NCBI RefSeq assembly: GCF_030066995.1
Contig: NZ_JASJAP010000001.1
Span: 727,230-791,229, forward strand
DNA length: 64,000 nt
Source: Erythrobacter sp.
Lineage (GTDB): Bacteria; Pseudomonadota; Alphaproteobacteria; Sphingomonadales; Sphingomonadaceae
Reading direction: 5' to 3'
In this document: positions 1 to 64,000 of the stretch, piece by piece
How positions within the stretch are numbered: position 1 is the first letter of the stretch
How the letters are laid out: each line of letters opens with the position of its first letter
Translations under genes and position numbers: made by a program
Notes under the pieces: model-generated
Told to the model about the DNA's origin: nothing
Seen by the model: only the letters and a program-made list of their open reading frames with translations
Database searches by the model: none

Positions 1-418
1 CGAGCGATAAGAGCGCCGCTCCATTCGCATGCGCCCAGTCAACGAGTTCATCACCCGGATCACCCGTTAGCAGCATCTGCCCGTCCTCGCTCGTCACACC
101 GATCTGGTCGGCGAGTTGTCGAAGCGACTTGCGCTGCGAGTGCTGGCGAAGCTGCCAGGCGATAGGATCGGCAGGCAGGCCCGAACTGTTATCCTGAGGC
201 AACACACGCGCCAGCACGACATCCAGAGCCAGGCTGCGAGCAATTGCGACTGACTGAGCGCCGACGAGGTTTGCGCACGGCGTTTCATCAACACACGCCA
301 GCAAGCAGGGGCGAACCTGAATACTGCGTTCGCTTTCGTTGAATTGCACTGCTGCCGTCCGGCCGATTGGCGGTGAATTGGCGGTCTGACCTGTGGGGGC
401 ATAGCGGCTGGCGTGCAT
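1..418 (-). CDS. Universal stress protein, N-terminal part (runs off the left edge)
   Basis: The reading frame begins with ATG at 418, preceded by a strong AGGAGG ribosome site, and stays open to the window edge (139 codons seen). After a roughly 35-residue leader it reads like a first Usp domain: a beta strand ending CVDETPCANLV, a helix leading to LDVVLARVLP, the segment PADPIAWQLRQHSQRKSL common in tandem Usp proteins, and a GDPGDELVDWA stretch. Usp proteins bind ATP or act as stress-state effectors in the cytoplasm; the ATP-binding C-terminus lies outside the window. It is divergent from the acetyl-CoA synthetase operon, and a copy of the island's 16-bp dyad sits 74 nt before its start. 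Confidence 0.8.
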   Translation of the reverse strand, partial: MHASRYAPTGQTANSPPIGRTAAVQFNESERSIQVRPCLLACVDETPCANLVGAQSVAIARSLALDVVLARVLPQDNSSGLPADPIAWQLRQHSQRKSLRQLADQIGVTSEDGQMLLTGDPGDELVDWAHANGAALLSL

Positions 419-492
419 CAATTCCTCCTTTGAAAAGGCAAGCACGCCCTTTCTGCGAGCAGAAGGATGCGGAGCGGAAGGCGGCGTCACTA

Positions 493-508
493 TACGCAAC
501 ATCCCGTA
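493..508 (-). promoter_or_regulatory. 16-bp dyad, copy 1 (upstream of the Usp gene)
   Basis: Read toward the minus-strand Usp gene the sequence is TACGGGATGTTGCGTA, a TACG-N8-CGTA dyad. It ends 74 nt before the ATG at 418. It belongs to a family of similar 16-mers placed before genes throughout the first 23 kb. The binding protein is inferred, with FixJ as candidate. Confidence 0.6.
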
Positions 509-596
509 AACTAGCCCAGGCGCGTGGGTGATTTCGGGTTGCATGAGTTTGGCTTGTTTTGCGTTGAGGCCGCCAGAGTCTCGAGAAGCGCTCCGC

Positions 597-612
597 TCCG
601 GAACATCCCTTA
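597..612 (+). promoter_or_regulatory. 16-bp dyad, copy 2 (upstream of acsA operon)
   Basis: The sequence TCCGGAACATCCCTTA matches copy 1 (TACGCAACATCCCGTA on the same strand) at 13 of 16 positions. It lies 67 nt before the TTG start at 680. That spacing supports the TTG start over the internal ATG at 731. It is the only strong copy in the opposite polarity relative to its gene. Confidence 0.55.
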
Positions 613-679
613 GTTACGCCGTCCGCAGGTCGGCGCATCACGCGAGACCCAGCCCGACGATACGATACGAGGATTCATT

Positions 680-2431
680 TTGTCTCACGAGACAATCCGC
701 AAATCCGAAGCGACCAGGCGAGCGGCGGTCATGCGTGACTATGACAAGGCCAAGCGTGACTTTGGTTGGGACACATATCGGGGGTGGCTCGACAGCGACG
801 CGGGAAGCTGGCTCAACATCGCGTACGAGGCGATTGACAGACACGTCGTGGAAGGCCGCGGCACCAAGGAAGCGATACGCTGGGTCGGCAAGACTGGAGA
901 ACGCAAGAGTTTCACCTACGGCGATCTCAAGCGGGAAACCGACCGTTTCGCCCGTATTCTCGCCGACAACGGTCTCGGCCAGGGAACAAGGGTCTTTTCG
1001 TTGCTTGGCCGGGTACCGGAACTCTACATTGCAGCCCTCGGGACGCTCAAGGCCGGCGGCGTTTTTTGCCCGCTCTATTCCGCCTTCGGTCCGGAGCCAG
1101 TGCGCTCTCGTCTTGAAATCGGCGAAGCCAATGTGCTGCTCGCATCCCCGCGGGACTACGTGAAGAAGGTCGAGGCGGCGCGTAACGATCTACCGCATCT
1201 GACGCATGTCTTCCTGACCCCAGGCGCCGATCCTCGGCCCGATGGCACAATCGATCTGGCTCAGGCGCTGGCAAACACCGAAGCGAAATTCGAGTGTGCG
1301 CAGACCGATCCTCAGGATATGGCGTTGCTGCACTTCACCAGCGGCACGACCGGTAAGCCCAAGGGCGTGGTCCACGTTCACGAGGCGGTGGTGATGCACA
1401 ACGCTACCGGCCGTATTGCGCTTGATCTGAGGCAGGACGATGTAATCTGGTGCACCGCCGATCCGGGATGGGTGACGGGCACATCCTACGGTATCATCGC
1501 GCCGCTTTGCGCAGGTGTAACCATGGTGATCGATGAAGCCGAATTCGATGCCCAACGTTGGTATACACTGTTAGAAAGTGAACGGGTTACCGTATGGTAC
1601 ACCGCGCCCACCGCGATCCGGTTGTTGATGCGTGCCGGAGCCGAACTGGCGCAGCGCTTCGACCTGTCTCATCTCCATTTCCTCGCCAGCGTGGGCGAGC
1701 CTCTCAATCCCGAAGCGGTGGTGTGGAGCAATGAAGTCTTCGGGATGCCGTTCCACGACAATTGGTGGCAGAGCGAGACCGGCGGCATAATGATCGCAAA
1801 CTACGCTGCGATGGACGTGAAGCCCGGTTCTATGGGCAAGCCGCTCCCAGGCGTGGAGGCAGCGATCCTGGACACTGAGGGTCACAACGCGCTTGCGATC
1901 GACGAGCCGATGCGGCCGGGTCATCTCGCCCTGCGCCCAGGTTGGCCATCGATGTTCCGCAGTTACCTCGGCCAGGAGGAGCGATACAATCGGAGCTTTC
2001 GCGAAGGATGGTATCTCACCGGCGACCTCGTGATGCGCGATGCGGAAGGGTATTACTGGTTTGTCGGGCGCGCCGATGATGTGATCAAATCGGCCGGACA
2101 CCTGATCGGTCCGTTCGAAGTCGAGAGCGCACTTGTGGAACATCCAGCGGTGGCCGAGGCAGCGGTGATCGGCGTGCCTGACGAGCGTGCGGGCGAGATC
2201 GTGAAGGCGTTCGTAACGCTGAACCGCGGTGTCGATGCCGACGATGCGTTGCAGCGTGAACTGCTCGGACATGCTCGCAAGAGGCTGGGGGCGGCGATCG
2301 CCCCGCGCAAGATCGAGTTCGCGCAAGACCTACCCCGCACGCGTTCAGGTAAGATCATGCGCAGGCTCCTGAAGGCGCGCGAGCTGGGTTTGCCTGAAGG
2401 CGATACATCGACGCTCGAACAAGCGGCATGA
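680..2431 (+). CDS. acsA: Acetyl-CoA synthetase-like AMP-forming ligase
   Basis: A 583-residue ANL-superfamily enzyme that would convert acetate (or another short acid), ATP and CoA to the acyl-CoA in the cytoplasm. The AMP-binding loop [13 protein letters not shown] lies near residues 215-228, the adenylate motif YLTGD near 450, and the catalytic lysine motif [14 protein letters not shown] near 553. The length and N-terminus are closer to the shorter Bacillus AcsA type than to the roughly 650-residue Acs. TTG at 680 is chosen because GAGGA precedes it and the dyad spacing fits; ATG at 731 is the alternative. Its stop overlaps the E1 alpha start (ATGA), so it heads a five-gene translationally coupled operon. 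Exact acyl specificity is not visible. Confidence 0.88.
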
Positions 2432-3420
2432 GCGCAGCGTTGCCCAAGGTCCGTTTAAACCGTGAGCATTGCCGCACACTGCTTCACCAGATGGTGCGTA
2501 TCCGCCGTTTCGAAGAGAAATGCGCAGAACTCTATACGCTAGAGAAGATACGTGGCTTCCTGCATCTCTACATTGGGGAAGAAGCTGTTGCTACGGGCGT
2601 GATGCAGGCGCTTGAGCCTAACGATGCGGTCGTCGCAACCTATCGCGAGCATGGACATGCGCTGCTAAAGGGCGTTCCTGCCGGCGCGATCATGGCCGAG
2701 ATGTACGGCAAGCAGGAAGGTTGCAGTCGGGGGCGGGGCGGTTCGATGCACCTGTTCGACGCAGAGACGCGCTTCTACGGCGGCAACGCTATCGTCGCGG
2801 GTGGAATTCCGATCGCCGTTGGCCTTGCGCTTGCAGACAAGATGGCAAACAAAAAGCGTATCACTGCCTGTTTCTTCGGCGAAGGCGCAGTCGCGGAAGG
2901 CGAGTTCCATGAGAGCCTGAACCTTGCCGCGCTGTGGCGATTGCCGGTGCTCTTCGTGTGCGAGAACAACCGCTACGCTATGGGAACCGCGCTCGATTTA
3001 TCGGAGTCCGAAACGGACATCAGCGCCAAAGCTGCCTCCTATAACCTTGCCTCCGAAGGCGTCGATGGAATGGATGTCGTCGCAGTTGAAGTGGCGACGC
3101 GCCGTGCGGTCCATGCGATCAGAGAAACCGGAGAGCCGCACTTCCTTGAATGCCGCACATACCGTTTCCGCGCGCACTCGATGTACGACCCTCAGTTCTA
3201 CCGCGCCAAGGATGAAGTCGAGGAGTGGAAAGACAAGGGGCCGATCAAGCGCTTCACGGAGTGGGCGCTTGATGTAGGCGAATTGCGCCCAGAGGATATC
3301 GAAGAGATCGAACAGGACGTCGCGCGCGAAATCTCAGAGGCGGTGGCCTTCGCCGAATCAGGCACTTGGGAGCCTGTCGAAGACCTGCTGCGCGATGTTG
3401 GCGCTGAGAAGCGGATATGA
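2428..3420 (+). CDS. pdhA: Pyruvate/2-oxoacid dehydrogenase E1 component, alpha subunit
   Basis: A 330-residue thiamine-diphosphate subunit of an alpha2beta2 E1. The ThDP/Mg site is seen as [15 protein letters not shown] (about 151-165) with the downstream ENNRYAMGT Asn near 180. The start region [13 protein letters not shown] and the [11 protein letters not shown] motif are typical of PdhA and the closely related AcoA. With the beta subunit it decarboxylates a 2-oxo acid and passes the acyl group to the E2 lipoyl arm. ATGA overlaps link it to both neighbours. Pyruvate is the likely substrate; acetoin cannot be excluded because no regulator or E3 gene is adjacent. Confidence 0.9.
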
Positions 3421-4391
3421 CCGAACTCACCTATCGCGAGGCGATACGCGGCGCGATCCGCAAGGCCATGCTAGCGGATCATCGCGTGTTTCTGATGGGT
3501 GAGGATGTCGGCCGTTACGGCGGCTGCTATGGAGTATCAAAGGGTTTGCTCGATGAATTCGGTCCCGAGCGCATCCGCGACACGCCCCTTTCGGAAAGCG
3601 CCTTTACCGGGGCCGGGATCGGCGCCGCGATGGGGGGCATGCGGCCCATTGTGGAAATCATGACCTGCAACTTCTCGCTGCTCTCGCTCGACCAGGTCAT
3701 GAACAATGCCGCGACGATCCGGCATATGTCGGGCGGGCAGTTCCATGTCCCAGTGGTGATCCGCATGGCCACTGGTGGGGGGCGACAGTTGGCAGCCCAG
3801 CATTCGCACAGCCTCGAAGGCTGGTACGCGCACATTCCGGGTATCCGCGTGCTGGCCCCGGCGACAGTAGAGGATGCGGCCGGAATGCTGGGCCCCGCGC
3901 TTGACGATCCCGATCCGGTGCTGATTTTTGAAAACGCCTTGCTCTACAACCACAGCGAAGATGTGAACGAACCTGTGGAGGTCGATATCGACCACGCGGT
4001 TGTGCGCCGAGCGGGCAAGGATCTCACGCTCGTCACCTATGGCGGATCGCTTGGTAAGACGCTGGCGGCGGCCGATGAGCTTGGGACCGATGGTATCTCC
4101 ACCGAAGTGATCGATCTGCGCGTGCTTCGACCGCTCGATGATGTCACGATCCTGACCAGTCTGGCGAAGACGCGGCGTTGCGTCATCGTCGATGAGGGGT
4201 GGCGCTCGGGCAGTCTTGCAGCGGAAATCATGGCGCGGATCGTCGAGCAGAGTTTCTGGAACCTCGATGCACCATTGGCGCGAGTGTGCAGCGAAGAAGT
4301 TCCGGTTCCCTATGCCGCGCATCTCGAACAGGCCGCGCTGCCCAGTGTCGCGAAGATCGTCGCTGCCGGGCGGGCGGTCATGGGACGCTGA
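3417..4391 (+). CDS. pdhB: Pyruvate/2-oxoacid dehydrogenase E1 component, beta subunit
   Basis: A 324-residue transketolase-like beta subunit, the normal length for PdhB/AcoB. Recognisable parts are [17 protein letters not shown] at the N-terminus, [20 protein letters not shown], the [20 protein letters not shown] segment that faces ThDP, and a C-terminal transketolase domain with [11 protein letters not shown] and [10 protein letters not shown]. It starts inside the E1 alpha stop (ATGA) and is followed after 3 nt by the E2 gene, so the subunits should be made in equal amounts. There is no fused lipoyl domain, unlike the PdhB of many other alphaproteobacteria. Confidence 0.9.
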
Positions 4392-4394
4392 GAG

Positions 4395-5561
4395 ATGGGT
4401 GTGTTCACCATGCCTTCGCTTGGCGCCGACATGGAAGCGGGCGTGTTGGTCGAATGGCTCAAGGCGCCAGGCGATGCGGTAGATCATGGCGACATCATAG
4501 CGGTTGTTGAAACCGACAAGGGCGCGATCGAGGTCGAGGTCTTCGAGGGTGGTACAATCGGCGAACTCTTGGTCGAAGCTGGCGAGAAGGTGCCGGTCGG
4601 CGCAGAACTGGCGCGGATAAATGGTATGGTTGGAACGGCGCAAAAGCCTGAGCTTGCGTCAGCGCCGGCCCCAAAACCCGGACCCGAGCCAATGCGTGCT
4701 GAACCGAAGCTTGGCGAACCCCGGACGCCGACCGGTGCAACGCCAAAATCATTGCGCGCTTCGCCCGCTGCTCGGCGGCTCGCCGAGGAGCATGGGGTCG
4801 ACCTTGAAACTGTGACCGGCACAGGCCCTGACGGTGCAATACAACGCACCGACGTTGAAGCAGCCACCACGCAGCTGGACGAGAATGCCGCACCTGATCT
4901 TGCTCCCATGCGCCGTGCGATAGCCGCTGCAATGAAGCGCTCGAAGCGAGAAATTCCTCACTACTATCTGACGCACAGTTTCGATATTTCGTCGGCAACA
5001 CGATGGCTCGCAGAGTATAACTCCGAGCGTCCACCGCCCCAGCGTCTGCTGCTTGGCGCGCTACTGCTCAAGGCCACGGCGCTGGCGCTTAGCGAATTTC
5101 CCGAGTTCAACGGGTTCTTTGGTGAGGATGGTTTCACGCCGAGCGAAGCGATCCACCTAGGCAGCGCAATCTCGATCCGCGGCGGTGGGCTCGCCGCCCC
5201 CGCGATCCGCGACACCAATACGCTCTCGCTTCCTGATCTCATGGTGAGACTAAGGGACCTCGTCGCCCGGACCCGGCGTGGTCAGTTCCGCAGCTCGGAA
5301 ATCAGCGATCCGACCGCTACTGTTTCAAGCCTCGGCGAGCGGGGGGTCGAAAGCTTGTTGCCCGTAATCTACCCGCCGCAGGTCGCGATTGTCGGATTCG
5401 GAAGCGCGACCCGTCGCCCATGGGCAGTGAAAGACACTCTGGCGATCAGACCTGTCCTGAGCGCCAGCCTTGCCGGGGATCACCGCGCCAATGACGGCCA
5501 TCGCGGCGCTCTGCTGTTGCGCCGGATCGAAGCGCTGCTGAACGAGCCGGAAACGCTATGA
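4395..5561 (+). CDS. Dihydrolipoyl acyltransferase (E2) of the 2-oxoacid dehydrogenase
   Basis: A 388-residue E2 with one lipoyl domain (1-78, lipoyl lysine K42 in ETDKGAIEVEV), a Pro-rich linker, a peripheral subunit-binding domain (about 120-157, starting SLRASPAARRLAEEHG) and a short catalytic domain ending GDHRANDG with H363 and D367 as the expected active-site pair. It transfers the acyl group from lipoyl-lysine to CoA. It sits between E1 beta and the carrier-protein gene, whose ATG overlaps its stop. No E3 gene follows, so it would use the cell's general lipoamide dehydrogenase. The catalytic domain is on the compact side for PDH E2. Confidence 0.87.
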   Translation: MGVFTMPSLGADMEAGVLVEWLKAPGDAVDHGDIIAVVETDKGAIEVEVFEGGTIGELLVEAGEKVPVGAELARINGMVGTAQKPELASAPAPKPGPEPMRAEPKLGEPRTPTGATPKSLRASPAARRLAEEHGVDLETVTGTGPDGAIQRTDVEAATTQLDENAAPDLAPMRRAIAAAMKRSKREIPHYYLTHSFDISSATRWLAEYNSERPPPQRLLLGALLLKATALALSEFPEFNGFFGEDGFTPSEAIHLGSAISIRGGGLAAPAIRDTNTLSLPDLMVRLRDLVARTRRGQFRSSEISDPTATVSSLGERGVESLLPVIYPPQVAIVGFGSATRRPWAVKDTLAIRPVLSASLAGDHRANDGHRGALLLRRIEALLNEPETL

Positions 5562-5797
5562 ATTTCGAGGAAGCCCGCGCGATCATGATAGAGGAAATAG
5601 AGGCCATCGCACCAGATGTTGCGCCGGTTTCGATTGCTGATGATGAGGATGTGCGCGAAGCGCTCGATCTCGACTCCATGGATATCTTCAACCTTATCGC
5701 CGCGCTGCATGAGCGGCTTGATATCGATATCCCCGATGCCGACGCCGCGAATTTTGTGACGCTTGGCGGTGCTGCAAAGTGGCTGTCAGGACAATAG
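5558..5797 (+). CDS. Free-standing acyl carrier protein
   Basis: A 79-residue acidic protein with the phosphopantetheine attachment motif LDLDSMDIFNLI; the predicted modified serine is S40. Length and the helix-loop-helix pattern fit an ACP/PCP fold. It is the last gene of the acsA-E1-E2 operon and is joined to E2 by an ATGA overlap. ACPs are not part of classical PDH or acetoin complexes, so its role here is unclear: it could accept acetyl or another acyl group from the ligase or from E2. No ketosynthase, acyltransferase or phosphopantetheinyl transferase gene is nearby. Confidence 0.85.
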   Translation: MNFEEARAIMIEEIEAIAPDVAPVSIADDEDVREALDLDSMDIFNLIAALHERLDIDIPDADAANFVTLGGAAKWLSGQ

Positions 5798-5878
5798 GGC
5801 TCGATATGCGAGCTGCCATGATCACCGAGGGATTTGCAACCAAGATAGACGATGGGCGCGGCATTCGAGCGCCCGATC

Positions 5879-5894
5879 CTAGGATGTTTCCTTA
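5879..5894 (+). promoter_or_regulatory. 16-bp dyad, weak copy (upstream of host-attachment gene)
   Basis: CTAGGATGTTTCCTTA keeps the GGA, GTTT and final A positions of the consensus and lies 63 nt before the ATG at 5958, the same distance as other copies. About 10 of 16 positions match, so it is a weaker candidate. Confidence 0.35.
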
Positions 5895-5957
5895 GTGAGC
5901 ATCTGGCCTCCGGCCGCTAGCCCGGCAGGCGAAGAGTCACATTTCAGGAGTGCTTAC

Positions 5958-6401
5958 ATGAAGATTGCGAAAGGCGCGCTGGTGTTGGCGCTTGACGGCG
6001 GGAAGATGCAGCTGCTCAGAAACCGCGGTGACGCTCAAAAACCTGTTTTTCAACTGATCGCGTGCGAGCGGAATGAGAATCCACGATCGAGTGGTCAGGG
6101 CACGGATCGGCCCGGGCGATCTTTTTCCAGCGCTTCACCCAGACGCAGCGCAATGAGCGAAACCGATCTTCATGCGAAGGCCGAACAGGATTTCGCTCGC
6201 AGTGCGTGCAAGCTTCTCGACCAGCATCAGTCCAGGGATGGCGGAGGTGTCTTTGTCCTTGCCGCTCCATCCGTTCTTGGAGAATTCCGCAAGTGTTGTC
6301 CTGACAGGCTCAAGCCAGCGATCCTCGCGGAAATCGATAAGAACGTGGTCAACCACTCACCCGAGCAGATTGCCTCCATCATCTCTTCGATGGAAACGTG
6401 A
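5958..6401 (+). CDS. Host-attachment (AtsE/Host_attach) family protein
   Basis: A 147-residue protein starting at ATG 5958 behind AGGAG. The N-terminus MKIAKGALVLALDGGKMQLLRN, the central Arg/Ser-rich linker and the C-terminal ILAEIDKNVVNHSPEQIASII are typical of the family first described for Agrobacterium attachment to plant cells and common in stress and low-oxygen islands of alphaproteobacteria. Its biochemical activity is not established; the fold has been compared with eRF1/baeRF-like domains. It is monocistronic or paired with the small downstream gene, and a weak dyad lies upstream. An upstream 23-codon ORF (from ATG 5805) looks like non-coding sequence. Confidence 0.75.
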   Translation: MKIAKGALVLALDGGKMQLLRNRGDAQKPVFQLIACERNENPRSSGQGTDRPGRSFSSASPRRSAMSETDLHAKAEQDFARSACKLLDQHQSRDGGGVFVLAAPSVLGEFRKCCPDRLKPAILAEIDKNVVNHSPEQIASIISSMET

Positions 6402-6444
6402 CAGTCGCTTGCGAAGTCTTTGTGTTCAGATTGATGGAGTTTCA

Positions 6445-6654
6445 ATGGTTACCCAAACGCCAGAGCCGGATCCCCATCCCGAGCCAGAACCAGAGCGTAT
6501 CAGACCCGCCCAGCCGCCGGAACACCCCGCGCGCGAGCCTTCGCCCGATCCTGTTTCACCACCGGAAATTGAGCCGCTCCAACCCGATGTCGATGAGCCC
6601 GATATCGCACCGGATGAGTTCCCAGCGCCTGAACAGCCGGGCTTGGGCTTGTAA
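6445..6654 (+). CDS. Small Pro/Glu/Asp-rich protein of unknown function
   Basis: A 69-residue ORF from ATG 6445 with GGAG eight nt before it. The product is almost entirely disordered: repeated PEPDPHPEPEPE-type runs, about 19 prolines plus many acidic residues, no Cys and no membrane segment. I do not recognise a family. It could be a cytoplasmic spacer or adaptor-like peptide following the attachment gene. An overlapping frame (6398-6670) is also open but has an unlikely Arg/Ser-rich product, so this frame is preferred. Confidence 0.5.
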   Translation: MVTQTPEPDPHPEPEPERIRPAQPPEHPAREPSPDPVSPPEIEPLQPDVDEPDIAPDEFPAPEQPGLGL

Positions 6655-6991
6655 GGAGGACACTCCCTGAGAGATAAGGCGTCGCGCCCGTGACGTTTTG
6701 GTGGATATCACCCGGCGTTCAAAGCCTTGCTAGGCCAAAAGGGGGCGGGGAACCCAACTTGTTCGGATGCGGGAGCGCCGGGGCGCTTGCATCGACACTG
6801 GTTGGGGCGAAGGGAAGCAGATTGAGTTTGCCCGAGTGTGGAAACGTCTGCTCTTTGAATGTGTAGAAATCGGTCCGCGTTCTGGCGCTGGGGCCAGCAG
6901 ATTCAATGAAAGGCTCCTATCCCGTTGCCGCAATGGCAGCGCCAAGCCGTGATCCGTCGACGGTGCTGCGCCTTGGATTGAAAGACCTAGC
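6655..6991. other. Gene-free stretch
   Basis: About 340 nt between the Pro-rich ORF and the end of the minus-strand protease gene. One 61-codon plus-strand ORF (6767-6952) has no ribosome site and an unremarkable Arg-rich product, so I do not call it. No dyad, operator or convincing terminator hairpin was seen. Confidence 0.5.
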
Positions 6992-8104
6992 CTAGAGCGA
7001 GGTTCTTTTGTCCAACTGTTGGCTTCGCCTGGCGATGGCGCTGTCGATCTCCATCGCGTCGAGCAGATTGCGCCAGTTTACGATACCCGCAAATCCGCCT
7101 CTCCGGTCTGTGACGCCCACGATCGGAGCGCCTCCTGAGATCAAGTCTGCGGCTTTCTCCGCACGGTAATGCATGGGAACGACTGGAATGTCGGTGCGCA
7201 TGATCTCACCGGCAGTCTTCTGCGCCCCAGCGTCGCCTGCGTGGCGGATCACATCGGAGCGCAGCAGGAAGCCGAGAAGTTCGCCGCCGGAAGTGAGGAC
7301 CGGAAATTCATCGCTGTCAGTATGCAGAATCTCATCCAAGGCGCAGCTGATCGGATCGGTTTCGGAGAAAAGCGGGTGGCCAGTCACCATCACCTGCGCG
7401 ACGGGTAGCCCTCCGATCGCATCACGGATCCGACCGATCCGCTCTTCGGTCGTTGCGGCCAGGAAAATGAAGACGCCGATGGCAGCAAGCAGCAAATTCC
7501 CCATAAGAAGGGCGGCCAAACCCAGGCCGACTGCAAGCAATTGTCCAATCCGCGTCGCAATGCTGGTTGCCTTGCTGTGTGGCAACGCAAACGCGAGCAA
7601 GGCGCGCAGGATGCGACCGCCATCCATCGGGAAGGCAGGCAGCAGGTTGAATACTCCCACAACCAGATTGAAGATCGCAAGCTGCTCGATGAGGTTGATC
7701 TTCCCCTCGGCAAGCTCGCTCAGCGCTTGCCAGTTTGGCCATCGTCCCAGCAGCAGCACTAGCAACCCGAAGAGCACGAAATTCACCACTGGCCCTGCAA
7801 TTGCGATGGCGAGTTCCTTCTCTGGCTCGTTTGGAATTCGTTTCAGTTTGGCAAGACCGCCGATGGGAAGGAGGACGACCTCCGGCGTCTCGATCCCGAA
7901 TTTTCGGGCCACACTTATGTGCCCGAATTCGTGCAGGACAATGCAAGCGAACATCAGGATGATAAGCAGCATGATGTCTCTTGCCGCGCTCAGACCCATC
8001 GACATGAAGGCGCTGGCTGCGATGAGCCCGAGGAAAAGCAAGAACGTCCAGTGCAGCCGGACCGATGTGCCGTTGATCGCCGCAATTCCAAAAGAACGAG
8101 ACAT
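6992..8104 (-). CDS. Site-2 protease (M50) with C-terminal CBS domain pair
   Basis: A 370-residue integral membrane zinc metalloprotease. The zinc motif HEFGH is at residues 58-62 within a hydrophobic segment, and the second ligand motif NLLPAFPMDGG is near 155-165. About six membrane segments come first, and two CBS repeats follow from about 235 to 360, which may bind adenine nucleotides and gate activity. It would cleave a transmembrane protein in or near the inner membrane. A small single-span protein gene ends 8 nt upstream on the same strand and shares the promoter with its dyad. Rip1/SpoIVFB-type relatives with CBS domains are common in energy-stress loci. Confidence 0.88.
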   Translation of the reverse strand: MSRSFGIAAINGTSVRLHWTFLLFLGLIAASAFMSMGLSAARDIMLLIILMFACIVLHEFGHISVARKFGIETPEVVLLPIGGLAKLKRIPNEPEKELAIAIAGPVVNFVLFGLLVLLLGRWPNWQALSELAEGKINLIEQLAIFNLVVGVFNLLPAFPMDGGRILRALLAFALPHSKATSIATRIGQLLAVGLGLAALLMGNLLLAAIGVFIFLAATTEERIGRIRDAIGGLPVAQVMVTGHPLFSETDPISCALDEILHTDSDEFPVLTSGGELLGFLLRSDVIRHAGDAGAQKTAGEIMRTDIPVVPMHYRAEKAADLISGGAPIVGVTDRRGGFAGIVNWRNLLDAMEIDSAIARRSQQLDKRTSL

Positions 8105-8112
8105 GCCTGAGA

Positions 8113-8373
8113 CTACCGCCTTTCGCCTTCAGGCTTGTCTTCCTCGGTTTCTTCGTCGCGTGGTACAATGCGCAATGGAGCCTCCGGCAAATCGACCTTG
8201 ACGCCGTCCTCGGGCGCTGTGGTCCATTCATCAGTGGGCTGTTCCGGTTCTCGCTCAGGCGCTCGTTCGCCCAGAAAAACGTCGCTGAACAAGACGATCG
8301 CTCCGATCACGAACAGCAGCATAATCACAATCAACCAGAAGGGTGAAATTCTCGACTTATCGCCAGTCGCCAT
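8113..8373 (-). CDS. Small single-pass membrane protein
   Basis: An 86-residue protein with a short cytoplasmic start, one strong membrane segment (WLIVIMLLFVIGAIVLFSD, about 13-31) and a charged, Pro/Glu-rich tail ending DEETEEDKPEGERR. No named family is recognised. It directly precedes the site-2 protease gene on the same strand and probably forms an operon with it, so it could be a substrate, inhibitor or assembly partner of the protease; this is inference. A strong dyad copy lies 58 nt before its ATG. Confidence 0.65.
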   Translation of the reverse strand: MATGDKSRISPFWLIVIMLLFVIGAIVLFSDVFLGERAPEREPEQPTDEWTTAPEDGVKVDLPEAPLRIVPRDEETEEDKPEGERR

Positions 8374-8431
8374 GGGGTATTCCTTTGTGCTTCGGGAGTG
8401 TGCTTATCGTCGGCGAGCGCAGCCCAGCTTA

Positions 8432-8447
8432 TCCGGAAACCTCCTTA
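8432..8447 (-). promoter_or_regulatory. 16-bp dyad, copy 3 (upstream of small membrane protein/protease)
   Basis: Read toward the minus-strand gene it is TAAGGAGGTTTCCGGA, matching the Hsp20 copy at 13 of 16 positions. It ends 58 nt before the ATG at 8373. The GGAGG core resembles a ribosome site but is much too far from the start to act as one. Confidence 0.6.
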
Positions 8448-8490
8448 GTTCCACCCGTTGATCTGATCGGTGACCACGCCTTTGCCCTCC

Positions 8491-8506
8491 TACGGGGTTT
8501 TACGGA
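8491..8506 (+). promoter_or_regulatory. 16-bp dyad, copy 4 (upstream of the 8562 gene)
   Basis: TACGGGGTTTTACGGA lies 55 nt before ATG 8562 (34 nt before GTG 8541). Together with copy 3 it gives each side of this divergent promoter region its own element, 59 bp apart. Confidence 0.6.
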
Positions 8507-8561
8507 ATGACCTCCATGGTGAAGCTGAAATGATGATCCGGTGCACGGCGGCATTAGGCGG

Positions 8562-8960
8562 ATGGTGCGCGTCATCAGATTAAGGGGCCAGATCGAGTTG
8601 CCTTGGAGACTGATAAGACTTGAACATGGGGCCTCTACCCGGTTTCCTTCGGGTTCGGCGGTCCGCGGGTATTTGCTGCGCGTCCCCTTGCTTGCAAACG
8701 GGCACATCGATGGCGAGACCCACGCTCGCAACCCCGAAAAATCGACCGTTCGGCGTTTCTGGCCGCGTGAGGCGAACCGCTTGGGCTATGTCACGCGCAA
8801 CGCCGCAAGGTGGCAGCTGATTTCCGCACAGTTGAAGGATATCGATGAGTTGATTGCTTGGTTCGAGGATTGCGCGTTCATCGTAGGAGCGCAGGTCTCT
8901 TTGTCTGAGCCACACCGCGGCACGATGCCGTTCCTGGTCGCAGACATCCGCGTTGACTAA
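8562..8960 (+). CDS. Conserved-looking protein of unknown function
   Basis: A soluble 132-residue protein if it starts at ATG 8562; GTG 8541 would add seven residues. Features are a basic start (MVRVIRLRGQIELPWRL), a middle with several Trp/Arg, and WQLISAQLKDIDELIAWFEDCAFIV, which looks like an amphipathic helix followed by a beta strand. No catalytic motif, signal peptide or membrane segment is visible and I do not recognise the family. It is convergent with fixJ, with only 6 nt between the stops. The upstream dyad is the main reason to believe it is a real, regulated gene. Confidence 0.6.
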   Translation: MVRVIRLRGQIELPWRLIRLEHGASTRFPSGSAVRGYLLRVPLLANGHIDGETHARNPEKSTVRRFWPREANRLGYVTRNAARWQLISAQLKDIDELIAWFEDCAFIVGAQVSLSEPHRGTMPFLVADIRVD

Positions 8961-8966
8961 TCTTTG

Positions 8967-9635
8967 CTACGCGACTGGCGGCACGCTGGCTGAAGACGAG
9001 TTCTGATAACGGGCCTCTTTGTCGCCGACACCCGCAGCAAAAGCGATCCGTAAGAGGTCGGAAAGGTTGTGGACGCCCAGTTTCTTCATCAGGTTGGCGC
9101 GGTGAATCTCGACCGTCCGCGCGCTGATTTCGAGATCGTAGCCGATGGTCTTGTTGGGATGGCCTTTCGTCAAACCCAGCAGTACGTCATGCTCGCGGCG
9201 GGTGAGGCTGTTAATGAGCACCTCGGCCTCTTCGCGCCGTTTGCTCTTCGCGCCCGATCGATCGAGCCGTTCGAACGCTTCGCCGAGCGCCTCGATCAGA
9301 GTCTCTTTTGCAAACGGCTTCTCGATGAAATCCAACGCTCCGGCTTTCATCGCACGCACAGCGACATGGACGTCGCCATGGCCGGTCATGACAATCACGG
9401 GAAAAGCCACTCCGCGTTCGCGCAGTTCTTTTTGGACCTCAAGTCCATCGATTTCAGGCATTTGGATATCGAGCAGGATGCAGCCTGGGGCGATATTCCT
9501 GACGGCTTTCAGAAATTGGGATCCACTCTCGAAAGCTGAGACTTTGTGTCCGGAGGTCTTGAGCATAAAGCCCACCGAGCGGCGGACGGTCTCGTCATCA
9601 TCGACGATGTACACCGGATAATTAGTCTTCGCCAT
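8967..9635 (-). CDS. fixJ: FixJ-type response regulator (receiver plus LuxR HTH)
   Basis: A 222-residue regulator. The receiver domain (about 7-125) has the acidic pocket DDD (12-14), phospho-acceptor D56 in LLDIQMPEIDG, a conserved MTGHGD and the KPF lysine. A LuxR/NarL-type helix-turn-helix follows (about 147-205, with LTRREHDVLLGLTKGHPNKTIG and ISARTVEIHRANLMKKLG). A short unconserved tail closes the protein. Its ATG overlaps the end of fixL by 14 nt, so the two are coupled. In rhizobia FixJ activates fixK and nifA under low oxygen; no fixK or nif gene is in this window. It is the best local candidate to bind the 16-bp dyad. Confidence 0.88.
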   Translation of the reverse strand: MAKTNYPVYIVDDDETVRRSVGFMLKTSGHKVSAFESGSQFLKAVRNIAPGCILLDIQMPEIDGLEVQKELRERGVAFPVIVMTGHGDVHVAVRAMKAGALDFIEKPFAKETLIEALGEAFERLDRSGAKSKRREEAEVLINSLTRREHDVLLGLTKGHPNKTIGYDLEISARTVEIHRANLMKKLGVHNLSDLLRIAFAAGVGDKEARYQNSSSASVPPVA

Positions 9636-10785
9636 CGGCGGCCTCCGCGAGCGGGATTTTAAAGTGAAAAGCGGTTCCGCCCAACTCGGATTCATCGACC
9701 CAAAGCTTCCCATCGTGGGATTGGATTATCGTATGGCAGATCGAAAGGCCGAGACCCAAACCGTCAGACTTCGTGCTGTTGAACGGGTGGAACAGGCGAT
9801 CAGCGACATTCTGATCGAGCCCTGGGCCACTGTCGGCCACGGTGACCTGTACAAATCCTCTCGACGATCGCTTGGAAAGAACGCGAAGCTGCTTGTGACG
9901 CGAATCGACCATAGCTTCCAGGGCGTTGCGGATCAGATTGAGCACAACCTGCTGTATTTGTACGGGATCGACCAGCACCTCGTCTGCATCGGGATCGAGT
10001 TCGGTCTCGAAGTCGACACCCGCACCATCCCCGTTGATGAGCGCCAGAGCGGAAGCTTCTTGTATGATCCGAGCGAGGCTCGCAATCTGTCGCTCAGTCT
10101 CCCCATACTTGATGAAATCGCGAAGCCGATGAACAATTTGCCCCGCGCGCAACGCTTCGGATGCGCATTCGTCCATGGCCTCGCGGACAAGTTTCAGATT
10201 TTCAGGTGAGGGGTCGTCCAGAAGATCGCTGGCGGCATGCGCATAGTTGGCGACCGCCGTCAGGGGTTGGTTGAGCTCATGGGCTAACGATGTTGCAAGT
10301 GAACCCATTGAGGAGATCCGCGAAACGTGCGCGAGTTCACTCTGCAATGTGTGCAACTCACGCTCGGTCGCCTGGGTTTCCCGTAGGTCTCTGACAAAGG
10401 CCACGAAGCCGCGACGAGCGGGAGATTTGAGCGCACCTATCGTCAGTTTTATCGGGAACGTGCTTCCATCGCGATGTCGGGCTGTGGTCACGCGGCCTAT
10501 CCCGATGATCCTGGCGGTGCCTGTACGACGGTAATTTCGCATGAAGCCGTCGTGTCTCTCCCTGTCGGGAGAAGGCATGAGGACGCTTACATTCTCTCCG
10601 ATAATCTCCTCCTCGGCATAGCCAAACATGCTTTGCGCACCCTTGCTGAAGGATTGGATGGCGCCATCTTCATCGGAAATGATCATCGCATCCGGGACTG
10701 TATCGATCAGCGCGTGAAGTTCGTCGGCGGTGCGCAGAGCGATGAACGATTGCGGCTTCCTGGTTTTCAGACCTGTTTTTGCCAT
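9622..10785 (-). CDS. fixL: FixL-type haem PAS oxygen-sensor histidine kinase
   Basis: A soluble 387-residue kinase with no membrane segment, starting at ATG 10785. The PAS domain (about 20-135) aligns with Bradyrhizobium FixL: the haem proximal His200 corresponds to H78 (in RERHDGF) and the O2-contacting Arg220 to R98 (in RIIGIGR). His214 is replaced by Arg and Arg206 by Asn. The phospho-accepting H-box has H169 in SLAHELNQPLTAV, and an HATPase domain follows with N, DSGPGL and GLGLGLSI boxes. It should report oxygen (or NO/CO) through haem to FixJ. Conservation of both haem-pocket residues argues against a generic PAS kinase. Confidence 0.87.
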   Translation of the reverse strand: MAKTGLKTRKPQSFIALRTADELHALIDTVPDAMIISDEDGAIQSFSKGAQSMFGYAEEEIIGENVSVLMPSPDRERHDGFMRNYRRTGTARIIGIGRVTTARHRDGSTFPIKLTIGALKSPARRGFVAFVRDLRETQATERELHTLQSELAHVSRISSMGSLATSLAHELNQPLTAVANYAHAASDLLDDPSPENLKLVREAMDECASEALRAGQIVHRLRDFIKYGETERQIASLARIIQEASALALINGDGAGVDFETELDPDADEVLVDPVQIQQVVLNLIRNALEAMVDSRHKQLRVLSKRSSRGFVQVTVADSGPGLDQNVADRLFHPFNSTKSDGLGLGLSICHTIIQSHDGKLWVDESELGGTAFHFKIPLAEAADGED

Positions 10786-10846
10786 AATGCCAATCTGAAA
10801 AGGCGAACACCTTGGGTCGAAAGGAAGGCTGACACTAGGACAATTA

Positions 10847-10862
10847 CGGATGTAAGGCGAGT
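10847..10862. promoter_or_regulatory. Possible half-site of the 16-bp dyad before fixL
   Basis: TACGGATGTAAGGCGA preserves one half of the consensus (TACGGATGT) and loses the other. It ends 61 nt before the fixL start and 23 nt before the divergent reductase start. Autoregulation is possible but the match is partial. Confidence 0.25.
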
Positions 10863-10885
10863 CGAGGCTCGGGCAGTTCTGCCCT

Positions 10886-11461
10886 ATGGCACGGATCCTT
10901 ATCATCGACGGCCATCCCAGCGGGGAGCCGGATCATTATGTGCATGCCCTTGCATCCGCCTACCAGAAGGGGGCCGCACAGGGTCATGAGGTCCGGCGTC
11001 TCGATATCGCGCAGCTTGAATTTCCGGTGCTCCGCGAACCGCGCATCTGGAGCGAGCTTGAGCCGGAGGAGGATATTCTCAAGGCTCAAGGCGACATAAA
11101 ATGGGCCGAACACATAGTGATCGTGTATCCGCTCTGGCTCGGTGATGTACCCGCACTTCTTAAAGCGTTCCTTGAGCAGGTGCTGCGTCCAGGCTTTGCC
11201 ATCGAGATCACCGCACAGGCAAAATGGCGAGGCTTGCTGACAGGCAAATCCGCTCGCGTCATCGTCACTATGGGCACGCCGGCACCGGTTTATCGCCTGT
11301 TTTTCCGCTCCCACAGCGTGAAGAGCCTCAGGCGTCACATCCTGAAATTCGTCGGCATAGATCCGATTGCCACGACCATCATCGGCCGAGTGGATAGCTG
11401 GCCAGGTTACCGCAAGAAATGGCTTAAGCGAGTGGAAGAATTCGGGCGACGCGGGCGATGA
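10886..11461 (+). CDS. Flavodoxin-fold NAD(P)H dehydrogenase (quinone)-type protein
   Basis: A 191-residue soluble protein of the NQO1/MdaB/KefF-like flavodoxin-fold group. It begins with the beta1-loop MARILIIDGHPSGEPD, contains the FMN-contact motif YPLWLGDVPALLKAFLEQV (about 85-103), and a C-terminal IGRVDSWPGYRKKWLKRV. It probably carries FMN or FAD and reduces quinones or other two-electron acceptors with NAD(P)H. Its stop overlaps the start of the alcohol dehydrogenase gene (ATGA), and it is divergent from fixL with 100 nt between the genes. Substrate is not visible. Confidence 0.8.
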   Translation: MARILIIDGHPSGEPDHYVHALASAYQKGAAQGHEVRRLDIAQLEFPVLREPRIWSELEPEEDILKAQGDIKWAEHIVIVYPLWLGDVPALLKAFLEQVLRPGFAIEITAQAKWRGLLTGKSARVIVTMGTPAPVYRLFFRSHSVKSLRRHILKFVGIDPIATTIIGRVDSWPGYRKKWLKRVEEFGRRGR

Positions 11462-12474
11462 ACTTGATTGAGAGAAAGGTATCGGCCGGCACAATGAAGG
11501 CCATGGAGTTCTCGTCGGTGGGAACGCCGCTCGCAATGGTTGAACGCCCAATGCCTTCGCCTCGTTCGAACGAGGTTCTGCTTGAAGTTCTTGCGTGCGG
11601 TGTGTGCCGGACTGACCTCCATATCGTCGATGGGGACATAGAAGGCACTCTTCCCATTGTTCCTGGCCATGAGGTAGTTGGCCGCGTCGTGAGCAAGGGC
11701 GAACATGTGACCCGCTTTGAACTCGGTGACAGGGTGGGGGTCCCGTGGTTGGGTTCATCATGCGGACGATGCACCTATTGTCATAAGCGGCAGGAGAACC
11801 TTTGTGATGAGCCCGTCTTCACCGGCTTTACGGTCAATGGGGGTTACGCGTCGCATTGCCTGGCCGATGCCGCTTTCTGCTTTTCCATACCCGCCAGCAT
11901 CGATGACGTGCACGCTGCGCCACTGCTTTGCGCTGGCCTGATAGGTTACCGAGCCTTCTCGATGTGCGGCGATGCTCTGCGCATCGGCCTCTATGGCTTT
12001 GGCGCGTCGGCGCATATCATCGCCCAGCTTGCGACGGGACTGGGGTGCACGATCGCGGCCTTCACGCGTCCGGGAGACGATACCGGGCAGGCCTTTGCGC
12101 GCGAAATGGGCTGCGCTTGGGCGGGCGGTTCTGATATGCTTTCGCCTTTCGAGCTGGACGCGGCGATCATCTTTGCCCCGGCTGGAGAGCTTGTACCGCA
12201 GGCCTTGGCGGCGGTTCGCAAAGGAGGGACCGTCGTTTGCGCGGGTATTCATATGAGCGACATTCCGACCTTTCCCTACGAGTTGTTGTGGGGCGAAAGA
12301 CAAATTCGTTCGGTTGCCAATCTGACGCGCGCGGACGGCGAAAGCTTCTTTACAGCGATCGGGACAATTCAAGTGCACACGCGTGTCGAGACATTTCCAC
12401 TGCACCAGGCAAACGAGGCGCTGGAGAGGCTTCGCGCCGGGACAATCACTGGCGCAGCAGTGCTTGTTCCATGA
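11458..12474 (+). CDS. Zinc-dependent alcohol dehydrogenase (MDR family)
   Basis: A 338-residue medium-chain dehydrogenase. Catalytic-zinc ligands are recognisable in ACGVCRTDLH (Cys) and PGHEVVG (His-Glu), and the structural-zinc cluster is in CGRCTYCHKRQENLC (four Cys). The Rossmann glycine motif appears as GLYGFGASAHI, with the usual third-position pattern slightly altered. It would oxidise an alcohol or reduce an aldehyde with NAD(P). The start at 11458 overlaps the upstream stop; the internal ATG at 11494 is an alternative. Its own stop overlaps the L,D-transpeptidase start, giving a three-gene coupled operon. Related sequences include AdhA-like low-oxygen dehydrogenases. Confidence 0.85.
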   Translation: MNLIERKVSAGTMKAMEFSSVGTPLAMVERPMPSPRSNEVLLEVLACGVCRTDLHIVDGDIEGTLPIVPGHEVVGRVVSKGEHVTRFELGDRVGVPWLGSSCGRCTYCHKRQENLCDEPVFTGFTVNGGYASHCLADAAFCFSIPASIDDVHAAPLLCAGLIGYRAFSMCGDALRIGLYGFGASAHIIAQLATGLGCTIAAFTRPGDDTGQAFAREMGCAWAGGSDMLSPFELDAAIIFAPAGELVPQALAAVRKGGTVVCAGIHMSDIPTFPYELLWGERQIRSVANLTRADGESFFTAIGTIQVHTRVETFPLHQANEALERLRAGTITGAAVLVP

Positions 12475-13688
12475 TCCGATGGATGTTTTCGGTTCTTGCG
12501 GCGTTGGTCGCATGCGCTCAGCCCGTGCATGCCCAGACGGCTTGGTCGACTGCACAAGCCGAGAACCTTTATCGCTGGATGGAAAGAGCTGAGAGCGAAG
12601 GCATCGATCTGCCCAAAGCACAGGGCCAACACCTTCGTTCTGCGATTGATGCCGGTGATCTTGACCTCCTCGAACCTATTGCAAACGAAGCAGCACTTAC
12701 TGTGTTGCGGGCATGGCGAGGGCGATGTTGCGGTTCAACGAAGCCTTCCTGGTGGCATATTGATGGAAGTTTGACCGACGCTCAGCTTCGCGCTGGCTTG
12801 ACGGCCGCTTTGGAAGCGGACCAGCTTGATTTGTACCTTCGGTCAATTCGTCCCTCGCATACTCACTATTCGAAATTGGTGGAGGCGTTGACGGAAGAGA
12901 CCGATCCGGATCGTCGCAAAGTCATGTTGGCTAATCTGGCACGATGGCGCTGGTTGCCCGCTCGGCTTGGCAAGCGATACCTGCTTGTAAACATAGCGGC
13001 GCAGGAATTGACCTTGTGGGAACAGGGCTCTTTAGAAGGGCGATGGCGCGTGATCGTTGGCAAACCTGTGACGCGAACTCCGGTTTTTACCACACAGGTC
13101 AGGGGCGTCGTCCTCAATCCCTGGTGGGAGATCCCCTCAAGCATAGCCCGCGAAGGTATTGCCAGTTTCGTAAGGCGAAACCCCGCAGCGGCGCGCGCAA
13201 GGGGCTACGTTTTCCAGAACGGGCGATACCGTCAGATGCCCGGCGATAACAACGCACTGGGGCGGATGAAACTTGTCATGCCCAATCCCTACAGCGTTTA
13301 CCTACACGACACTTCGAGCCGGGATCTGTTTCGCGAAGACCCTCGCTACTTCAGCCATGGGTGCATACGAGTGGATCGGGCGCTCGAATTCGTTGGCACG
13401 CTTTTCGCAAACGATGGCTGGGATTTGGCGCGCGTTGATGAAGAAGTGGCAACCGGCAGAACTCAGACGTTTGCGCTGTCAGAGAGCCTTCCGCTCTATG
13501 TGACGTACTTTACCGCAGAGCCGGATGCCAGCGCCAGCGTGCGCTTCCTGGAGGATGTTTACGATCGCGATCCCGTTACGATCGCGCATCCCTCTACCAG
13601 CGATCCTACGGAGGTTTACGGATCACCTTCTCTTCTCGTCTCGTCCACGTTCGGCGAGGTCGCAGGAGATCTCACATGTCGAAATTGA
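12471..13688 (+). CDS. L,D-transpeptidase (YkuD domain), secreted
   Basis: A 405-residue protein with a signal peptide (about 1-22, ending VHAQ), a helical peptidoglycan-binding-like or scaffold N-terminal region, and a YkuD domain whose active-site motif reads SHGCIRV with catalytic Cys near residue 298 and its His shortly before. It would make 3-3 cross-links in peptidoglycan or attach lipoproteins in the periplasm. The length and the split N-terminal region resemble the E. coli LdtD (YcbB) type. Its ATG overlaps the dehydrogenase stop. The 3' end contains the dyad that precedes the next gene. Confidence 0.87.
   Translation: MIRWMFSVLAALVACAQPVHAQTAWSTAQAENLYRWMERAESEGIDLPKAQGQHLRSAIDAGDLDLLEPIANEAALTVLRAWRGRCCGSTKPSWWHIDGSLTDAQLRAGLTAALEADQLDLYLRSIRPSHTHYSKLVEALTEETDPDRRKVMLANLARWRWLPARLGKRYLLVNIAAQELTLWEQGSLEGRWRVIVGKPVTRTPVFTTQVRGVVLNPWWEIPSSIAREGIASFVRRNPAAARARGYVFQNGRYRQMPGDNNALGRMKLVMPNPYSVYLHDTSSRDLFREDPRYFSHGCIRVDRALEFVGTLFANDGWDLARVDEEVATGRTQTFALSESLPLYVTYFTAEPDASASVRFLEDVYDRDPVTIAHPSTSDPTEVYGSPSLLVSSTFGEVAGDLTCRN
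13607..13622 (+). promoter_or_regulatory. 16-bp dyad, copy 5 (inside the ldt 3' end, before the GNAT gene)
   Basis: TACGGAGGTTTACGGA is the best match to the consensus. It lies in the last codons of the transpeptidase gene, in codons for the poorly conserved C-terminal tail, and ends 53 nt before the ATG at 13676. It implies that the acetyltransferase has its own promoter. Confidence 0.6.
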
Positions 13689-14251
13689 ACTTCACTCAGC
13701 CCTCCATCCTTACGTCGAAACGCTTCTCGAACCGCGAAGCCGAAACGGATTGGAGCGATGAGGTGACCACGGCAGGCGGCGCGGAAATCCTGATAACCCC
13801 CGCCCGGCCTGACGACACGGATGCGTTGGAGCGCTTCTTTGAAGGGGTCGCGCGCCGTGACCTCTATTTTCGGTTCTTGTCGGGGATGCGCAAGGTCGAC
13901 GATGATCGCTTGGCGGAAATGGTCGATGACACCAATGATCGAACGATTGACTTTCTGGCCTTCGATCCTGGTTCAGGCGAAGTCCTCGCAAGTGCTATGC
14001 TCGGCGCAGACGAGAGCTTCGAGAGCGCCGAATTCGCCGTTTGCACGCGCGAGGATATGAAGCAGAAAGGGATCAGCTGGGCGCTGCTCGATCACGCCGT
14101 GCGCTACGCCAAGGCGATGGGGGTAAAGCGGATCACGTCGCTCGAAAGCGCTGAGCAGAGGGATGCTTTGCGCCTCGAAAGAGAAATGGGTTTCAAGATC
14201 AAATCCAGCTCGGACCATCCCGGCATGATCATCGCAGAAAAGGTGTTGTGA
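13676..14251 (+). CDS. GNAT-family N-acetyltransferase
   Basis: A 191-residue protein with a roughly 40-residue leader and then a GNAT fold: ITPARPDDTDALERFFEGVARRDLYFRFL, a central beta sheet EVLASAMLG and EFAVCTREDMKQKGISWALLDHAVRYAKAMGVKRI, where the acetyl-CoA pyrophosphate loop is degenerate (MKQKGISWAL rather than RGxGxG/A). The sequence resembles the GNAT domain of Pat-type protein lysine acetyltransferases, which modify acetyl-CoA synthetase. That would link it to the acsA operon, but the resemblance is by eye only. It overlaps the transpeptidase gene by 13 nt and has its own dyad. Confidence 0.78.
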   Translation: MSKLNFTQPSILTSKRFSNREAETDWSDEVTTAGGAEILITPARPDDTDALERFFEGVARRDLYFRFLSGMRKVDDDRLAEMVDDTNDRTIDFLAFDPGSGEVLASAMLGADESFESAEFAVCTREDMKQKGISWALLDHAVRYAKAMGVKRITSLESAEQRDALRLEREMGFKIKSSSDHPGMIIAEKVL

Positions 14252-14260
14252 GACCACATA

Positions 14261-14276
14261 TACGGAGGTTTGCGTA
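14261..14276 (+). promoter_or_regulatory. 16-bp dyad, copy 6 (upstream of hsp20)
   Basis: TACGGAGGTTTGCGTA, extended to ATACG-N8-CGTAT, is the most symmetrical copy. It lies 65 nt before the Hsp20 ATG at 14342, in a short intergenic space otherwise without signals. Confidence 0.62.
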
Positions 14277-14341
14277 TCGGGCGCGATGAACGCGGATCCT
14301 AAAAGGACGGTCCCCAAAACCAACACTCGGGAGACTTAGAA

Positions 14342-14845
14342 ATGGCTGACGAAGCCCTGATTGCCAAGCGGCCCCGTGAACACTCCGGGCTCGCTGATTA
14401 TCTGCGCGAACCATTCGACCGGTTGCGCGGAGAAGTAGACCGGATCTTCGACGAATTCCCGCCCCGCTTTCCTGCAACCAATCTCGGCATCCGCTACCTC
14501 GCATCGCTACCCATGCCGGCGCTTGAAATGCGCGAGACCGAAAAGGAATACCTTCTTTCGGTTGAATTGCCGGGAGTACAGGGCGAAGACGTCGATATCA
14601 GCGTCGATGGCGACCTGCTGATCGTTAAAGGCGAGAAGAAGGAAGAACGCGAGGAGCAAGAGCGCGACTACACAGTCTCCGAACGAAGCTACGGCGCGTT
14701 CGAGCGGCGCGTTACGCTACCCCCTGACTGCGACGTCGACGGAATTGGGGCGAGTTCGGACAATGGCGTTATCGCAATCACTATTCCGCGTCTGAGGAAC
14801 GCACCCGCAAGCGCGCGAAAGATCGAGATTTCCAACAAGAGCTGA
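14342..14845 (+). CDS. Small heat-shock protein (Hsp20/alpha-crystallin)
   Basis: A 167-residue ATP-independent holdase chaperone. The N-terminal region contains FDRLRGEVDRIFDEFP. The alpha-crystallin domain spans about 58-155 with PALEMRETEKEYLLSVELPGV, GDLLIVKGEKKEE and the C-terminal DNGVIAITIPR. A short KIEISNKS tail ends the protein. It is monocistronic: its own dyad precedes it and a strong terminator follows. Its placement beside Usp and oxygen-sensor genes resembles HspX in the mycobacterial dormancy regulon. Confidence 0.92.
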   Translation: MADEALIAKRPREHSGLADYLREPFDRLRGEVDRIFDEFPPRFPATNLGIRYLASLPMPALEMRETEKEYLLSVELPGVQGEDVDISVDGDLLIVKGEKKEEREEQERDYTVSERSYGAFERRVTLPPDCDVDGIGASSDNGVIAITIPRLRNAPASARKIEISNKS

Positions 14846-14878
14846 GCGGGGTTGGGAGAGGAACCACGCTCGCTCATT

Positions 14879-14924
14879 GGGCCATTCCGCGACGATCCAG
14901 TCGGAGCGGAATGGCCCCTTTTTT
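14879..14924 (+). terminator. Rho-independent terminator after hsp20
   Basis: GGCCATTCCGC (14879-14889 plus) pairs with GCGGAATGGCC (14906-14916), with a 15-nt loop, and is followed by CC and a run of T. The stem is 11 bp and uninterrupted. Confidence 0.88.
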
Positions 14925-14970
14925 ATCTCGATTTCAGGAATCACTATATCAGGGATTGCTAATTTAGAAG

Positions 14971-14989
14971 CATATCATATATTGATATG
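14971..14989. promoter_or_regulatory. Perfect palindrome over the bigR start (probable BigR operator)
   Basis: CATATCA-TATAT-TGATATG is a perfect 7-5-7 inverted repeat. AT-rich palindromes of this kind are known BigR/SqrR operators. Its right arm contains the ATG at 14987 that opens the bigR reading frame, so a bound repressor would sit directly on the translation start. Confidence 0.75.
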
Positions 14990-15325
14990 ATGAGAACGGA
15001 AGTTAGCCTCGATCCAGACGCGATGAAGGCCAATGCGAGCGAAGCTGCGGATTTCCTCCGAGCCCTTTCGAACCGTCCTCGGCTGTTGATCCTTTGCCAG
15101 CTTGTCGAAAGGCACGAGCTTTCGGTCGGGCAACTGGTCGATCGCGTCGGCATCAGCCAATCGGCCTTGTCACAGCACCTTGCGAAACTGCGCAGTCAAG
15201 GTCTCGTCGCTTATCGGCGCGAGGCTCAGACGCTGTTTTACCGGATCGCCGACCGGCGCGCCAACAGGATACTCGAAACGCTCCACGAGCTCTTTTGTGC
15301 GAACGAACTCGAAGATGATGGGTAA
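14987..15325 (+). CDS. bigR: BigR/SqrR-type ArsR-family persulfide-sensing repressor
   Basis: A 112-residue winged-helix ArsR repressor. The HTH spans LSVGQLVDRVGISQSALSQHLAKLRSQGLV (about 45-74) and the wing YRREAQTLFYRI follows. Two cysteines, C37 (in LLILCQL) and C104 (in HELFCAN), are 67 residues apart, close to the Cys41/Cys107 pair that forms a tetrasulfide bridge in SqrR. It should release the operon when reactive sulfur builds up. No ribosome site precedes ATG 14987 and the operator covers it; the mRNA may be leaderless, or translation may begin at the ATG at 15023. It heads the blh-YeeE-YedE-SulP cluster. Confidence 0.88.
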   Translation: MMRTEVSLDPDAMKANASEAADFLRALSNRPRLLILCQLVERHELSVGQLVDRVGISQSALSQHLAKLRSQGLVAYRREAQTLFYRIADRRANRILETLHELFCANELEDDG

Positions 15326-15335
15326 AGGGACCGGC

Positions 15336-16274
15336 ATGAAAGCTATGAAAATCGATCCACATATCGAGAGGGCTACGTCAATGGTCGAAGAGGTCATTCA
15401 CGGCAGCGGCGAGGCCCCGATCGTGCGCGGCTTTTTCCATGAGCCGACCTTTACAGCGTCCTACGTGGTGCACGATCCCGGGACCAACCGCGCGCTTATT
15501 ATCGATTCAGTGCTTGACTTCGACCAGGCGTCGGGACGCACATCGACCGGACACGCCGATCAGATAGTCGAGTATTTGGGAAACGCCGATCTTGAAGTGG
15601 ATTTCATTCTCGAGACGCACGCGCACGCTGACCACCTCTCCGCCGCTCCGTATCTCCAAGCCAGGCTCGGAGGCGAAATTGTCATCGGATGCGAAATCCG
15701 CACTGTGCAGGACGTTTTCGGGAAGGTGTTCAACGAGGGGAGGGACTTCGCACGAGACGGCTCCCAGTTCGACCGACTCATTGGCGATGGCGACCAGCTT
15801 GAGCTGGGTGGGTTGAGCGTTCTTGCCTTGCACGTCCCCGGCCACACGCCTGCGGATCTCGCTTATGTCATCGGGGATGCGATTTTTGTAGGCGATACAA
15901 TGTTCATGCCAGACTATGGAACGGCGCGCGCGGACTTTCCCGGCGGCAATGCGCAGACATTGTTTCGTTCCATCCGCCGCTTGATGGCGCTGCCCGACAA
16001 AACCCGCGTTTTCCTCTGTCACGACTACAAAGCCCCTGGAAGAGATCATTTCGTCTGGCAAACCACGATCGGTGTTCAGCGCAGAGACAACATTCACGCA
16101 CATGACGGGGTCAGCGAGGATGACTTCGTTGCTATGCGCGTCGCACGCGACAAGACCCTGGGAATGCCCAGGCTCATCCTTCCGTCCATTCAGGTCAACA
16201 TGCGTGCGGGCCACTTTCCAGAGGCCGAAGATAATGGCACGCGTTACCTGAAACTTCCGCTCAACAGCCTTTAG
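15336..16274 (+). CDS. blh: Persulfide dioxygenase (Blh/ETHE1-type metallo-beta-lactamase fold)
   Basis: A 312-residue non-haem iron protein that oxidises glutathione persulfide to sulfite. The metal motif HAHADH lies at about residues 95-100, a second His is in HVPGHTPAD, a conserved Asp is in VGDTMFMPDYGTARADFPGG, and a late His is in FLCHDY. The extra C-terminal sequence WQTTIGVQRRDNIH is typical of Blh. AAAGGGA precedes ATG 15336. It follows bigR after 10 nt. Other BigR operons in Xylella and Agrobacterium contain the same enzyme. Confidence 0.9.
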   Translation: MKAMKIDPHIERATSMVEEVIHGSGEAPIVRGFFHEPTFTASYVVHDPGTNRALIIDSVLDFDQASGRTSTGHADQIVEYLGNADLEVDFILETHAHADHLSAAPYLQARLGGEIVIGCEIRTVQDVFGKVFNEGRDFARDGSQFDRLIGDGDQLELGGLSVLALHVPGHTPADLAYVIGDAIFVGDTMFMPDYGTARADFPGGNAQTLFRSIRRLMALPDKTRVFLCHDYKAPGRDHFVWQTTIGVQRRDNIHAHDGVSEDDFVAMRVARDKTLGMPRLILPSIQVNMRAGHFPEAEDNGTRYLKLPLNSL

Positions 16275-16288
16275 GGGAGATTAAGGCG

Positions 16289-16726
16289 ATGTCTCCGATT
16301 TCTCCTTTGGATCCGCTTTTCGCATTGGGAGGTGGGCTCCTGATCGGCTTTGCCGCTGCTCTACTGCTTATATTTTCGGGCCGTATCGCCGGGATCAGTG
16401 GGATCGTCGCCCGTGCGACTGGCATCTCCAATTCGGGCATGCCTGTGGGACAGGCGCTCGCTTTCATCGTCGGATTGCCCGTCGGGGCTGTCGTATTTGG
16501 CTCGTGGATGCGATCTCCCGAAATCGCCGTAACCAGCTCAGTGCCGCTTCTTATCACGGCGGGATTGCTGGTGGGCTTCGGCACAAGAATGGGCAATGGC
16601 TGCACCAGCGGACATGGCGTTTGCGGCGTCTCGCGTCTCTCGCCGCGCTCGCTGGTGGCCACGGCATCCTTCATATTCACAGGCTTCGCGGCCGTCGCCG
16701 CCAGTCGTTTTGTTACTGGGGCATAG
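16289..16726 (+). CDS. YeeE/YedE (DUF395) family half-transporter A
   Basis: A 145-residue membrane protein with four predicted spans. The signature MGNGCTSGHGVCGVSRLSPRSL (about 102-123) contains the two cysteines that handle sulfur species in YeeE-type thiosulfate and sulfur-compound permeases. It would pair with the next gene to form the full pore. It lies 14 nt after blh and 4 nt before its partner. The usual name in BigR operons is PmpA. The transported species is inferred to be a reduced or intermediate sulfur compound. Confidence 0.85.
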   Translation: MSPISPLDPLFALGGGLLIGFAAALLLIFSGRIAGISGIVARATGISNSGMPVGQALAFIVGLPVGAVVFGSWMRSPEIAVTSSVPLLITAGLLVGFGTRMGNGCTSGHGVCGVSRLSPRSLVATASFIFTGFAAVAASRFVTGA

Positions 16727-16730
16727 GACG

Positions 16731-17168
16731 ATGGCGAGAATCCTGATTTCCCTGATCGCGGGAGCTCTGTTCGGCGGCGGGTTGATCGTCTCCGACATGG
16801 TCAACCCGGCTCGCGTACTCGCCTTCCTCGATATCTTCGGCGACTGGGACCCAACGCTCGCATTTGTCATGGGCGGGGCAATCGTTCCATCGGCTCTTGC
16901 CTACGCCTTCTCGAAGAAACTGAGCCGCCCGTTGATCGAAGAAAGATTCTTCGTTCCTGCAAACAGAACGATCGATCTGAAGCTCGTGACCGGCGCGCTG
17001 ATCTTCGGGGCGGGCTGGGGTCTGGTCGGATATTGCCCCGGGCCTGCGATTGCGGGTCTTGTCTTCGGCGATTGGCAGCCTTTCGTTTTTGTTGCCTCCA
17101 TGCTCGCAGGGATGTGGCTGTATCGGATGTCGAGCGCCTTTCTCGATAGCAAGCGATCGTTTGCCTGA
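16731..17168 (+). CDS. YeeE/YedE (DUF395) family half-transporter B
   Basis: A 145-residue membrane protein with four to five spans. It shares the family motifs SDMVNPARVLAFLD and FGAGWGLVGYCPGPAI, the latter with the conserved pore cysteine. The start is ATG 16731, four nt after the preceding stop. Together with half A it would make one YeeE-like transporter (PmpB by analogy). It is followed after 9 nt by the SulP gene, so all five genes of the sulfide operon are probably co-transcribed. Confidence 0.85.
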   Translation: MARILISLIAGALFGGGLIVSDMVNPARVLAFLDIFGDWDPTLAFVMGGAIVPSALAYAFSKKLSRPLIEERFFVPANRTIDLKLVTGALIFGAGWGLVGYCPGPAIAGLVFGDWQPFVFVASMLAGMWLYRMSSAFLDSKRSFA

Positions 17169-17177
17169 CGCTACACT

Positions 17178-18950
17178 GTGACCGCCGCCTCACGTCTCGC
17201 ACGATATCTCCCGATCCTCGAATGGGGACGCACGTACAATCGCAGCGCTTTGGGCAACGACATGTTGGCGGCGGTGATCGTCACGATCATGCTGATCCCG
17301 CAGAGCCTTGCCTACGCGCTGCTTGCCGGGCTCCCGCCCGTCATTGGCCTCTACGCCTCGATCCTGCCGCTTGTTGCCTACGCTGTGTTCGGCACGAGCC
17401 GGACGCTTGCGGTGGGGCCGGTCGCGGTGATCTCGCTCATGACGGCTTCGGCGGCGGGAAGTGTGGCTGCGCCGGGGACGTCAGAATACCTAGAGGCAGC
17501 CATCGCGTTGGCCTTCCTCTCAGGCATCATGCTTGCAATCCTTGGTTTCATCCGGGCCGGGTTTCTCGCCAACCTCCTGTCGCACCCCGTCATTTCAGGG
17601 TTCATCACGGCGAGCGGGATCCTGATCGCGACGAGCCAGCTGCGCCATATTCTCGGTATTGCGGGAGGGGGCGATACGTTGCCCGAACAAATCGAAGGTC
17701 TGTGGTCCAATATCGGGGCTTCCAACGCGCCTACGATCTGTCTTGGCGTGGCTAGTCTGGCCTTCCTGTACTGGGTTCGCAAGGGTGCGAAGCCCTTTCT
17801 GGTCCGGCTTGGGCTGCGGTCGGGTGTCGCCGAAGTCGTCGCAAAGGCCGGTCCCATTTTGGCGGTTGCCGCTGCCATTCTTGCGGTGAGCGTCGGAGGG
17901 CTCGAACAGCGCGGCGTCGCTGTCGTTGGCGCAATACCCAGAGGTTTACCGCCTTTTGGTGTGCCGCAAGTTGACTTGGACTTGTGGAGCAAGCTCTGGC
18001 TGCCCGCCTTGCTCATTTCGATCATCGGCTTCGTCGAAAGCGTCTCGGTCGCCCAGACGCTTGCAGCCAAGCGCCGCCAGCGCATTTCGCCCGATCAGGA
18101 GCTCGTTGCTCTCGGCGCCAGCAATCTGTCAGCGGCCTTCTCGGGTGGCTATCCCATAACCGGAGGTTTTGCGCGCTCAGTGGTGAACTTCGATGCGGGA
18201 GCGCGCACCCCTGCCGCTGGAGCCTACACCGCAGCGGGCATCGGTCTGGCTTCGCTTTTTCTGACACCGCTCTTGTTTTCTCTGCCGGTCGCGACCCTTG
18301 CGGCCATGATTATCGTGGCGGTCCTCAGCCTGATCGATTCCAAGACGCCTTTGCGGCTTTGGATGTATTCCAAGAGCGACTTTGCCGCGCATTTGGCGAC
18401 CATCGGGATGACCCTCGCGATGGGGGTGGAGATCGGAGTGATCGTCGGCGTGGCGACCGGGCTCGTCCTCTACCTATGGAAGGCGTCGCGTCCGCATGCG
18501 GCCATCGTTGGGCGCGTTCCCGGATCGGAGCATTACCGAAACATCGATCGCCACGAGGTCATCACATGGCCGCATATTCTCTCGATCCGTATTGATGAAA
18601 GCCTCACCTTCCTCAACGCCCGCTGGCTGGAGGACTATGTGCAGGACCGCATGGCTGAACAGCCCGAGCTTCGTCATGTCGTGTTGCTGTGTTCGGCGGT
18701 GAATTCGATCGATGCGTCAGGATTGGAGAGTCTTGAGGCGATCAACCACAAGCTTGCTGACGCTGGCGTCAGCCTGCACCTTTCCGAGGTAAAAGGCCCG
18801 GTTATGGACAGGCTGGGAAGGGCCAAGATTCTGGAAGACCTGCACGGCAAGGTTTTCCTCACGCATGAAAGAGCCATCGCACACCTGATCCAGCTGACAA
18901 ACGAAACTCCAGCGGGCGACGATCGCTGGCACGCTCGCGGCCTGATCTAG
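17178..18950 (+). CDS. SulP-family anion permease with STAS domain
   Basis: A 590-residue inner-membrane transporter starting with GTG. The signature IPQSLAYALLAGLPPVIGLYAS lies near residues 38-59, and about 12-14 membrane segments extend to about 425. A cytoplasmic STAS domain (about 455-565) has the anti-sigma-antagonist-like serine region CSAVNSIDASGLESLE. As the last gene of a persulfide-oxidation operon it probably moves sulfite or sulfate, most simply as the exit route for Blh product. Many SulP proteins are importers, so direction is inferred from context only. Other BigR operons use a TauE/SafE-type exporter instead. Confidence 0.87.
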   Translation: MTAASRLARYLPILEWGRTYNRSALGNDMLAAVIVTIMLIPQSLAYALLAGLPPVIGLYASILPLVAYAVFGTSRTLAVGPVAVISLMTASAAGSVAAPGTSEYLEAAIALAFLSGIMLAILGFIRAGFLANLLSHPVISGFITASGILIATSQLRHILGIAGGGDTLPEQIEGLWSNIGASNAPTICLGVASLAFLYWVRKGAKPFLVRLGLRSGVAEVVAKAGPILAVAAAILAVSVGGLEQRGVAVVGAIPRGLPPFGVPQVDLDLWSKLWLPALLISIIGFVESVSVAQTLAAKRRQRISPDQELVALGASNLSAAFSGGYPITGGFARSVVNFDAGARTPAAGAYTAAGIGLASLFLTPLLFSLPVATLAAMIIVAVLSLIDSKTPLRLWMYSKSDFAAHLATIGMTLAMGVEIGVIVGVATGLVLYLWKASRPHAAIVGRVPGSEHYRNIDRHEVITWPHILSIRIDESLTFLNARWLEDYVQDRMAEQPELRHVVLLCSAVNSIDASGLESLEAINHKLADAGVSLHLSEVKGPVMDRLGRAKILEDLHGKVFLTHERAIAHLIQLTNETPAGDDRWHARGLI

Positions 18951-18967
18951 CGCGTACCGGCGTATCT

Positions 18968-18983
18968 ATCGTAGGTTTACCTA
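18968..18983 (+). promoter_or_regulatory. 16-bp dyad, weaker copy (upstream of lipoprotein gene)
   Basis: ATCGTAGGTTTACCTA keeps the CG and AGGTTTAC core of the consensus (11-12 of 16 positions) and ends 63 nt before the ATG at 19047, the same spacing as the strong copies. Confidence 0.42.
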
Positions 18984-19046
18984 TATCTGCCATGCGGTGG
19001 ATCGGCACAATTGCCTTCCAGTTTTTAGGAAGGAGGTTTGACTGTC

Positions 19047-19637
19047 ATGCCTACAGCAACCCGTATGGGCGTGGTCGCATTGAGCAGTGCGATAATGATC
19101 GTCATGACCGCCTGCGCGACAAGCAGCACGCCGTATCAGCCCCTAAGCGCCGGGAGCCGGGTCTCGGGAGGTTATTCCGACCTTCGAATCGATGAAACGC
19201 ATTACAGGGTCAGCTTTGCCGGAAATCGTCTGACATCGCGCGAGCGAGTGGAAAGTTACCTGTTGTTTCGCGCTGCCGAACTGACGCTCCTTAAAGGATA
19301 CGACTACTTCATCATCCAAGACCGCGAAGTCGAACACCAGATCGAGCGGGAAGTGCGACGCGACCCCGTCTACAATCCGTGGTTTTCCCTGCGCTACGGC
19401 TACTGGAGACCCTACTGGCGTTACTACAGATCGGGTGTTGGCTGGTATCACTGGTACCCATATTTCGGCGACCCATTCTGGGCCGAGCGCTACAGCGTGC
19501 GAACGATTGAGCGGTTTGAAGCAAGCGCCGACATCGTCCTTGGTAAAGGTCCACGCCCCAATGGAAACCTCCGCAGTTTTGATGCACGTGAGGTGAGCGA
19601 ACGCCTGGCGCCTCAGATCGAGTATCCCACTCAATAG
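19047..19637 (+). CDS. CC0125/CC1285-family lipoprotein
   Basis: A 196-residue protein with a lipoprotein signal (lipobox MTACA, about residue 25) and a mature domain containing YRVSFAGNRLTSRERVESYLLFRAAELTLLKGYDYFIIQDR, a pattern I associate with Caulobacter and sphingomonad lipoproteins of this name. A Tyr/Trp-rich insert (LRYGYWRPYWRYYRSG) follows. The function is unknown; it is presumably anchored in the outer or inner membrane facing the periplasm. ATG 19047 is chosen because AGGAGG lies ten nt before it; the upstream TTG at 19038 is too close. It is convergent with the antiporter gene. Confidence 0.75.
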   Translation: MPTATRMGVVALSSAIMIVMTACATSSTPYQPLSAGSRVSGGYSDLRIDETHYRVSFAGNRLTSRERVESYLLFRAAELTLLKGYDYFIIQDREVEHQIEREVRRDPVYNPWFSLRYGYWRPYWRYYRSGVGWYHWYPYFGDPFWAERYSVRTIERFEASADIVLGKGPRPNGNLRSFDAREVSERLAPQIEYPTQ

Positions 19638-19682
19638 AAACTCGGATAGCATAGCCGTGGCAAGCTCGTGGACGATGCTTTG

Positions 19683-20705
19683 TCAGGGCGCCAGGGTCAG
19701 AAGTAGCGCGACCCCACCGAAATAGACGATGATCGTCGCAATGGAGTCCTCGCCCATGCGCAGGACCGTGCGATCGCGCCGTTCGATCAGGCCGATGACA
19801 AACAACCCGGTCAACAGCAGCGCAAGCATGGTCGCCGCAATCTCGAAGCTTCCGGCCTGCTCGATGACAGTCGGCCCAGGGGCAACCAGATCGATTGCAA
19901 GGATGATCGCGAGATTGAACATGTTGGAGCCGAAGATCTCTCCAACCGCCAATTCGTACCTCTTATGACGCATCGCTCCCACAATGGCACTCGCTTCGGG
20001 TAGCGAGGTTGCCACTGCGATAATGAGTAAGCCCACAACTCCCGTGCTCAGCCCTGTTTCGCTGGCGATCGTCTCACCAGTGTTGGCGAGAGTGACACCG
20101 CCGATCAGGATGACCGATGAAAGGCCGACAAGGGCGAGAGCCAGTCTGCCGGTCGTGATCGACTTCTGCCGCGCTTCCTCGGCAACTTCGAGGTCGGGTG
20201 GGTTGATGACCTGCCACATGGGGCGGCGTTCAGCCCGATCCGAGATCAGCAAGGCGACGATGACGCAAGCGAAGATGGCGAACGACCAGGCGCTTGCTGG
20301 CCCGCCCCAGTCGCCCCCGCCGATCCCGATCGCCGCTCCCACAAAGGCGAAAAGCGTCATGCCAAGAACCCCCTGAATTAACGTCACAGGACGCGCGACG
20401 ACCGATGTCAAAGGTTTGGACCCGATCGCCGTATCAGCAAGCGCCAGCAGAAGGAGATTGAGGCTGGCGCTGCCCAGGATGTCGTTAAGCGAAAGAAGCG
20501 GCACGCCGATCGCGGCGGCGGTCGTTCCCGTGGCGAGTTCGGGAAGAGAGGTGATACCGCCAAGCACCAGCATCCCCGCGATGCCCTTGCCGATGCCGGT
20601 CTTCTCACTCAACGCAACCACGTACGCCGGAAGGCGGGTGCCAGCCCACCAGACCGCCGAGGCGGCAAGAATGAAGACGAAAGCCGATTGCCAAAGGGGA
20701 GTCAT
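19683..20705 (-). CDS. Calcium/cation:sodium or proton antiporter (CaCA family)
   Basis: A 340-residue inner-membrane antiporter with about ten spans in two inverted halves. The alpha repeats are visible as GGITSLPELATGTTAAAIG (about 50-68) and VATSLPEASAIVG (about 231-243) followed by GEIFGSNMFNLA. It probably exports Ca2+ or a similar cation in exchange for Na+ or H+. It follows the bactofilin-like gene by 89 nt on the same strand, so the two may share a transcript. The acidic residues needed in both repeats (Glu in LPE) are present. Confidence 0.86.
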   Translation of the reverse strand: MTPLWQSAFVFILAASAVWWAGTRLPAYVVALSEKTGIGKGIAGMLVLGGITSLPELATGTTAAAIGVPLLSLNDILGSASLNLLLLALADTAIGSKPLTSVVARPVTLIQGVLGMTLFAFVGAAIGIGGGDWGGPASAWSFAIFACVIVALLISDRAERRPMWQVINPPDLEVAEEARQKSITTGRLALALVGLSSVILIGGVTLANTGETIASETGLSTGVVGLLIIAVATSLPEASAIVGAMRHKRYELAVGEIFGSNMFNLAIILAIDLVAPGPTVIEQAGSFEIAATMLALLLTGLFVIGLIERRDRTVLRMGEDSIATIIVYFGGVALLLTLAP

Positions 20706-20794
20706 TTTCGATCTCTCCTATGGCGGCTCACTCGGCGAATTGTAAGCATGCAGCGAACGCTCAGGATGGATGTCGCGCCGCCCCCTTTCATCCG

Positions 20795-21997
20795 TCAAGC
20801 CATCGCTGGTGAACCCGCCGGAGCCACAGGCGGGGTGGTGAGCATCCCCAAAACTTGCCGTCCGAATGCGCCCAGTCCGAAAAGCATTGCCAACAGGAGG
20901 AACAGCAATCCTGCTAGCGGGATCAGGGTGAGCGCCAACAAGATCACGACGCCTGCCAGCGGCCATAGGAACCGCTCGAAGGTGCCCATTGCGTCTTGGT
21001 CTTTCCTGGTGATGACTTTGCGCGCAAACATTCCGATGAAGTGGGCGGCCACCGCCACGGCGATCGGTGTGAGCGCCAGAGATGAGACAAAAAGGAAAAC
21101 GGCCAGCGGGATCCCGACCCCCGTCCAAAACAAGATGATCCCCAGGACCGGGACTGCCGCAGCGAAAAGCACGCCGATGCCCAGAGCCTGAAGCGGTTTT
21201 CCAGCGAGCATCCGCGAGGTTGCGTCCATCACGCGTGGCACGAGCATGACGAGCAGGGCAACGATCACAAAATAGCTGACGATCATCGTTAGGCTGAAGA
21301 ACAGGAAGAACTGGCCAACGCCTCTCACCGCATCTTCGGCGGCATAGGGCTCGGTCGATGTTAGCTGGTTACGCTCGCCTACGATCACTGCGGCGGGATC
21401 GAGCTTGAGGGTGGAACCACGATAAACGAGATCCCCCTCGATCCGTGCCTTGGGACCAAGCTCGATCGCATCGCCGGAAAGGCGAGCCGATCCGGAGACC
21501 ACCGAATTGACATAAATGTCATTGGCCCCGATCCGCAGATCGCGTCCGACGGGCGCTTCGAAACGCACCTCTCCGCCCGCAATAACGGCGGTTCCACCGA
21601 TGTCGAAACCCTCGCGCGCGACGATTTCGCCGCCAGCCAGGATAACATCGTCGGCAACCGTTGCCGCGTTCAACTGGATATTGCCACCGGCTGCCACAAC
21701 ATCCCGAACTTGAGCGCTTGAGATTTCGAGATCGCCACCGGCAAGGAACAGATGATCCGCTTGCGCACCGTTTACCTTAAGCGAGCTTGCGGCGGCGAAA
21801 AGATCATCCGTGGTCTTTTGCGATACGCTGATGTCCTCGCCCGTGACAAAGACCATGTCGCTCTGTCCGTCCCCATCTGATGCCACAGGCTCTTCTGCGC
21901 TCTGGCCGAGGGAACTTGAGGGCAGGGCGATGGCACCAAACGTGAGCAGCAACCCAAAAGTCAGCCGTTTGATCGGCGCATAGTCGATAACAATCAT
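20795..21997 (-). CDS. Bactofilin-like polymer-forming domain with C-terminal membrane domain
   Basis: A 400-residue protein. A signal-like segment (about 8-33) is followed by a right-handed beta-helix-type repeat region (about 55-225) with repeated DLFAAASSLKVNG, DHLFLAGGDLEISS, DVVAAGGNIQLNA, DVILAGGEIVA strings, then four to five membrane segments (about 240-385). This architecture is known in bactofilin/polymer-forming family membrane proteins; the repeat part probably lies in the periplasm. ATG 21997 has a strong GGGGAGG site; an upstream ATG-like start at 22036 does not. A dyad copy lies 82 nt upstream within the neighbouring gene. The function is unknown, possibly envelope stress. Confidence 0.72.
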   Translation of the reverse strand: MIVIDYAPIKRLTFGLLLTFGAIALPSSSLGQSAEEPVASDGDGQSDMVFVTGEDISVSQKTTDDLFAAASSLKVNGAQADHLFLAGGDLEISSAQVRDVVAAGGNIQLNAATVADDVILAGGEIVAREGFDIGGTAVIAGGEVRFEAPVGRDLRIGANDIYVNSVVSGSARLSGDAIELGPKARIEGDLVYRGSTLKLDPAAVIVGERNQLTSTEPYAAEDAVRGVGQFFLFFSLTMIVSYFVIVALLVMLVPRVMDATSRMLAGKPLQALGIGVLFAAAVPVLGIILFWTGVGIPLAVFLFVSSLALTPIAVAVAAHFIGMFARKVITRKDQDAMGTFERFLWPLAGVVILLALTLIPLAGLLFLLLAMLFGLGAFGRQVLGMLTTPPVAPAGSPAMA

Positions 21998-22037
21998 GTC
22001 GAACGCCTCCCCGCCGGGGCCTTTGCCCAACAGCATT

Positions 22038-22427
22038 TCAAGAGACGTTGCTTGTGGCGGTGCCGCTGTGCCACCAGTATCCGTAAATGTCCGGATGTGA
22101 GATTATGCGAGGCTTTGCTCCCATCGGACGGCCTCTGATGTCGTGGGGTCGAATGTGCCTTGAGCCGGTAAGTTCGTAAGAGTCGCAGTTGGCGCGAAGG
22201 GTGGCGATGGGACGGGCCTTTGATCCGGCTTTGCAGATGTCCTGACCGCATTTTGCGCAAGCGCCGTGTGTTCCGGTCTCGATCTGCGCCAATGCAAAGC
22301 CAACTTGCTTCATTTCGGCCCTGAGCGCTTCATCATCGGCAAGAGCGATAGCCTGGCCGCAAAAGCTGGCATCGTGTGGGTGGCGCAGATCATCCTCGAT
22401 GATCTCCGATTGCTTGAAGAGGTCCAA
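22038..22427 (-). CDS. DksA/TraR-type zinc-finger protein, atypical
   Basis: A 129-residue protein with a helical start, then a TraR-like finger: C57 and C60 in CAKCGQDIC, C65, and C81 in ANCDSY. The fourth canonical cysteine is replaced by Tyr84 and the protein continues about 45 residues beyond the usual end with no recognisable sequence. C65 might substitute as ligand, or the 3' end may have drifted or shifted frame. The family binds the RNA polymerase secondary channel. The start appears to be TTG at 22427 without a clear ribosome site. The extended tail codons contain the dyad for the bactofilin-like gene. Confidence 0.6.
   Translation of the reverse strand: MDLFKQSEIIEDDLRHPHDASFCGQAIALADDEALRAEMKQVGFALAQIETGTHGACAKCGQDICKAGSKARPIATLRANCDSYELTGSRHIRPHDIRGRPMGAKPRIISHPDIYGYWWHSGTATSNVS
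22080..22095 (-). promoter_or_regulatory. 16-bp dyad, copy 7 (upstream of bactofilin-like gene)
   Basis: Read toward the minus-strand gene it is TCCGGACATTTACGGA, a TCCG-N8-CGGA dyad with the TTTACGGA half of copies 4 and 5. It ends 82 nt before ATG 21997 and lies within the 3' part of the zinc-finger gene. Confidence 0.5.
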
Positions 22428-22549
22428 ATAACGCTCATTAGTGGGCGATTGCGAATTTGATGGTGTTTAATATGAGGAAAGTTCAAAAAAAACGCCCATG
22501 ACTACCCCAGCCGTCGCGCATGCCCGGGTGCGGCAGCCGCTGGCGGCTT

Positions 22550-22565
22550 TACGGCAGTTTACGTA
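22550..22565 (+). promoter_or_regulatory. 16-bp dyad, copy 8 (upstream of uspA-like gene)
   Basis: TACGGCAGTTTACGTA is a perfect TACG-N8-CGTA dyad ending 68 nt before the ATG at 22634. It lies in the divergent region between the zinc-finger and universal stress genes. Confidence 0.6.
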
Positions 22566-22633
22566 GTTTGTTCGCTTGCATGGCCAGTACCTTTCCTGCG
22601 AACAAGCTCTTCTCGAAGGTAAGGTAAGTGACC

Positions 22634-23461
22634 ATGCGATCCATTCTTCTGCACGTTTACGATGACAAGGCCTTCGAAGCGCGACTTCAGGTCGCGCTGG
22701 ACTTCGTGCGGCATTTCAAGGGACGCATCACCTGCGCTCAAGCCGCACCCTATGACTATGGGGTGCCGACGGACTTTTATGGTGCCATGTCCGCGGAGAT
22801 GGTTGTCGATTACGAAAAGACGGCCACGCGGAGCCGAGGCGAGATCGAGCAGCGCCTGGCGGGTGAAGGCGTGTCCTGGGTTTGGAAGTCATCGCGAGGC
22901 GCAGCTGTCGGGCTGATCGGGTCATGTGCGCCCCTCCACGATGTTGTGATTGTCGGATCAAATGACCCCCTTGGATTTCCAGGTTCTCCCTCACGATTTG
23001 TTGGCGAATTAATCGAAAGAGTCAGGGCCCCAATCCTTGTCGTGCCTGAAAGCGTCCGCTCGTTCGACTTTGGCGCTCCTGCCGTAGTTGCCTGGAACGG
23101 CGCGCCGGAATGCGCGCACGCCTTGCGAGCCGCGCTTCCAGCGTTGCGCCAAGCCAGTTGCGTTCATGTCCTGCAAGTCGCTGAGAAGAAAAAGAAGAAA
23201 TACAAAGATAAATTCGATCTGCCATCAACGCAGGCGTTGGAATATCTGGCGCAGCACGATCTAAAGAGCGAGCTGATTGAATTGCAGCGTGAGAAAGGTG
23301 ACTCGATAGCCGAGACCCTCATGAAAGCGGCTCATGCCCGTGAGGCGGGCTTCATAGTCATGGGCGCCTATGGCCACTCGCGTTTCAGAGAGCGCATGCT
23401 CGGCGGCGTTACGCGGAGCATGTTGAGCGATCCGCGTCTGCCGCTGCTTCTTGCCCACTAG
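22634..23461 (+). CDS. Universal stress protein (two-domain UspA family)
   Basis: A 275-residue cytoplasmic protein of two fused Usp domains. The N-terminal domain opens MRSILLHVYDDKAFEARLQVAL; the C-terminal domain has VAWNGAPECAHALRAALPAL and ends with the ATP-binding signature GAYGHSRFRERMLGG-VTRSML (about 248-267). A lysine cluster (EKKKKKYKDK) lies in the second domain. GTG 22628 is an alternative start. Usp proteins of this length accumulate under oxygen limitation and growth arrest. It has its own promoter with a dyad. Confidence 0.9.
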   Translation: MRSILLHVYDDKAFEARLQVALDFVRHFKGRITCAQAAPYDYGVPTDFYGAMSAEMVVDYEKTATRSRGEIEQRLAGEGVSWVWKSSRGAAVGLIGSCAPLHDVVIVGSNDPLGFPGSPSRFVGELIERVRAPILVVPESVRSFDFGAPAVVAWNGAPECAHALRAALPALRQASCVHVLQVAEKKKKKYKDKFDLPSTQALEYLAQHDLKSELIELQREKGDSIAETLMKAAHAREAGFIVMGAYGHSRFRERMLGGVTRSMLSDPRLPLLLAH

Positions 23462-23632
23462 GCCGATCACCCCGAATCTCGAGGGATTACGCCGGCTATG
23501 CGGGTCGTAAGAGTTCTTGGCGCGATGGCCCTTGGCGGCGCAATCTGGCATCTTGCCGATGGACTCTTCACCGATGGCCACCTTCGACTGGTCCGATATG
23601 ATGCGCGTTGAACACTGGTCAGGAAAGGCTTC

Positions 23633-25084
23633 ATGATGGGCGTCGAGAGGCTTGGGCGAGGCTTGGTCACAACGCTGTTGTTGTTCATCTGTCTGGCGGT
23701 ACCGGGCACCGCGTTTGCGGACGTCGTGATCGAAAACGTCAGTATCGTGGACCTGGAGACCGGCGCCGTTGCCGATCAGCAGACAGTCCTCATCGAAGGC
23801 GGTCGGATCGCCCGTATCGCGCCTCGTCTTGAAGCGCCCGAAACCGCCGAGCGCGTCGAGGGCGAGGGACGCTTCTTGATTCCGGGCTTGTGGGACAGCC
23901 ACGTGCACATTTTCTCGTCGCGCAGCGAGCCCGAGACGGCGCTACCGCTTTACCTTATCCATGGGATTACCGGCGTGCGGGATATGGGCGCATTGTGGCC
24001 CATCGCGGATCAAAAGGAGTTGCAGGCGAAAATCGAGAGCGGCGAAGCGCTTGGCCCGCGCCTTTTGCTGGCGGGCGCTTGGGTCGACGCCCGACCGGGT
24101 TCGTGGCCTGGCATGTTTCTGGCCGACACGCCGGATGAGGCACGCGAAACTGTGACCCAAATCGCAGAAGAGGGGTGGGCTGCGGTCAAATCCTATTCAA
24201 TGCTGGCCAAGCCTACGTATCTCGCTCTGGCCGACGCCGCCAAGCACGCCGGATTGCCTTTGGTCGGCCATATCCCCGAGCGGGTCTCACTGCCCACCGC
24301 GCTTGTCGCTGGCCAGCGCGGAATGGAGCATTTCGGGCGCATGACGATGGCCTGCTCGAAGGCCGAGAACCAAATGATTGAGGAATTGCGGGCGGCAATG
24401 GACCTGGAAGTGTCGCTCCAAGAGGTTTTTGCCATAATGGCCTCACGCAACCGGATCATCCTCGATACGTGGGACGAAACGCTCTGCGAGCGTGTGCTCC
24501 AGCGGGTCGCAGCGGCCCGGTTGCATGTCAGCCCGACTTTGGTCGTCGCCAACTTCTATCTCGGCAACTGGCCGCCGGCGGAAGCGCCCCGGATGAAGCT
24601 GATCCCCGCCGAAGTGCGCGAAGCCTGGGGCAAGCCTGACTTTCGACTGGAAGCGATGACCGACGAGGTGCGCGCGTTGGCCGAGAAGAGCATCGCGCTC
24701 GACCGCAAGACCTTCCTTATGGCGCATCGGGCCGGGGTTCCGATCCTTGCCTCATCCGATGCTTCTTTTGCTAATCCCTTCTTGTTCCATGGCTTTTCTC
24801 TGCTCGACGAGCTTGATCTCTATGTCGAGATCGGGCTGACCCCGCGTGAGGCGCTCTACACAGCGACCGTTGCTCCGCCGCGTTTCTTTGGCCTTGCCGA
24901 TCAGGATGGCACAATCGCCGAAGGTCGGCGCGCGGATCTGGTCCTGCTTGACGCGAACCCGCTGGATGGGCTGGCGCCGCTGCGCAAGCCGAGGGCTGTT
25001 ATTGCCAACGGACGTTTGATCGACAGTGATGCACTCTCCATGATGGCGTCCGACTTGCGCGAAAAGGCGCAGACAAGCAACTGA
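23633..25084 (+). CDS. Secreted amidohydrolase-family enzyme
   Basis: A 483-residue metal-dependent hydrolase with a signal peptide (about 1-30, ending AFA). The beta-barrel metal motif is DSHVHIF (about 90-96); later motifs are a KSYSML segment that may supply the carboxylated-lysine region, GHIPERV with a metal His, and ILASSDASFANP with the final Asp. The C-terminal composite-beta domain has LDANPLDGL. The substrate is unknown; relatives hydrolyse imidazolone-like rings, dipeptides or organophosphates. AGGAAAGG precedes ATG 23633. No dyad copy is found upstream, and the neighbouring gene is convergent. Confidence 0.83.
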   Translation: MMGVERLGRGLVTTLLLFICLAVPGTAFADVVIENVSIVDLETGAVADQQTVLIEGGRIARIAPRLEAPETAERVEGEGRFLIPGLWDSHVHIFSSRSEPETALPLYLIHGITGVRDMGALWPIADQKELQAKIESGEALGPRLLLAGAWVDARPGSWPGMFLADTPDEARETVTQIAEEGWAAVKSYSMLAKPTYLALADAAKHAGLPLVGHIPERVSLPTALVAGQRGMEHFGRMTMACSKAENQMIEELRAAMDLEVSLQEVFAIMASRNRIILDTWDETLCERVLQRVAAARLHVSPTLVVANFYLGNWPPAEAPRMKLIPAEVREAWGKPDFRLEAMTDEVRALAEKSIALDRKTFLMAHRAGVPILASSDASFANPFLFHGFSLLDELDLYVEIGLTPREALYTATVAPPRFFGLADQDGTIAEGRRADLVLLDANPLDGLAPLRKPRAVIANGRLIDSDALSMMASDLREKAQTSN

Positions 25085-25097
25085 AATTACTGGCCTT

Positions 25098-26354
25098 CTA
25101 GAAAACGCCCGAAAGCAGCAAGAGACTGCAAGCGAGGGCTCCGATGGCAGGGACCAGTTGCGGTACCGTGAAGCACTCTTGTGGCGGGCGATCCTCGTGC
25201 ATTTTGACCCGCAAAAGGGAAATGTTCACGAGGATGAAAGTGACCAGTACGATTTGCGATGTTCGCTCCGCCAGCACTCCAATGGGGAAGAGTTGCGAGA
25301 GCGCGATGATGATAAGGACCACCGTCGCTGTGGCGACTAGGGGTGTCTGCGTGCGCCTCGACACCGCTGCCAGCGGTTGTGGCAGATAGCCGCGATCGGC
25401 CATGCCGTAGATCATGCGCGAAGCCATGATGATCTGGATGAGTATGCCGTTTACCGTGGCCACCACGGCGATAGCGCCGAATGCATCGCGCACAAGCGAG
25501 GGCGCGTTGCCAAAGGCGAGCATCAAGGGCGATGAACTGCCCGCGAGCACCTCTATGGGAATCGTTGTCACGACCGCGATGGTCGTCAGCGTGTAAAGCA
25601 GGGTCGAAACAGCAAGGGTCACAATGACCGCCCTGGGATAGGCGCTGCGCGGGTCCTTCACCTCTTCCGCAACGCTTGCCATGTCCTCAAATCCGATGAA
25701 GGCGAAGAAGGCGAGCGTGGAGGCAGCTATGATACCGAACCAGTGGCCTATCTCGAACGTGGGCAACAGAGCGACCGCGGGGATGATCGAAGCTGAAGGA
25801 CCAGCGAAACTCCAACCGATAACCAGCAGCAGCCCGGCGACCTCGATCAGAGTAATTGTAGCCGCCGCCCTGACGGATTCGCTGATGCCCCACGCGGCGA
25901 GCAGACCCATGACCACCACCGTAGCAATGGCGAGGAGCGGGATCGGCAAGCCGGTAAGGCCGTTCAAATAACCTCCCGCGCCGATTGCGACCGCGGAAGC
26001 GGATACGATCCCCGAAAGCGCAATCAGAAGACCGATCGAGGTGGTGAGCCAGGGCTTCTGAAAGCCGGCCTCGACATAAGCGGCTGCCCCCGAACTTACA
26101 GGATAGCGTGTAGCCAGCTCGATGTACGAAAGCGCCGTTACCCCGACGACCGCTGCTGCGATGAGGAAGGAAACGGGCGCGAAGATCCCGGCCTTTTCGG
26201 CGGTGGCGCCGACCAGCACATAGATCCCGGCGCCCAGAGTAACCCCAAGGCCATAAAGGCAGAGCAGTGGCCAAGACAAAGCGCGCCTGAGCTTTGGTTT
26301 AGCCTCAGCGTCTTGCGATTGTTGCGTTTTGCCAGGGGCTTCCGATGGGATCAT
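25098..26354 (-). CDS. APC-family amino-acid/polyamine permease
   Basis: A 418-residue inner-membrane transporter with about twelve spans. The first span has the family's unwound motif GLGVTLGAGIYVLVG (about 35-49), and IGFEDMASVAEEVKDPRSAYPRA (about 210-232) is the typical APC loop after span 6. The start ATG 26354 lies 23 nt downstream of the endonuclease/phosphatase gene; the longer reading frame would run into that gene. It is probably the last gene of a minus-strand cluster with the cardiolipin synthase. The substrate is not predictable from the sequence. Confidence 0.86.
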   Translation of the reverse strand: MIPSEAPGKTQQSQDAEAKPKLRRALSWPLLCLYGLGVTLGAGIYVLVGATAEKAGIFAPVSFLIAAAVVGVTALSYIELATRYPVSSGAAAYVEAGFQKPWLTTSIGLLIALSGIVSASAVAIGAGGYLNGLTGLPIPLLAIATVVVMGLLAAWGISESVRAAATITLIEVAGLLLVIGWSFAGPSASIIPAVALLPTFEIGHWFGIIAASTLAFFAFIGFEDMASVAEEVKDPRSAYPRAVIVTLAVSTLLYTLTTIAVVTTIPIEVLAGSSSPLMLAFGNAPSLVRDAFGAIAVVATVNGILIQIIMASRMIYGMADRGYLPQPLAAVSRRTQTPLVATATVVLIIIALSQLFPIGVLAERTSQIVLVTFILVNISLLRVKMHEDRPPQECFTVPQLVPAIGALACSLLLLSGVF

Positions 26355-26377
26355 GCGACCGCACTTTCTTTGCAGTT

Positions 26378-27082
26378 CTATAGCCTCAGCCGGGCCCAGA
26401 CCGGCAAATGGTCCGATGCCCGTGTTGCAAGAGAGCTGCGATGCACTCCGCATTCGAGCGCTTCGACCCGGTCGCAATGCATTATTCGATCAAGGCGAGC
26501 GAGGGGCCGCAGGCTGTGAAAGCTTCGTCCGCAGTCAAGCACCGAGAAGTGCTTGCCGAACACCTTTAGGCATCCGGCGTTCGGGCGCCACTCATTAAGG
26601 TCCCCGGTCAGAATGGTCGGCCCGAACTCCTGCTCTTCGAGCGCAAGGTCAGCGATCACGTTGGCCTGACGCGTGCGCCACAATCCCGACAGATCGAGAT
26701 GCATTCCGAACACGGATACAGGTCGGCCTCTTACCCTGAGCCTTGCCGTAATAACTCCTCGCGGTTCGAGATAGGGGATATGGATGATGTCGTGATGTTC
26801 GATTGCAATATGCTCGCGAACAAGGATTGCGTTGCCATGCCAACCCATCGAATCCCTTTGCACGTCGAGGGGAACGGCCCGGTAATTCGAGTGAGCCTCG
26901 ATGAGAAATGGGGGCAGGGCGCTCTGACGTCGCCCGAAACGGCGGTCCGCCTCCTGCAGTATGACGATATCTGCATCGATCTCTTCCAGAACGTTGAGGA
27001 TGCGAATGGGCCTGCGGGTCCGATCGGTCCCGATCGCTTTGCGAATGTTGTAGCTCGCGACTTTGACTTCGGTCCTCGACAT
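26378..27082 (-). CDS. Endonuclease/exonuclease/phosphatase (EEP) family protein
   Basis: A 234-residue metal-dependent phosphoesterase. The fold's motifs are visible in order: VASYNIRKAIG (Asn), VILQEADRRFG (metal Glu), FGMHLDLSG (His), ILTGDLNEW (Asp-x-Asn) and the terminal RASDHLPVWARL (Asp-His pair). Its ATG overlaps the stop of the phospholipase D-type gene upstream. The same gene pair, cls plus EEP, is frequent in alphaproteobacteria, which suggests a joint role in phospholipid or phosphodiester turnover; nucleic-acid repair is the alternative. Confidence 0.86.
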   Translation of the reverse strand: MSRTEVKVASYNIRKAIGTDRTRRPIRILNVLEEIDADIVILQEADRRFGRRQSALPPFLIEAHSNYRAVPLDVQRDSMGWHGNAILVREHIAIEHHDIIHIPYLEPRGVITARLRVRGRPVSVFGMHLDLSGLWRTRQANVIADLALEEQEFGPTILTGDLNEWRPNAGCLKVFGKHFSVLDCGRSFHSLRPLARLDRIMHCDRVEALECGVHRSSLATRASDHLPVWARLRL

Positions 27083-28539
27083 CAGATCAGATCAGCCATC
27101 AAACGGGCGGTGTTTTCCAGGACTTTCGACCACAGCGACCGTTGGCGCCAGTCTTCAAGAGAGAGTCTTTCGCAGTTGCTTAGCAGATTGTCCTCAATCT
27201 GCTGCAATTCCTGGGCAAAGTCAGCGTCGAAGGAAATAAGATCGATCTCCGCGTTCAATTCGAAAGAGCGCATGTCCATGTTGCTCGTACCAACGATCGA
27301 GACTTCATAGTCGACGCGGAAGTGCTTGGCGTGCAGAAAATCCGGACCGTAGCGATAGATCTCCAGCCCAGCGGCAAGCAGTTCGGAATAGTAGCTTCGC
27401 TGGGCAAGGCCGACCACGCGGTTGTCGCTGCGCTCTGATGTGATCAGACACACGCGCACTCCGCCGAGTGTCGCGGCCTTGATGGCTGAGATTATGGCAT
27501 CGTTTGGGACAAAATAGGGTGTGGTAATTACGACCCGTTCGGCGGCGTTGTAGATGGCCTGAGCGAAAATGAGATCGACGCCAACCTCGGGGTTCTCAGG
27601 GCCTGTCGCTACAATCTGCGCTGACCGATCATTCCCTCGCTCCGGGCGGGGGAAGAGTTCATCACTGACCAGCTCTTCCAGCGTTTCAAGATACCAGTCG
27701 AGCGCAAAGACCGCTTGGAGTTGTGAGACTGCCGGACCTTCAATGCGCAGCAGCAAATCCTTGTTCGTCCGGCGTGAATGCTGGGTCGGGTCCCAAATAT
27801 TCTGCGACCCGATATACCCTATTTTACCATCAACGATCACAACCTTGCGATGATTTCGCAGATCGACACGAGAGCTGCGCAAACGTCGGCGTAGCGGGAG
27901 GATGTCGTGCACTTGTGCACCTATACTCCGAAGGCGCCGCTTGAGCTTTCGCAGTGAGCCATAAGATCCAAGAGCGTCGACCAGAACGCGGCATGTGACA
28001 CCGCGCGCGGCGGCCTGTTCCAAGGCTACAATGATCTTTTCGCCGATCCGATCATCCCTGAAGATGTAGAACTCAAGATGGACATGATGCTCGGCCGCAA
28101 GGATGTCGGCGACAATCGCATCGTATGCTGCTTCATAACGATCGAGCGTCTCGATCCTGTTCTCCGAGGTTGCCGAGAAGCCTCCTATGCCCATTGCCAA
28201 TCGTTCGACTGCGCGATTGTCCGACGACAATTCGGGTGTCCGCCCAAAGTCTTCGATCCGCGAGCGGATGCGGTCAAGAAGGTCCGGAAGCCGCTCAATC
28301 CGAGCTTTCCTGTCGGCTGCGAAATATGGACGCCCGATCAGGGCGTAGACGACCAGCGCGACCCAGGGCAGGCCAAAAAATATGAGCAGCCAACTGCGCG
28401 CTTCGGCGGGAGGCCTGCGAAACGGGACGAGCACGAACGCAACGAGGGCGACGATCCATCCGGCAACGACAAATTTGTTCGCCCATAGCCAAAGTGCCCA
28501 GGATGGCAGAGGTTCGGCAAGGATCGTCGTATCTACCAA
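27082..28539 (-). CDS. cls: Cardiolipin synthase / phospholipase D-type transferase
   Basis: A 485-residue membrane enzyme with two N-terminal spans (about 20-40 and 48-70), then two PLD domains. The HKD motifs are NHRKVVIVDGKIGYIGSQN (about 229-247) and HAKHFRVDYEVSIVGTSNMD (about 407-426); the second has HxK-x4-D intact. The overall length and layout match ClsA, which condenses two phosphatidylglycerols to cardiolipin. It is translationally coupled to the EEP-family gene. No dyad with a convincing match was found upstream. Confidence 0.88.
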   Translation of the reverse strand: MVDTTILAEPLPSWALWLWANKFVVAGWIVALVAFVLVPFRRPPAEARSWLLIFFGLPWVALVVYALIGRPYFAADRKARIERLPDLLDRIRSRIEDFGRTPELSSDNRAVERLAMGIGGFSATSENRIETLDRYEAAYDAIVADILAAEHHVHLEFYIFRDDRIGEKIIVALEQAAARGVTCRVLVDALGSYGSLRKLKRRLRSIGAQVHDILPLRRRLRSSRVDLRNHRKVVIVDGKIGYIGSQNIWDPTQHSRRTNKDLLLRIEGPAVSQLQAVFALDWYLETLEELVSDELFPRPERGNDRSAQIVATGPENPEVGVDLIFAQAIYNAAERVVITTPYFVPNDAIISAIKAATLGGVRVCLITSERSDNRVVGLAQRSYYSELLAAGLEIYRYGPDFLHAKHFRVDYEVSIVGTSNMDMRSFELNAEIDLISFDADFAQELQQIEDNLLSNCERLSLEDWRQRSLWSKVLENTARLMADLI

Positions 28540-28798
28540 AATCGGCTCGGTCCTCCTCTGGCCATCCCACGCTTGCGCGGCGGTTCGTTCGGCTTTGGCA
28601 TCACCTTCGCCCGAGCAGGAAGTCCATTACAAAACCCTGCCTTGGGATTATAGATTCCGAATGCCCTTGCAGTCGTTTATCCTTTTCGATCCGACCGACC
28701 GGTCCACTTGACGAGCAGCATGCAGTCGACGAGATCGTCCCGAGAGTCGTTATGGACACCTACGTATCCGATGCGAAGCTGAACAATAGTCCGGCCGA

Positions 28799-29590
28799 TC
28801 AAACGTTCACACCCAACAAGGTGCCGATCAGGGCTGTTATGGCCATGGCAAACGCTCCCCAGCACACGACACGAAGCACCGCTTTGCTGATCGGCGCACC
28901 GCCCACTTTTGCTCCAACGGCACCGAGCGCGGCCAGCGAAAGCATGGCGACCGCGACAACCGCGACGATGACGGATGAAGGGGGCGCCAGTATCGTCGTC
29001 AGGATAGGGAGCGCTGCCGCTGCGCTGAAGGTGGCGCCGGATGCAAGGGCAGCTTGAAAGGGCTTCGCGCGTCGCGCCTCGATAATCCCGACCTCATCGC
29101 GCAGGTGCGCGCCGAGCGGATCTTGCTCCATCAACTCGCGCGCGACCGTCCTCGCCGTCGTCTCGCTCAATCCGCGATCGCGATAGATCTGTGCGAGTTC
29201 ATCGCGTTCTTCCATTGGCATGTCTGAAAGGGCACGCTTTTCGCGCGCGATGTCTGCGAGCTCGGAGTCTCGCTGCGATGATACCGAGATATACTCCCCG
29301 GCCGCCATGGACATGGCACCAGCGGTTAAGCCGGCAACGCCCGATAAGACGACCACGCTCTGATCAGAGCCCGCCGACGCGACACCGATAATCAGCGACG
29401 ATACAGAGATGATCCCGTCATTGCCGCCTAGCACGGCCGCTCGGAGCCATCCGCCGCGATGGACATAGTGGGGATCGTCGGGATGGGCGCTTGGGTTTGC
29501 CAGTGTGGTGTAACTCGCTTGATTGCGTATTCGACATGGCTTCTCGCGCCGGATTACGTACCTGGTCCAAGGTGCGCCGCGTGGTGCCAC
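28799..29590 (-). CDS. VIT1/CCC1-family iron/manganese transporter, start uncertain
   Basis: From about residue 38 the protein is a clear VIT-family transporter with five spans (GGWLRAAVLGGNDGIISVSSLIIGVA, then GAMSMAAGEYISVSSQRDSE with the conserved Met/Gly/Glu stretch, and three C-terminal spans). The in-frame start is a GTG at 29590 with no ribosome site, and the first 37 residues look unnatural. In another frame, ATG 29537 follows GAGAAG and encodes MSNTQSSELHHTGKP, which resembles the normal start of these proteins. A one-base frameshift between about 29475 and 29510 is therefore suspected, either a genuine mutation or an assembly error. Confidence 0.72.
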   Translation of the reverse strand: MAPRGAPWTRYVIRREKPCRIRNQASYTTLANPSAHPDDPHYVHRGGWLRAAVLGGNDGIISVSSLIIGVASAGSDQSVVVLSGVAGLTAGAMSMAAGEYISVSSQRDSELADIAREKRALSDMPMEERDELAQIYRDRGLSETTARTVARELMEQDPLGAHLRDEVGIIEARRAKPFQAALASGATFSAAAALPILTTILAPPSSVIVAVVAVAMLSLAALGAVGAKVGGAPISKAVLRVVCWGAFAMAITALIGTLLGVNV

Positions 29591-29649
29591 GTCTGAGATA
29601 CTGAAGCGAGTTCGTCAAGAAAAGCAATCCGCTTGACATAAGGGCCTGA

Positions 29650-30018
29650 CGCGATCTGCCCGAAGAGTTTGGCAAGTGGTCGAGCGTCCATCGCCAGTTT
29701 CGGCGCTGTACCCTGGCGAGGCTATGGAAGCTGGGGCTTGATGCCCTCAATGACAGCGGCACAGCGCCAGACAGCGTGCCGATGATCGACAGCATCTTGA
29801 GGCGTGCACATCACTTGGCAGCGGGCGCAAAAAGGGGAACCCAAAGACGGGCTTTTGGCCGTTCAAAAGGTGGCGCTTCGACATGCTGAGGAGAGCTTCG
29901 CGTCCAAGATCCAACTTATTACCAACGCTCGCGTCCCCTCGCCACGCTCTATGACAAGACATCAGCAAGCTGTCTCGGCTGCATACACATCGCCCCTGTA
30001 CGTTTCTGGACCAATCGG
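29650..30018 (+). pseudogene. IS5-family transposase remnant, internally deleted
   Basis: Reading from 29650 the frame gives RDLPEEFGKWSSVHRQFRR, then VPMIDSILRRAHHLAAGAKRG and AFGRSKGGAS, which are the RDLPxxFGxW, IDSTxVRAHQHAAGAKKG and GRSRGGxSTK blocks of IS5-group transposases. A stop then interrupts the frame. After it YYQRSRPLATLYDKTSAS matches the late block of the same proteins (IATRYDK), so the DDE core between them is deleted. The N-terminal end is missing too and no terminal inverted repeats were recognised. It is not functional. It lies exactly where the stress island ends and the catabolic island begins. Confidence 0.75.
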
Positions 30019-30110
30019 TTTGTCAGCGGGGCCTGGACCAAATGCAGGTGTGGGCTACGTATCTACCTCAATGTATCTCAGACGTTGACAATTGTGACTC
30101 ATTTGGCAAA

Positions 30111-30124
30111 TTTGTCCGGACAAA
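30111..30124. promoter_or_regulatory. TTTGTCCGGACAAA operator, copy 1
   Basis: A perfect 14-bp palindrome (16 bp with flanking A/T) 31 nt before the ATG at 30156. The same sequence recurs at the heads of the other operons of this island. The form TTGTC-N-GACAA is typical of FadR-subfamily GntR repressors. Confidence 0.8.
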
Positions 30125-30155
30125 TGCCGCCAAACCATCTCTTGGGGATCCGAAA

Positions 30156-31370
30156 ATGGCTTCTGACCTGCCACCTCCTTACACCGCGCTTACGCTTCAC
30201 GGTATGTCGCCGCGCACAACCCATGATGAAGCGGCGCGCTTCAACTTTCTGACTCATTTCAACCGTTATCTTTCGGGCGATATCGGTGCGGGCAATAAGC
30301 TTGCGTATGAAAAGCGTGTCTTGCCTGCGTTTCGCGCAGAGCATGGGCGCGACCCTGAGCATCGCTACGAAATCCGTGATGTGATGAACAAGGATGAGTG
30401 GCACCGGGTCTGGTCGGCCTTGAAGCGCAATTCGATGGAGATGCGCCAGCATTTCGGGCGACAGGTGGTGCTGCGTCAGCTCGATGAGCTCGACGCGCAG
30501 GCGCGCCAGTATAACGAGCACTCCGGGATGCTTGAGCTCGACAGCACCATTGAGCAGCCTTTCTATCAGACTGCGGTGGATATTCATTGTCAGCCCGGCG
30601 GCTACCATTCCGAAGAGCGGGACGGAGACGTCTCTGTCGGCGCGAATTACGATGTCGGCCTGTTTGCGACCGTGGGTGGCGCGCTCGGTGGGCTGAATGA
30701 CGGCGGTGGTCAGGCGGTGGTCAACTGGGCGAAGACCGAGCGCCCTGATTGGCAGCCCAAGCGCATCCTCGATATCGGCTGCACGATTGGTCACAATGCG
30801 GTCCCGATTGCGCAGGCCTATCCCGACGCGGAAGTGATCGCGATCGACACCGCCGGGGCCTCGCTGCGATATGCTGCGGCCCGTGCGGCCTCCCTCGGCG
30901 TCACAAACATCAAATTCGTGCAAGCCTCTGGCGAAGACCTCTCGCGTTTTGAGGATGAGAGCTTTGACTGGGTGCAGACGACGATGTTCCTGCACGAACT
31001 TTCGGCGAGGGCGATGCCACGCATTTTGGCGGAAGCGAACCGGGTGCTGAAGCCGGGCGGGCTGATCCTGCATGTGGAACAGCCGCAATACACCGACGAA
31101 ATGCCGCTGTTCGAACAGTTCATGCGGGACTGGGACGCGTTCAACAACAATGAGCCGTTCTGGTCGGCGATGCATGGCCAGGACTTGAAGCAGGTCATGG
31201 CGGATGCTGGTTTCGCTAAAGACAGCCAGTTTACCGCAGGAGTGCGTGCGGTAGTGGACCCGGACATCTTTCCGCCCTCTCCGGATGAGGGCGAAGAAGA
31301 CTTTGGACGTGCCGCCATCTGGAACGCCTATGGCGCCTGGAAGGCCGAGCAGGCGGCGGTCGCAGCATGA
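30156..31370 (+). CDS. SAM-dependent class I methyltransferase with N-terminal extension (paralogue 1)
   Basis: A 404-residue protein. Residues 1-185 form a helical extension containing AFRAEHGRDP, and a Rossmann methyltransferase follows with motif I ILDIGCTIGHNAVPIAQ (about 208-224), acidic EVIAIDTAG, motif IV WVQTTMFLHEL and motif VI VLKPGGLILHVEQP. The acceptor is unknown. The stop overlaps the next gene (ATGA). A paralogue with the same extension and motifs is encoded at 45045-46232, also with a small partner gene. It is the first gene behind operator copy 1. ATG 30156 is chosen as the first start downstream of the operator. Confidence 0.85.
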   Translation: MASDLPPPYTALTLHGMSPRTTHDEAARFNFLTHFNRYLSGDIGAGNKLAYEKRVLPAFRAEHGRDPEHRYEIRDVMNKDEWHRVWSALKRNSMEMRQHFGRQVVLRQLDELDAQARQYNEHSGMLELDSTIEQPFYQTAVDIHCQPGGYHSEERDGDVSVGANYDVGLFATVGGALGGLNDGGGQAVVNWAKTERPDWQPKRILDIGCTIGHNAVPIAQAYPDAEVIAIDTAGASLRYAAARAASLGVTNIKFVQASGEDLSRFEDESFDWVQTTMFLHELSARAMPRILAEANRVLKPGGLILHVEQPQYTDEMPLFEQFMRDWDAFNNNEPFWSAMHGQDLKQVMADAGFAKDSQFTAGVRAVVDPDIFPPSPDEGEEDFGRAAIWNAYGAWKAEQAAVAA

Positions 31371-31729
31371 ACGGCGAGCCGTTGGATTGGATCGCCCTCT
31401 CCGGAAAGCGCGCCAAGGGCAAGCGCCCGGAATTCTTCGATGATCCTGCGTTAGATCGCCTGTATTCCACCGTGTTTGCAATGGCGGCCGAAATCTCGGC
31501 ACTGCGAGAGAGGCAGGATACGGTTGAACGTCTGCTCGATGAAAACGGCACGCTGAGCCGCGCGGATATCGAGGCGTACGAGCCAACGCGCGAGGCGGCG
31601 GATGAACGGGGGCTCGCAACCCGCGCCTACATCGCGCGCATCATGCGCGGTTTCCAGCAGGAGGTCGAGGCTATGGAGGCGAAAGACCCGCCGATTATGG
31701 ATGTGGTGACGCAACTATCCAGAGAATAG
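31367..31729 (+). CDS. Small partner protein of methyltransferase 1
   Basis: A 120-residue, soluble, mostly helical acidic protein. The segment RPEFFDDPALDRLYSTVFAMAAEISALRERQ is shared in pattern with the protein encoded after methyltransferase 2 (RFFADPGMDRFVAVVMNLAQEVWVQEER). It may be a helical subunit or substrate-binding partner of the methyltransferase. Its ATG lies inside the methyltransferase stop, implying equal synthesis. I do not recognise a named family. Confidence 0.72.
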   Translation: MNGEPLDWIALSGKRAKGKRPEFFDDPALDRLYSTVFAMAAEISALRERQDTVERLLDENGTLSRADIEAYEPTREAADERGLATRAYIARIMRGFQQEVEAMEAKDPPIMDVVTQLSRE

Positions 31730-31812
31730 CATTGAGTTGAGGAGGTAACCGGCGGCGCGAAGGGATGGGGGTCCAGTTCGCGCCCACGCTGGCAAGATAC
31801 AGGAACGGGATC

Positions 31813-32505
31813 ATGGAATTTCTGATTTTGAATGAACTCAGCATTCTGCGCTGGGTTCACATCCTTGCGATGGTCTATTGGCTGGGCGGCGAGTGGGGCG
31901 TGTTTCAGACGAGCTACCACGTCACCAATCCGGCGCTCTCGCTGGAAGAGCGCAAACGGCATATGGAAACCGCCTACCGCATCGATATCCTTGCGCGCAC
32001 CGGGATTGTTCTGCTCCTCCCGCTGGGCCTGCATATGGGCAAGATCTATGGCTTTGTCCCGCTTCTCGATGGGATGGGTGTGTGGTGGATGTGGCTGTTC
32101 TTCGCCGTGTGGCTGGCGATGACCTGGACCGCCTTCATCAAGCGTGAGACCGATATCGGGATCGCCGTGACCCGCGCAGAAGAGCTGCTGCGCTACCCAT
32201 TGATCGTCGCCTTGTTCATCGTCTCCTTCATGGCGTTCAACGGCACCGGCCCGATCCAGTCGGGCGAGGGAAGCGACTGGTATCCCGCGAAAATGGCGCT
32301 CTATGCCTTTGCGCTGTGCATCGGCCTGTTCCTGCGGCTTGTGATGCGGCGCTGGACCTCGCGCTTCCGGATACTCGCCGCGGGTCCCGACGCCAAGCAG
32401 GAGGCCGCTCTGAAGTCCGAAATCGGACAGGCGCGTATCGCGGCTTACATCTATTGGGTGACCATCGCATCGGTGTGTTTCCTGGGCGCTGTCAAACCAT
32501 TTTGA
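31813..32505 (+). CDS. Multi-span membrane protein (paralogue 1), possible CopD/haem-binding type
   Basis: A 230-residue membrane protein with about five to six spans. The first contains WVHILAMVYWLGGEWGVF with a His that could ligate metal or haem, and the C-terminus is VCFLGAVKPF. A homologue at 57574-58254 has the same layout (YVHLIMFVLWLGADVGVF and ending FLGNVKPF). The pattern of conserved His in a hydrophobic helix followed by WLGG is seen in CopD-like and DUF2214-like proteins. The function is unknown; it could be a cytochrome-b-like or copper-related partner of the periplasmic enzymes. It lies between a small partner gene and a DUF1330 gene. Confidence 0.68.
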   Translation: MEFLILNELSILRWVHILAMVYWLGGEWGVFQTSYHVTNPALSLEERKRHMETAYRIDILARTGIVLLLPLGLHMGKIYGFVPLLDGMGVWWMWLFFAVWLAMTWTAFIKRETDIGIAVTRAEELLRYPLIVALFIVSFMAFNGTGPIQSGEGSDWYPAKMALYAFALCIGLFLRLVMRRWTSRFRILAAGPDAKQEAALKSEIGQARIAAYIYWVTIASVCFLGAVKPF

Positions 32506-32517
32506 GGAGGAGCGGCC

Positions 32518-32832
32518 ATGCCTGCTTACATGTTTGTCACCGCCGATATTCATGATCGCGAAGCCTTTATCTCGGGCTACGGCCCCGCTGCCGCTGCGCT
32601 GGTTGCGAAGTTCGGCGGAGAGTACTTGCTGCGCGGGCCGGGCGCGGAATTGCTGGAGGGCAGTTTTGGCGATGGGGCGAGCATGGCGATCTCCAAATGG
32701 CCTGACAAGGCCGCGGCCAAAGCGTTCTTCGACAGCCCGGAATACGCCGAAGTCAAGAAGCTGCGCGACGGGATCGCGGATGTGCAGATCACTCTGATCG
32801 AAGGGCCGGATATCACTCCAGTATCTGATTGA
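32518..32832 (+). CDS. DUF1330 family protein
   Basis: A 104-residue dimeric alpha/beta-barrel-type protein starting MPAYMFVTADIHDREAFISGYG, with ISKWPDKAAAKAFFDSPEYAEVKKLR in the second half, the usual DUF1330 layout. Members appear beside catabolic operons, but no activity is established. A strong GAGGAGG site precedes the ATG. A second, secreted DUF1330-like protein is encoded at 44539-45048. The last 20 nt overlap the convergent VOC lipoprotein gene. Confidence 0.82.
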   Translation: MPAYMFVTADIHDREAFISGYGPAAAALVAKFGGEYLLRGPGAELLEGSFGDGASMAISKWPDKAAAKAFFDSPEYAEVKKLRDGIADVQITLIEGPDITPVSD

Positions 32833-33424
32833 GCTCGATCAGGATCCCATCGGGATCGAAGAAGTTGCAGCCCATCACCCGGATATCCGCCCCGCCATCA
32901 CGCCCCGGATAGACTTGCAGGCGCGGCTCGGCGGTGAAGGTCACGCCCGCCACCGACTTCGCGCCCTCGCAGCGCCCTTCCACATCATCGGTGTTGAGGA
33001 TGATCACAACATCGCCCGGACCCATCCGGGTGGGATAGTCATCGGCAGGAATGGCGGGATCCACCCACTCCATCAGCCCGATCCAGCCCACCCAAGGATC
33101 ATTGGCGTTGAGCAGCACCAGCCGCGCAGTCGCGCCGGGTTCGCCTGCGGGAAGGGCGACGCCCGATGTGGTGACGGTGGTGTCATAATTAACCTCCAGC
33201 CCGATCACATCGCGATAGAGCGCCAGACTCCTCTCAATGTCTCGCACGATGATGGTGGTGCGGCGCACATCGGTGGGCAGTCGGTCTTCGGGCGCTTCCA
33301 CTCCTGCGGCTTTGGGCTGAGCCGCCGAGACGCTGCGCGGGGCATCATCATTGCCATCGTTATCGACCGCGATGACGCATCCGCTGAGCAATCCTGCCGC
33401 GAGTACCGGCCCAATCCACTTCAT
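32813..33424 (-). CDS. Lipoprotein with VOC (glyoxalase-like) domain
   Basis: A 203-residue protein with a lipoprotein signal (LLSGC, about 12-16), a 35-residue linker and one VOC domain: TTIIVRDIERSLALYRDVIGLEVNYD, a central GATARLVLLN, and GCNFFDPDGILIELNQ at the end with the usual metal Glu. The lipid anchor would place it in the periplasm, unlike most VOC enzymes. It is the last gene of the minus-strand operon that starts at 39926, following the CoA-transferase gene with no gap. A two-domain VOC protein is encoded at 53680-54762. Confidence 0.8.
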   Translation of the reverse strand: MKWIGPVLAAGLLSGCVIAVDNDGNDDAPRSVSAAQPKAAGVEAPEDRLPTDVRRTTIIVRDIERSLALYRDVIGLEVNYDTTVTTSGVALPAGEPGATARLVLLNANDPWVGWIGLMEWVDPAIPADDYPTRMGPGDVVIILNTDDVEGRCEGAKSVAGVTFTAEPRLQVYPGRDGGADIRVMGCNFFDPDGILIELNQILE

Positions 33425-34606
33425 CTATGCTGCTCCCACTGCGCCACTGGCGATCAATTCCTCTGACTTTTCGGGTGTATAGCCAAGCGCTTCCAGAACG
33501 CCTCGCGCATCCCTACCGGGCACCGGCAATTCCTGCGGACTGCCGATCCGCTTCCCATCCATCTCGAGCGGGATCGTCGGCAGCCGAACAGCCGTGCCGT
33601 TATCGAGCGTCACGTCTTCGAGCCCACCCTGATTGAGATGCGGATCATCGAACATGTCCTGCGGCTTGCCAATCGGCGCGAAGGGCAGGCCGGTGCCATC
33701 GAGCTTCCCAATCACCTCACTCGCGGTCATTTTCCCGATGATGCTGCGGATCACGGGCAGGATTCGATCCCGTGCTTCGACGCGGGCATTGTTCTCCCGC
33801 AGGCTTTCGTCCGCCCACAATTCGTCGAGCGCAAACAGCGTGCAGAACTTCTCCCACAAAGCATCGGTGACCACGCCGATGAAGACCGGATCGTCCTGCG
33901 TTTCAAACACGTCATAGATCGCCCAGGCAGAGACGCGCGCAGGCATGGGCGCAGCGGGCGTGCCCGTGACGGCATATTGCGCCATGTGCTGGCCGACGAG
34001 GTAGATCGTGGTTTCAAACAGGCTTGCGGTCACCTTCTGCCCGCGCCCGGTGCGGTGACGTTGTTCGAGCGCGGCGAGGATACCGATTACACCGAACATG
34101 CCACCGGTCACATCGATCACGCTTGCCCCCGCACGCAAGGGCTTGCCGGGCGGGCCGGTCATATAGGCAAGGCCGCCCATCATCTGCGCGACTTCATCCA
34201 GGGCGGTGCGCTGTTCATAGGGGCCGGGCAGAAACCCTTTCTCCGAGCAATAGATAAGCCCCGGATTACCGCCTGAACAGCTTTCGTAATCGAGACCCAA
34301 GCGATCGAGTGCGCCGGGCCGGAAGTTCTCCACCAGTATATCGGCCTGTGCGATCAGATCTTTGGCGACAGCCAGCCCAGCGTCGGATTTTAGGTCGAGG
34401 CAGATGGATTGCTTGCCGCGATTGTACATCGGGAAATAGCCAGCGCCCGATCCTTTCAGCCGCCGCGTACGATCCCCGCTGATCGGTTCCACCCGCACGA
34501 TCTCTGCGCCGAGACCAGCGAGGATATGCCCCACGGTCGGCCCCATTACCATGTGGGTGAATTCAACGACCTTCAGGCCAGCGAGCGGGGTGGGCGCCTC
34601 GCTCAT
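33425..34606 (-). CDS. Type III CoA-transferase (CaiB/BaiF family)
   Basis: A 393-residue enzyme with the family start LAGLKVVEFTHMVMGPTVGHILAGLGAEIVRVEP, the catalytic Asp in SIC-LDLKSDAG (about 68-76), VENFRPGALDRLGLDY, and the typical RTGRGQKVTASLFETT. It would move CoA between an acyl-CoA donor (often succinyl-CoA) and a carboxylic acid such as a malate or citramalate analogue. Its ATG overlaps the lyase gene stop. The neighbour order transferase-lyase-hydratase suggests activation of a hydroxy-diacid before C-C cleavage. Confidence 0.88.
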   Translation of the reverse strand: MSEAPTPLAGLKVVEFTHMVMGPTVGHILAGLGAEIVRVEPISGDRTRRLKGSGAGYFPMYNRGKQSICLDLKSDAGLAVAKDLIAQADILVENFRPGALDRLGLDYESCSGGNPGLIYCSEKGFLPGPYEQRTALDEVAQMMGGLAYMTGPPGKPLRAGASVIDVTGGMFGVIGILAALEQRHRTGRGQKVTASLFETTIYLVGQHMAQYAVTGTPAAPMPARVSAWAIYDVFETQDDPVFIGVVTDALWEKFCTLFALDELWADESLRENNARVEARDRILPVIRSIIGKMTASEVIGKLDGTGLPFAPIGKPQDMFDDPHLNQGGLEDVTLDNGTAVRLPTIPLEMDGKRIGSPQELPVPGRDARGVLEALGYTPEKSEELIASGAVGAA

Positions 34607-35523
34607 GCCGCGATCCGCGCTTTATAGTCCAGCATCGGCCCGGCATCAGGCGTAAAGCCGTAGAGCGGCTCATCCGGCAACGCTTCGGCAAGGATGCGGC
34701 GCACTTTGAGCAAGGCCTCAAGGTCGATGCCGGTCTCATAGCCCATTGAATTAAGCATCAGGACGAGGTCTTCGGTCACCAGATTGCCGCTCGCTCCCGG
34801 AGCGAACGGACAACCGCCAAGCCCGCCCAGCGATGCGTCAAAGGTCGTGATCCCTTCCTCCAGCCCCGCGACCACATTGGCGAGGCCCAGCCCGCGCGTG
34901 TTGTGGAGGTGCAGGGTGGTCAGCATGTCATCGCCCACTGCGGCTTTGACTTTGCGCGTCAGGCGGCGGACCTGCGCGGGATCGGCATAGCCGGTCGTAT
35001 CCGAGAGGCTGAATTCCTGCGCGCCCGCTTCGGCGGCCTGCTCGGCGAGACGGACCACCTGATCCTCGCTCACCGCGCCTTCTATCGTGCAGCCGAAGGC
35101 GGTTGAGAGCCCGACCGCGAAATGGATCGAGTGCTCTTTCGCGATGGCTGCTGCGGCGCGCATTTCCTCCAGCATGGCCGGGTGATCTCTGCGGACATTC
35201 TTGATCGAATGCGTCTCGCTCATGGAAAACGGGATGCTCATCGCATCAACGCCGGCATCGGCGGCGAGCTGCGCGCCTTTGGCGTTGGGTACCAGCGTCA
35301 CGACGATGAGGCCATCAATGCCCTTGGCGAACTCGACCAGCGCGGCGGTGTCCGCCATCTGCGGCAGGAGCTTGGGCGGGACAAAGCTGCCCACTTCGAT
35401 CTCTTGCACGCCCGCTGCCGCCTCCGCTGCGATCCACCGCTTCTTGGCCTCCAGCGGCATCACCGGCTTGATCGATTGCAAACCGTCGCGCGGGCCGACT
35501 TCGGATACGAGGATCCGCGTCAT
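34603..35523 (-). CDS. HMG-CoA-lyase-family acyl-CoA lyase
   Basis: A 306-residue TIM-barrel lyase of the HMGL/DRE-metallolyase group. Diagnostic parts are SEVGPRDGLQ (residues 7-16, catalytic Arg-Asp), the metal motif HLHNTRG (about 204-210), the lid cysteine signature GLGGCPFAPGASGN (about 236-249), and a normal length. It would cleave a 3-hydroxyacyl-CoA with a 3-substituted glutaryl or citramalyl backbone to acetyl-CoA and a keto product. No leucine or isovalerate genes are near, so a role other than leucine degradation is likely. Confidence 0.88.
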   Translation of the reverse strand: MTRILVSEVGPRDGLQSIKPVMPLEAKKRWIAAEAAAGVQEIEVGSFVPPKLLPQMADTAALVEFAKGIDGLIVVTLVPNAKGAQLAADAGVDAMSIPFSMSETHSIKNVRRDHPAMLEEMRAAAAIAKEHSIHFAVGLSTAFGCTIEGAVSEDQVVRLAEQAAEAGAQEFSLSDTTGYADPAQVRRLTRKVKAAVGDDMLTTLHLHNTRGLGLANVVAGLEEGITTFDASLGGLGGCPFAPGASGNLVTEDLVLMLNSMGYETGIDLEALLKVRRILAEALPDEPLYGFTPDAGPMLDYKARIAA

Positions 35524-35671
35524 TGCTTACACACTGAAGCGGGGTTCTTACGAAGTAGGGGTGTCTGCATAAATCTTTGTTTCATTGCGACGTTCATGAT
35601 CCAACCGAGTGTTTGTGTGTCACTTTTCATTTCGCAGTGTTAGTCTTGTGCTCGTCCATCTCATACCAAGC
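35524..35671. other. AT-richer spacer between the lyase and LeuD-type genes
   Basis: This 148-nt gap has a visibly lower GC content (ATAAATCTTTG, TGTTTGTGTGTCACTTTTCATTTCG) than its surroundings. It could hold an internal promoter for the lyase and transferase genes. No TTGTCCGGACAA operator is present. Confidence 0.4.
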
Positions 35672-36313
35672 TCATGCTCCATCTGACCCTGCGTGGGAAA
35701 GCGACTTGCCATCTTGCTGGAGGTAAACCCAGGACCGCAACGCGCGGTCGGCGCTGGTCCAGCTGTCGATTTGAGCACTCTGCGTCAGCGTCAGATCAAT
35801 CGCATCAAGCCCTTCGGCGAGCATTTGCTTCGCCTCCGCATCGATAGTGAAAAGGTGTACCATATCGCCGTGAGTGACGGTTTGGGCGGCCAGATCAATC
35901 GTCACCTCGTCTCCGGCGAGCGCATTGACGGCCTCGCGCGGCAGGGTGACGGGCAGGACAAAGTTGCGGATGCAATTGCCGTGGAAGATTGGCGCGAAGC
36001 TTTCCGCAATCACAGCGCGCACGCCGTATTCTGCCAGAGCCCAGACCGCGTGTTCGCGGCTCGACCCGCACCCAAAGTTCGCGCCACCAGCGATAATGCA
36101 CGCCCCGCGATACTCGGTCTGGTTGAGCGCGAAATCTGGGTTTTCGGTGCGCGCGTCAGCATCGGTGTAGCGCCAAGGGGCGAACATCCCTTCGGCCAGA
36201 CCGTTGCGCCCGGTGGAGCGCATCTCGCGGCTTGGAATGATCGTATCGGTGTCGACATTGTCGATCAGGATCGGCGCCGCGCGTCCGGTAAGCGGGGAGG
36301 GGAAGGCGGTCAT
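35672..36313 (-). CDS. Aconitase-family hydro-lyase, small subunit (LeuD-like)
   Basis: A 213-residue small subunit. The swivelling-domain motifs are DNVDTDTIIPSREM (about 18-31), FGCGSSREHAVWAL (about 80-93) and the FAPIFHGNCIRNFVLPV loop. It completes the LeuC-like large subunit upstream. Classical LeuCD isomerises isopropylmalate, but the same fold includes citraconate/2-methylmalate, maleate and dimethylmaleate hydratases. The setting among CoA-transferase, lyase and amidase genes favours such a catabolic hydratase over leucine synthesis. Confidence 0.85.
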   Translation of the reverse strand: MTAFPSPLTGRAAPILIDNVDTDTIIPSREMRSTGRNGLAEGMFAPWRYTDADARTENPDFALNQTEYRGACIIAGGANFGCGSSREHAVWALAEYGVRAVIAESFAPIFHGNCIRNFVLPVTLPREAVNALAGDEVTIDLAAQTVTHGDMVHLFTIDAEAKQMLAEGLDAIDLTLTQSAQIDSWTSADRALRSWVYLQQDGKSLSHAGSDGA

Positions 36314-36327
36314 CTCTGAATGCCCTT

Positions 36328-36467
36328 CCCGTTATGCTGAACTCGTTTCAGCATCCATGTTTTGTCTGGCCGCAGTTTGCGCAGATGAAGTGGCAATGTG
36401 GTCGCAAGATCATCGATAACCTGCGCAAAGATGCATGATGGATCCTGAAACACATTCAGTATGACGG
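36328..36467. repeat. Palindromic intergenic repeat (inverted arms about 32 nt)
   Basis: Left arm 36328-36359 (GTTATGCTGAACTCGTTTCAGCATCCATG) and right arm 36434-36467, reversed as CCGTCATACTGAATGTGTTTCAGGATCCAT, form an imperfect inverted repeat around a 74-nt centre. The motif CTGAA-N5-TTCAG-ATCCA is of a kind I associate with dispersed sphingomonad repeats. Confidence 0.6.
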
Positions 36468-36485
36468 ATTGGTTCGAGCTCCGGC

Positions 36486-37871
36486 TCATGCTGCCACCTC
36501 TTTGGGCACACGCACATAGTCGCGCGGATCAGCGATCGCGCCGGCCAGAGCGCTCGCGGCGACGGTTTCCGGGGAGGCGATGTGGGTGCGGATGCCGGGG
36601 CCCTGACGGCCTTCGAAATTGCGATTGGTGCTGGAGACGGTGCGGCTGCCTTCAGGAAAGCCCTCTCCGCCAGCATAGAAGCATAGGCTGCACCCGCTCA
36701 TGCGCCATTCAAACCCAGCAGCGGCGAAGATTGCGTCAAGCCCCTCCGCCTCGGCCTGCCGTTTCACATGCAAAGAGCCAGGCACCACCAAAGCCTTGCG
36801 GATTGAAGGCGCGATGCGCTTGTCTTTGAGGATACGCGCCGCGCGGCGCAGGTCGGAGATACGGCTGTTCGTACAACTTCCAAGAAATGCCGCGTCGATC
36901 GGGGTGCCTGCGAGTCTGCTGCCTGCACTCAGCCCTATATAATCATGCGCTCGCTGTGGGCCTTGCGGGATACGTCCATCGACCGCGATTGTGTGTTCCG
37001 GGCTGGTCCCCCAGCTGACCATGGGTGCGACGGTAGACGCATCGATTTCAATCTCGCGGTCGAACATGGCTTCGTTGTCTGAGCGCAAGCTTGCCCAATA
37101 GGGATCTTCGAACGCTGCGGGAGCGTAGGGTCGGCCTTTCAGGTATTCGAACGTCACCGCGTCAGGGGCGATCAGCCCGGTCATCGCGCTGAACTCGGTC
37201 ACCATGTTGCACAGGGTCATGCGCGCTTCCATGTCGAGCGCGCGCACCGCTTCGCCAGCGAATTCGACAACATGGCCCGCACCGCCGCCTGCACCATAGC
37301 GCGCGATCAGAGTGAGGATCATGTCCTTGGCGCTGACACCTGCTTTGAGCGCGCCGGTGAACCGCACCCGCATTGTCCGGGGGCGCTCCATGCGCAGCGT
37401 TCCGGTGACCATCGCATGTTCGGCTTCAGACGATCCGATGCCCCAGGCCAGAGCTCCAAACGCGCCTTGCGTGCAGGTATGGCTGTCCGGCGCGACCAGC
37501 GTGAGGCCGGGCAGGACAATCCCTTGTTCGGGAGAGATGACATGGACAATGCCCTGATCGCGGTCATTGACGTCGAACAGGGTAATCCTCGCTGCTCTGC
37601 ATGCCGCGCGGGTTTCGGTGATGAAGCCTTCGCCGCCCTTCATCAGCGTGCCATCGCCGCGCCCGGGGCGGGTGTCGACGATGTGGTCCATCACCGCGAA
37701 TACACGGGAAGGATCACGGACCGTTCGCCCCATTTCGGCCATCCGCTTGAGCGCAGAGGCGCCGGTGCGCTCGTGCAGAAATACCCGGTCGACCGCGATC
37801 AGGGATGCACCGCCGGGCGTCTGCCCGACTTCGTGCGTATCCCAGATTTTTTCGAACAGGGTTTGGCTCAT
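36486..37871 (-). CDS. Aconitase-family hydro-lyase, large subunit (LeuC-like)
   Basis: A 461-residue 4Fe-4S enzyme with the cluster cysteines in FLGSCTNSRISDLR (one) and MSGCSLCFYAGG (two). The N-terminal TLFEKIWDTHEV and APDSHTCTQGAFGALAWGIGSSEAEH are typical of LeuC. GCSLCFYAGGE differs from the usual GCSMCLAMN of leucine biosynthetic enzymes, supporting a different substrate. It hydrates or dehydrates a methylmalate- or maleate-type diacid together with the LeuD-like subunit, 172 nt downstream beyond a repeat element. It follows the DUF3598 gene in the minus-strand operon. Confidence 0.86.
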   Translation of the reverse strand: MSQTLFEKIWDTHEVGQTPGGASLIAVDRVFLHERTGASALKRMAEMGRTVRDPSRVFAVMDHIVDTRPGRGDGTLMKGGEGFITETRAACRAARITLFDVNDRDQGIVHVISPEQGIVLPGLTLVAPDSHTCTQGAFGALAWGIGSSEAEHAMVTGTLRMERPRTMRVRFTGALKAGVSAKDMILTLIARYGAGGGAGHVVEFAGEAVRALDMEARMTLCNMVTEFSAMTGLIAPDAVTFEYLKGRPYAPAAFEDPYWASLRSDNEAMFDREIEIDASTVAPMVSWGTSPEHTIAVDGRIPQGPQRAHDYIGLSAGSRLAGTPIDAAFLGSCTNSRISDLRRAARILKDKRIAPSIRKALVVPGSLHVKRQAEAEGLDAIFAAAGFEWRMSGCSLCFYAGGEGFPEGSRTVSSTNRNFEGRQGPGIRTHIASPETVAASALAGAIADPRDYVRVPKEVAA

Positions 37872-37920
37872 GATGCTGGCCCACCCCGGTTCGCCAGGTT
37901 CGGCTGCGCCTTACCAAACT

Positions 37921-37983
37921 GCACCGCCCCTCCCGCTCTCGGGAGGGGAGTGGAACTTGCTAACTGCAGCGAGGTGGGCGGTT
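37921..37983. repeat. GC-rich intergenic hairpin repeat
   Basis: CCCCTCCCG (37927-37935) pairs perfectly with CGGGAGGGG (37940-37948), and flanking ACCGCCC/GGGCGGT sequences extend the inverted symmetry. It lies between two co-directional genes, has no T-run, and looks like a dispersed sphingomonad repeat more than a terminator. Confidence 0.6.
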
Positions 37984-38001
37984 TCTCCATAGTCTCTCTA
38001 T

Positions 38002-38511
38002 TTAGACACTCGCGGCCATCTCCGCATCCACTGCGCGCCAGTCCTTCGTCACGAACGTCTCCTGGATTGCGGTGCGCGTTTCGAGCACGCCGTCGCGGAT
38101 CCAGTGCCAGGTGCGGCAGCGGTTCTGGCCGTTGTCGGAGATCTGGATCTGCTCATACAGATAGAGCGAGGGATCCCCGGTGCGCTGCCAATAGAGCATC
38201 ATCGTGCGATTATACTCGTCAAGCGGCACTTCGGCAGCCCAGCCCTGAATGAGGTCATTGTCCCACCAGATGCGCCCTTCGCGGTAGGTCGCGGGGAATT
38301 CGCGCACCTCGGTCTTCCCATCGGGCCAGGTGTAGTGATTGGTCTGATGATAGGGGATGTCGTTCTTTCCCGTCATCCGGCACAGCAAACGGCTCGCGTG
38401 CTCATCAATCTTCTCATTGGCTGCGTTGAAATAGCTGTATGTGCCATCCCACACGCCTTCATGGCGGGCGAGTAGCGGCATGCGTTCAGAGAATTCGGCG
38501 AAGGTTGTCAT
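38002..38511 (-). CDS. DUF3598-like calycin-type protein (paralogue 1)
   Basis: A 169-residue soluble protein from ATG 38511, which overlaps the hydrolase stop. FAEFSERMPLLARHEGVWDGTYSYF begins a beta-barrel with repeated strands (HQTNHYTWPDGKTEVREFPA, GRIWWDNDLIQGWAAEV, MLYWQRTGDPSLYLYEQIQIS). The GVWDG start and WDND strand are shared with the protein at 44081 (GWWDGWYRHF, FWDTDRFNGYC). A lipocalin-like ligand-binding or hydratase role is possible; no catalytic residue is established. It belongs to the minus-strand operon under operator copy 2. Confidence 0.72.
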   Translation of the reverse strand: MTTFAEFSERMPLLARHEGVWDGTYSYFNAANEKIDEHASRLLCRMTGKNDIPYHQTNHYTWPDGKTEVREFPATYREGRIWWDNDLIQGWAAEVPLDEYNRTMMLYWQRTGDPSLYLYEQIQISDNGQNRCRTWHWIRDGVLETRTAIQETFVTKDWRAVDAEMAASV

Positions 38512-39926
38512 AAGGTGTCTTTCGTCATGTGTTCGAGAAATTCGTGATAGTGGCGCGCGGCGTAACCGGCGCGGATGCGGGCGCGGGCACGGGTGTGAAG
38601 GGCGGCGGGTTCCAGCTTGGTGGTATCGAGCGGAATGGCATTCGCGGCGCTGGCTTCGTACCACGGCTCAAAGAACGCCTGAGCCCGCGCGGCCTGCCAG
38701 GCACGCTGGAGGTACTGGCCAAAGCGGTCGGGTGTCATGTCGGGGTAGAGCCTTGCGGGGTCGCCCTCCGGCAATTTGGGGTATCGAATTTTTTGCGCGC
38801 CGAGTTTCGCCGCCGCTGCTGAGATGGATTCCTCGAACGCGTGCGCGCTCCCGCGCGGGCGGGAGCCTCCGGCGGGCAGGTCCCCGCCTTCGCGGGGGCT
38901 CACGATCGGGTCGGACTTGCCATGACCGGGCACATCAATCGTAATCTCGCCCGCTCCGGGCTCAGCCAACTCTTCAGCCGGACCATGCAACACAAGAGTG
39001 CCGCCCTTAGTGCCCTTCCAATGCACCAGTCCGTGGTCGAGCGGCAGCCAGCCTTCCTCGCTGTCTTCAGCAAGTAGCGGCGCAACCTCGCCAGCATCCT
39101 CTTGCAGGAACGCAAGGCTGACGTCCTGGTGCTCAGCCGGGGTCGAAACCTTCTGCGCGCGCCAGCCTGCAGGCATTTCGCCTAGCCGATCAATATGCGC
39201 TTGCAATGGATCGCCGTCATAGGCGCTGATTAGGCAGGGCGGCACTTCGCTTCCGATAGCAGGAATGTCGCGCGGCGCGCGCAGCACGGCGCCGTAGCCC
39301 ACCTGATAGGCATTGCCGCTGTCGAGCATTTCGGACACTGCCTGAGCCACCTTAGGTACATCGGCGTGGGCCACGCTCAGCCGCGCCTCCTCGCGCGTGT
39401 CGAACCATGGGAAGACCCAGCTCTGCTCCAGCATGCGGTTCCACAGCCAGGTGAGGTGCTCACCATAGGGGGAGGGGTGCCATTCCGGCAGGTAGCGCTC
39501 TCCGAAGTTTTGCATTTCGTCCTCGGTCCAGATCGCATAGCCGCCAACCGCAAGACGTAGAAAACGCTGCGGATGACGCTTGAGCGCGGTGACAAGGATG
39601 ATGCCGCCCGAATGAAAACCATAGGCGGCGCAGCGATCAACCCCCAGCGCATCAAGGAATGCGATCAGCGCATCGGCAAAGTCGTCGATCTCTGGCTTAA
39701 CGTCAGGGAGCGGGTCGCTCTGCCCAAATCCCGGACTATCCGGCGCGATGCAGGTGAAATCCTCCCCCCAGCGCTGCAGCAGATCGGTGTATTCCGCGCT
39801 CGACCGCGGGCTCTGATGCACCATAAGCAGCACTGGACCTGTCCCACAGCGACGGTAATGCACACGCCTTGGCGGCTGGCCTGCTGCCGCATGAATGGTC
39901 AGAATATGCCGGGTGATGCGGGTCAA
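38508..39926 (-). CDS. Alpha/beta hydrolase with an in-frame repeat insertion
   Basis: A 472-residue hydrolase. The core fold has VLLMVHQSPRSSAEYTDLLQRW (oxyanion region), CIAPDSPGFGQSDPL, the nucleophile elbow YGFHSGG (unusual spacing, Ser predicted) and a later GHGKSD. Residues encoded by 38838-38910 (SPREGGDLPAGGSRPRGSAHAF) come from a palindromic repeat and probably form an extra loop. The start is TTG 39926 behind GAGGA; no good ATG exists. Operator copy 2 begins 14 nt upstream. It heads a minus-strand operon running to the VOC lipoprotein. Formally it could be an amidase-like hydrolase, as N-formylmaleamate deformylase shares this fold. Confidence 0.8.
   Translation of the reverse strand: MTRITRHILTIHAAAGQPPRRVHYRRCGTGPVLLMVHQSPRSSAEYTDLLQRWGEDFTCIAPDSPGFGQSDPLPDVKPEIDDFADALIAFLDALGVDRCAAYGFHSGGIILVTALKRHPQRFLRLAVGGYAIWTEDEMQNFGERYLPEWHPSPYGEHLTWLWNRMLEQSWVFPWFDTREEARLSVAHADVPKVAQAVSEMLDSGNAYQVGYGAVLRAPRDIPAIGSEVPPCLISAYDGDPLQAHIDRLGEMPAGWRAQKVSTPAEHQDVSLAFLQEDAGEVAPLLAEDSEEGWLPLDHGLVHWKGTKGGTLVLHGPAEELAEPGAGEITIDVPGHGKSDPIVSPREGGDLPAGGSRPRGSAHAFEESISAAAAKLGAQKIRYPKLPEGDPARLYPDMTPDRFGQYLQRAWQAARAQAFFEPWYEASAANAIPLDTTKLEPAALHTRARARIRAGYAARHYHEFLEHMTKDTL
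38847..38898. repeat. Palindromic repeat inside the hydrolase gene
   Basis: Two adjacent hairpins: GCTCCCGC-GCGG-GCGGGAGC (38847-38866) and CCCCGC-CTTC-GCGGGG (38882-38897). The second is the core of a palindrome I associate with sphingomonad intergenic regions. Here it is translated in frame. Confidence 0.65.
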
Positions 39927-39939
39927 AAGGTCCTCAAAG

Positions 39940-39951
39940 TTGTCCGGACAA
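39940..39951. promoter_or_regulatory. TTGTCCGGACAA operator, copy 2 (divergent)
   Basis: A perfect 12-bp palindrome between the divergent hydrolase and isochorismatase-type operons, 13 nt before the minus-strand TTG start and 81 nt before the plus-strand ATG. It could control both directions. Confidence 0.8.
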
Positions 39952-40032
39952 ATTGTGCTCGACAAGCGCATACGCAACTTTATTGTGTCTTGTCAAAGCT
40001 TGGGATGGGGCTTCGAGATGGAGAGCGAACGA

Positions 40033-40716
40033 ATGGGCGATTTGGTTGGCACGAAAATGGTCGAGGACGGCAGGACGGCTCGGCAGATTTTCGAAGAGGT
40101 GATGGCCAATCCGGCGCGCAAGAAGTTCGGCTTTGGGGATAGACTCGCGATCGTGAACGTCGATCTGCAGCAGGCCTATACCCGCACCGACCTGTTCAAG
40201 ACCGCCTATGAAACCGACCCCAAGCAGTTCGACTATATCAACCAGATCAGCGCGCTTGCCCGGGCCAAAGGCATGCCGGTGATCTGGAGCAGGGTGGCCT
40301 ACAAAGCCGATGCGGGCGATGCCGGCGTTTGGGGGACGCGCACCGACACGCCCGACAGCTTGCAGAACATCAAATACGATAGCGAGCGGCATCAATACGA
40401 TCCGCGCTGCGAAGTCCACGCGGACGACCTGCAATTCACCAAGCGGATGCCCAGCAGTTTTTTCGAAAGTCCTTTGGCGAGCTATCTGACCTTTCACCGG
40501 GCGGATACCGTTGTCGTCACCGGCGGCTCAACCTCGGGCTGTGTACGCGCCACGGCGGTGGATGCGCTGAGCTATGGTTATCGCACGATCGTGCCGATTG
40601 AGACCTGCGCGGACAAGCATGAAAGCTATCACTTCGCCAATCTCACCGACCTTCAGCTGAAATATGCCGATGTCGAGCCGGTGCAGACGGTGATTGACTG
40701 GCTGGAGGCGCGCTGA
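40033..40716 (+). CDS. Isochorismatase-family amidase (N-carbamoylsarcosine amidase-like)
   Basis: A 227-residue cysteine amidohydrolase with triad residues D44 (VNVDLQQAY), K137 (QFTKRMPS) and C170 (GSTSGCVRATAVDAL). The sequence SALARAKGMPVIWSRVAY and the TSGCVRA motif are closest to N-carbamoylsarcosine amidase; maleamate amidase NicF and nicotinamidase share the fold. It would hydrolyse a terminal amide or carbamoyl group to acid and ammonia. The start ATG 40033 has GGAGAG upstream; ATG 40018 is an alternative. Its stop overlaps the PuuE-like gene by one base. Confidence 0.85.
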   Translation: MGDLVGTKMVEDGRTARQIFEEVMANPARKKFGFGDRLAIVNVDLQQAYTRTDLFKTAYETDPKQFDYINQISALARAKGMPVIWSRVAYKADAGDAGVWGTRTDTPDSLQNIKYDSERHQYDPRCEVHADDLQFTKRMPSSFFESPLASYLTFHRADTVVVTGGSTSGCVRATAVDALSYGYRTIVPIETCADKHESYHFANLTDLQLKYADVEPVQTVIDWLEAR

Positions 40717-41612
40717 TGCGGGAAGGCGCGCCTGATCCGGGCCTCTACGACTACCATGCCTATCGCGATCGCCCGAAGCTTGAATGGCCCGGAGGCACAA
40801 CTTGCGCGGTCTGGGTCGCGCCCAATCTTGAATATTACGAGATTGATCCGCCCGCCAATCCGCACCGCAAAAGCTGGCCCAAGCCGCATCCCGATGTCGT
40901 CGGCTTTTCCTATCGCGATCATTCAAACCGCGTGAGCCACTGGCGGATGGCCGATGTGATGAGCCGCCATGGCTTTCCCGGCTCGGTCAGTCTCTCGGTT
41001 GCGCTGTGTGATCACCACCCGGAGGTTGTCGCCGACGGGGCGGAGCGCGGATGGGAGTTCTTCAGCCACGGCATTTACAACACGCGCTATTCTTACGGCA
41101 TGTCCGAGCAGCAGGAGCGTGCGATCATCGAGGACTCGATCGAAACGGTTCAGCGCGCCACTGGGCAACGCATTCGGGGCTGGCTGGCCCCGGCGCTGAC
41201 ACACACGCCGCGCACGCTTGATCTGCTGGCGGAGTATGACTTCACCTACACCTGTGACCTCTATCATGATGATCAGGTGCAGGCGGTGAACGTTGTGAGG
41301 AGCAAGGGTGGGGGTGAACTCGCCTCAATCCCATACAGCCTTGAGGTCAACGATCACTATGGCTTCAACGTCTATGGCATGTCGGGGCGCGAATATGCCG
41401 ACTGCCTGATTAAGCAGTTTGAGCGGCTTGCCGAGGAAGGCGAGCGGACGGGATCGGGCACGGTGATGTGCATTCCACTCCACGCCTATCTCATCGGGCA
41501 GCCGCATCGGATCGGGCCATTTGAGGAAGCGCTCCGCACTATTGCGGCGGACCCGCGCTGCTGGAAGGCGCGCGCAGGCGAGATTGTCGATCATTGGAGG
41601 GCGGCGCAGTGA
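40716..41612 (+). CDS. PuuE-like polysaccharide-deacetylase-fold hydrolase 1
   Basis: A 298-residue enzyme of the group containing PuuE allantoinase and cyclic-imide hydrolases. The N-terminal WPGGTTCAVWVAPNLEYYE, the VSHWRMADVMSRHGFPGSVSLSVALCDHHPEV and EFFSHGIYNTR segments fit the fold; the usual Asp-His-His metal triad is not obvious, as in PuuE. Members act on cyclic amides or their ring-opened forms. It is coupled to the upstream amidase gene. The second copy at 41734 is about one-third identical by eye. The two copies may act on successive ring or amide intermediates. Confidence 0.82.
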   Translation: MREGAPDPGLYDYHAYRDRPKLEWPGGTTCAVWVAPNLEYYEIDPPANPHRKSWPKPHPDVVGFSYRDHSNRVSHWRMADVMSRHGFPGSVSLSVALCDHHPEVVADGAERGWEFFSHGIYNTRYSYGMSEQQERAIIEDSIETVQRATGQRIRGWLAPALTHTPRTLDLLAEYDFTYTCDLYHDDQVQAVNVVRSKGGGELASIPYSLEVNDHYGFNVYGMSGREYADCLIKQFERLAEEGERTGSGTVMCIPLHAYLIGQPHRIGPFEEALRTIAADPRCWKARAGEIVDHWRAAQ

Positions 41613-41629
41613 GCGCATCACGCAAGAAT

Positions 41630-41728
41630 CCGTTCGTGCTGAGCTTGTCGAAGCATAAGGTCGAGCGAAGTCGAGACTGCTCTCGGCTCTGCTCGAGCGT
41701 GCCCTTCGACTTCGCTCAGGGCGAACGG
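41630..41728. repeat. Palindromic REP-like element (26-29 nt arms)
   Basis: Left arm 41630-41655 (CGTTCGTGCTGAGCTTGTCG-AAGCA) and right arm 41700-41728 (TGCCCTTCGACTTCGCTCAG-GGCGAACGG) are inverted partners. This is a dispersed element I associate with proteobacteria and sphingomonads, here inserted between two operon genes. The right arm ends six nt before the next start codon. Confidence 0.78.
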
Positions 41729-41733
41729 GGGGC

Positions 41734-42669
41734 ATGCGTGCGATGAACCTCCCCGCAAATTACACCACCTACCCTCATCGCCATGAGGGCTATGACCACG
41801 ACCTCTACGAATGGTCGAACCTGCACACCCGCGCGCCTGTCTCTTGGCCGGGCGGGGCGAAGGTCGCAGTCTGGCTGTGCGTATCTCTGGAGTGGTTCCC
41901 GATCAAACCGGGCGGCCCGTTCAAAGCGCCCGGCCATATGGTCACGCCCTATCCCGACTATAGGCACTACACGGTGCGCGATTATGGCAGTCGGGTCGGC
42001 GTGTGGCGGATGCTCGATGCGTTCAGGGCCGCAGGGGTGACAGCGAGCTTTGCGACAAACGCTGCCATCGCGGAACGCTATCCGGAGCTGATCGAAGCGG
42101 TGTTGGCTGAGGGCCACGAAATCATCGCGCATTCAACCGATATGAACGGCACGATCACGTCCGACTTGCCGCTGGATGAAGAGCGCGCGCTGATTGCGGA
42201 CAGTCTTACCCGGCTCGAAGCGGCGAGCGGGGTTAAGCCATCGGGTTGGCTCTCAATCGCGCGCTCACAGAGCTTCCATACAGCCGACCTGCTGGCAGAG
42301 CACGGCATCACCTATATGTGCGACTGGGTGAATGATGAACTGCCGTACCGGTTCAATAACGGCGTGGTGAACCTCCCGCTCAACACGGAGCTTTCCGATC
42401 GCATGATTGTCGCGACGCAGCAGCACTCCGCGGAGGGCTGGGCGCAGATGATGCGCGATGCGTTTGACTGGCTGGCGGCTGAGGCAAGCGGCACCGGCTA
42501 CACGCAAGGGGGCGGTCGGATGCTCCCGATCCACCTCACACCCTACATCATGGGCCTGCCCTACCGCATAGGCGCGCTGGAGGAACTGCTCGCCGACTTC
42601 GCCGCGCGCGAGGATGCGTGGTTTGCGACCGGCGCGCAGATTGTGGCCGAATGGGAGGCGCAGCAATGA
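41734..42669 (+). CDS. PuuE-like polysaccharide-deacetylase-fold hydrolase 2
   Basis: A 311-residue paralogue of the preceding enzyme. WPGGAKVAVWLCVSLEWF, YTVRDYGSRVGVWRMLDAFRAAGV, HEIIAHSTDMNG and SGWLSIARSQSFHTADLLAEHGITYMCDW match the PuuE-like pattern. It also has PIHLTPYIMGLPYRIGALEELLA near the end, a block shared with copy 1. ATG 41734 lies right behind the repeat arm, so the ribosome-site context may come from the repeat itself; ATG 41743 is the alternative. Its stop overlaps the aldehyde dehydrogenase gene (ATGA). Confidence 0.82.
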   Translation: MRAMNLPANYTTYPHRHEGYDHDLYEWSNLHTRAPVSWPGGAKVAVWLCVSLEWFPIKPGGPFKAPGHMVTPYPDYRHYTVRDYGSRVGVWRMLDAFRAAGVTASFATNAAIAERYPELIEAVLAEGHEIIAHSTDMNGTITSDLPLDEERALIADSLTRLEAASGVKPSGWLSIARSQSFHTADLLAEHGITYMCDWVNDELPYRFNNGVVNLPLNTELSDRMIVATQQHSAEGWAQMMRDAFDWLAAEASGTGYTQGGGRMLPIHLTPYIMGLPYRIGALEELLADFAAREDAWFATGAQIVAEWEAQQ

Positions 42670-44084
42670 AGGCGCGCAATCCAAGGACGGGCCAGGAGGA
42701 TCACGAATTCGCCGTCAGCTCGCGTGAGGAGATCGCCGCCGAGGCTGCGCGTCTGCGAACGGCGCAGCTCGGATGGGAGGCGATGGGGCCGGAGGGACGC
42801 GCTGCGATCCTCATGCGCTTTGCCGATGCGATGGAGGCTGCGGCCCCGCAGATTGCGGCTGCGCTCCGCGTCGATACCGGGCGCGGCGCGGTGTCATGGA
42901 TCGAAGTGCAGGGCGCGGTCGGCAATATCCGTCGCTGGGCGACACGCGGGCCTGAGCTTTTCGCGTCGCTTGATCGCGGGCCGAAGACCTCCGCCACGCC
43001 GGGGATCGAGATCGTCACCGATTACAGCGCGTTTCCGCTGTTTGGGGCGATTGCCCCGTGGAACTTCCCCGTGATCCTCAGCCATATCGATGCCGTCCCC
43101 GCATTGATGGCGGGGTGTGCTGCATTGGTGAAGCCCTCGGAAGTGACCCCGCGCTTTGTTGAACCGATGCGCGACGTGCTCACGCAAGTGCCCGAATTGC
43201 CGCTTGCCTATGTGATGGGCGGCGCGGATGTGGGGCAGGCTCTGATCGAGGAAGTCGACTATATCTGCTTCACCGGGTCCACCGCCACAGGTCGAAAGGT
43301 AGCAGAGGCCGCCGCCCGCCAACTCATCCCGGCGAATCTGGAACTGGGTGGCAAGGACCCGATGATCATAACCGCCAGCGCCGATCCCGATTGGGCAGCA
43401 GGTGTCGCGCTGCGCAGTTCGATCGTCGCCACCGGGCAGGCGTGCCAGTCGATCGAACGGATCTATGTTGCACGCGAGATCGCAGAGCCGTTCCTGGCGG
43501 CGTTGGTTGCCGGCGCACAAGCGGTCGAGATCACCTATCCCGACGCGGCATCGGGCCATATCGGGCCGTTCATTTTCCCATCGCAGGCGGATAAAGTGCA
43601 GGCGCAGATTGACGATGCCAAAGCGAAAGGCGCCAGGGTCTTGAGCGGAGGCACGGTAGAGGTGCTGGGCGGGGGCAAATATCTGCGGCCCACCATCCTT
43701 GCGGATGTCACGCCGGAGATGGACGTGATGCGGGAGGAGACCTTTGGACCGGTCCTCCCGGTCACAATCTATGACGACCTCGACACCGCAATCACACAGG
43801 CGAACGACACCGAATACGGTCTTTCCGCAGCGATCTTTGCCGGCTCGCTCGAGGAAGCCGCTGAGATCGCGCCGCGGCTCGAGGCGGGAGCAATCTCGCT
43901 TCAGGATGGGGCGTTGACGAGCATGGTGGGTGATGCGACCAACCAGTCGCGCGGCACCAGCGGCCTGGGCCCTAGCCGGATGGGCGACACCGGGCTCACT
44001 CGCTTCCTCCGCGAACAGGCGCATATCCGCCAGACTGGGACACCGTTGCTGATCGACGCCTATCGCGAGGGGCAGGCCGGATGA
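42666..44084 (+). CDS. NAD(P)-dependent aldehyde dehydrogenase
   Basis: A 472-residue enzyme of the ALDH superfamily. The substrate-pocket helix APWNFPVILSHIDAVPALMAGCAALVKPSE is near 135-165; catalytic Glu is in LELGGKDP (about 226) and catalytic Cys in ATGQACQSIERIY (C260). The family C-terminal block EETFGPVLPV is present. The aldehyde is unknown; candidates are semialdehydes produced from the ring-opened compound. Start at ATG 42666, overlapping the upstream stop; the next gene overlaps its stop. This is a continuous coupled operon. Confidence 0.9.
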   Translation: MKARNPRTGQEDHEFAVSSREEIAAEAARLRTAQLGWEAMGPEGRAAILMRFADAMEAAAPQIAAALRVDTGRGAVSWIEVQGAVGNIRRWATRGPELFASLDRGPKTSATPGIEIVTDYSAFPLFGAIAPWNFPVILSHIDAVPALMAGCAALVKPSEVTPRFVEPMRDVLTQVPELPLAYVMGGADVGQALIEEVDYICFTGSTATGRKVAEAAARQLIPANLELGGKDPMIITASADPDWAAGVALRSSIVATGQACQSIERIYVAREIAEPFLAALVAGAQAVEITYPDAASGHIGPFIFPSQADKVQAQIDDAKAKGARVLSGGTVEVLGGGKYLRPTILADVTPEMDVMREETFGPVLPVTIYDDLDTAITQANDTEYGLSAAIFAGSLEEAAEIAPRLEAGAISLQDGALTSMVGDATNQSRGTSGLGPSRMGDTGLTRFLREQAHIRQTGTPLLIDAYREGQAG

Positions 44085-44542
44085 GCAATCGCGCTGCGCT
44101 TGCCGCCGCGATGCCCGCCATGCTGATGCATGATGGCTGGTGGGATGGCTGGTACCGCCATTTCGATGCCGACGGCACGCCGATCGATGCACACAAGGTC
44201 AAAACCCATTGCGAGTTTCCCGACGCTGGCGAGTGGCACTATCTCCAGCACAATTGGCTGAGCTGGGAAGACGGGCGCGAAGCGGCTTACGAATTCGGCG
44301 GCAAGCTGATGGGGGATCGGCTGTTCTGGGACACTGATCGCTTCAACGGCTATTGCTGGCAGACCAGCGAGGCGACGCTGATGCTGAGGCTTGACCGGAT
44401 CGATGAACCCGGCGCCTACTATATTGAGATGATCAATATCGCTCCTGACGGCCAATCGCGCGCGCGGACCTGGCAATGGTTCAAGGACGGTAAGCCCTGG
44501 AAACGCACTCTATGTGATGAATGGAGGATCGAAGCACCGTGA
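44081..44542 (+). CDS. DUF3598-like calycin-type protein (paralogue 2)
   Basis: A 153-residue protein with the same beta-barrel pattern as the one encoded at 38002: MLMHDGWWDGWYRHFDADG at the start, NWLSWEDGREAAYEFGG, FWDTDRFNGYCWQTSEATLML and ARTWQWFKDGKPWKRTL. It lacks a signal peptide. Two members in one island suggest separate ligands or a heterodimer. ATGA overlaps the ALDH stop, and its own stop overlaps a GTG start. Confidence 0.72.
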   Translation: MSNRAALAAAMPAMLMHDGWWDGWYRHFDADGTPIDAHKVKTHCEFPDAGEWHYLQHNWLSWEDGREAAYEFGGKLMGDRLFWDTDRFNGYCWQTSEATLMLRLDRIDEPGAYYIEMINIAPDGQSRARTWQWFKDGKPWKRTLCDEWRIEAP

Positions 44543-45048
44543 TCTCACCAGTTCTTTTGATGTTGCTACAAGGTGTCGCTGCGGGCGAGGCCCCGCCGCC
44601 GCCGCAATCCACCTGTGACAAGCCGGTTTACATGGTGGTCGAAGGCGTAACGCTCGACCGTGCGCGCATGGGCCATTACGCGGCCGCGATCGCGAAGAGC
44701 AAACTCTACCAGAAGCTCGGCGGATATTACGTCACCAGCCCGCGCCCGGTTGAAGTGTTCGAAGGCGAACTGCCAGACGATTACGTCAATCTCACCGTTC
44801 GCTTTCCCTGTATCGAGAACGCGCGCATCTTCTGGAATAGCAAGGTCTATCAGGAGACGATCCGCCCCATTCGCCTCAATCCCAGCGCGGGCGATTACCG
44901 GGTCACGATCTACTACGAAGCGCCCTTGCGCGAAGACATGGTCGATCGGGTCGGCGATGCGCGCTTCCTTGCCGACTTTTCAGAGCCCGACATTCCCCAG
45001 GTCGATCCGCCTGTGGTGGGGCCGGACGCACCGGGAGAAAGCGAATGA
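44539..45048 (+). CDS. Secreted DUF1330-like protein
   Basis: A 169-residue protein if started at GTG 44539, which lies in a GTGA overlap with the upstream stop and has GGAGGA ten nt before. A short signal segment (ISPVLLMLLQGVAAGEA) precedes the domain VYMVVEGVTLDRARMGHYAAAIAKSKLYQKLGGYYVTSPRPVEVFEGELPDDYVNLTVRFP, which carries DUF1330-like strands, followed by a Pro-rich tail. An ATG 44521 in the same frame is the alternative. It should be periplasmic. A cytoplasmic paralogue lies at 32518. The function is unknown. Confidence 0.68.
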   Translation: MISPVLLMLLQGVAAGEAPPPPQSTCDKPVYMVVEGVTLDRARMGHYAAAIAKSKLYQKLGGYYVTSPRPVEVFEGELPDDYVNLTVRFPCIENARIFWNSKVYQETIRPIRLNPSAGDYRVTIYYEAPLREDMVDRVGDARFLADFSEPDIPQVDPPVVGPDAPGESE

Positions 45049-46232
45049 GCGTTGAACTCCAGCACCCGATGAAGGCCGAGGCGACACCCGAAGAGGTCGC
45101 ACGGGGCCGCTTCGTCTCAGCGATGCGCAGCCTGATCCTCAACGATCTCGCGGGCGACATGCGCGCGGCGTATGATCGCCGTGCCGCGCCCGCTTTTCGT
45201 AAAGAGCACGGTCGCGATCCGGCGACCAGTCGCGAGGCGCATCAGGCGCTGCGCGGCGATCCGGCGTTCAACATCTATTCGGCGATGCGGGTGCAGGCGC
45301 AGAAAATGGTCTGGGCGAGCGTGGCCGAGAGTGTTGAGCGCGAGGCTGACCGGCTGTCCGCTGAAGCGGCCAAGGTTGCCGATCAGGATGGCTCACTCAC
45401 TCTCGATCCTGGCCTTGATGTGCCGAAAAATGTCCATGCAATCGATGTCCATCTGATGCCCGGCAGCTACACGCGCGGGGCCGATAGCCTGGAAGCGGGA
45501 GCGGTTTATGATCGCGGTCTTGCGGTGTTCTCCATGGGGCTGATGGGCGCCAATCTCGATGACATTGGCCTTTCGATGAGCCAGTATGTCAAGCAGCGCT
45601 TCCCCGATTTCGCACCCCGGCGGATCCTCGATACCGGGTGCATGATCGGGCACAACACGTTGCCCTGGAAGCAAGCCTATCCTGAGGCCGATGTCGTGGC
45701 GATCGATGCCGCGCCCGGCCCGCTGACCTACGGCAGCGCGCGGGCAAAGATGCAGGGGCAGGCGGTTGAATTCCGCCAGATGTGCGCCGATGATCTCGCC
45801 TTCGAAGACGCAAGCTTTGACATCGTCTGGTCGAGCATGTTCCTGCACGAGCTTTCAAAAAAGCAACGCGCCAAGTGCTTTGAAGAGGCCTATCGGGTGC
45901 TGAAGCCGGGCGGGCTCGTCATCCATATGGAGCTGCCGCCGAACGCCCAGATGGGCGCGTTTGATGGCTTCTATCTCGACTGGGACAGCTATTATAACAA
46001 CGAGCCCTACTACAAAGGCTATCGCGATGAAGTCCCGCGTGATCTTTGCGCGCGCGCCGGATTTGCCGAAGATGACTTCTTTGAATTCGTCGTGCCGTCC
46101 ATCGGGATCTATGGCGAACAGGCCGTGGCAGACGCCGCCAGCGGCGACCGGGCCGAGGGCGTGGGGCAAGAGACCACCGGGCGGCTAGCCGAAGGCGTGA
46201 TGTGGTACGGCTTTGGAGCTTGGAAACGATGA
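45045..46232 (+). CDS. SAM-dependent class I methyltransferase with N-terminal extension (paralogue 2)
   Basis: A 395-residue paralogue of the enzyme at 30156. Shared landmarks are AFRKEHGRDP in the helical extension, motif I ILDTGCMIGHNTLPWKQAYPEADVVAIDAAPG (motif core at about 188-198), WSSMFLHELS and VLKPGGLVIHMELP. The variable C-terminus begins after this. The two paralogues share a similar roughly 170-residue extension not typical of most class I methyltransferases. ATGA couplings link it to the DUF1330-like gene before it and the small partner after it. The methyl acceptor is unknown. Confidence 0.84.
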   Translation: MSVELQHPMKAEATPEEVARGRFVSAMRSLILNDLAGDMRAAYDRRAAPAFRKEHGRDPATSREAHQALRGDPAFNIYSAMRVQAQKMVWASVAESVEREADRLSAEAAKVADQDGSLTLDPGLDVPKNVHAIDVHLMPGSYTRGADSLEAGAVYDRGLAVFSMGLMGANLDDIGLSMSQYVKQRFPDFAPRRILDTGCMIGHNTLPWKQAYPEADVVAIDAAPGPLTYGSARAKMQGQAVEFRQMCADDLAFEDASFDIVWSSMFLHELSKKQRAKCFEEAYRVLKPGGLVIHMELPPNAQMGAFDGFYLDWDSYYNNEPYYKGYRDEVPRDLCARAGFAEDDFFEFVVPSIGIYGEQAVADAASGDRAEGVGQETTGRLAEGVMWYGFGAWKR

Positions 46233-46477
46233 GCGATCCGCTGCGGCCAGAGGATGCTCCGCCCAACCTCTACGACGATCAGGGCAATCCGCGGTTCTTT
46301 GCCGATCCGGGCATGGACCGGTTTGTGGCGGTGGTCATGAATCTCGCGCAGGAAGTGTGGGTGCAGGAAGAGCGGCTGCTGGCTCTCGAGGAAGCGAAGT
46401 CCGGTACCTCGATCGATAAGGATGCGCGCGCCAAGGAATTCATTGACCGGGTCTTTGCGCCCATCAGGGAGGCATGA
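46229..46477 (+). CDS. Small partner protein of methyltransferase 2
   Basis: An 82-residue soluble protein. Its core RFFADPGMDRFVAVVMNLAQEVWVQEERLLALE matches the core of the partner encoded after methyltransferase 1. The ATG lies inside the methyltransferase stop. It lacks the first-copy extension after the helix. Function is unknown; conservation of gene order suggests an obligate subunit. Confidence 0.7.
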   Translation: MSDPLRPEDAPPNLYDDQGNPRFFADPGMDRFVAVVMNLAQEVWVQEERLLALEEAKSGTSIDKDARAKEFIDRVFAPIREA

Positions 46478-46481
46478 GGCG

Positions 46482-47507
46482 ATGATGGCATGGGAAATCG
46501 GCCCGCGCGGCGGCATTGACAACATGCGTCTGGTTGAACGTCCTGATCCCGTCGCAGGACCCGGAGAAATGGTCGTGCGGGTGACGGCAGCAGGGCTGAA
46601 CTACCGGGATCTCATGATCCTGCGCGGGCATTATGGCAGCGACATCCCCGAAACGCGCATTCCGCTTACCGATGGCGTGGGGGTGGTTGAGGCTCTGGGT
46701 GAAGGCGTGACCGGGTTTGCGGTTGGTGACCGGGTGATCGCTGCCAACTTCGTCGATTGGGATCCTGAGGGAGAGTTTGGCTACCACATCTTCGCGCGCG
46801 ATATTGGAGTGACGATGGATGGCTGGTGTGCGGAGAAGGTGGTGATCCCGGCCAATGCAGCGATCGCTGTGCCCGATGCGATCAGCGATGAGACCGCCGC
46901 CACGCTGGCCGTCGTAGCGGGCACTGTGTGGCACGCCATGGTGGCGTTCGGAGAGGCGGGGCCGGGCAAGCTTGTCCTCGCGCAAGGAACCGGCGGTGTC
47001 TCGATCTTCGCGCTGCAATTGGCCAAGGCGCTGGGAGCGGACTTCGCGATCACCTCCTCCAGCGATGCCAAGCTCGCCAAAGCGCGCGAGATGGGCGCGG
47101 ACTATACGGTCAACTACAAGGCGCAGCCTGATTGGTCAGCCGCTTTGCTTGAGGCAACTGGCGGACGCGGTGCGGACGTAGTCGTCGATACGGTCGGCTT
47201 TGCGGACTTTGCCCAGACCTTGGCGGCGACCGGTCTCGAAGGTCGCATCGGCACGATTGGCGCCTTGAAGGGATCACCGCAGGAGCCCGGAGACTTTGGC
47301 CAAGGTCCGATCCTGGGCAAGAACATCACGATCAAAGGCATAACCAGCGGCCATCGCGGCCATGTAGAACAGGCGGCCAAAGTGCTGGCGGACAAGGGCG
47401 TCGAGACACTGGTCGATAGCGTGTTTGGCTTTGATGACGTCAAACAGGCCTACACCCATCTCGAAAGCGGGGGGCATATCGGCAAGGTGATGGTGCGGGT
47501 GGGGTGA
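46482..47507 (+). CDS. Zinc-free MDR oxidoreductase (quinone reductase-like)
   Basis: A 341-residue medium-chain dehydrogenase/reductase. LNYRDLMILRGHYG replaces the zinc-binding Cys site, and VGDRVIAANFVDW and LVLAQGTGGVSIFALQLAKALGADFAITSSS (NADPH-binding Rossmann) are clear, as is HIGKVMVRVG at the C-terminus. It would reduce an enone, quinone or similar acceptor with NADPH. It is the last gene of the plus-strand operon, 4 nt after the small partner gene. Confidence 0.85.
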   Translation: MMAWEIGPRGGIDNMRLVERPDPVAGPGEMVVRVTAAGLNYRDLMILRGHYGSDIPETRIPLTDGVGVVEALGEGVTGFAVGDRVIAANFVDWDPEGEFGYHIFARDIGVTMDGWCAEKVVIPANAAIAVPDAISDETAATLAVVAGTVWHAMVAFGEAGPGKLVLAQGTGGVSIFALQLAKALGADFAITSSSDAKLAKAREMGADYTVNYKAQPDWSAALLEATGGRGADVVVDTVGFADFAQTLAATGLEGRIGTIGALKGSPQEPGDFGQGPILGKNITIKGITSGHRGHVEQAAKVLADKGVETLVDSVFGFDDVKQAYTHLESGGHIGKVMVRVG

Positions 47508-47648
47508 GTGCGTATCCTGCGCATGTAGGTTGAACCAGCCTGCGACCTCTAAGCGAGCATCTCAACCAACGCGCTCTAACAGGGAGGCGAGCCTGTTCAA
47601 CAACACCTTGCCGCGCTAAGCCACTCAAGCCCTTACGGAGGTTGTACG

Positions 47649-48005
47649 GTGCACAAGCGACTTCTCATCTTGCTGGTTCCCCTCCTTGTTGCCGCTTGCG
47701 TAACGGATCGCGATGCGAGTGATTTGTCAAAGAGTGCCAAGCAGGGCAGGGACTTCGCACAAGCGAACTGCGCTGGATGTCACGCGCTTGATGACGGTGT
47801 GTCGCCCAGTCCCAATGCGCCCAGCCTTCGCAGGGCGGCTCACCGTCTGCCTGACTGGGCAGTCGCCGGGTCTTTCAAGCGCGGCGTGCAAGTGGGCCAT
47901 ACCATGGAAATGCCCGTATTCGTGTTTGAAGATGACGACGTTGCCAACCTGCTCGCCTATTTCGAGGTATTGAAAGAGCGAGAACTAGGGGCGGAGGTCC
48001 GCTGA
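47649..48005 (+). CDS. Small c-type cytochrome lipoprotein
   Basis: A 118-residue protein with a lipoprotein signal (LLVAACV, Cys about 17) and one haem-binding motif CAGCH (about 41-45). Met85 or Met87 (HTMEMP) may be the second haem ligand. The C-terminal VFEDDDVANLLAYFEVL is typical of class I cytochromes. It starts with GTG behind GGAGG and would carry electrons in the periplasm, perhaps for the FAD oxidase or alcohol oxidation of this island; no direct link is visible. It is monocistronic and convergent with 48039. Confidence 0.82.
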   Translation: MHKRLLILLVPLLVAACVTDRDASDLSKSAKQGRDFAQANCAGCHALDDGVSPSPNAPSLRRAAHRLPDWAVAGSFKRGVQVGHTMEMPVFVFEDDDVANLLAYFEVLKERELGAEVR

Positions 48006-48038
48006 AAACTGGGATCAGCGGGCACTTGTCCTAAATGC

Positions 48039-48764
48039 TCACCGCTCCAGCTCAACCAGCTCGTAGCGGTTGCACATATAGCCATCGATCGCGCCGTAGA
48101 CGAGTACGTGGTCCTCATCGGCGGTGACCCACATGTCGTAATCGGGGTGCGTCTTGCCGCCCATTCCATCGCCGCTGTCGTCCACAAAGCGGAAGTGAAG
48201 GCAGGCGAACGTGCCCGCAGCGACGGTCTTCTCTGCTTCGCCAACATATTCGAGCGTGATGAAGACTTCGGCGATTTGCGGCGGGGTCGCGCCGCGATGG
48301 TCGGGGGAGGGGAGAAAGACGCGCAGCTTGCGTTTATGCGGACCCTTGGAGACATCCATGATCCGCGTCAGGAACCCATCGCCCACAATCGGATGCGTGC
48401 CGAAACCGTCGAATTCGCCGATATCCTCACGCAGTTCGGAGTTGCGCCCGATGGACGGCCCCTGGCTTTCACACAGGATCGCATTGTTCTCGGGCTGATA
48501 GGCCATCCAGCCCGAGCCAAGAAACTCATCGCCCAGCGTCAGGTGGACCAGCAGGTTTCGCGGCATCTTATCCGGGCCGATATGGCAGGTGATGTTGCGC
48601 AAAACGGTGGGGTCTGGCTCCTCAATCTCGCACTGCGCGGTCATGATCACCGAGCCGTCTGCGTGGTGTGAAAAGTTGAACCATTCGCGCCCGCGCTCAC
48701 GGCCTTCCCATTCGGGTTTGGTCGAGGTGTAGCTTATCCGGCCCCGGACATTACGGTGTTTCAT
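48039..48764 (-). CDS. Unrecognised beta-rich protein
   Basis: A 241-residue soluble protein without signal peptide. The sequence has alternating beta segments (REWFNFSHHADGSVIMTAQCEIEEPDPTVLR, NLLVHLTLGDEFLGSGWMAYQ, KLRVFLPSPDH, FACLHFRFVDDSGDG, YDMWVTADEDHVLVYGAID) that suggest a beta-barrel, possibly calycin or DUF3108-like. I do not recognise a named family. Its ATG overlaps the stop of the nitrilase-like gene, and it is the last gene of the minus-strand operon starting at 57386. Confidence 0.65.
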   Translation of the reverse strand: MKHRNVRGRISYTSTKPEWEGRERGREWFNFSHHADGSVIMTAQCEIEEPDPTVLRNITCHIGPDKMPRNLLVHLTLGDEFLGSGWMAYQPENNAILCESQGPSIGRNSELREDIGEFDGFGTHPIVGDGFLTRIMDVSKGPHKRKLRVFLPSPDHRGATPPQIAEVFITLEYVGEAEKTVAAGTFACLHFRFVDDSGDGMGGKTHPDYDMWVTADEDHVLVYGAIDGYMCNRYELVELER

Positions 48765-49942
48765 CAGATCACCCCTGCTTTATCGAGCCGCTCGATCACT
48801 TCCGCCTGCGCGCGGCGGAAATAGTCGCGGTCCGGGATTGCGGCCTGGCCGTCCGTCATCATGCCGTCGGGCCCGTGGAACGGCTCGGCAGCGGCTGCGT
48901 AGGCTGCGGCAAACAGGGCCGGGCGCTGGCGGGCGAGATAATTGGTCATGGCGGGGGTTCGGCGTGCCTCGCGCAAGGCTCCAAGATCAAGGCTCGCAAA
49001 CGCGGTGAAGGTCTCGCCATCGCCGGATTGCGCAATCACGCGGCCCTTCCAGTCTACCACCTGGCTGTTCCCCTCTGCGCTCGACAATGGCATGGCCGTG
49101 CCGGAAATGCCTGCCGTGTTGGAGGAGACGACATAGGCGAGGTTTTCGAACGCGCGCGCCTGTTTGGCGATATCCTTATTGGTCGCGATCGGGCTGCCGA
49201 CTTCGCTGGAGGAATGGCAGAAAACCTCCGCCCCGCGCAGCGCGAGAGCGCGGGCGATCTCGGGATAGAGGATTTCCTCAGAGGCAATGGCAGCGAGCGT
49301 TCCGATCTCGGTCCGCGTAACGGGGAAGGTGCCTTCCAACCCATATTTATCGAGATAGGCTTCCCACACATCGTGCGGGGAGGGCGCAAACATGGACAAC
49401 AGCCGACGATATCGCAGCACGACCTCGCCAGAGGAAGCGACGATGAAGCAGGTCTGGAAGTAGAAATCGGGAAACGCCTCGTCGGTTTCATAGGCATTGC
49501 CCGCGATGAACATGCCGAGACGCTGGGCGACCCCACCCAAAGCCTCATATTCCGGCCCATTTGCGGCCCAGCCCACTTTCGCGGCGAAATCCTCGATCGA
49601 GATGCGGCCCGGATAGGACGTGAAGAGATATTCCGGCAGCACGCACAGCTTCACCGGCTTGCCCGAATACTGCGCGACGAAGATCGAGCTGGTGCGGATT
49701 TGCCCTTCAATCGCGGCGATATGTTCGAGCATCGCCGCCCGCGCTGCCGCCTCATCTGTCAGGCGTTCGAGCGAGCGCGCCGTCAGCTGCATCGCCACCG
49801 CTGAATAGGTCGATGCTGTGTCACTCGAGGTATCGGTCACATTGTCTCCTTTGGCAGCGATCACAGGTGCATGGGCGGCAAAAGCGGCGCAGGCACTCGC
49901 TGCCAATGCGCGTCTCCGGTCTAGCTCATACAATCGGTTCAC
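48764..49942 (-). CDS. Nitrilase-fold protein lacking the catalytic cysteine
   Basis: A 392-residue carbon-nitrogen hydrolase homologue. The catalytic Glu region is LCVLPEYLF; the lysine region is RYRRLLS (Lys replaced by Arg); the cysteine block AAIASEEILYPEIARALALRGAEV carries Ser where active members have Cys. It is probably inactive as an amidase or uses other chemistry. The start is uncertain: GTG 49942 gives a Tat-like leader (DRRRALAASACAAF), but GTG 49840 has AAAGGAG five nt upstream and would make a 358-residue cytoplasmic protein. It lies between the FAD oxidase and the unknown gene, with ATGA coupling. Confidence 0.8.
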   Translation of the reverse strand: MNRLYELDRRRALAASACAAFAAHAPVIAAKGDNVTDTSSDTASTYSAVAMQLTARSLERLTDEAAARAAMLEHIAAIEGQIRTSSIFVAQYSGKPVKLCVLPEYLFTSYPGRISIEDFAAKVGWAANGPEYEALGGVAQRLGMFIAGNAYETDEAFPDFYFQTCFIVASSGEVVLRYRRLLSMFAPSPHDVWEAYLDKYGLEGTFPVTRTEIGTLAAIASEEILYPEIARALALRGAEVFCHSSSEVGSPIATNKDIAKQARAFENLAYVVSSNTAGISGTAMPLSSAEGNSQVVDWKGRVIAQSGDGETFTAFASLDLGALREARRTPAMTNYLARQRPALFAAAYAAAAEPFHGPDGMMTDGQAAIPDRDYFRRAQAEVIERLDKAGVI

Positions 49943-51505
49943 CTAGAGCCCCAGCGAGCCGGGGTTCATCAGCCCTTGCGGGTCGACCTGCTTTTTCAGT
50001 GCGGTGAGAATGCTCCATGCCGCCTCATCATGGCTTTGCTGGAGCGGGTAGGACCGCGCGATCTGCAGGTGGATTGCATCCATCGACTGGAAGATCGCGA
50101 TGACCTTTTCTCGCAGCTTCATCACCAGCGCTGTTGCTTCAGGACTATCCGCCATAGTCGGCAGTTTCGCCAGATGATCGGGTTCGAGCGAGGCTTTATG
50201 CAGCGGGTTTTGCTCCCCCGGCCAGAAGAAGACCGGCTCGATCAGGCATGAGGAGCGGCCCGTGGCCGCAATCAATGCCCCGGTCTCTACCTTGAGGCGC
50301 TGCATTTCCTCGGCATGTTCCGCAAACAGCTCCTGCAGCGCGTCCCATGCTGCGATCAGCTTGGAGTGGGGCAGGAAGCCGTGCACCGGAACCCACCGCT
50401 CCCCCTCAGGTCCCAGCATCGAATTGGGGGGCGGGAAGGGGTTAGCGCGCAGAATCTTGGGGATCGAATTTTCGACCACCCTTCCGCCTGCATCGAGCAC
50501 GATGGTCTCGATCTGCGCCATGTCGGCATCGACCGCTGATTGGTGGCGGCCTTCCGCGATGCAATGGAGGCTGAAGGGCACATCATCGAGAAAGCTGCGC
50601 CCGGCCATTGCGACCTTCGCGCCTTCCTTAAGTGCTTTGAGCATGCCGCCGGATTTGGCCTGTTCCTTGACCATATTGCCGAACTGCTTGGCGTCTTTGA
50701 CGAGGCTGTCGCGCTTCATCCGCTGGGCTTGCAGGAACGGATCGAAGGCGAAGCTTTCCGCCGCCAGTTCGGCACGGGCAATTTCGCTCATCGCTGTGAG
50801 AAGCTGGTCATGCCGTTCAAAGCTGAAGGAGCCATAGGACAAAGCGCTGGCCTCGCGCACCAGTTTGAGGGTTACGCGCGCCTTCACGCCGAGCGCTCCG
50901 CAATCCGCCGCAAACAGCCCGGTCAGATCAGGGCCGTAGGGGCGGAAAAACTGCGATCCGGTGGAGATGATGCTTCCATCGGCCAGCACGACATCAAAGC
51001 TCAGCGCGCCATCGACGGCGGAGCCATTGCGGGCACCCCAGAATATGCCGTTCTGGCTCATCCCGCCGCCAATGCTGGCGCGCAGACCCGACAGCGTGCC
51101 CCAGGCCAGCGCGCGCAGGCCGAGCGGCTTTAATTTGCCGAGCAGTTTCCCCCAGCTGCAACCCGCTTCAACCGTGACGGTCATGTCGTCCTGATTGATA
51201 TCCAGCACCCGGTCCAGCGAGCGCGTGTCTATCAGGATGTGCGGTCCCCCTTCATAGAGATACCCGCCGGTGTAGCTCATCCCCCCACCGCGCGGGACGA
51301 TCGCGACGCCAGCGCGCGTGGCAGCGCCAACACCGGCAGCCAATTCCTCAACCGAGGCGGGCTGGAACACGGCCAGCGGCGCATTGCCCTTCGACAGCAC
51401 ATCATGACTGAAAAGCGAGAGACTGGCGTCATCCGTCAACAGCGATGTGCCAGCGACCGCGCTGCGAAGGGGGGCGAGCGGATTGTCAGAGGCAAGGGTG
51501 GCCAT
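49943..51505 (-). CDS. FAD-linked oxidase (GlcD/VAO family)
   Basis: A 520-residue flavoprotein. The FAD-binding PP-loop is seen as IVPRGGGMSYTGG (about 69-81), with VTVEAGCSWGKLLGKLKPLG and ASIGGGMSQNGIFWGARNGS in the same domain. The cap contains many charged segments and the C-terminus ends LKKQVDPQGLMNPGSLGL, as in lactate, glycolate and vanillyl-alcohol oxidases. It would oxidise an alpha-hydroxy acid, aldehyde or phenolic alcohol. Its ATG overlaps the MFS transporter stop by one base. No signal peptide. Confidence 0.84.
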   Translation of the reverse strand: MATLASDNPLAPLRSAVAGTSLLTDDASLSLFSHDVLSKGNAPLAVFQPASVEELAAGVGAATRAGVAIVPRGGGMSYTGGYLYEGGPHILIDTRSLDRVLDINQDDMTVTVEAGCSWGKLLGKLKPLGLRALAWGTLSGLRASIGGGMSQNGIFWGARNGSAVDGALSFDVVLADGSIISTGSQFFRPYGPDLTGLFAADCGALGVKARVTLKLVREASALSYGSFSFERHDQLLTAMSEIARAELAAESFAFDPFLQAQRMKRDSLVKDAKQFGNMVKEQAKSGGMLKALKEGAKVAMAGRSFLDDVPFSLHCIAEGRHQSAVDADMAQIETIVLDAGGRVVENSIPKILRANPFPPPNSMLGPEGERWVPVHGFLPHSKLIAAWDALQELFAEHAEEMQRLKVETGALIAATGRSSCLIEPVFFWPGEQNPLHKASLEPDHLAKLPTMADSPEATALVMKLREKVIAIFQSMDAIHLQIARSYPLQQSHDEAAWSILTALKKQVDPQGLMNPGSLGL

Positions 51506-52785
51506 CAAGCGGGCTCCAGTTCGGGGTGGGGCGTTTCGATTTCGGGGAAGTCCTCTGGATATTTACCGAGCAGCAGGAGGAGCGCGCCGCCGGCGATAAA
51601 GGCGTAGATCGCCACTTCGAGGATCGCGTCATAGCTCCCCGTGCGATCGAACACCTGTGCGTAAATGACCGGCGAGGCGGCAGAGAACAGACCGAAGGGC
51701 ATGTACAGCATGCCATAGATCTTGCCGTAATGCGCCATGCCGAAATAGCGGCCTGTAAGATAAGCGATGAGATCGCTCTCCGCTCCCGCAGCGAAGCCCA
51801 GCAGAAAGCCCGCCAGCGCGGCCAGCGGGAAGGTAAGGCTTTCGTCCAACAGCAGCCAGGCAGAGATCGCTGGCAGGCAAAGAAGCGGAAACGCGACAAA
51901 CCCCTGCCAGAATCGGTCAAGCAAGGCACCCGTAATCAGCCGTCCGGAAAGAATTCCGATGCCCAAAATGCCCATGACGGTCGCGGCGCTTTGCCCTTCG
52001 ATCCCGCGCAGCCCTACCATGGTCGGAAGATTGATAAATGCCCCGCCAAACGCACCGGCGATGAGTGCGATGCTGAGCCAGATGATGTAAAAGCGATAGT
52101 CAGCGAGCGCGCTACCGAGTGTCTTACCGGTCAGGTTTCCGCTATCGCTTTCAATTGCAGCGGGGCGCTCTTCAGGGCGCGGTTCTCGAAACAGGAAGTA
52201 GGCGACAATGAGGGCAGCAAGGGGAAAAAGCCCGACACTGGCAAACATTGCCCGCCAGCCATAGTTCTCGATCACCCAAACGGCGACTTTGGGAAAAACG
52301 ATCGCAGCCCAACTTGTCCCCGTAAGCAGAATACCAAGCGCGAGACCGCGGTTCTTGTAAAACCACAGGTTGATTGCCCGGCTCCAAGTAACTGGGGTCG
52401 AGCCGATACCGACGACGCCAACGACTACCCAAAGCGCGTAATAGATATACAGCGTGGATGGGTCGTTTGAGCTCGGTGTCAGCGAAATCGCAGCAAAGGC
52501 GATCCCGAATGCAAAGAGCGACCACAGTGCCACCGGGCGCACGCCAAAACGATCCGCCATCCAGCCGAAGACCGGCGCGAGGAAACTTGCGATCACCCCG
52601 AAGATAGTGATCGGGAGGATGATCTCTGTCTGACTCCAGCCAAACTCTTCCCGCAGTGGGCCTGGCGTAAAACCGATCACATTGAAGGGGATGGGTGAGG
52701 CGCCGCACATGACCCCGAGGACACCCGCCAGCAGGACTTTCCAGCCTTTGGAGAATTCTCCGCCATTATCGCTGTGCGTGGCCAT
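51505..52785 (-). CDS. MFS transporter (organic-acid type)
   Basis: A 426-residue inner-membrane permease with twelve spans in two groups. The loop 2-3 motif GWMADRFGVRPV and the amphipathic entry REEFGWSQTEIIL are typical of the monocarboxylate/sialate-like subgroup. It would bring an acidic or amide compound across the inner membrane after TonB-dependent uptake. Coupled by one-base overlap to the FAD oxidase gene and 8 nt after the hydrolase gene stop. Confidence 0.85.
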   Translation of the reverse strand: MATHSDNGGEFSKGWKVLLAGVLGVMCGASPIPFNVIGFTPGPLREEFGWSQTEIILPITIFGVIASFLAPVFGWMADRFGVRPVALWSLFAFGIAFAAISLTPSSNDPSTLYIYYALWVVVGVVGIGSTPVTWSRAINLWFYKNRGLALGILLTGTSWAAIVFPKVAVWVIENYGWRAMFASVGLFPLAALIVAYFLFREPRPEERPAAIESDSGNLTGKTLGSALADYRFYIIWLSIALIAGAFGGAFINLPTMVGLRGIEGQSAATVMGILGIGILSGRLITGALLDRFWQGFVAFPLLCLPAISAWLLLDESLTFPLAALAGFLLGFAAGAESDLIAYLTGRYFGMAHYGKIYGMLYMPFGLFSAASPVIYAQVFDRTGSYDAILEVAIYAFIAGGALLLLLGKYPEDFPEIETPHPELEPA

Positions 52786-52793
52786 ATAGTCGA

Positions 52794-53693
52794 TTAGCCC
52801 TTCTTCTCGGTTTCTTTGGACCCCGCGGGCGCGTGCGCAGCCTTAAGCAATATCTGTGCAACGCCAGCCGGGTCGGTGATCATCGCGTCGTGACCAGTTG
52901 CGAGCGTCACTGCATTCCACTCCGGGTCGTCTTTGAATTGGCTATAGAGCCACCCAAACTGGGTTTGCGCAAGAACGGGGTCGATGCAATGGACATAGGT
53001 ACGCGGTAGCCCGGCAGGCCCGCCATTTGCCAACGATATCGGATCTAGCCAGGTTTTGAGTGGATGCGGCGTCAACTTCGCTTCGACCCAGCCATGACGG
53101 GGTTGATCCGGCGGTACCCCGAGAAGGGCCGGAGGAAACACCATCATGCCGACACCGTCGGGCGCAATTTCGCGCATAGCTTGCTCGGCGGCCTCGACCA
53201 CCGCCCGTGGTCGCGGCTCTCCATAGCTCACCATCGTCTCTCCATCTTCGGGCAGCGCCGCATCGAGATAGACAATATGCCCGATGCGCGGCTTCAACCG
53301 GTCGGCGACGGCTGTAATGATCATGCCGCCATAGGAATGTCCGCACAGCACGATGTCGGAGAGATCGTTGTCGCGAATGACCGTCAGGACATCTTCGATA
53401 TGGTCTTCCAGACTAACCTCGGCGCTGAGTTCATCCGCGCGCTCGGCCAGGCCTTTCAGCGTCGGCGTAAACACCCGGTGCCCTTCCGCTTCGAGCGGGG
53501 TGCGAACCGGATCCCAGCACCACCCGCCATGCCATGCGCCATGGACCAGCATGATATCGCGTTTGGCGGCGGTTGGGGCGGCGCGAGATCGGGAATATCC
53601 GCGCGCTATCATAGTTGCTGCCAGAACGCTCCCTGCGCCAAATAAAAAGCCGCGCCGCTTAACACCTGAAAGCGCGCTTCTAATCGACATCAT
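52794..53693 (-). CDS. Exported (Tat-type) alpha/beta hydrolase
   Basis: A 299-residue hydrolase with a twin-arginine signal (VKRRGFLFGAGSVLAATMIARG). The hydrolase domain has the oxyanion motif LVHGAWHGGWCW, the nucleophile elbow CGHSYGG and the catalytic-acid/His region TLATGHDAMI, like plant-type methyl-esterases (MES/HNL family). It would cleave an ester or similar bond in the periplasm. Start at ATG 53693 or 53690. It overlaps the two-domain VOC gene by 14 nt and precedes the MFS gene. Confidence 0.82.
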   Translation of the reverse strand: MMSIRSALSGVKRRGFLFGAGSVLAATMIARGYSRSRAAPTAAKRDIMLVHGAWHGGWCWDPVRTPLEAEGHRVFTPTLKGLAERADELSAEVSLEDHIEDVLTVIRDNDLSDIVLCGHSYGGMIITAVADRLKPRIGHIVYLDAALPEDGETMVSYGEPRPRAVVEAAEQAMREIAPDGVGMMVFPPALLGVPPDQPRHGWVEAKLTPHPLKTWLDPISLANGGPAGLPRTYVHCIDPVLAQTQFGWLYSQFKDDPEWNAVTLATGHDAMITDPAGVAQILLKAAHAPAGSKETEKKG

Positions 53694-54762
53694 AAAACTC
53701 AGAGAGACTTCCGTCGGCATCTCTGATGGCCATTATGTCGGTTTTTGGTTCCGCGCCAAGAGCGAGGATTTCCACGGCTGAGCCGGCATATTCCGGCGTT
53801 GCGCCTTTGGCAGCGATAGCGGCGCGATAGCCGTCGAGATCGCGCACCGGATAGCGAACGGAGATTATCCCGAGATTGGGCGGGGAAGCGTGCGCGGAAT
53901 AATCACGCCCGTCAAAGCCTTCGAACTGCATAAGCTCGATCCGGCCATCCTCGCCAGGGAAGACCGGCTGCACCACAGCTGCGCGCCGCACCAGATTGGT
54001 CGCGAGATTGGCAGGCACTGAGAAGTTGTTCGCACGCGGCTCGGGATCAGTGAACGGGGCGTCAAACAGTGTCTGAAAGCCTAACGTGTCACGATAGAAG
54101 GCGAGGCTTGTCGGCTGATCCTTGACCATGCGCATAGTGTTGAACGCCTGGCTCAATCGCCCGACCGGAAAGCCGGTGAAGGGCGGGCTTTTGCGTTCAT
54201 AGACCGCGTAGTTGACCCCGTGAGGCCCACGAATGACGACATTGAGCAGGTCTGAACCACCGAAGCTGAACGCGTAGGGCGGGCTCTCCGCCCACCATCC
54301 GCGCGCAATCGCGGCGTCGAACAGGGCCTGCGTGTCCTCGCTGCGGAGCATGATCGAGAAGATGCCGCCGGTGTCCCATGGCCTCGCGGCGAGGCGGATG
54401 GGGCGTTGCTCAGATGCGCCGTCGAAACGAACAAACCGGATGCAGCCGGTTGTGGCTTTCGGGGCGCAGATCTTCAGGAACTCTCCAGATATCGTGACGG
54501 GTAGGTCCCAGTAAGCAAGCTCGCTGCGCGCCAACGATCCAGAACTGGTAGCGCGCCAGCCACCATCCTCGACAAGCCACTCCGAGCTCTCTTCCAAATC
54601 AGTGACACTGACAACAACTTCGTCCCACGGCTGGATGCCATGGGGATTGGTGTCGTCTTCGGATGCCTGCCCGTGAGCGGGCACGGCGAGAGATACAAGG
54701 GTGGCAGCAACGCTGAGCGCCACTGCCACCATTCCTGACCATCGAGAGCCGTTCACAGCCAT
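53680..54762 (-). CDS. Exported two-domain VOC protein
   Basis: A 360-residue protein with a signal peptide (about 1-32, ending AHGQ). Two VOC modules follow: WDEVVVSVTDLEESSEWLVEDGG to GPHGVNYAVYERK (about 45-190), and QAFNTMRMVKDQPTSLAFYRDTLGFQTLF to the C-terminal IRDADGSLSEFYDVD. VOC proteins bind metals and act as dioxygenases, isomerases or binding proteins; the exported location points to binding or early processing of the imported compound. The gene follows the TonB receptor by 35 nt. Confidence 0.8.
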   Translation of the reverse strand: MAVNGSRWSGMVAVALSVAATLVSLAVPAHGQASEDDTNPHGIQPWDEVVVSVTDLEESSEWLVEDGGWRATSSGSLARSELAYWDLPVTISGEFLKICAPKATTGCIRFVRFDGASEQRPIRLAARPWDTGGIFSIMLRSEDTQALFDAAIARGWWAESPPYAFSFGGSDLLNVVIRGPHGVNYAVYERKSPPFTGFPVGRLSQAFNTMRMVKDQPTSLAFYRDTLGFQTLFDAPFTDPEPRANNFSVPANLATNLVRRAAVVQPVFPGEDGRIELMQFEGFDGRDYSAHASPPNLGIISVRYPVRDLDGYRAAIAAKGATPEYAGSAVEILALGAEPKTDIMAIRDADGSLSEFYDVD

Positions 54763-54797
54763 GTTCTTGCCGTGCCTGCCCTTTCGGATTGAAGCTA

Positions 54798-57386
54798 TCA
54801 GAATTCCACCTTGGCCCGCACAATCCAGGTGCGTGGCGGGTTGAGATAGCTGTAGTTGACCAGCGCGCTTTCAACCGCTTCGACGTCAAAGCAATTGCGG
54901 CATTCTGCGGTGACTGAAATGCCATTGGTGTGCGCCAATGTCAGACCGCCATTGACGATCCAGCGCGAGGGGCTGAGCGAGCCCGAGCCTGAGCCCGTCG
55001 ACGGATCGAGCGGGTCGCCAAGGCCCAACGTGTTGGTTGGATATTCCGTCCCTGATAGGCCAGTCACCGGCTCGTCAAAGAGTGTTACATTGCTGGTTCC
55101 AACTTCACTCTCGCTGCGCCAATTGGCGTTAGCGAATGGTCGGAAGGTCACGTCGCCCGCATCGATATCGTAGCTGCCGCCAATTGCGATGGTGAAATCG
55201 GGTGTGCGCACGGGTTCGGAAATTGATCCATCGGGCGCAACGATTCCAACGCCGCAGGACGTCGCATTGTCTCCACCGGTGGTGTTGGGGAGAAGACCAG
55301 CGGCGAGTTGCGCCTGACAATCCCTCTGTTGTGCGGCGACTGACTGGACACCGAATTCGTCGAATTCAGGGGCGTCCTGATCGATCTGATACTCATCATC
55401 CTGATAGCCAAGCGATGCGAACAGGTTGAGCCCCTCGACCGGCACTGTCGTAAACTCGACTTCGACACCGCGGTTTCGATAATCGGCAAAATTCCGAGTG
55501 AGGAAGGCAATACTTCCGTCGTCGCGGATAAAGGCCGATGGTGTTTGAAGACCCTCGATATCGAGCCAGAAAACGGTTACGTTGAGACGCACGAGATTGT
55601 CGAAAAGGTCCGACTTGAAGCCCGCTTCATAAGACCAGGCGATCTCTTCTTCGAATGGCAGAAGCTCGGCCGGGTTTGTCCCGCGCGCATTCCACCCACC
55701 CGACTTGAAACCACGCGTGGCGCTGGCGAAGAGCAGCACATCGTCAAGGTCGTACTGCACTGCAAAACGTGGCGTGAAAATGCCCACCGATTGCTCGGTC
55801 GGGATCGGCTCTCCGTTGGAGGCGGTAAGGTTGGCAGTGTCGATGCAGGTGGACGGGCCGAACTGCGCTGCAGACTGGCACAGGCCGCCGCCAATCCTTG
55901 GGCGATTGTCGCGCACCCCAAGTGTCTTCGTCTCATCGGTGTAACGAATGCCTGCGGTTGCAGTCAGTCGATCGCTGAGATTGACGTCGGCCTGCGCGTA
56001 GCCAGCCCAAGATTCCGTCGTATTGTCGAGCGTCCGGTCAGCCAAAACCAGCGGAAAGCCATCCGGTGCGTTGAAGGGGCCGGGCCCCAGATTGAGCGAG
56101 AAAATATCGGCAAAATCGGTGAGGTTGTCTTCATGGAAGTAGAATACGCCGCCCACGAAGTCGACAAGGCCATCGCCCAGTGACCCGGTCAGTTTGATTT
56201 CCTGGGTGAACTGGGTGTGCCTCCCGTCATTGACGATCGTGAACCCGCCATAGGTGAAGCCTTGGACCGCCGGATTTGGATTCGACGTCGAGGGCAAACC
56301 GCGCCCGTCGGCGAAATCGACCGCGAAATCCTGGTCCAGATTGACAAAACCGGTAATGAAATTGACTGCCCAGTCTTCGCCAATATCAACTTCGAGATTG
56401 GACGAAACGAAGTCCATAACCACTTCATTGCCTTGGCCGAAGTCGTTCTTCTCGCCTGTGACCAACGGGCCGAACACATCGCTGTTGAAGTCGCCGCCAT
56501 TGGTTAAGCCGGTCGAAGTGAAACGCCCATCGCAATTGGTGGGGTTGGCCGGATCACAGTCGAAATTCAGGGTGTTCGTGGCGTCTGCATAGGTGTGAAT
56601 GTAGGAACCTCGCCACCGCACACTATCCGAGAGTTCTCCGCGCAAGCCAAGCCGCACGCCCCAGCCATCATTCTCGTTGGTACGCTCATCGGTCACCGAG
56701 TTGATCGCGTAGCCATCGTCGTCCTGAAAATAACCAGAAATCTTCGCCGAAAAGGTCTCAGCCAACGGCAAGTCGACCGATGCACGAGCAAGATACTGAT
56801 CATAGGCGCCATAACCGACCTCAGCATAGCCAGCGAATTCATCGCCGGGATCGTTCATGAAAACGTTTACGGCGCCGCCGGTCGTGTTGCGCCCGAACAG
56901 AGTGCCTTGCGGCCCGCGCAACACCTCCACTCGATTGACATCAAACAAGGAAAGGTTGTTGGCATTCTGGCGGGAGAGATAGATGTCGTCGACATATGTG
57001 CCGATCGGCGGGTCAAATGTTGCAATGGATTCCGTGTTTCCGACCCCGCGCAGGAAGTATGCATTCGCGGTGCCGAGGCCGGTGTTGTTGAGACCGACGA
57101 GGTTGGGGACAAACTGAGCCACCTCAAGCGCATTCTGGATGCCGCGTCGCTGCAATTCTTCCGTGTTAAAGGCGCTAATGGCGATCGGTACGTCCTGGAC
57201 GCTTTCTTCGCGGCGCTGAGCGGTGACGATGATCTGCGCGACCCCTGTCTGCTCTTCAGCCTCGCCTTCGGCTTCTGCATCCTGCGCCAGGGCTGCTGAC
57301 GGCAGCGCCGACAAGGCGATCGCCGATGCCATTCCAACGAGCGTGATCTTTGCCGTCGCCGGCGTCGCAAACAGAGAAGATTTCAT
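54798..57386 (-). CDS. TonB-dependent outer-membrane receptor 1
   Basis: An 862-residue receptor starting at ATG 57386 (MKSSLFATPATAKITLVG) with signal peptide ending ALAQD. The TonB box region is IIVTAQRREESVQDVPIAISAF, the plug has LRGVGNTESIATFDPPIGTYVDDIYL, and the barrel ends with the aromatic-terminated WIVRAKVEF. It belongs to the large sphingomonad group of receptors that take up non-iron organic compounds. Two copies of the TTTGTCCGGACAAA operator lie upstream. It is the first gene of a seven-gene minus-strand operon. Confidence 0.9.
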   Translation of the reverse strand: MKSSLFATPATAKITLVGMASAIALSALPSAALAQDAEAEGEAEEQTGVAQIIVTAQRREESVQDVPIAISAFNTEELQRRGIQNALEVAQFVPNLVGLNNTGLGTANAYFLRGVGNTESIATFDPPIGTYVDDIYLSRQNANNLSLFDVNRVEVLRGPQGTLFGRNTTGGAVNVFMNDPGDEFAGYAEVGYGAYDQYLARASVDLPLAETFSAKISGYFQDDDGYAINSVTDERTNENDGWGVRLGLRGELSDSVRWRGSYIHTYADATNTLNFDCDPANPTNCDGRFTSTGLTNGGDFNSDVFGPLVTGEKNDFGQGNEVVMDFVSSNLEVDIGEDWAVNFITGFVNLDQDFAVDFADGRGLPSTSNPNPAVQGFTYGGFTIVNDGRHTQFTQEIKLTGSLGDGLVDFVGGVFYFHEDNLTDFADIFSLNLGPGPFNAPDGFPLVLADRTLDNTTESWAGYAQADVNLSDRLTATAGIRYTDETKTLGVRDNRPRIGGGLCQSAAQFGPSTCIDTANLTASNGEPIPTEQSVGIFTPRFAVQYDLDDVLLFASATRGFKSGGWNARGTNPAELLPFEEEIAWSYEAGFKSDLFDNLVRLNVTVFWLDIEGLQTPSAFIRDDGSIAFLTRNFADYRNRGVEVEFTTVPVEGLNLFASLGYQDDEYQIDQDAPEFDEFGVQSVAAQQRDCQAQLAAGLLPNTTGGDNATSCGVGIVAPDGSISEPVRTPDFTIAIGGSYDIDAGDVTFRPFANANWRSESEVGTSNVTLFDEPVTGLSGTEYPTNTLGLGDPLDPSTGSGSGSLSPSRWIVNGGLTLAHTNGISVTAECRNCFDVEAVESALVNYSYLNPPRTWIVRAKVEF

Positions 57387-57460
57387 CGACAGTAGCTCCC
57401 TCAAAAGCCTTGTGTCCCCGCCGTATCGTGCGGCTGCACGACCCCTCAAGGCACGCAAAG

Positions 57461-57472
57461 TTGTCCGGACAA
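57461..57472. promoter_or_regulatory. TTGTCCGGACAA operator, copy 3 (divergent)
   Basis: A perfect 12-bp palindrome 74 nt before the TonB-receptor-1 start. Its centre is 42 bp from copy 4, four helical turns. Confidence 0.8.
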
Positions 57473-57501
57473 GCTCTTGCTTGTCAAGCAGGGAAGTGCG
57501 A

Positions 57502-57515
57502 TTTGTCCGGACAAA
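57502..57515. promoter_or_regulatory. TTTGTCCGGACAAA operator, copy 4 (divergent)
   Basis: A perfect 14-bp palindrome 58 nt before the membrane-protein gene at 57574, on the other side of the same divergent promoter region as copy 3. Confidence 0.8.
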
Positions 57516-57573
57516 CGGATGGAAAATGTCGCGGATCGTTGTATCGACGCAACACTTTTGCGGAGGATCTTTA

Positions 57574-58254
57574 ATGGAGTTATCAGTCTATGCCTATCCG
57601 ACGCTTGTCTATGTCCACCTGATTATGTTCGTCTTGTGGCTTGGCGCTGATGTTGGCGTGTTCGTACTGGGCCAGCATTTTCGCAAGCGTGAAAAGTGGT
57701 CTCTCGATCAGCGGATAGCGCTGCTTACTCTGCTGGTAGAGATCGATATGGTCCCGCGCACCGCTTGGGCGTTGATGGTGCCGCTGTCTCTAAGCGTTGT
57801 TGACCTGGGTGGTTGGTGGGATGTGCCACATTGGCTGACGATTGGCGCGTGGCTTGTCGGGCTTTTTTGGTTGGCCCTGGTCTGGGATTCCCACTGGCAT
57901 GATCAGACACCGCGTGCGGCGCGCAATCGCCGGATCGAAGGCTGGCTGCGCTGGATCATTGGCGGCTTTTATCTGTGGTTGGGTGGCCAGAGCCTTGTTG
58001 CCGACGCTCCTTTGAAGCCGGACTGGCTGGCTTGGAAGGCGCTTATGTTCGGCCTCATATTCATTGCCGCGATCATGATCGATGTGACCTTCAAGCCTGT
58101 GGGGCCACAACTCGCGGCAGTTCTCCAGCAAGGGTCATCCGATGCGACTGAGGTGCCGCTTCGCCGGACAATGGATCGCACCAGGATCTGGGTTTGGGCG
58201 GTGTATATCTTGCTCATCATCACTGCGTTTCTGGGAAATGTGAAGCCGTTTTGA
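57574..58254 (+). CDS. Multi-span membrane protein (paralogue 2)
   Basis: A 226-residue membrane protein with about five to six spans. LVYVHLIMFVLWLGADVGVF near the start and AFLGNVKPF at the end correspond to the protein encoded at 31813. The gene starts with ATG behind GGAGGA. It may bind haem or metal through the conserved His of the first helix, which is inference. It lies between the divergent receptor-1 operon and the receptor-2 gene. Confidence 0.68.
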   Translation: MELSVYAYPTLVYVHLIMFVLWLGADVGVFVLGQHFRKREKWSLDQRIALLTLLVEIDMVPRTAWALMVPLSLSVVDLGGWWDVPHWLTIGAWLVGLFWLALVWDSHWHDQTPRAARNRRIEGWLRWIIGGFYLWLGGQSLVADAPLKPDWLAWKALMFGLIFIAAIMIDVTFKPVGPQLAAVLQQGSSDATEVPLRRTMDRTRIWVWAVYILLIITAFLGNVKPF

Positions 58255-58364
58255 TCGGATTTGCCGTTGATGGCTGCGTATAAAGCACTGGAAATAGGGG
58301 AGATTTGATCGAGGTGTTGCGCGATGGGCTCAGTGACACCCGATAGTTCGAATCCGCCGCCAAA

Positions 58365-58378
58365 TTTGTCTGGACAAA
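58365..58378. promoter_or_regulatory. TTTGTCTGGACAAA operator, copy 5 (one mismatch)
   Basis: Same palindrome with C to T at the sixth-to-seventh step, 78 nt before the TonB-receptor-2 start. The gene therefore has its own regulated promoter. Confidence 0.7.
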
Positions 58379-58456
58379 TGATCGACCTGCGGCAGTAATG
58401 CGACACTGGATGGGAGCGACGTCGGGACGTCGCGGAAAAGAACTGGGGGATCGCAT

Positions 58457-60955
58457 ATGAATGCGTTTACTCGTCGTGCTTTGCTTGGAGCAACGATCCT
58501 GACGCCGGCAATGATGATTGCCACAAGCGCACATGCGCAGTCCAGCGATAATGAGGAGCCGGTATCGATCGCCTCAGAAGATACCGAAGATGATAATCGC
58601 ATCATCGTAACTGCGCGTAAAAAGTCGGAAGACCTGCAGGAAGTTCCGACATCGGTCGCAGTGGTCACTTCTGAAACGATCACGAACCTTGCGCTCGACA
58701 GTTTGGAAGAGATCGCCAACACCACGCCCGGCCTGTTCTTTGATGAGAGCTTTGGGCGTAACGGCAATCGCCCCGTCATTCGCGGGCAGGCAAACATCCT
58801 TGGCGAGAGCGGCGTCGCCTTCTTCATCGATGGCATCTACTACACTGGCAGTCTGGCCGACTATGATGTGGATACGATCGAGCGGTTAGAGGTTGTCAAA
58901 GGGCCGCAAAGCGCGCTTTACGGGCGGAACACCTATTCGGGTGCGATCAACATCATTTCCAAGCAGCCGACCGACACCTTGCAGGGTCGTTTGTCAATCG
59001 ATGTTGCCGAGCATGATCGTTATGAGATCACTGGTGGCATTCGCGGACCCATCACCGATGGCTTAGGTTTCGGCATTAACGGTCGCTATTATGATTTTGG
59101 CGGCGAATTCACCAATGAATTTGATGGCGAGAAGGTTGGGCAGCAATCGTCCTGGTCGCTCTCAGGGCTGCTTGACTGGGATAATGGTGGCCCGTTCACC
59201 GCAACCGCGCGAGCTTACTACAACCGCACGGATGATGGCCAACCGGCGATCTTCCAGCAGGGTACCGAAGAGAACAATTGCTTCATTGATAATGGGTCCT
59301 TCTATAACGGGCGGGGCCGTTATTTCTGTGGGACGATCGAGCCTGGGGAAATCAACACCGATTACTCGCGTCAATTCATTGATGAAAGCGAAGTGGGGCT
59401 GGAGGCCGATACCTATAATATCTCGCTGAGAATGGACTATGAGGTAAGCGATAGTTGGGTGATAACCTCGTTGACCGGCTACAATGATCGGACCGAGACC
59501 CAACTGACCGATGGTGATTACAGTCCAACCAGTTTCCAACCGACGACCTTTGCGACTTTCCCCGTGAATGGTGGGATTGGTATTGTGAACGGCCAGCCGG
59601 TTGATTTCTCATTTGCCAATCGCAGCGAAGTGTCGGACTGGTCTCAGGAACTGAGATTGACGTACGCAAGCGATGCTTTCGACTTCCTCATTGGTGGTTA
59701 TTTTTTCGATCAAAGCTCTGACAGCTTTTCGATCCGCGAACTGCCAGCGGATGCAGAAGATATCGCCTTGGAGGCATCCGATGCACGCGCCGCCGAACTG
59801 TGCTCACCTGCGGAGGGATGCTTTTTTAGTTTCTACACATCCCCACAGTTGATCACCCTGCTCGAAGAGCCGCGCGACGAGACTTTGACCGATATCGAGA
59901 ACATAGCTGTTTTCGGGGCGGTCAACTGGCACGTAACGCCGGAATTCAATATCGGCATCGAGGGGCGCTACGCTGAAGAGAAGGTCAGTCAGACAACCTT
60001 TGGCTTCAACGAGGGCCAGGATCGTCCGGATCCCGTATCAGACAGCGAGACCTTCAAAGCCTTTACGCCGCGTGTGACACTCGATTGGCAGGTTTCGCCG
60101 GATAACCTGCTCTATGCGATCTATGCGGAGGGCCAAAAGCCCGGTGGTTTCAATGGTGCTCTGGCGAAGGAGGCAGAGGCTGCTGATCCCACGCTCGACA
60201 TCGCAACATATGATCCCGAGGATAACACAACCTATGAAATCGGGCTTAAGAACACCTTTGCCGACGGTCGGGTAACGATCAATCTGGCTGCCTACTTCAC
60301 TGAGGTCGAGGGTTATCAGCTTACCCAAAACGTCTCTGTCCCACCCAATCAGATCAGCGTTATCACCAATGCAGGCGATGCCGAGATCATCGGGTTGGAA
60401 GCGGAGTTTGTGGGACGGATTACGCGCAATTTCACGCTGACCATGAACTATGCTCTGGCCAGCAGCGAGTTCACCGACGGCGTTGATGAGAACCAAGGTG
60501 TGCTGAACGACGTTGCAGATGATGGCCTGGTAAACTGTTCGACAGGCGATGAATTTCCAGACGTTGACGGGTGCCAGAGCGCGTTCGGTTCGATCGAGGG
60601 CAAGAGCATCCCACGCGCGCCAGAGCATCGGGTCTTCGCCGATCTCGATTACCGGGCAGATCTTGGCTCGAGCGATTGGCAGTTCTTCACCGGCGCCAAC
60701 GTAACGCTGACGTCGAGCAGCTTTGCTCAAGTGCACAACGAAGCGAAGACCGGCGATGCGGTTGAAGTCGATGCACGCCTTGGGTTTACCAATGGGACAT
60801 ACCGCGTGCAGTTCTATGTCGACAATCTGTTCGACGAAGACGCGGTGCAGCAGGTGTTGCGTTATGCCGATGCCGACAACAGCTTCCAGCGCAGCTTTAT
60901 CGCAGGCTTGCGCCCCGGTCGGCGGTTTGGAGTTAATCTGCTCTCGACCTTCTGA
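58457..60955 (+). CDS. TonB-dependent outer-membrane receptor 2
   Basis: An 832-residue receptor with signal peptide (ending AHAQ), a TonB-box-like RIIVTARKKSEDLQEVPTSVAVV, plug VIRGQANILGESGVAFFIDGIYY, LEVVKGPQSALYGRNTYSGAINI, and a barrel ending RRFGVNLLSTF. It differs strongly from receptor 1 and is probably for a related but distinct ligand. The gene is monocistronic: operator copy 5 precedes and a terminator follows. Confidence 0.9.
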   Translation: MNAFTRRALLGATILTPAMMIATSAHAQSSDNEEPVSIASEDTEDDNRIIVTARKKSEDLQEVPTSVAVVTSETITNLALDSLEEIANTTPGLFFDESFGRNGNRPVIRGQANILGESGVAFFIDGIYYTGSLADYDVDTIERLEVVKGPQSALYGRNTYSGAINIISKQPTDTLQGRLSIDVAEHDRYEITGGIRGPITDGLGFGINGRYYDFGGEFTNEFDGEKVGQQSSWSLSGLLDWDNGGPFTATARAYYNRTDDGQPAIFQQGTEENNCFIDNGSFYNGRGRYFCGTIEPGEINTDYSRQFIDESEVGLEADTYNISLRMDYEVSDSWVITSLTGYNDRTETQLTDGDYSPTSFQPTTFATFPVNGGIGIVNGQPVDFSFANRSEVSDWSQELRLTYASDAFDFLIGGYFFDQSSDSFSIRELPADAEDIALEASDARAAELCSPAEGCFFSFYTSPQLITLLEEPRDETLTDIENIAVFGAVNWHVTPEFNIGIEGRYAEEKVSQTTFGFNEGQDRPDPVSDSETFKAFTPRVTLDWQVSPDNLLYAIYAEGQKPGGFNGALAKEAEAADPTLDIATYDPEDNTTYEIGLKNTFADGRVTINLAAYFTEVEGYQLTQNVSVPPNQISVITNAGDAEIIGLEAEFVGRITRNFTLTMNYALASSEFTDGVDENQGVLNDVADDGLVNCSTGDEFPDVDGCQSAFGSIEGKSIPRAPEHRVFADLDYRADLGSSDWQFFTGANVTLTSSSFAQVHNEAKTGDAVEVDARLGFTNGTYRVQFYVDNLFDEDAVQQVLRYADADNSFQRSFIAGLRPGRRFGVNLLSTF

Positions 60956-60985
60956 GTGCTGTAGCTCTCAAGGCTAACCATAAGA

Positions 60986-61018
60986 AAAGGGAGGATGGCG
61001 CGGTGCCTTCCTCCCTTT
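60986..61018 (+). terminator. Terminator after TonB receptor 2 (possibly bidirectional)
   Basis: AAAGGGAGGA (60986-60995) pairs with TCCTCCCTTT (61009-61018). A T-rich end follows on the plus strand and an A-run on the left serves the minus-strand DUF1838 gene that ends at 61067. Confidence 0.8.
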
Positions 61019-61066
61019 CCTGTTGTCCGATCGGACGGCCAGAAAGCCGCCCGCCTGGTTTGCCGC

Positions 61067-62017
61067 TTAGTCCTCGCCGCCGGCCACTTTCGCGTTCTGC
61101 TCCATTTCCGCCCGCGCGGCGTCTGTTAGCTTCTTATACTTGGTCCAGGTGGTTTCGTTACGCCGCGTATCGTCTTTCGGCGGAGCGCTCTCGTAGATCG
61201 GGTAGTTCTCGCGAATCTCACTCTTGAGCACGTCAGGCAGCTCTTCGAAGCCGCCGGGCAGCTTGCGTCCCATGGCGTTGAAGACCATCTGGCCGGGCCG
61301 CCCACCCATCTTCATCCACGGCGCCCAGGGTGATACGCGCACCCAGCTGATCATCGGGTAGGCCGTTGGGGTGGAGCCGTCATAAAGCTCCTCTTTGAGC
61401 GCTGAGAAATCAAAGATTTCCATCGCGTGATACATGTTTCCGACGGCGTCCTGATATCCCCCGGCCAGCGGGTTGCGGTAGAACAGTGGCACTTCGAACG
61501 GGATGAAGACGAACGGCCCCGCCTCGCGCAGGGTCGAGAGCTCGAACGGCGTACCATCGGCGCCCTTGGCGAAATTGGGGCGGCCATTCACAGGATCGTT
61601 GTGGATCTGCATAACCGCGACGGTTTCCCCAGTGTAGGGGTTCTCCCATTCATCGACCACTTCGCCGGTATCGGGGTCCAGCATCAGCATCACTTCGCGG
61701 CTGATAAGGCGCCAGCCTTTGCCGCGTACCGGGTCTTCCACCTCGACGCATCGGCGGATGTTCATCCCTTCGCCCTTGAATAACAACTTGTCGCGAACCC
61801 CCGGCGAGCGGCCATAGATGTTGCCAGACCAGTGATAGACGGCCGGCTCGTCCGCAGAGACACCGCATTGCAGCCGCTTGGATATTTCGAGCGCGTCTTC
61901 GGGCTTTTCGGGGTCCAGCATCTGAGCACTGGCGCTGGCCGCCATGCCAAAAGATGCTAGTGCCAGACCGCTCAGACCGCTCAGACCGAGGACCGTTTTC
62001 GCGAAACGCATAGACAT
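61067..62017 (-). CDS. DUF1838 family exported protein
   Basis: A 316-residue protein with signal peptide (about 1-32, ending ASAQ). The DUF1838 landmarks are RLQCGVSADEPAVYHWSGNIYGRSPG, MNIRRC, DPDTGEVVDEWENPYTGE and ISWVRVSPWAPWMKMGGRPGQMVFN. DUF1838 proteins occur in sphingomonad and marine catabolic gene clusters and their activity is not established; a periplasmic ligand-binding or hydrolytic role is possible. A strong GGGGAG site precedes ATG 62017. The region between it and citE holds three operator-like sequences. Confidence 0.82.
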   Translation of the reverse strand: MSMRFAKTVLGLSGLSGLALASFGMAASASAQMLDPEKPEDALEISKRLQCGVSADEPAVYHWSGNIYGRSPGVRDKLLFKGEGMNIRRCVEVEDPVRGKGWRLISREVMLMLDPDTGEVVDEWENPYTGETVAVMQIHNDPVNGRPNFAKGADGTPFELSTLREAGPFVFIPFEVPLFYRNPLAGGYQDAVGNMYHAMEIFDFSALKEELYDGSTPTAYPMISWVRVSPWAPWMKMGGRPGQMVFNAMGRKLPGGFEELPDVLKSEIRENYPIYESAPPKDDTRRNETTWTKYKKLTDAARAEMEQNAKVAGGED

Positions 62018-62030
62018 ATCTCCCCATAGC

Positions 62031-62056
62031 TGTCCGGAAAGCCAAGTCTGTCCGGA
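62031..62056. promoter_or_regulatory. Two TGTCCGGA operator half-copies
   Basis: TGTCCGGA occurs at 62031-62038 and 62049-62056, 18 bp apart, each keeping the core and one side of the palindrome. They lie in the divergent promoter region near copy 6 and could be lower-affinity sites. Confidence 0.5.
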
Positions 62057-62085
62057 TATTTAAGCATTTCGTCCTTGACTTTATA

Positions 62086-62099
62086 TTTGTCCGGACAAA
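62086..62099. promoter_or_regulatory. TTTGTCCGGACAAA operator, copy 6
   Basis: A perfect 14-bp palindrome, 31 nt before the citE-like ATG, the same distance as copy 1 has from its gene, and 68 nt before the divergent DUF1838 start. Confidence 0.8.
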
Positions 62100-62130
62100 T
62101 TGTGAAGGTAATTTTGGAAGCCACCATCGT

Positions 62131-63006
62131 ATGGCTGTATCCGTTAAAGGCAAAGGCGATTTTGTGTTCTCAGCTGCGACCCTCCTGTTTGTCCCCGGCT
62201 CTCGTTCGGACCGGTTCGCTAAGGCGAAGGCAGGTGGCGCAGACTTGACGGTGATCGACTTGGAAGATGCGGTTGCTGATCAGGACAAGCTAAGCGCGCG
62301 TACCGCCGCATTGGCGCAGATCTCTGATGATCGATCTGGCTGGGCGATCCGCATTAATGGTGTCACCACGGCAGCAGGTGTTCGAGACCTGGCGGCTCTG
62401 ATCGATGCTGAGACGCTTCCGGGGACTTTGCTCGTCCCCATGGTCGAAAGCGCCGCGGAGATTGATGTGATCAGCGGTGCCCTGGGTGACCGGTGCCCGC
62501 AGCTTATTCCGCTGGTCGAGACGCCCAAAGGTCTGCGCCATGCGCTCGACATTGTCGGTCGTGACGCGGTGTCCGCACTGATGTTTGGCGGGGGGGACTT
62601 CTCAGGCGAGCTGGGTGTTGAACTCGCATGGGAGCCGCTGCTGGCTGCGCGGCAGCATGTTGTCCTCGCCTGTGCGGAAGCTAAAAAGCCTGCTATCGAT
62701 GTGCCCTTCATCCAGCTGGAAAACGAAGTCGGCCTCGCCGAGGAATGTGCAAAAGCGCGCGCGATCGGGTTTGCGGCAAAAGCGGCCATTCATCCTCGGC
62801 AAGTGCCCGCAATCGCGTCTGCCTTTGCGCCGAGTGAGGCGGAAGTGGCCGAGGCGCGCGAGGCGCTGGATGCGTATGACGCTGGGGGCGGCAAGGCAAT
62901 CCGCTTCAAGGGGCGCATGCTTGAAGCGCCGTTTGTGAAGAATTATCGGGCGGTGCTCGCACGGCATGCCGCTCTCTCGGGGAAGAAGGAAACTGCCCAT
63001 GCGTGA
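62131..63006 (+). CDS. CitE-like acyl-CoA lyase (malyl/citramalyl-CoA lyase type)
   Basis: A 291-residue TIM-barrel lyase of the HpcH/HpaI-CitE superfamily. Key parts are LFVPGSRSDRFAKA (CoA contact Arg), DLEDAVADQDK (metal region), PLVETPKGL with the Mg-binding Glu, GGGDFSGELG with the Mg-binding Asp, and KAAIHPRQ near the end. It would cleave a hydroxyacyl-CoA such as a citramalyl- or malyl-CoA analogue to a keto acid and acyl-CoA. It overlaps the MaoC gene by 8 nt and is controlled by operator copy 6. Confidence 0.86.
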   Translation: MAVSVKGKGDFVFSAATLLFVPGSRSDRFAKAKAGGADLTVIDLEDAVADQDKLSARTAALAQISDDRSGWAIRINGVTTAAGVRDLAALIDAETLPGTLLVPMVESAAEIDVISGALGDRCPQLIPLVETPKGLRHALDIVGRDAVSALMFGGGDFSGELGVELAWEPLLAARQHVVLACAEAKKPAIDVPFIQLENEVGLAEECAKARAIGFAAKAAIHPRQVPAIASAFAPSEAEVAEAREALDAYDAGGGKAIRFKGRMLEAPFVKNYRAVLARHAALSGKKETAHA

Positions 63007-63508
63007 TGGTGTTATCGAAGTCGCTCCCGGGCGCTTCCGCGAGGTGCAAGGGCGCTACTTTGAGGATTTTGTCGAAGGACACGTCTACGAGCACCGGCCT
63101 GGACGCACGATTACGGATGCGGACAATGTCTGGTTCACTCTGCTGACCATGAACACCCATCCGGCGCATTTCGACTATGAGCTCTCGAAGGACACCGAGT
63201 TTGGCAAGCCACTCGTAGTCTCACCGTTCACGATTGCTCTGATGACCGGAATGAGCGTGTCGGACACAAGCGGCAAGGCGATCGCCAATCTGGGCTGGGA
63301 CGAGGTGCGAATGACCAAGCCGCTCTTCGTCGGCGATACGCTCTATTGCGAGAGCGAAGTGCTCGAAAAACGCGAGAGCAAAAGCCGCCCCGAACAGGGC
63401 ATCGTTACCTTCAAAACCATCGCCAAAAACCAGCACGGCGACGTTGTCAGCCACTACAAGCGCACCGTACTCGTATGGAAGCGCGGCTTTGGCGGGCTCG
63501 ACGATTAA
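62999..63508 (+). CDS. MaoC-family enoyl-CoA hydratase (mesaconyl/itaconyl-CoA hydratase-like)
   Basis: A 169-residue hot-dog-fold protein from ATG 62999. RYFEDFVEGHVYEHRPGRTITDADNVWFTLLTMNTHPAHFDYEL carries the hydratase-2 Asp/His region, and FGKPLVVSPFTIALMTGMSV follows. Relatives hydrate mesaconyl-CoA or itaconyl-CoA in concert with CitE-type lyases, giving a coherent two-step module with the preceding gene. It is followed after 34 nt by the acyl-CoA dehydrogenase gene. Confidence 0.84.
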   Translation: MRDGVIEVAPGRFREVQGRYFEDFVEGHVYEHRPGRTITDADNVWFTLLTMNTHPAHFDYELSKDTEFGKPLVVSPFTIALMTGMSVSDTSGKAIANLGWDEVRMTKPLFVGDTLYCESEVLEKRESKSRPEQGIVTFKTIAKNQHGDVVSHYKRTVLVWKRGFGGLDD

Positions 63509-63542
63509 TCTATAGACAGATCACTCTAGGGACACCTGAACC

Positions 63543-64000
63543 ATGGCAACCGCAGCTATTCTCGAAAACCAGATCCGCACCATCGATCCCGATGAAGAAC
63601 GCGCCTTCATGGACGCGATCGATCGCTGGCTCGAACGTGAGGTGATCCCGGTTGTTCAGCATCACGATCACGGCGATATCTGGCCCGAGAAACTTGTGGA
63701 CCAAATGGCCGAAATGGGCCTGTTCGGGGCGACGATCGGGCAGGAGTATGGTGGGCTGGGACTGCCCGCGACAACCTATGCCAAGATCGTGATGCGCATC
63801 TCCAGCTATTGGATGGCAATCACGGGTATCTTCAACTCACATCTGATCATGGCCGCCGCTGTCGAGCGGTTCGGGACGACTGAGCAGAAGATGCGTTGGC
63901 TGCCCAAATTTGCGACGGGTGAGGTCCGGGGTGGGCTGGCGCTGACCGAACCCAATGCGGGCACCGATCTGCAGGCGATCCGCACCGTCGCGCGCAAGAA
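63543..64000 (+). CDS. Acyl-CoA dehydrogenase, N-terminal part (runs off the right edge)
   Basis: The reading frame from ATG 63543 is open to the window edge (152 codons). ERAFMDAIDRWLEREVIPVVQHHDHGDIWPEKLVDQMAEMGLFGATIGQEYGGLG is the N-terminal helical domain, and ALTEPNAGTDLQAIRT begins the FAD-binding middle domain. It would introduce a double bond into an acyl-CoA, upstream of the MaoC hydratase step. The catalytic Glu lies beyond the window. Confidence 0.87.
   Translation, partial: MATAAILENQIRTIDPDEERAFMDAIDRWLEREVIPVVQHHDHGDIWPEKLVDQMAEMGLFGATIGQEYGGLGLPATTYAKIVMRISSYWMAITGIFNSHLIMAAAVERFGTTEQKMRWLPKFATGEVRGGLALTEPNAGTDLQAIRTVARK

Follow-up and report, generated by a model that had tools for sequence, protein, structure and literature searches.

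In Mycobacterium tuberculosis, the NarL-subfamily response regulator DosR (DevR) is described as driving genes for universal stress proteins (Usp) and alpha-crystallin in hypoxia. DosR works with haem sensor kinases, and the sequence of its box differs from that of the FixJ box. FixLJ has been reported for Rhizobiales and Caulobacterales, where, according to an excerpt of the same account, FixJ targets nifA, fixK, fixX and SMc03253 in the former and consistently only fixK in the latter (PMC4999443). In Burkholderia dolosa, deletion of FixLJ changed about 11% of the genes, and the expression "universal stress" is absent from the main text of that report (PMC5234846). The lxa locus of Burkholderia cenocepacia, as excerpted, comprises about 50 genes, including six Usp, alpha-crystallin and metabolic genes, and is induced by low oxygen (PMC6127331, PMC9104464). 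An Fnr box lies at -41.5 of uspA in S. granuli TFA (PMC7713065) and the small heat shock protein (sHSP) RLV_1399 of R. leguminosarum is FnrN-dependent (PMC11784457). Sphingobium hydrophobicum carries FixLJ copies on plasmids, for which the available excerpt gives no targets (PMC6783567); among the matches listed in the literature searched, neither a FixJ stress regulon in sphingomonads nor the present target set was found.

The window analysed here, a 64,000-nucleotide stretch of an Erythrobacter sp. genome, contains an island of stress and metabolic genes around a fixL-fixJ pair (Table 1). A repeated dyad stands before these genes, and it is proposed, with a probability of about 0.86, that it is the binding site of the island FixJ, which would activate the survival genes directly at low oxygen.

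Table 1. Predicted FixJ boxes, proposed target genes and regulators in the window.
Feature	Position	Strand	Remarks
Left Usp-like gene	2-445, cut by window edge		Usp match under Pfam cut-off, 22.0 vs 24
Predicted FixJ box, left Usp-like gene	493..508	-	score 16.8; 47 bp to start; A and T in -10 phase
Predicted FixJ box, acsA/PDH genes	597..612	+	score 15.6; 118 bp to start; leave-one-out rank 2
acsA and PDH E1a, E1b, E2 genes, proposed targets	731..5561	+	acsA: AMP-binding domain; PDH names from translations
Weak half-matching site, host-attachment/baeRF12 gene	5879..5894	+	score 4.8 / 8.2
Small membrane protein and site-2 protease (M50 + CBS) genes, proposed targets	6992..8328	-	protease: Pfam M50, CBS
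Predicted FixJ box, small membrane protein/site-2 protease genes	8432..8447	-	score 18.0
Predicted FixJ box, ~120-aa protein gene	8491..8506	+	score 17.2
~120-aa protein gene, proposed target	8598..8960 (start about 8598)	+	without Pfam or NCBIfam match
FixJ response regulator, proposed activator	8967..9635	-	REC + GerE
FixL haem-PAS-type sensor kinase	9622..10785	-	PAS, HisKA, HATPase
Predicted FixJ box, GNAT gene, inside YkuD frame 3' end	13607..13622	+	score 19.4; 53 bp to start
GNAT acetyltransferase gene, proposed target	13676..14251	+	Pfam PF00583
Predicted FixJ box, hsp20	14261..14276	+	score 19.2
hsp20, proposed target	14342..14845	+	Pfam PF00011
Bactofilin-like gene, proposed target	20795..22036	-	no Pfam/NCBIfam family; name from earlier reading
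Predicted FixJ box, bactofilin-like gene	22080..22095	-	score 17.8
Predicted FixJ box, second usp gene of window	22550..22565	+	score 18.9; 62 bp to start
Universal stress protein gene, proposed target	22628..23461	+	Pfam PF00582
Possible FixJ box, cardiolipin synthase gene (27082-28539; cls by NCBIfam)	28751..28766	-	score 12.8, intergenic, 211 bp to start

A previous sequence-only reading had listed ten copies of one 16-mer before stress genes, and the sequences it described are present at all ten places. What recurs, at eight of them, is a dyad rather than a single word: the literal TACGGAGGTTTNCGKA is exact at 13607 and 14261 only, differs by a single letter at 8432 and by two at both 8491 and 22550, and is matched poorly as a string at 493, 597 and 22080, which are good dyad matches because the outer half-sites are conserved and the centre is not. 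Since the dyad is symmetric, the orientation of the copy before acsA (597), which had been called reversed, carries no meaning. With a symmetric matrix built from the ten listed sites, the eight occupy ranks 1-8 of the window, and 18968 and 5879 ranks 12 and 13; an asymmetric matrix from the same sites places all ten at ranks 1-10, a result that training on them favours. The claim of weaker copies at 5879 and 18968 lacked support (4.8 and 5.7 on the eight-site matrix, 8.2 and 4.5 on the refined one); eight sites are sound and two are weak. The observation of a repeated dyad before stress genes is confirmed. In E. longus, a look-alike of the baeRF12 gene has a strong box, common to a divergent gene.

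Chance, base composition or a dispersed repeat might also produce such a series, and in its favour the strict pattern shows no excess over the control in the genome itself (10 versus 10 places; 6+3 versus 5+2 in another count). Six of these ten places fall within 33 kb (p 2e-10, for an interval picked post hoc); the four outside the cluster are three coding and one intergenic. Against this reading, in leave-one-out tests with the eight sites seven rank 1 in the 64 kb and 597 ranks 2, and the real window holds 8 matches of at least 15.5, compared with a mean of 0.11 (maximum 2) in 100 simulated first-order windows, for a matrix trained on those 8. Seven of the eight sites are intergenic, the one at 13607 lying within the 3' end of a predicted YkuD frame. 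The box at 8432 and a CGATA element are invariant in an alignment of the window with E. ani, E. longus and Erythrobacter sp. YT30, and the hsp20 box is kept in the four relatives aligned, amid diverged flanks. Together with the permuted matrices and the fixed -10 spacing described below, this makes an origin by chance or repetition hardly credible.

Nor is the motif itself undescribed: the dyad looks like the FixJ box already known from Rhizobiales and Caulobacterales, and it is the target set that looks new. By its sequence it appears to be a 16-18 bp imperfect palindrome of the FixJ-box kind, matching the S. meliloti fixK site; that site, TAAGTAATTTCCCTTA, as quoted in the excerpt of PMC4999443, scores 16.5 on the eight-site matrix, a value reached by 3e-6 of random 16-mers.

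Scans of the surroundings of FixJ genes agree with this assignment. In 20 FixJ loci of relatives (400 kb, 89% coding), the eight-site matrix found 50 intergenic and 9 coding matches of at least 11.5, and 300 permuted matrices on the same loci gave an intergenic mean of 1.9 and at most 10. In 80 named FixJ loci, 8 of them redundant, there were 106 intergenic and 20 coding matches (200 permuted matrices: intergenic mean 8.3, at most 28). After 8 of 103 loci had been dropped as redundant, a tree was built from the 83 of 95 that have FixJ among their predicted proteins; in a FixJ clade with Erythrobacteraceae as its named members, at least two boxes occur in 12 of the 14 loci, and 30 of the 83 loci have none at the threshold used. 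The sequence-only reading had held that a motif as frequent in coding as in upstream sequence, or one not conserved before orthologues in related species, would be fortuitous or a repeat. In the stretches scanned, the sites round the FixJ genes of relatives lie upstream and are conserved, but nine control stretches of the own genome outside the island, three of them chosen for hits in an earlier pattern count, gave coding matches only (6 at 10.5 or more, one of 15.5). The strict pattern WTMCGNANNNNTNCGKAW, scanned across the family, was uninformative, matching 129 of 149 genomes, and these local scans took its place.

Among gene families picked for having boxed members, FixJ loci show a box before 12 of 21 relatives of the ~120-aa protein, 3 of 4 bactofilin-like genes and 10 of 17 Crp/FNR genes (some of them from loci L072, L073 and L057, which fall in the same FixJ clade as the window); no enrichment was found in these loci for FixL (9/84), single-receiver (5/130), Zn-ADH (5/39), quinone-reductase (4/22) or P-ATPase genes (4/33). 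Autoregulation of fixLJ in the window is not proposed, the site at 10835 scoring only 6.0/8.1 and FixL genes being without enrichment. Co-occurrence of the site-2 protease was set aside, the gene being present (E<=1e-20) in 5 of 149 genomes, too few for a test. As for the ~120-aa protein, neither it nor the relative scanned matched Pfam or NCBIfam, and the model of its relative from L068 is confident but has no PDB match at E<=0.001.

The fixJ gene of the island adjoins fixL, its product has the features of a FixJ response regulator, and its closest solved relative is full-length FixJ (5xso, E 1.4e-46). The PAS domain of FixL aligns to FixL structures, in keeping with the haem pocket of B. japonicum FixL, through the segments MPxPDRxRHD and IGIGR, which we take to hold the haem-binding His and Arg. 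A second FixJ copy, 74% identical, is located 40 kb away and could be the true binder, which would favour binding of the dyad by a different member of the NarL/FixJ family, one with no more than genetic linkage to fixLJ. The surroundings of 20 other FixJ-like regulators (392 kb) hold few matches, 8 intergenic and 5 coding, so half-sites may be common within the family. Nevertheless, the intergenic matches are six times fewer there than round FixJ (8 vs 50), the dyad resembles a FixJ site determined in S. meliloti, and among the genomes tested Usp boxes occur only in those with a FixJ of at least 49% identity. Binding by such a regulator is therefore considered unlikely. Of the two FixJ copies, the one in the island is presumed to act.

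The distribution of boxes among stress promoters follows this type of FixJ. Genomes were counted as FixJ-bearing at a best E<=3.2e-61 (48 of 149), the next value being 4.8e-58, so that there is no natural gap. A box is found in 14 of 41 Usp promoters from FixJ-bearing genomes and, at the threshold, in 0 of 29 from the others (p 2e-4; 70 promoters tested among 125 matches listed); for Hsp20 the same trend (8/21 versus 0/9; 30 promoters among 44 matches) is not significant alone (p 0.067). The genome from which the matrix derives is counted in and contributes one of the 14 boxed Usp and one of the 8 boxed Hsp20 promoters. FNR boxes run the opposite way, being present in 0 of 14 boxed Usp promoters versus 27 of 56 unboxed ones. 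Before the island usp and hsp20, the FNR box TTGAT-N4-ATCAA is matched poorly (best 8/10, at 157 bp, and 6/10, respectively). An FNR-like box does stand before the genome's second usp.

The sites also lie at a fixed distance from a -10-like element: of 87 flanks, 28 have the pattern nAnnnT, selected after the profile had been viewed, 39 bp from the beginning of the site, versus a mean of 3.35 at other offsets. The centre thus falls near -43 and leaves the -10 free, the position expected of an activator site. This argues against a FixJ that binds but mainly represses, or works unphosphorylated, so that the genes would answer oxygen inversely. Such behaviour has a precedent in R. palustris, where, according to an excerpt of PMC13327599, FixJ in its unphosphorylated form binds at the promoters of nifH and nifA and is regarded as their repressor; similar genes are, however, reported as induced by low oxygen in B. 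cenocepacia (lxa) and R. leguminosarum (sHSP), and inverse control is regarded as improbable.

The likeness to the known site, the clustering round the FixJ genes of relatives, the upstream location, the phasing and the lack of boxes, at the threshold, before the 29 Usp and 9 Hsp20 genes examined in genomes without this FixJ uphold the earlier suggestion of a NarL/FixJ-family regulon under the local FixJ. In the direct activation proposed here, falling oxygen would deprive the haem PAS of FixL of O2, and the kinase would then phosphorylate FixJ. A FixJ dimer on the 16-18 bp dyad, whose centre would be some 43 bp upstream of the point where transcription begins, would overlap the -35 position and activate RNA polymerase there. 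Usp, Hsp20, acsA-PDH, the site-2 protease operon, GNAT, the bactofilin-like protein and the small ~120-aa protein would thereby be switched on directly. As a Crp/FNR-type gene is boxed in some relatives, a relay of the FixK kind may operate alongside; the genes with a box in the window include no Crp/FNR gene.

Compared with the FixLJ-FixK/NifA cascade, the window shares the haem PAS FixL, FixJ and the 16-18 bp imperfect palindrome, but differs in having boxes directly before many stress and metabolic genes of the neighbourhood itself. Burkholderia dolosa FixLJ is likewise an oxygen-sensing pair with broad effect, although the available excerpt does not separate direct from indirect effects and gives no box (PMC5234846). 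The lxa locus differs in its suspected regulator, an Anr/FixK-type CRP protein, as excerpted (PMC6127331, PMC9104464). Control of alphaproteobacterial usp and sHSP genes by FnrN/Fnr concerns like kinds of genes, and the island usp and hsp20 have a FixJ box instead. The analysis offers a sharply defined FixJ box in phase with the promoter, a set of targets spanning several operons, and related genomes in which stress genes of the same kind follow either a FixJ or an FNR box. Both the exchange of oxygen regulators and the likeness to DosR thereby become directly testable in laboratory strains of Erythrobacter. The odds seem about even that Erythrobacteraceae and some other sphingomonads independently built a DosR-like persistence regulon, in which FixL-FixJ is wired straight onto a patchily distributed survival-gene island and partly replaces FNR promoter by promoter, FixJ acting as a dormancy regulator of many genes rather than mainly via FixK/NifA. 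As in the DosR system, a NarL/FixJ-family regulator and a haem kinase are linked to Usp and alpha-crystallin genes; the lineage of M. tuberculosis is unrelated to that of the window, and the likeness, judged by sequence, would be one of working rather than of descent.

The sequence-only reading had listed ten copies of an inverted repeat before unrelated stress genes, and the described sequences are present at all ten coordinates; eight of these form a strong set, and the copies at 5879 and 18968 are weak. The top window matches of a symmetric matrix built from the ten were eight of these sites, and in leave-one-out runs with a symmetric matrix built from the eight, seven ranked first in 64 kb and site 597 second. 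Scores of at least 15.5 were reached eight times in the real window and on average 0.11 times (maximum 2) in 100 first-order simulated windows, the matrix being trained on those eight. According to a purpose-written gene caller, 7/8 strong sites are intergenic, and site 13607 lies within the 3' end of a predicted YkuD frame, 53 bp upstream of the GNAT start. The refined motif is T[AC][CA]G[GT]A-A-A inverted, flanked by A before and T after, giving an 18-bp dyad.

Genes encoding FixL and FixJ sit among the boxed genes of the window. The closest solved structure to this FixJ is full-length FixJ (5xso), and the window's FixL can be aligned to the haem PAS domain seen in FixL structures. On the window matrix a score of 16.5, attained by 3e-6 of random 16-mers, goes to the fixK site of S. 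meliloti (TAAGTAATTTCCCTTA in an excerpt of PMC4999443); the motif, which looked undescribed in the sequence-only reading, is the already known FixJ box. By analogy with the FixJ family, FixJ would bind the box and activate the genes, with oxygen as the signal. The own genome holds two FixLJ pairs, the second within the same boxed-gene stretch. FixL of the window is short; many other sphingomonad loci encode FixL of 500-630 aa, both without boxes (L060, L065, L067) and with them (L062, L069).

Coordinates of the features discussed (window positions unless a locus L or contig C1 of the own genome, G000, is named)
Feature	Coordinates	Observation
Strong boxes (starts)	493, 597, 8432, 8491, 13607, 14261, 22080, 22550	
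~120-aa family gene	8598-8960	Aligned with relatives (A2); model of a relative (L068) confident and beta-rich, no significant PDB match
fixJ	8967-9635	
fixL	9622-10785	387 aa, one PAS
Sulfur block (named by eye)	14987-18950	Inside island, no strong box of its own; ArsR-type regulator, metallo-beta-lactamase (persulfide dioxygenase-like), two YeeE/YedE-like membrane genes, SulP-like transporter
Catabolic/transport-like cluster (named by eye)	30000-64000	Unlike stress island; methyltransferases, polysaccharide deacetylase-like, CoA-transferase, TonB receptors; no intergenic match >=11.5
Second fixL-fixJ pair	L040:735-2514 (G000:C1:695734-697513)	FixJ 74% identical to first; 40 kb left of it
Box	C1:709191	Precedes Zn-alcohol dehydrogenase gene, in stretch shared by both pairs
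Strong dyad (16.3)	L041:5453-5468	11 kb left of window, where a hemerythrin-like gene and a class-II glutamine amidotransferase gene diverge
Second usp	G000:C1:133664-134479	Upstream (in L184) FNR-like TTGACCATTATCAA, no FixJ box

In 19 relatives, 20 stretches round FixJ genes (each 20 kb; 89% coding) were scanned with the unaltered eight-site matrix, which gave 59 matches of at least 11.5, 50 intergenic and 9 coding, versus means of 1.9 intergenic (maximum 10) and 11 coding for 300 matrices with columns shuffled and palindromy kept. Across 80 named loci (1.5 Mb, 8 redundant) there were 106 intergenic and 20 coding matches, versus means of 8.3 (maximum 28) and 37 for 200 permuted matrices. Loci of other FixJ-like regulators (36-46% identical; 20 loci, 392 kb) gave 8 intergenic and 5 coding matches. 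The expectation that copies lie upstream of genes rather than inside them was borne out round the relatives' FixJ genes. Nine control stretches of the own genome (180 kb in all) held six matches of at least 10.5, every one of them coding. Genome-wide, counts of the strict pattern equal the control, with no excess, so that the regulon looks small and local; 6/10 strict-pattern places fall within 33 kb.

Among 95 flanks aligned on the site, each with a refined score of at least 9.5 and a start no more than 110 bp away, two positions were conspicuous: offset 40, with A in 68%, and offset 44, with T in 43%. The string nAnnnT occurs at offset 39 in 28/87 deduplicated flanks (26/77 excluding the own genome), versus a mean of 3.35 at other offsets. 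If it is taken as a -10 element, the site centre would fall near -43, over the -35 region, an activator position. Distances from box to start codon cluster at ~50-75 bp. In the site-2 protease promoters of the window and three Erythrobacter, the box and a CGATA element are invariant and most bases between them variable, and the hsp20 box is kept in five sequences despite diverged flanks.

In 95 non-redundant loci, 168/1768 genes are boxed. Enrichment was found for Usp (24/58), Hsp20 (12/20), Crp/FNR (10/17), MBL (4/11), the small membrane protein of the protease operon (6/8), bactofilin-like genes (3/4) and the ~120-aa uncharacterised family (12/21), was borderline for CoA-binding (6/29) and a 592-aa family (3/9), and was absent in these loci for FixL (9/84), single-receiver (5/130), Zn-ADH (5/39), quinone reductase (4/22), P-ATPase (4/33) and host-attachment (2/8) genes, families having been chosen for boxed members, which makes the p values flattering, and named from sequence with domain scans on single members. 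Of two Caulobacter loci, one has its box ahead of a single-receiver gene adjoining fixJ, and the second ahead of usp and a P-type ATPase gene; an excerpt of PMC7078487 places fixT under FixLJ control in some organisms. Since Crp/FNR genes are boxed in some FixJ-clade members, part of the FixJ response may run through such a relay.

This FixJ clade (support 100/99) comprises 14 loci, two from the own genome, and its named members are all Erythrobacteraceae, the nearest named kin of the window being Erythrobacter species; 12/14 loci carry two or more boxes and 2/14 one. Over the whole tree 30/83 loci are box-free, including one MAG labelled Erythrobacter that falls outside the clade.

FixJ at E<=3.2e-61 was found in 48/149 family genomes. 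In 70 of 125 listed Usp matches, the FixJ box precedes 14/41 genes from FixJ-bearing genomes vs 0/29 from others (p 2e-4) and an FNR box (at least 9 of 10) 10/41 vs 17/29 (p 0.006); the FNR box occurs in 0/14 FixJ-boxed vs 27/56 unboxed promoters (p 5e-4), never both together, the genomes being related and the trials not independent. In 30 of 44 listed Hsp20 matches the FixJ box precedes 8/21 vs 0/9 (p 0.067). FixJ co-occurs with Hsp20 (23/48 vs 13/101 genomes, p 8e-6) and Usp (43/48 vs 42/101, p 1.5e-8), and the congener G121 has neither the window-type FixJ (best E 4.2e-19) nor an Hsp20 match at E<=1e-15. In the own genome the island usp has a FixJ box and the distant second copy an FNR-like one, so that two copies are apparently under two oxygen regulators.

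The literature searched, which included few subscription papers, yielded no account of Sphingomonadales in which FixJ directly controls Usp, Hsp20 and metabolic genes. In Sphingopyxis granuli TFA, anaerobic stress genes are not Fnr-controlled, according to an excerpt of PMC7713065. The fixLJ locus of Sphingopyxis granuli NBRC 100800 (L106) holds, by eye, acetate-kinase-like, PHA-synthase-like, CBS-like, GNAT-like and Hsp20-like genes, a content close to that of the lxa locus. In its gene set the window island resembles both this lxa locus and the regulon of DosR.
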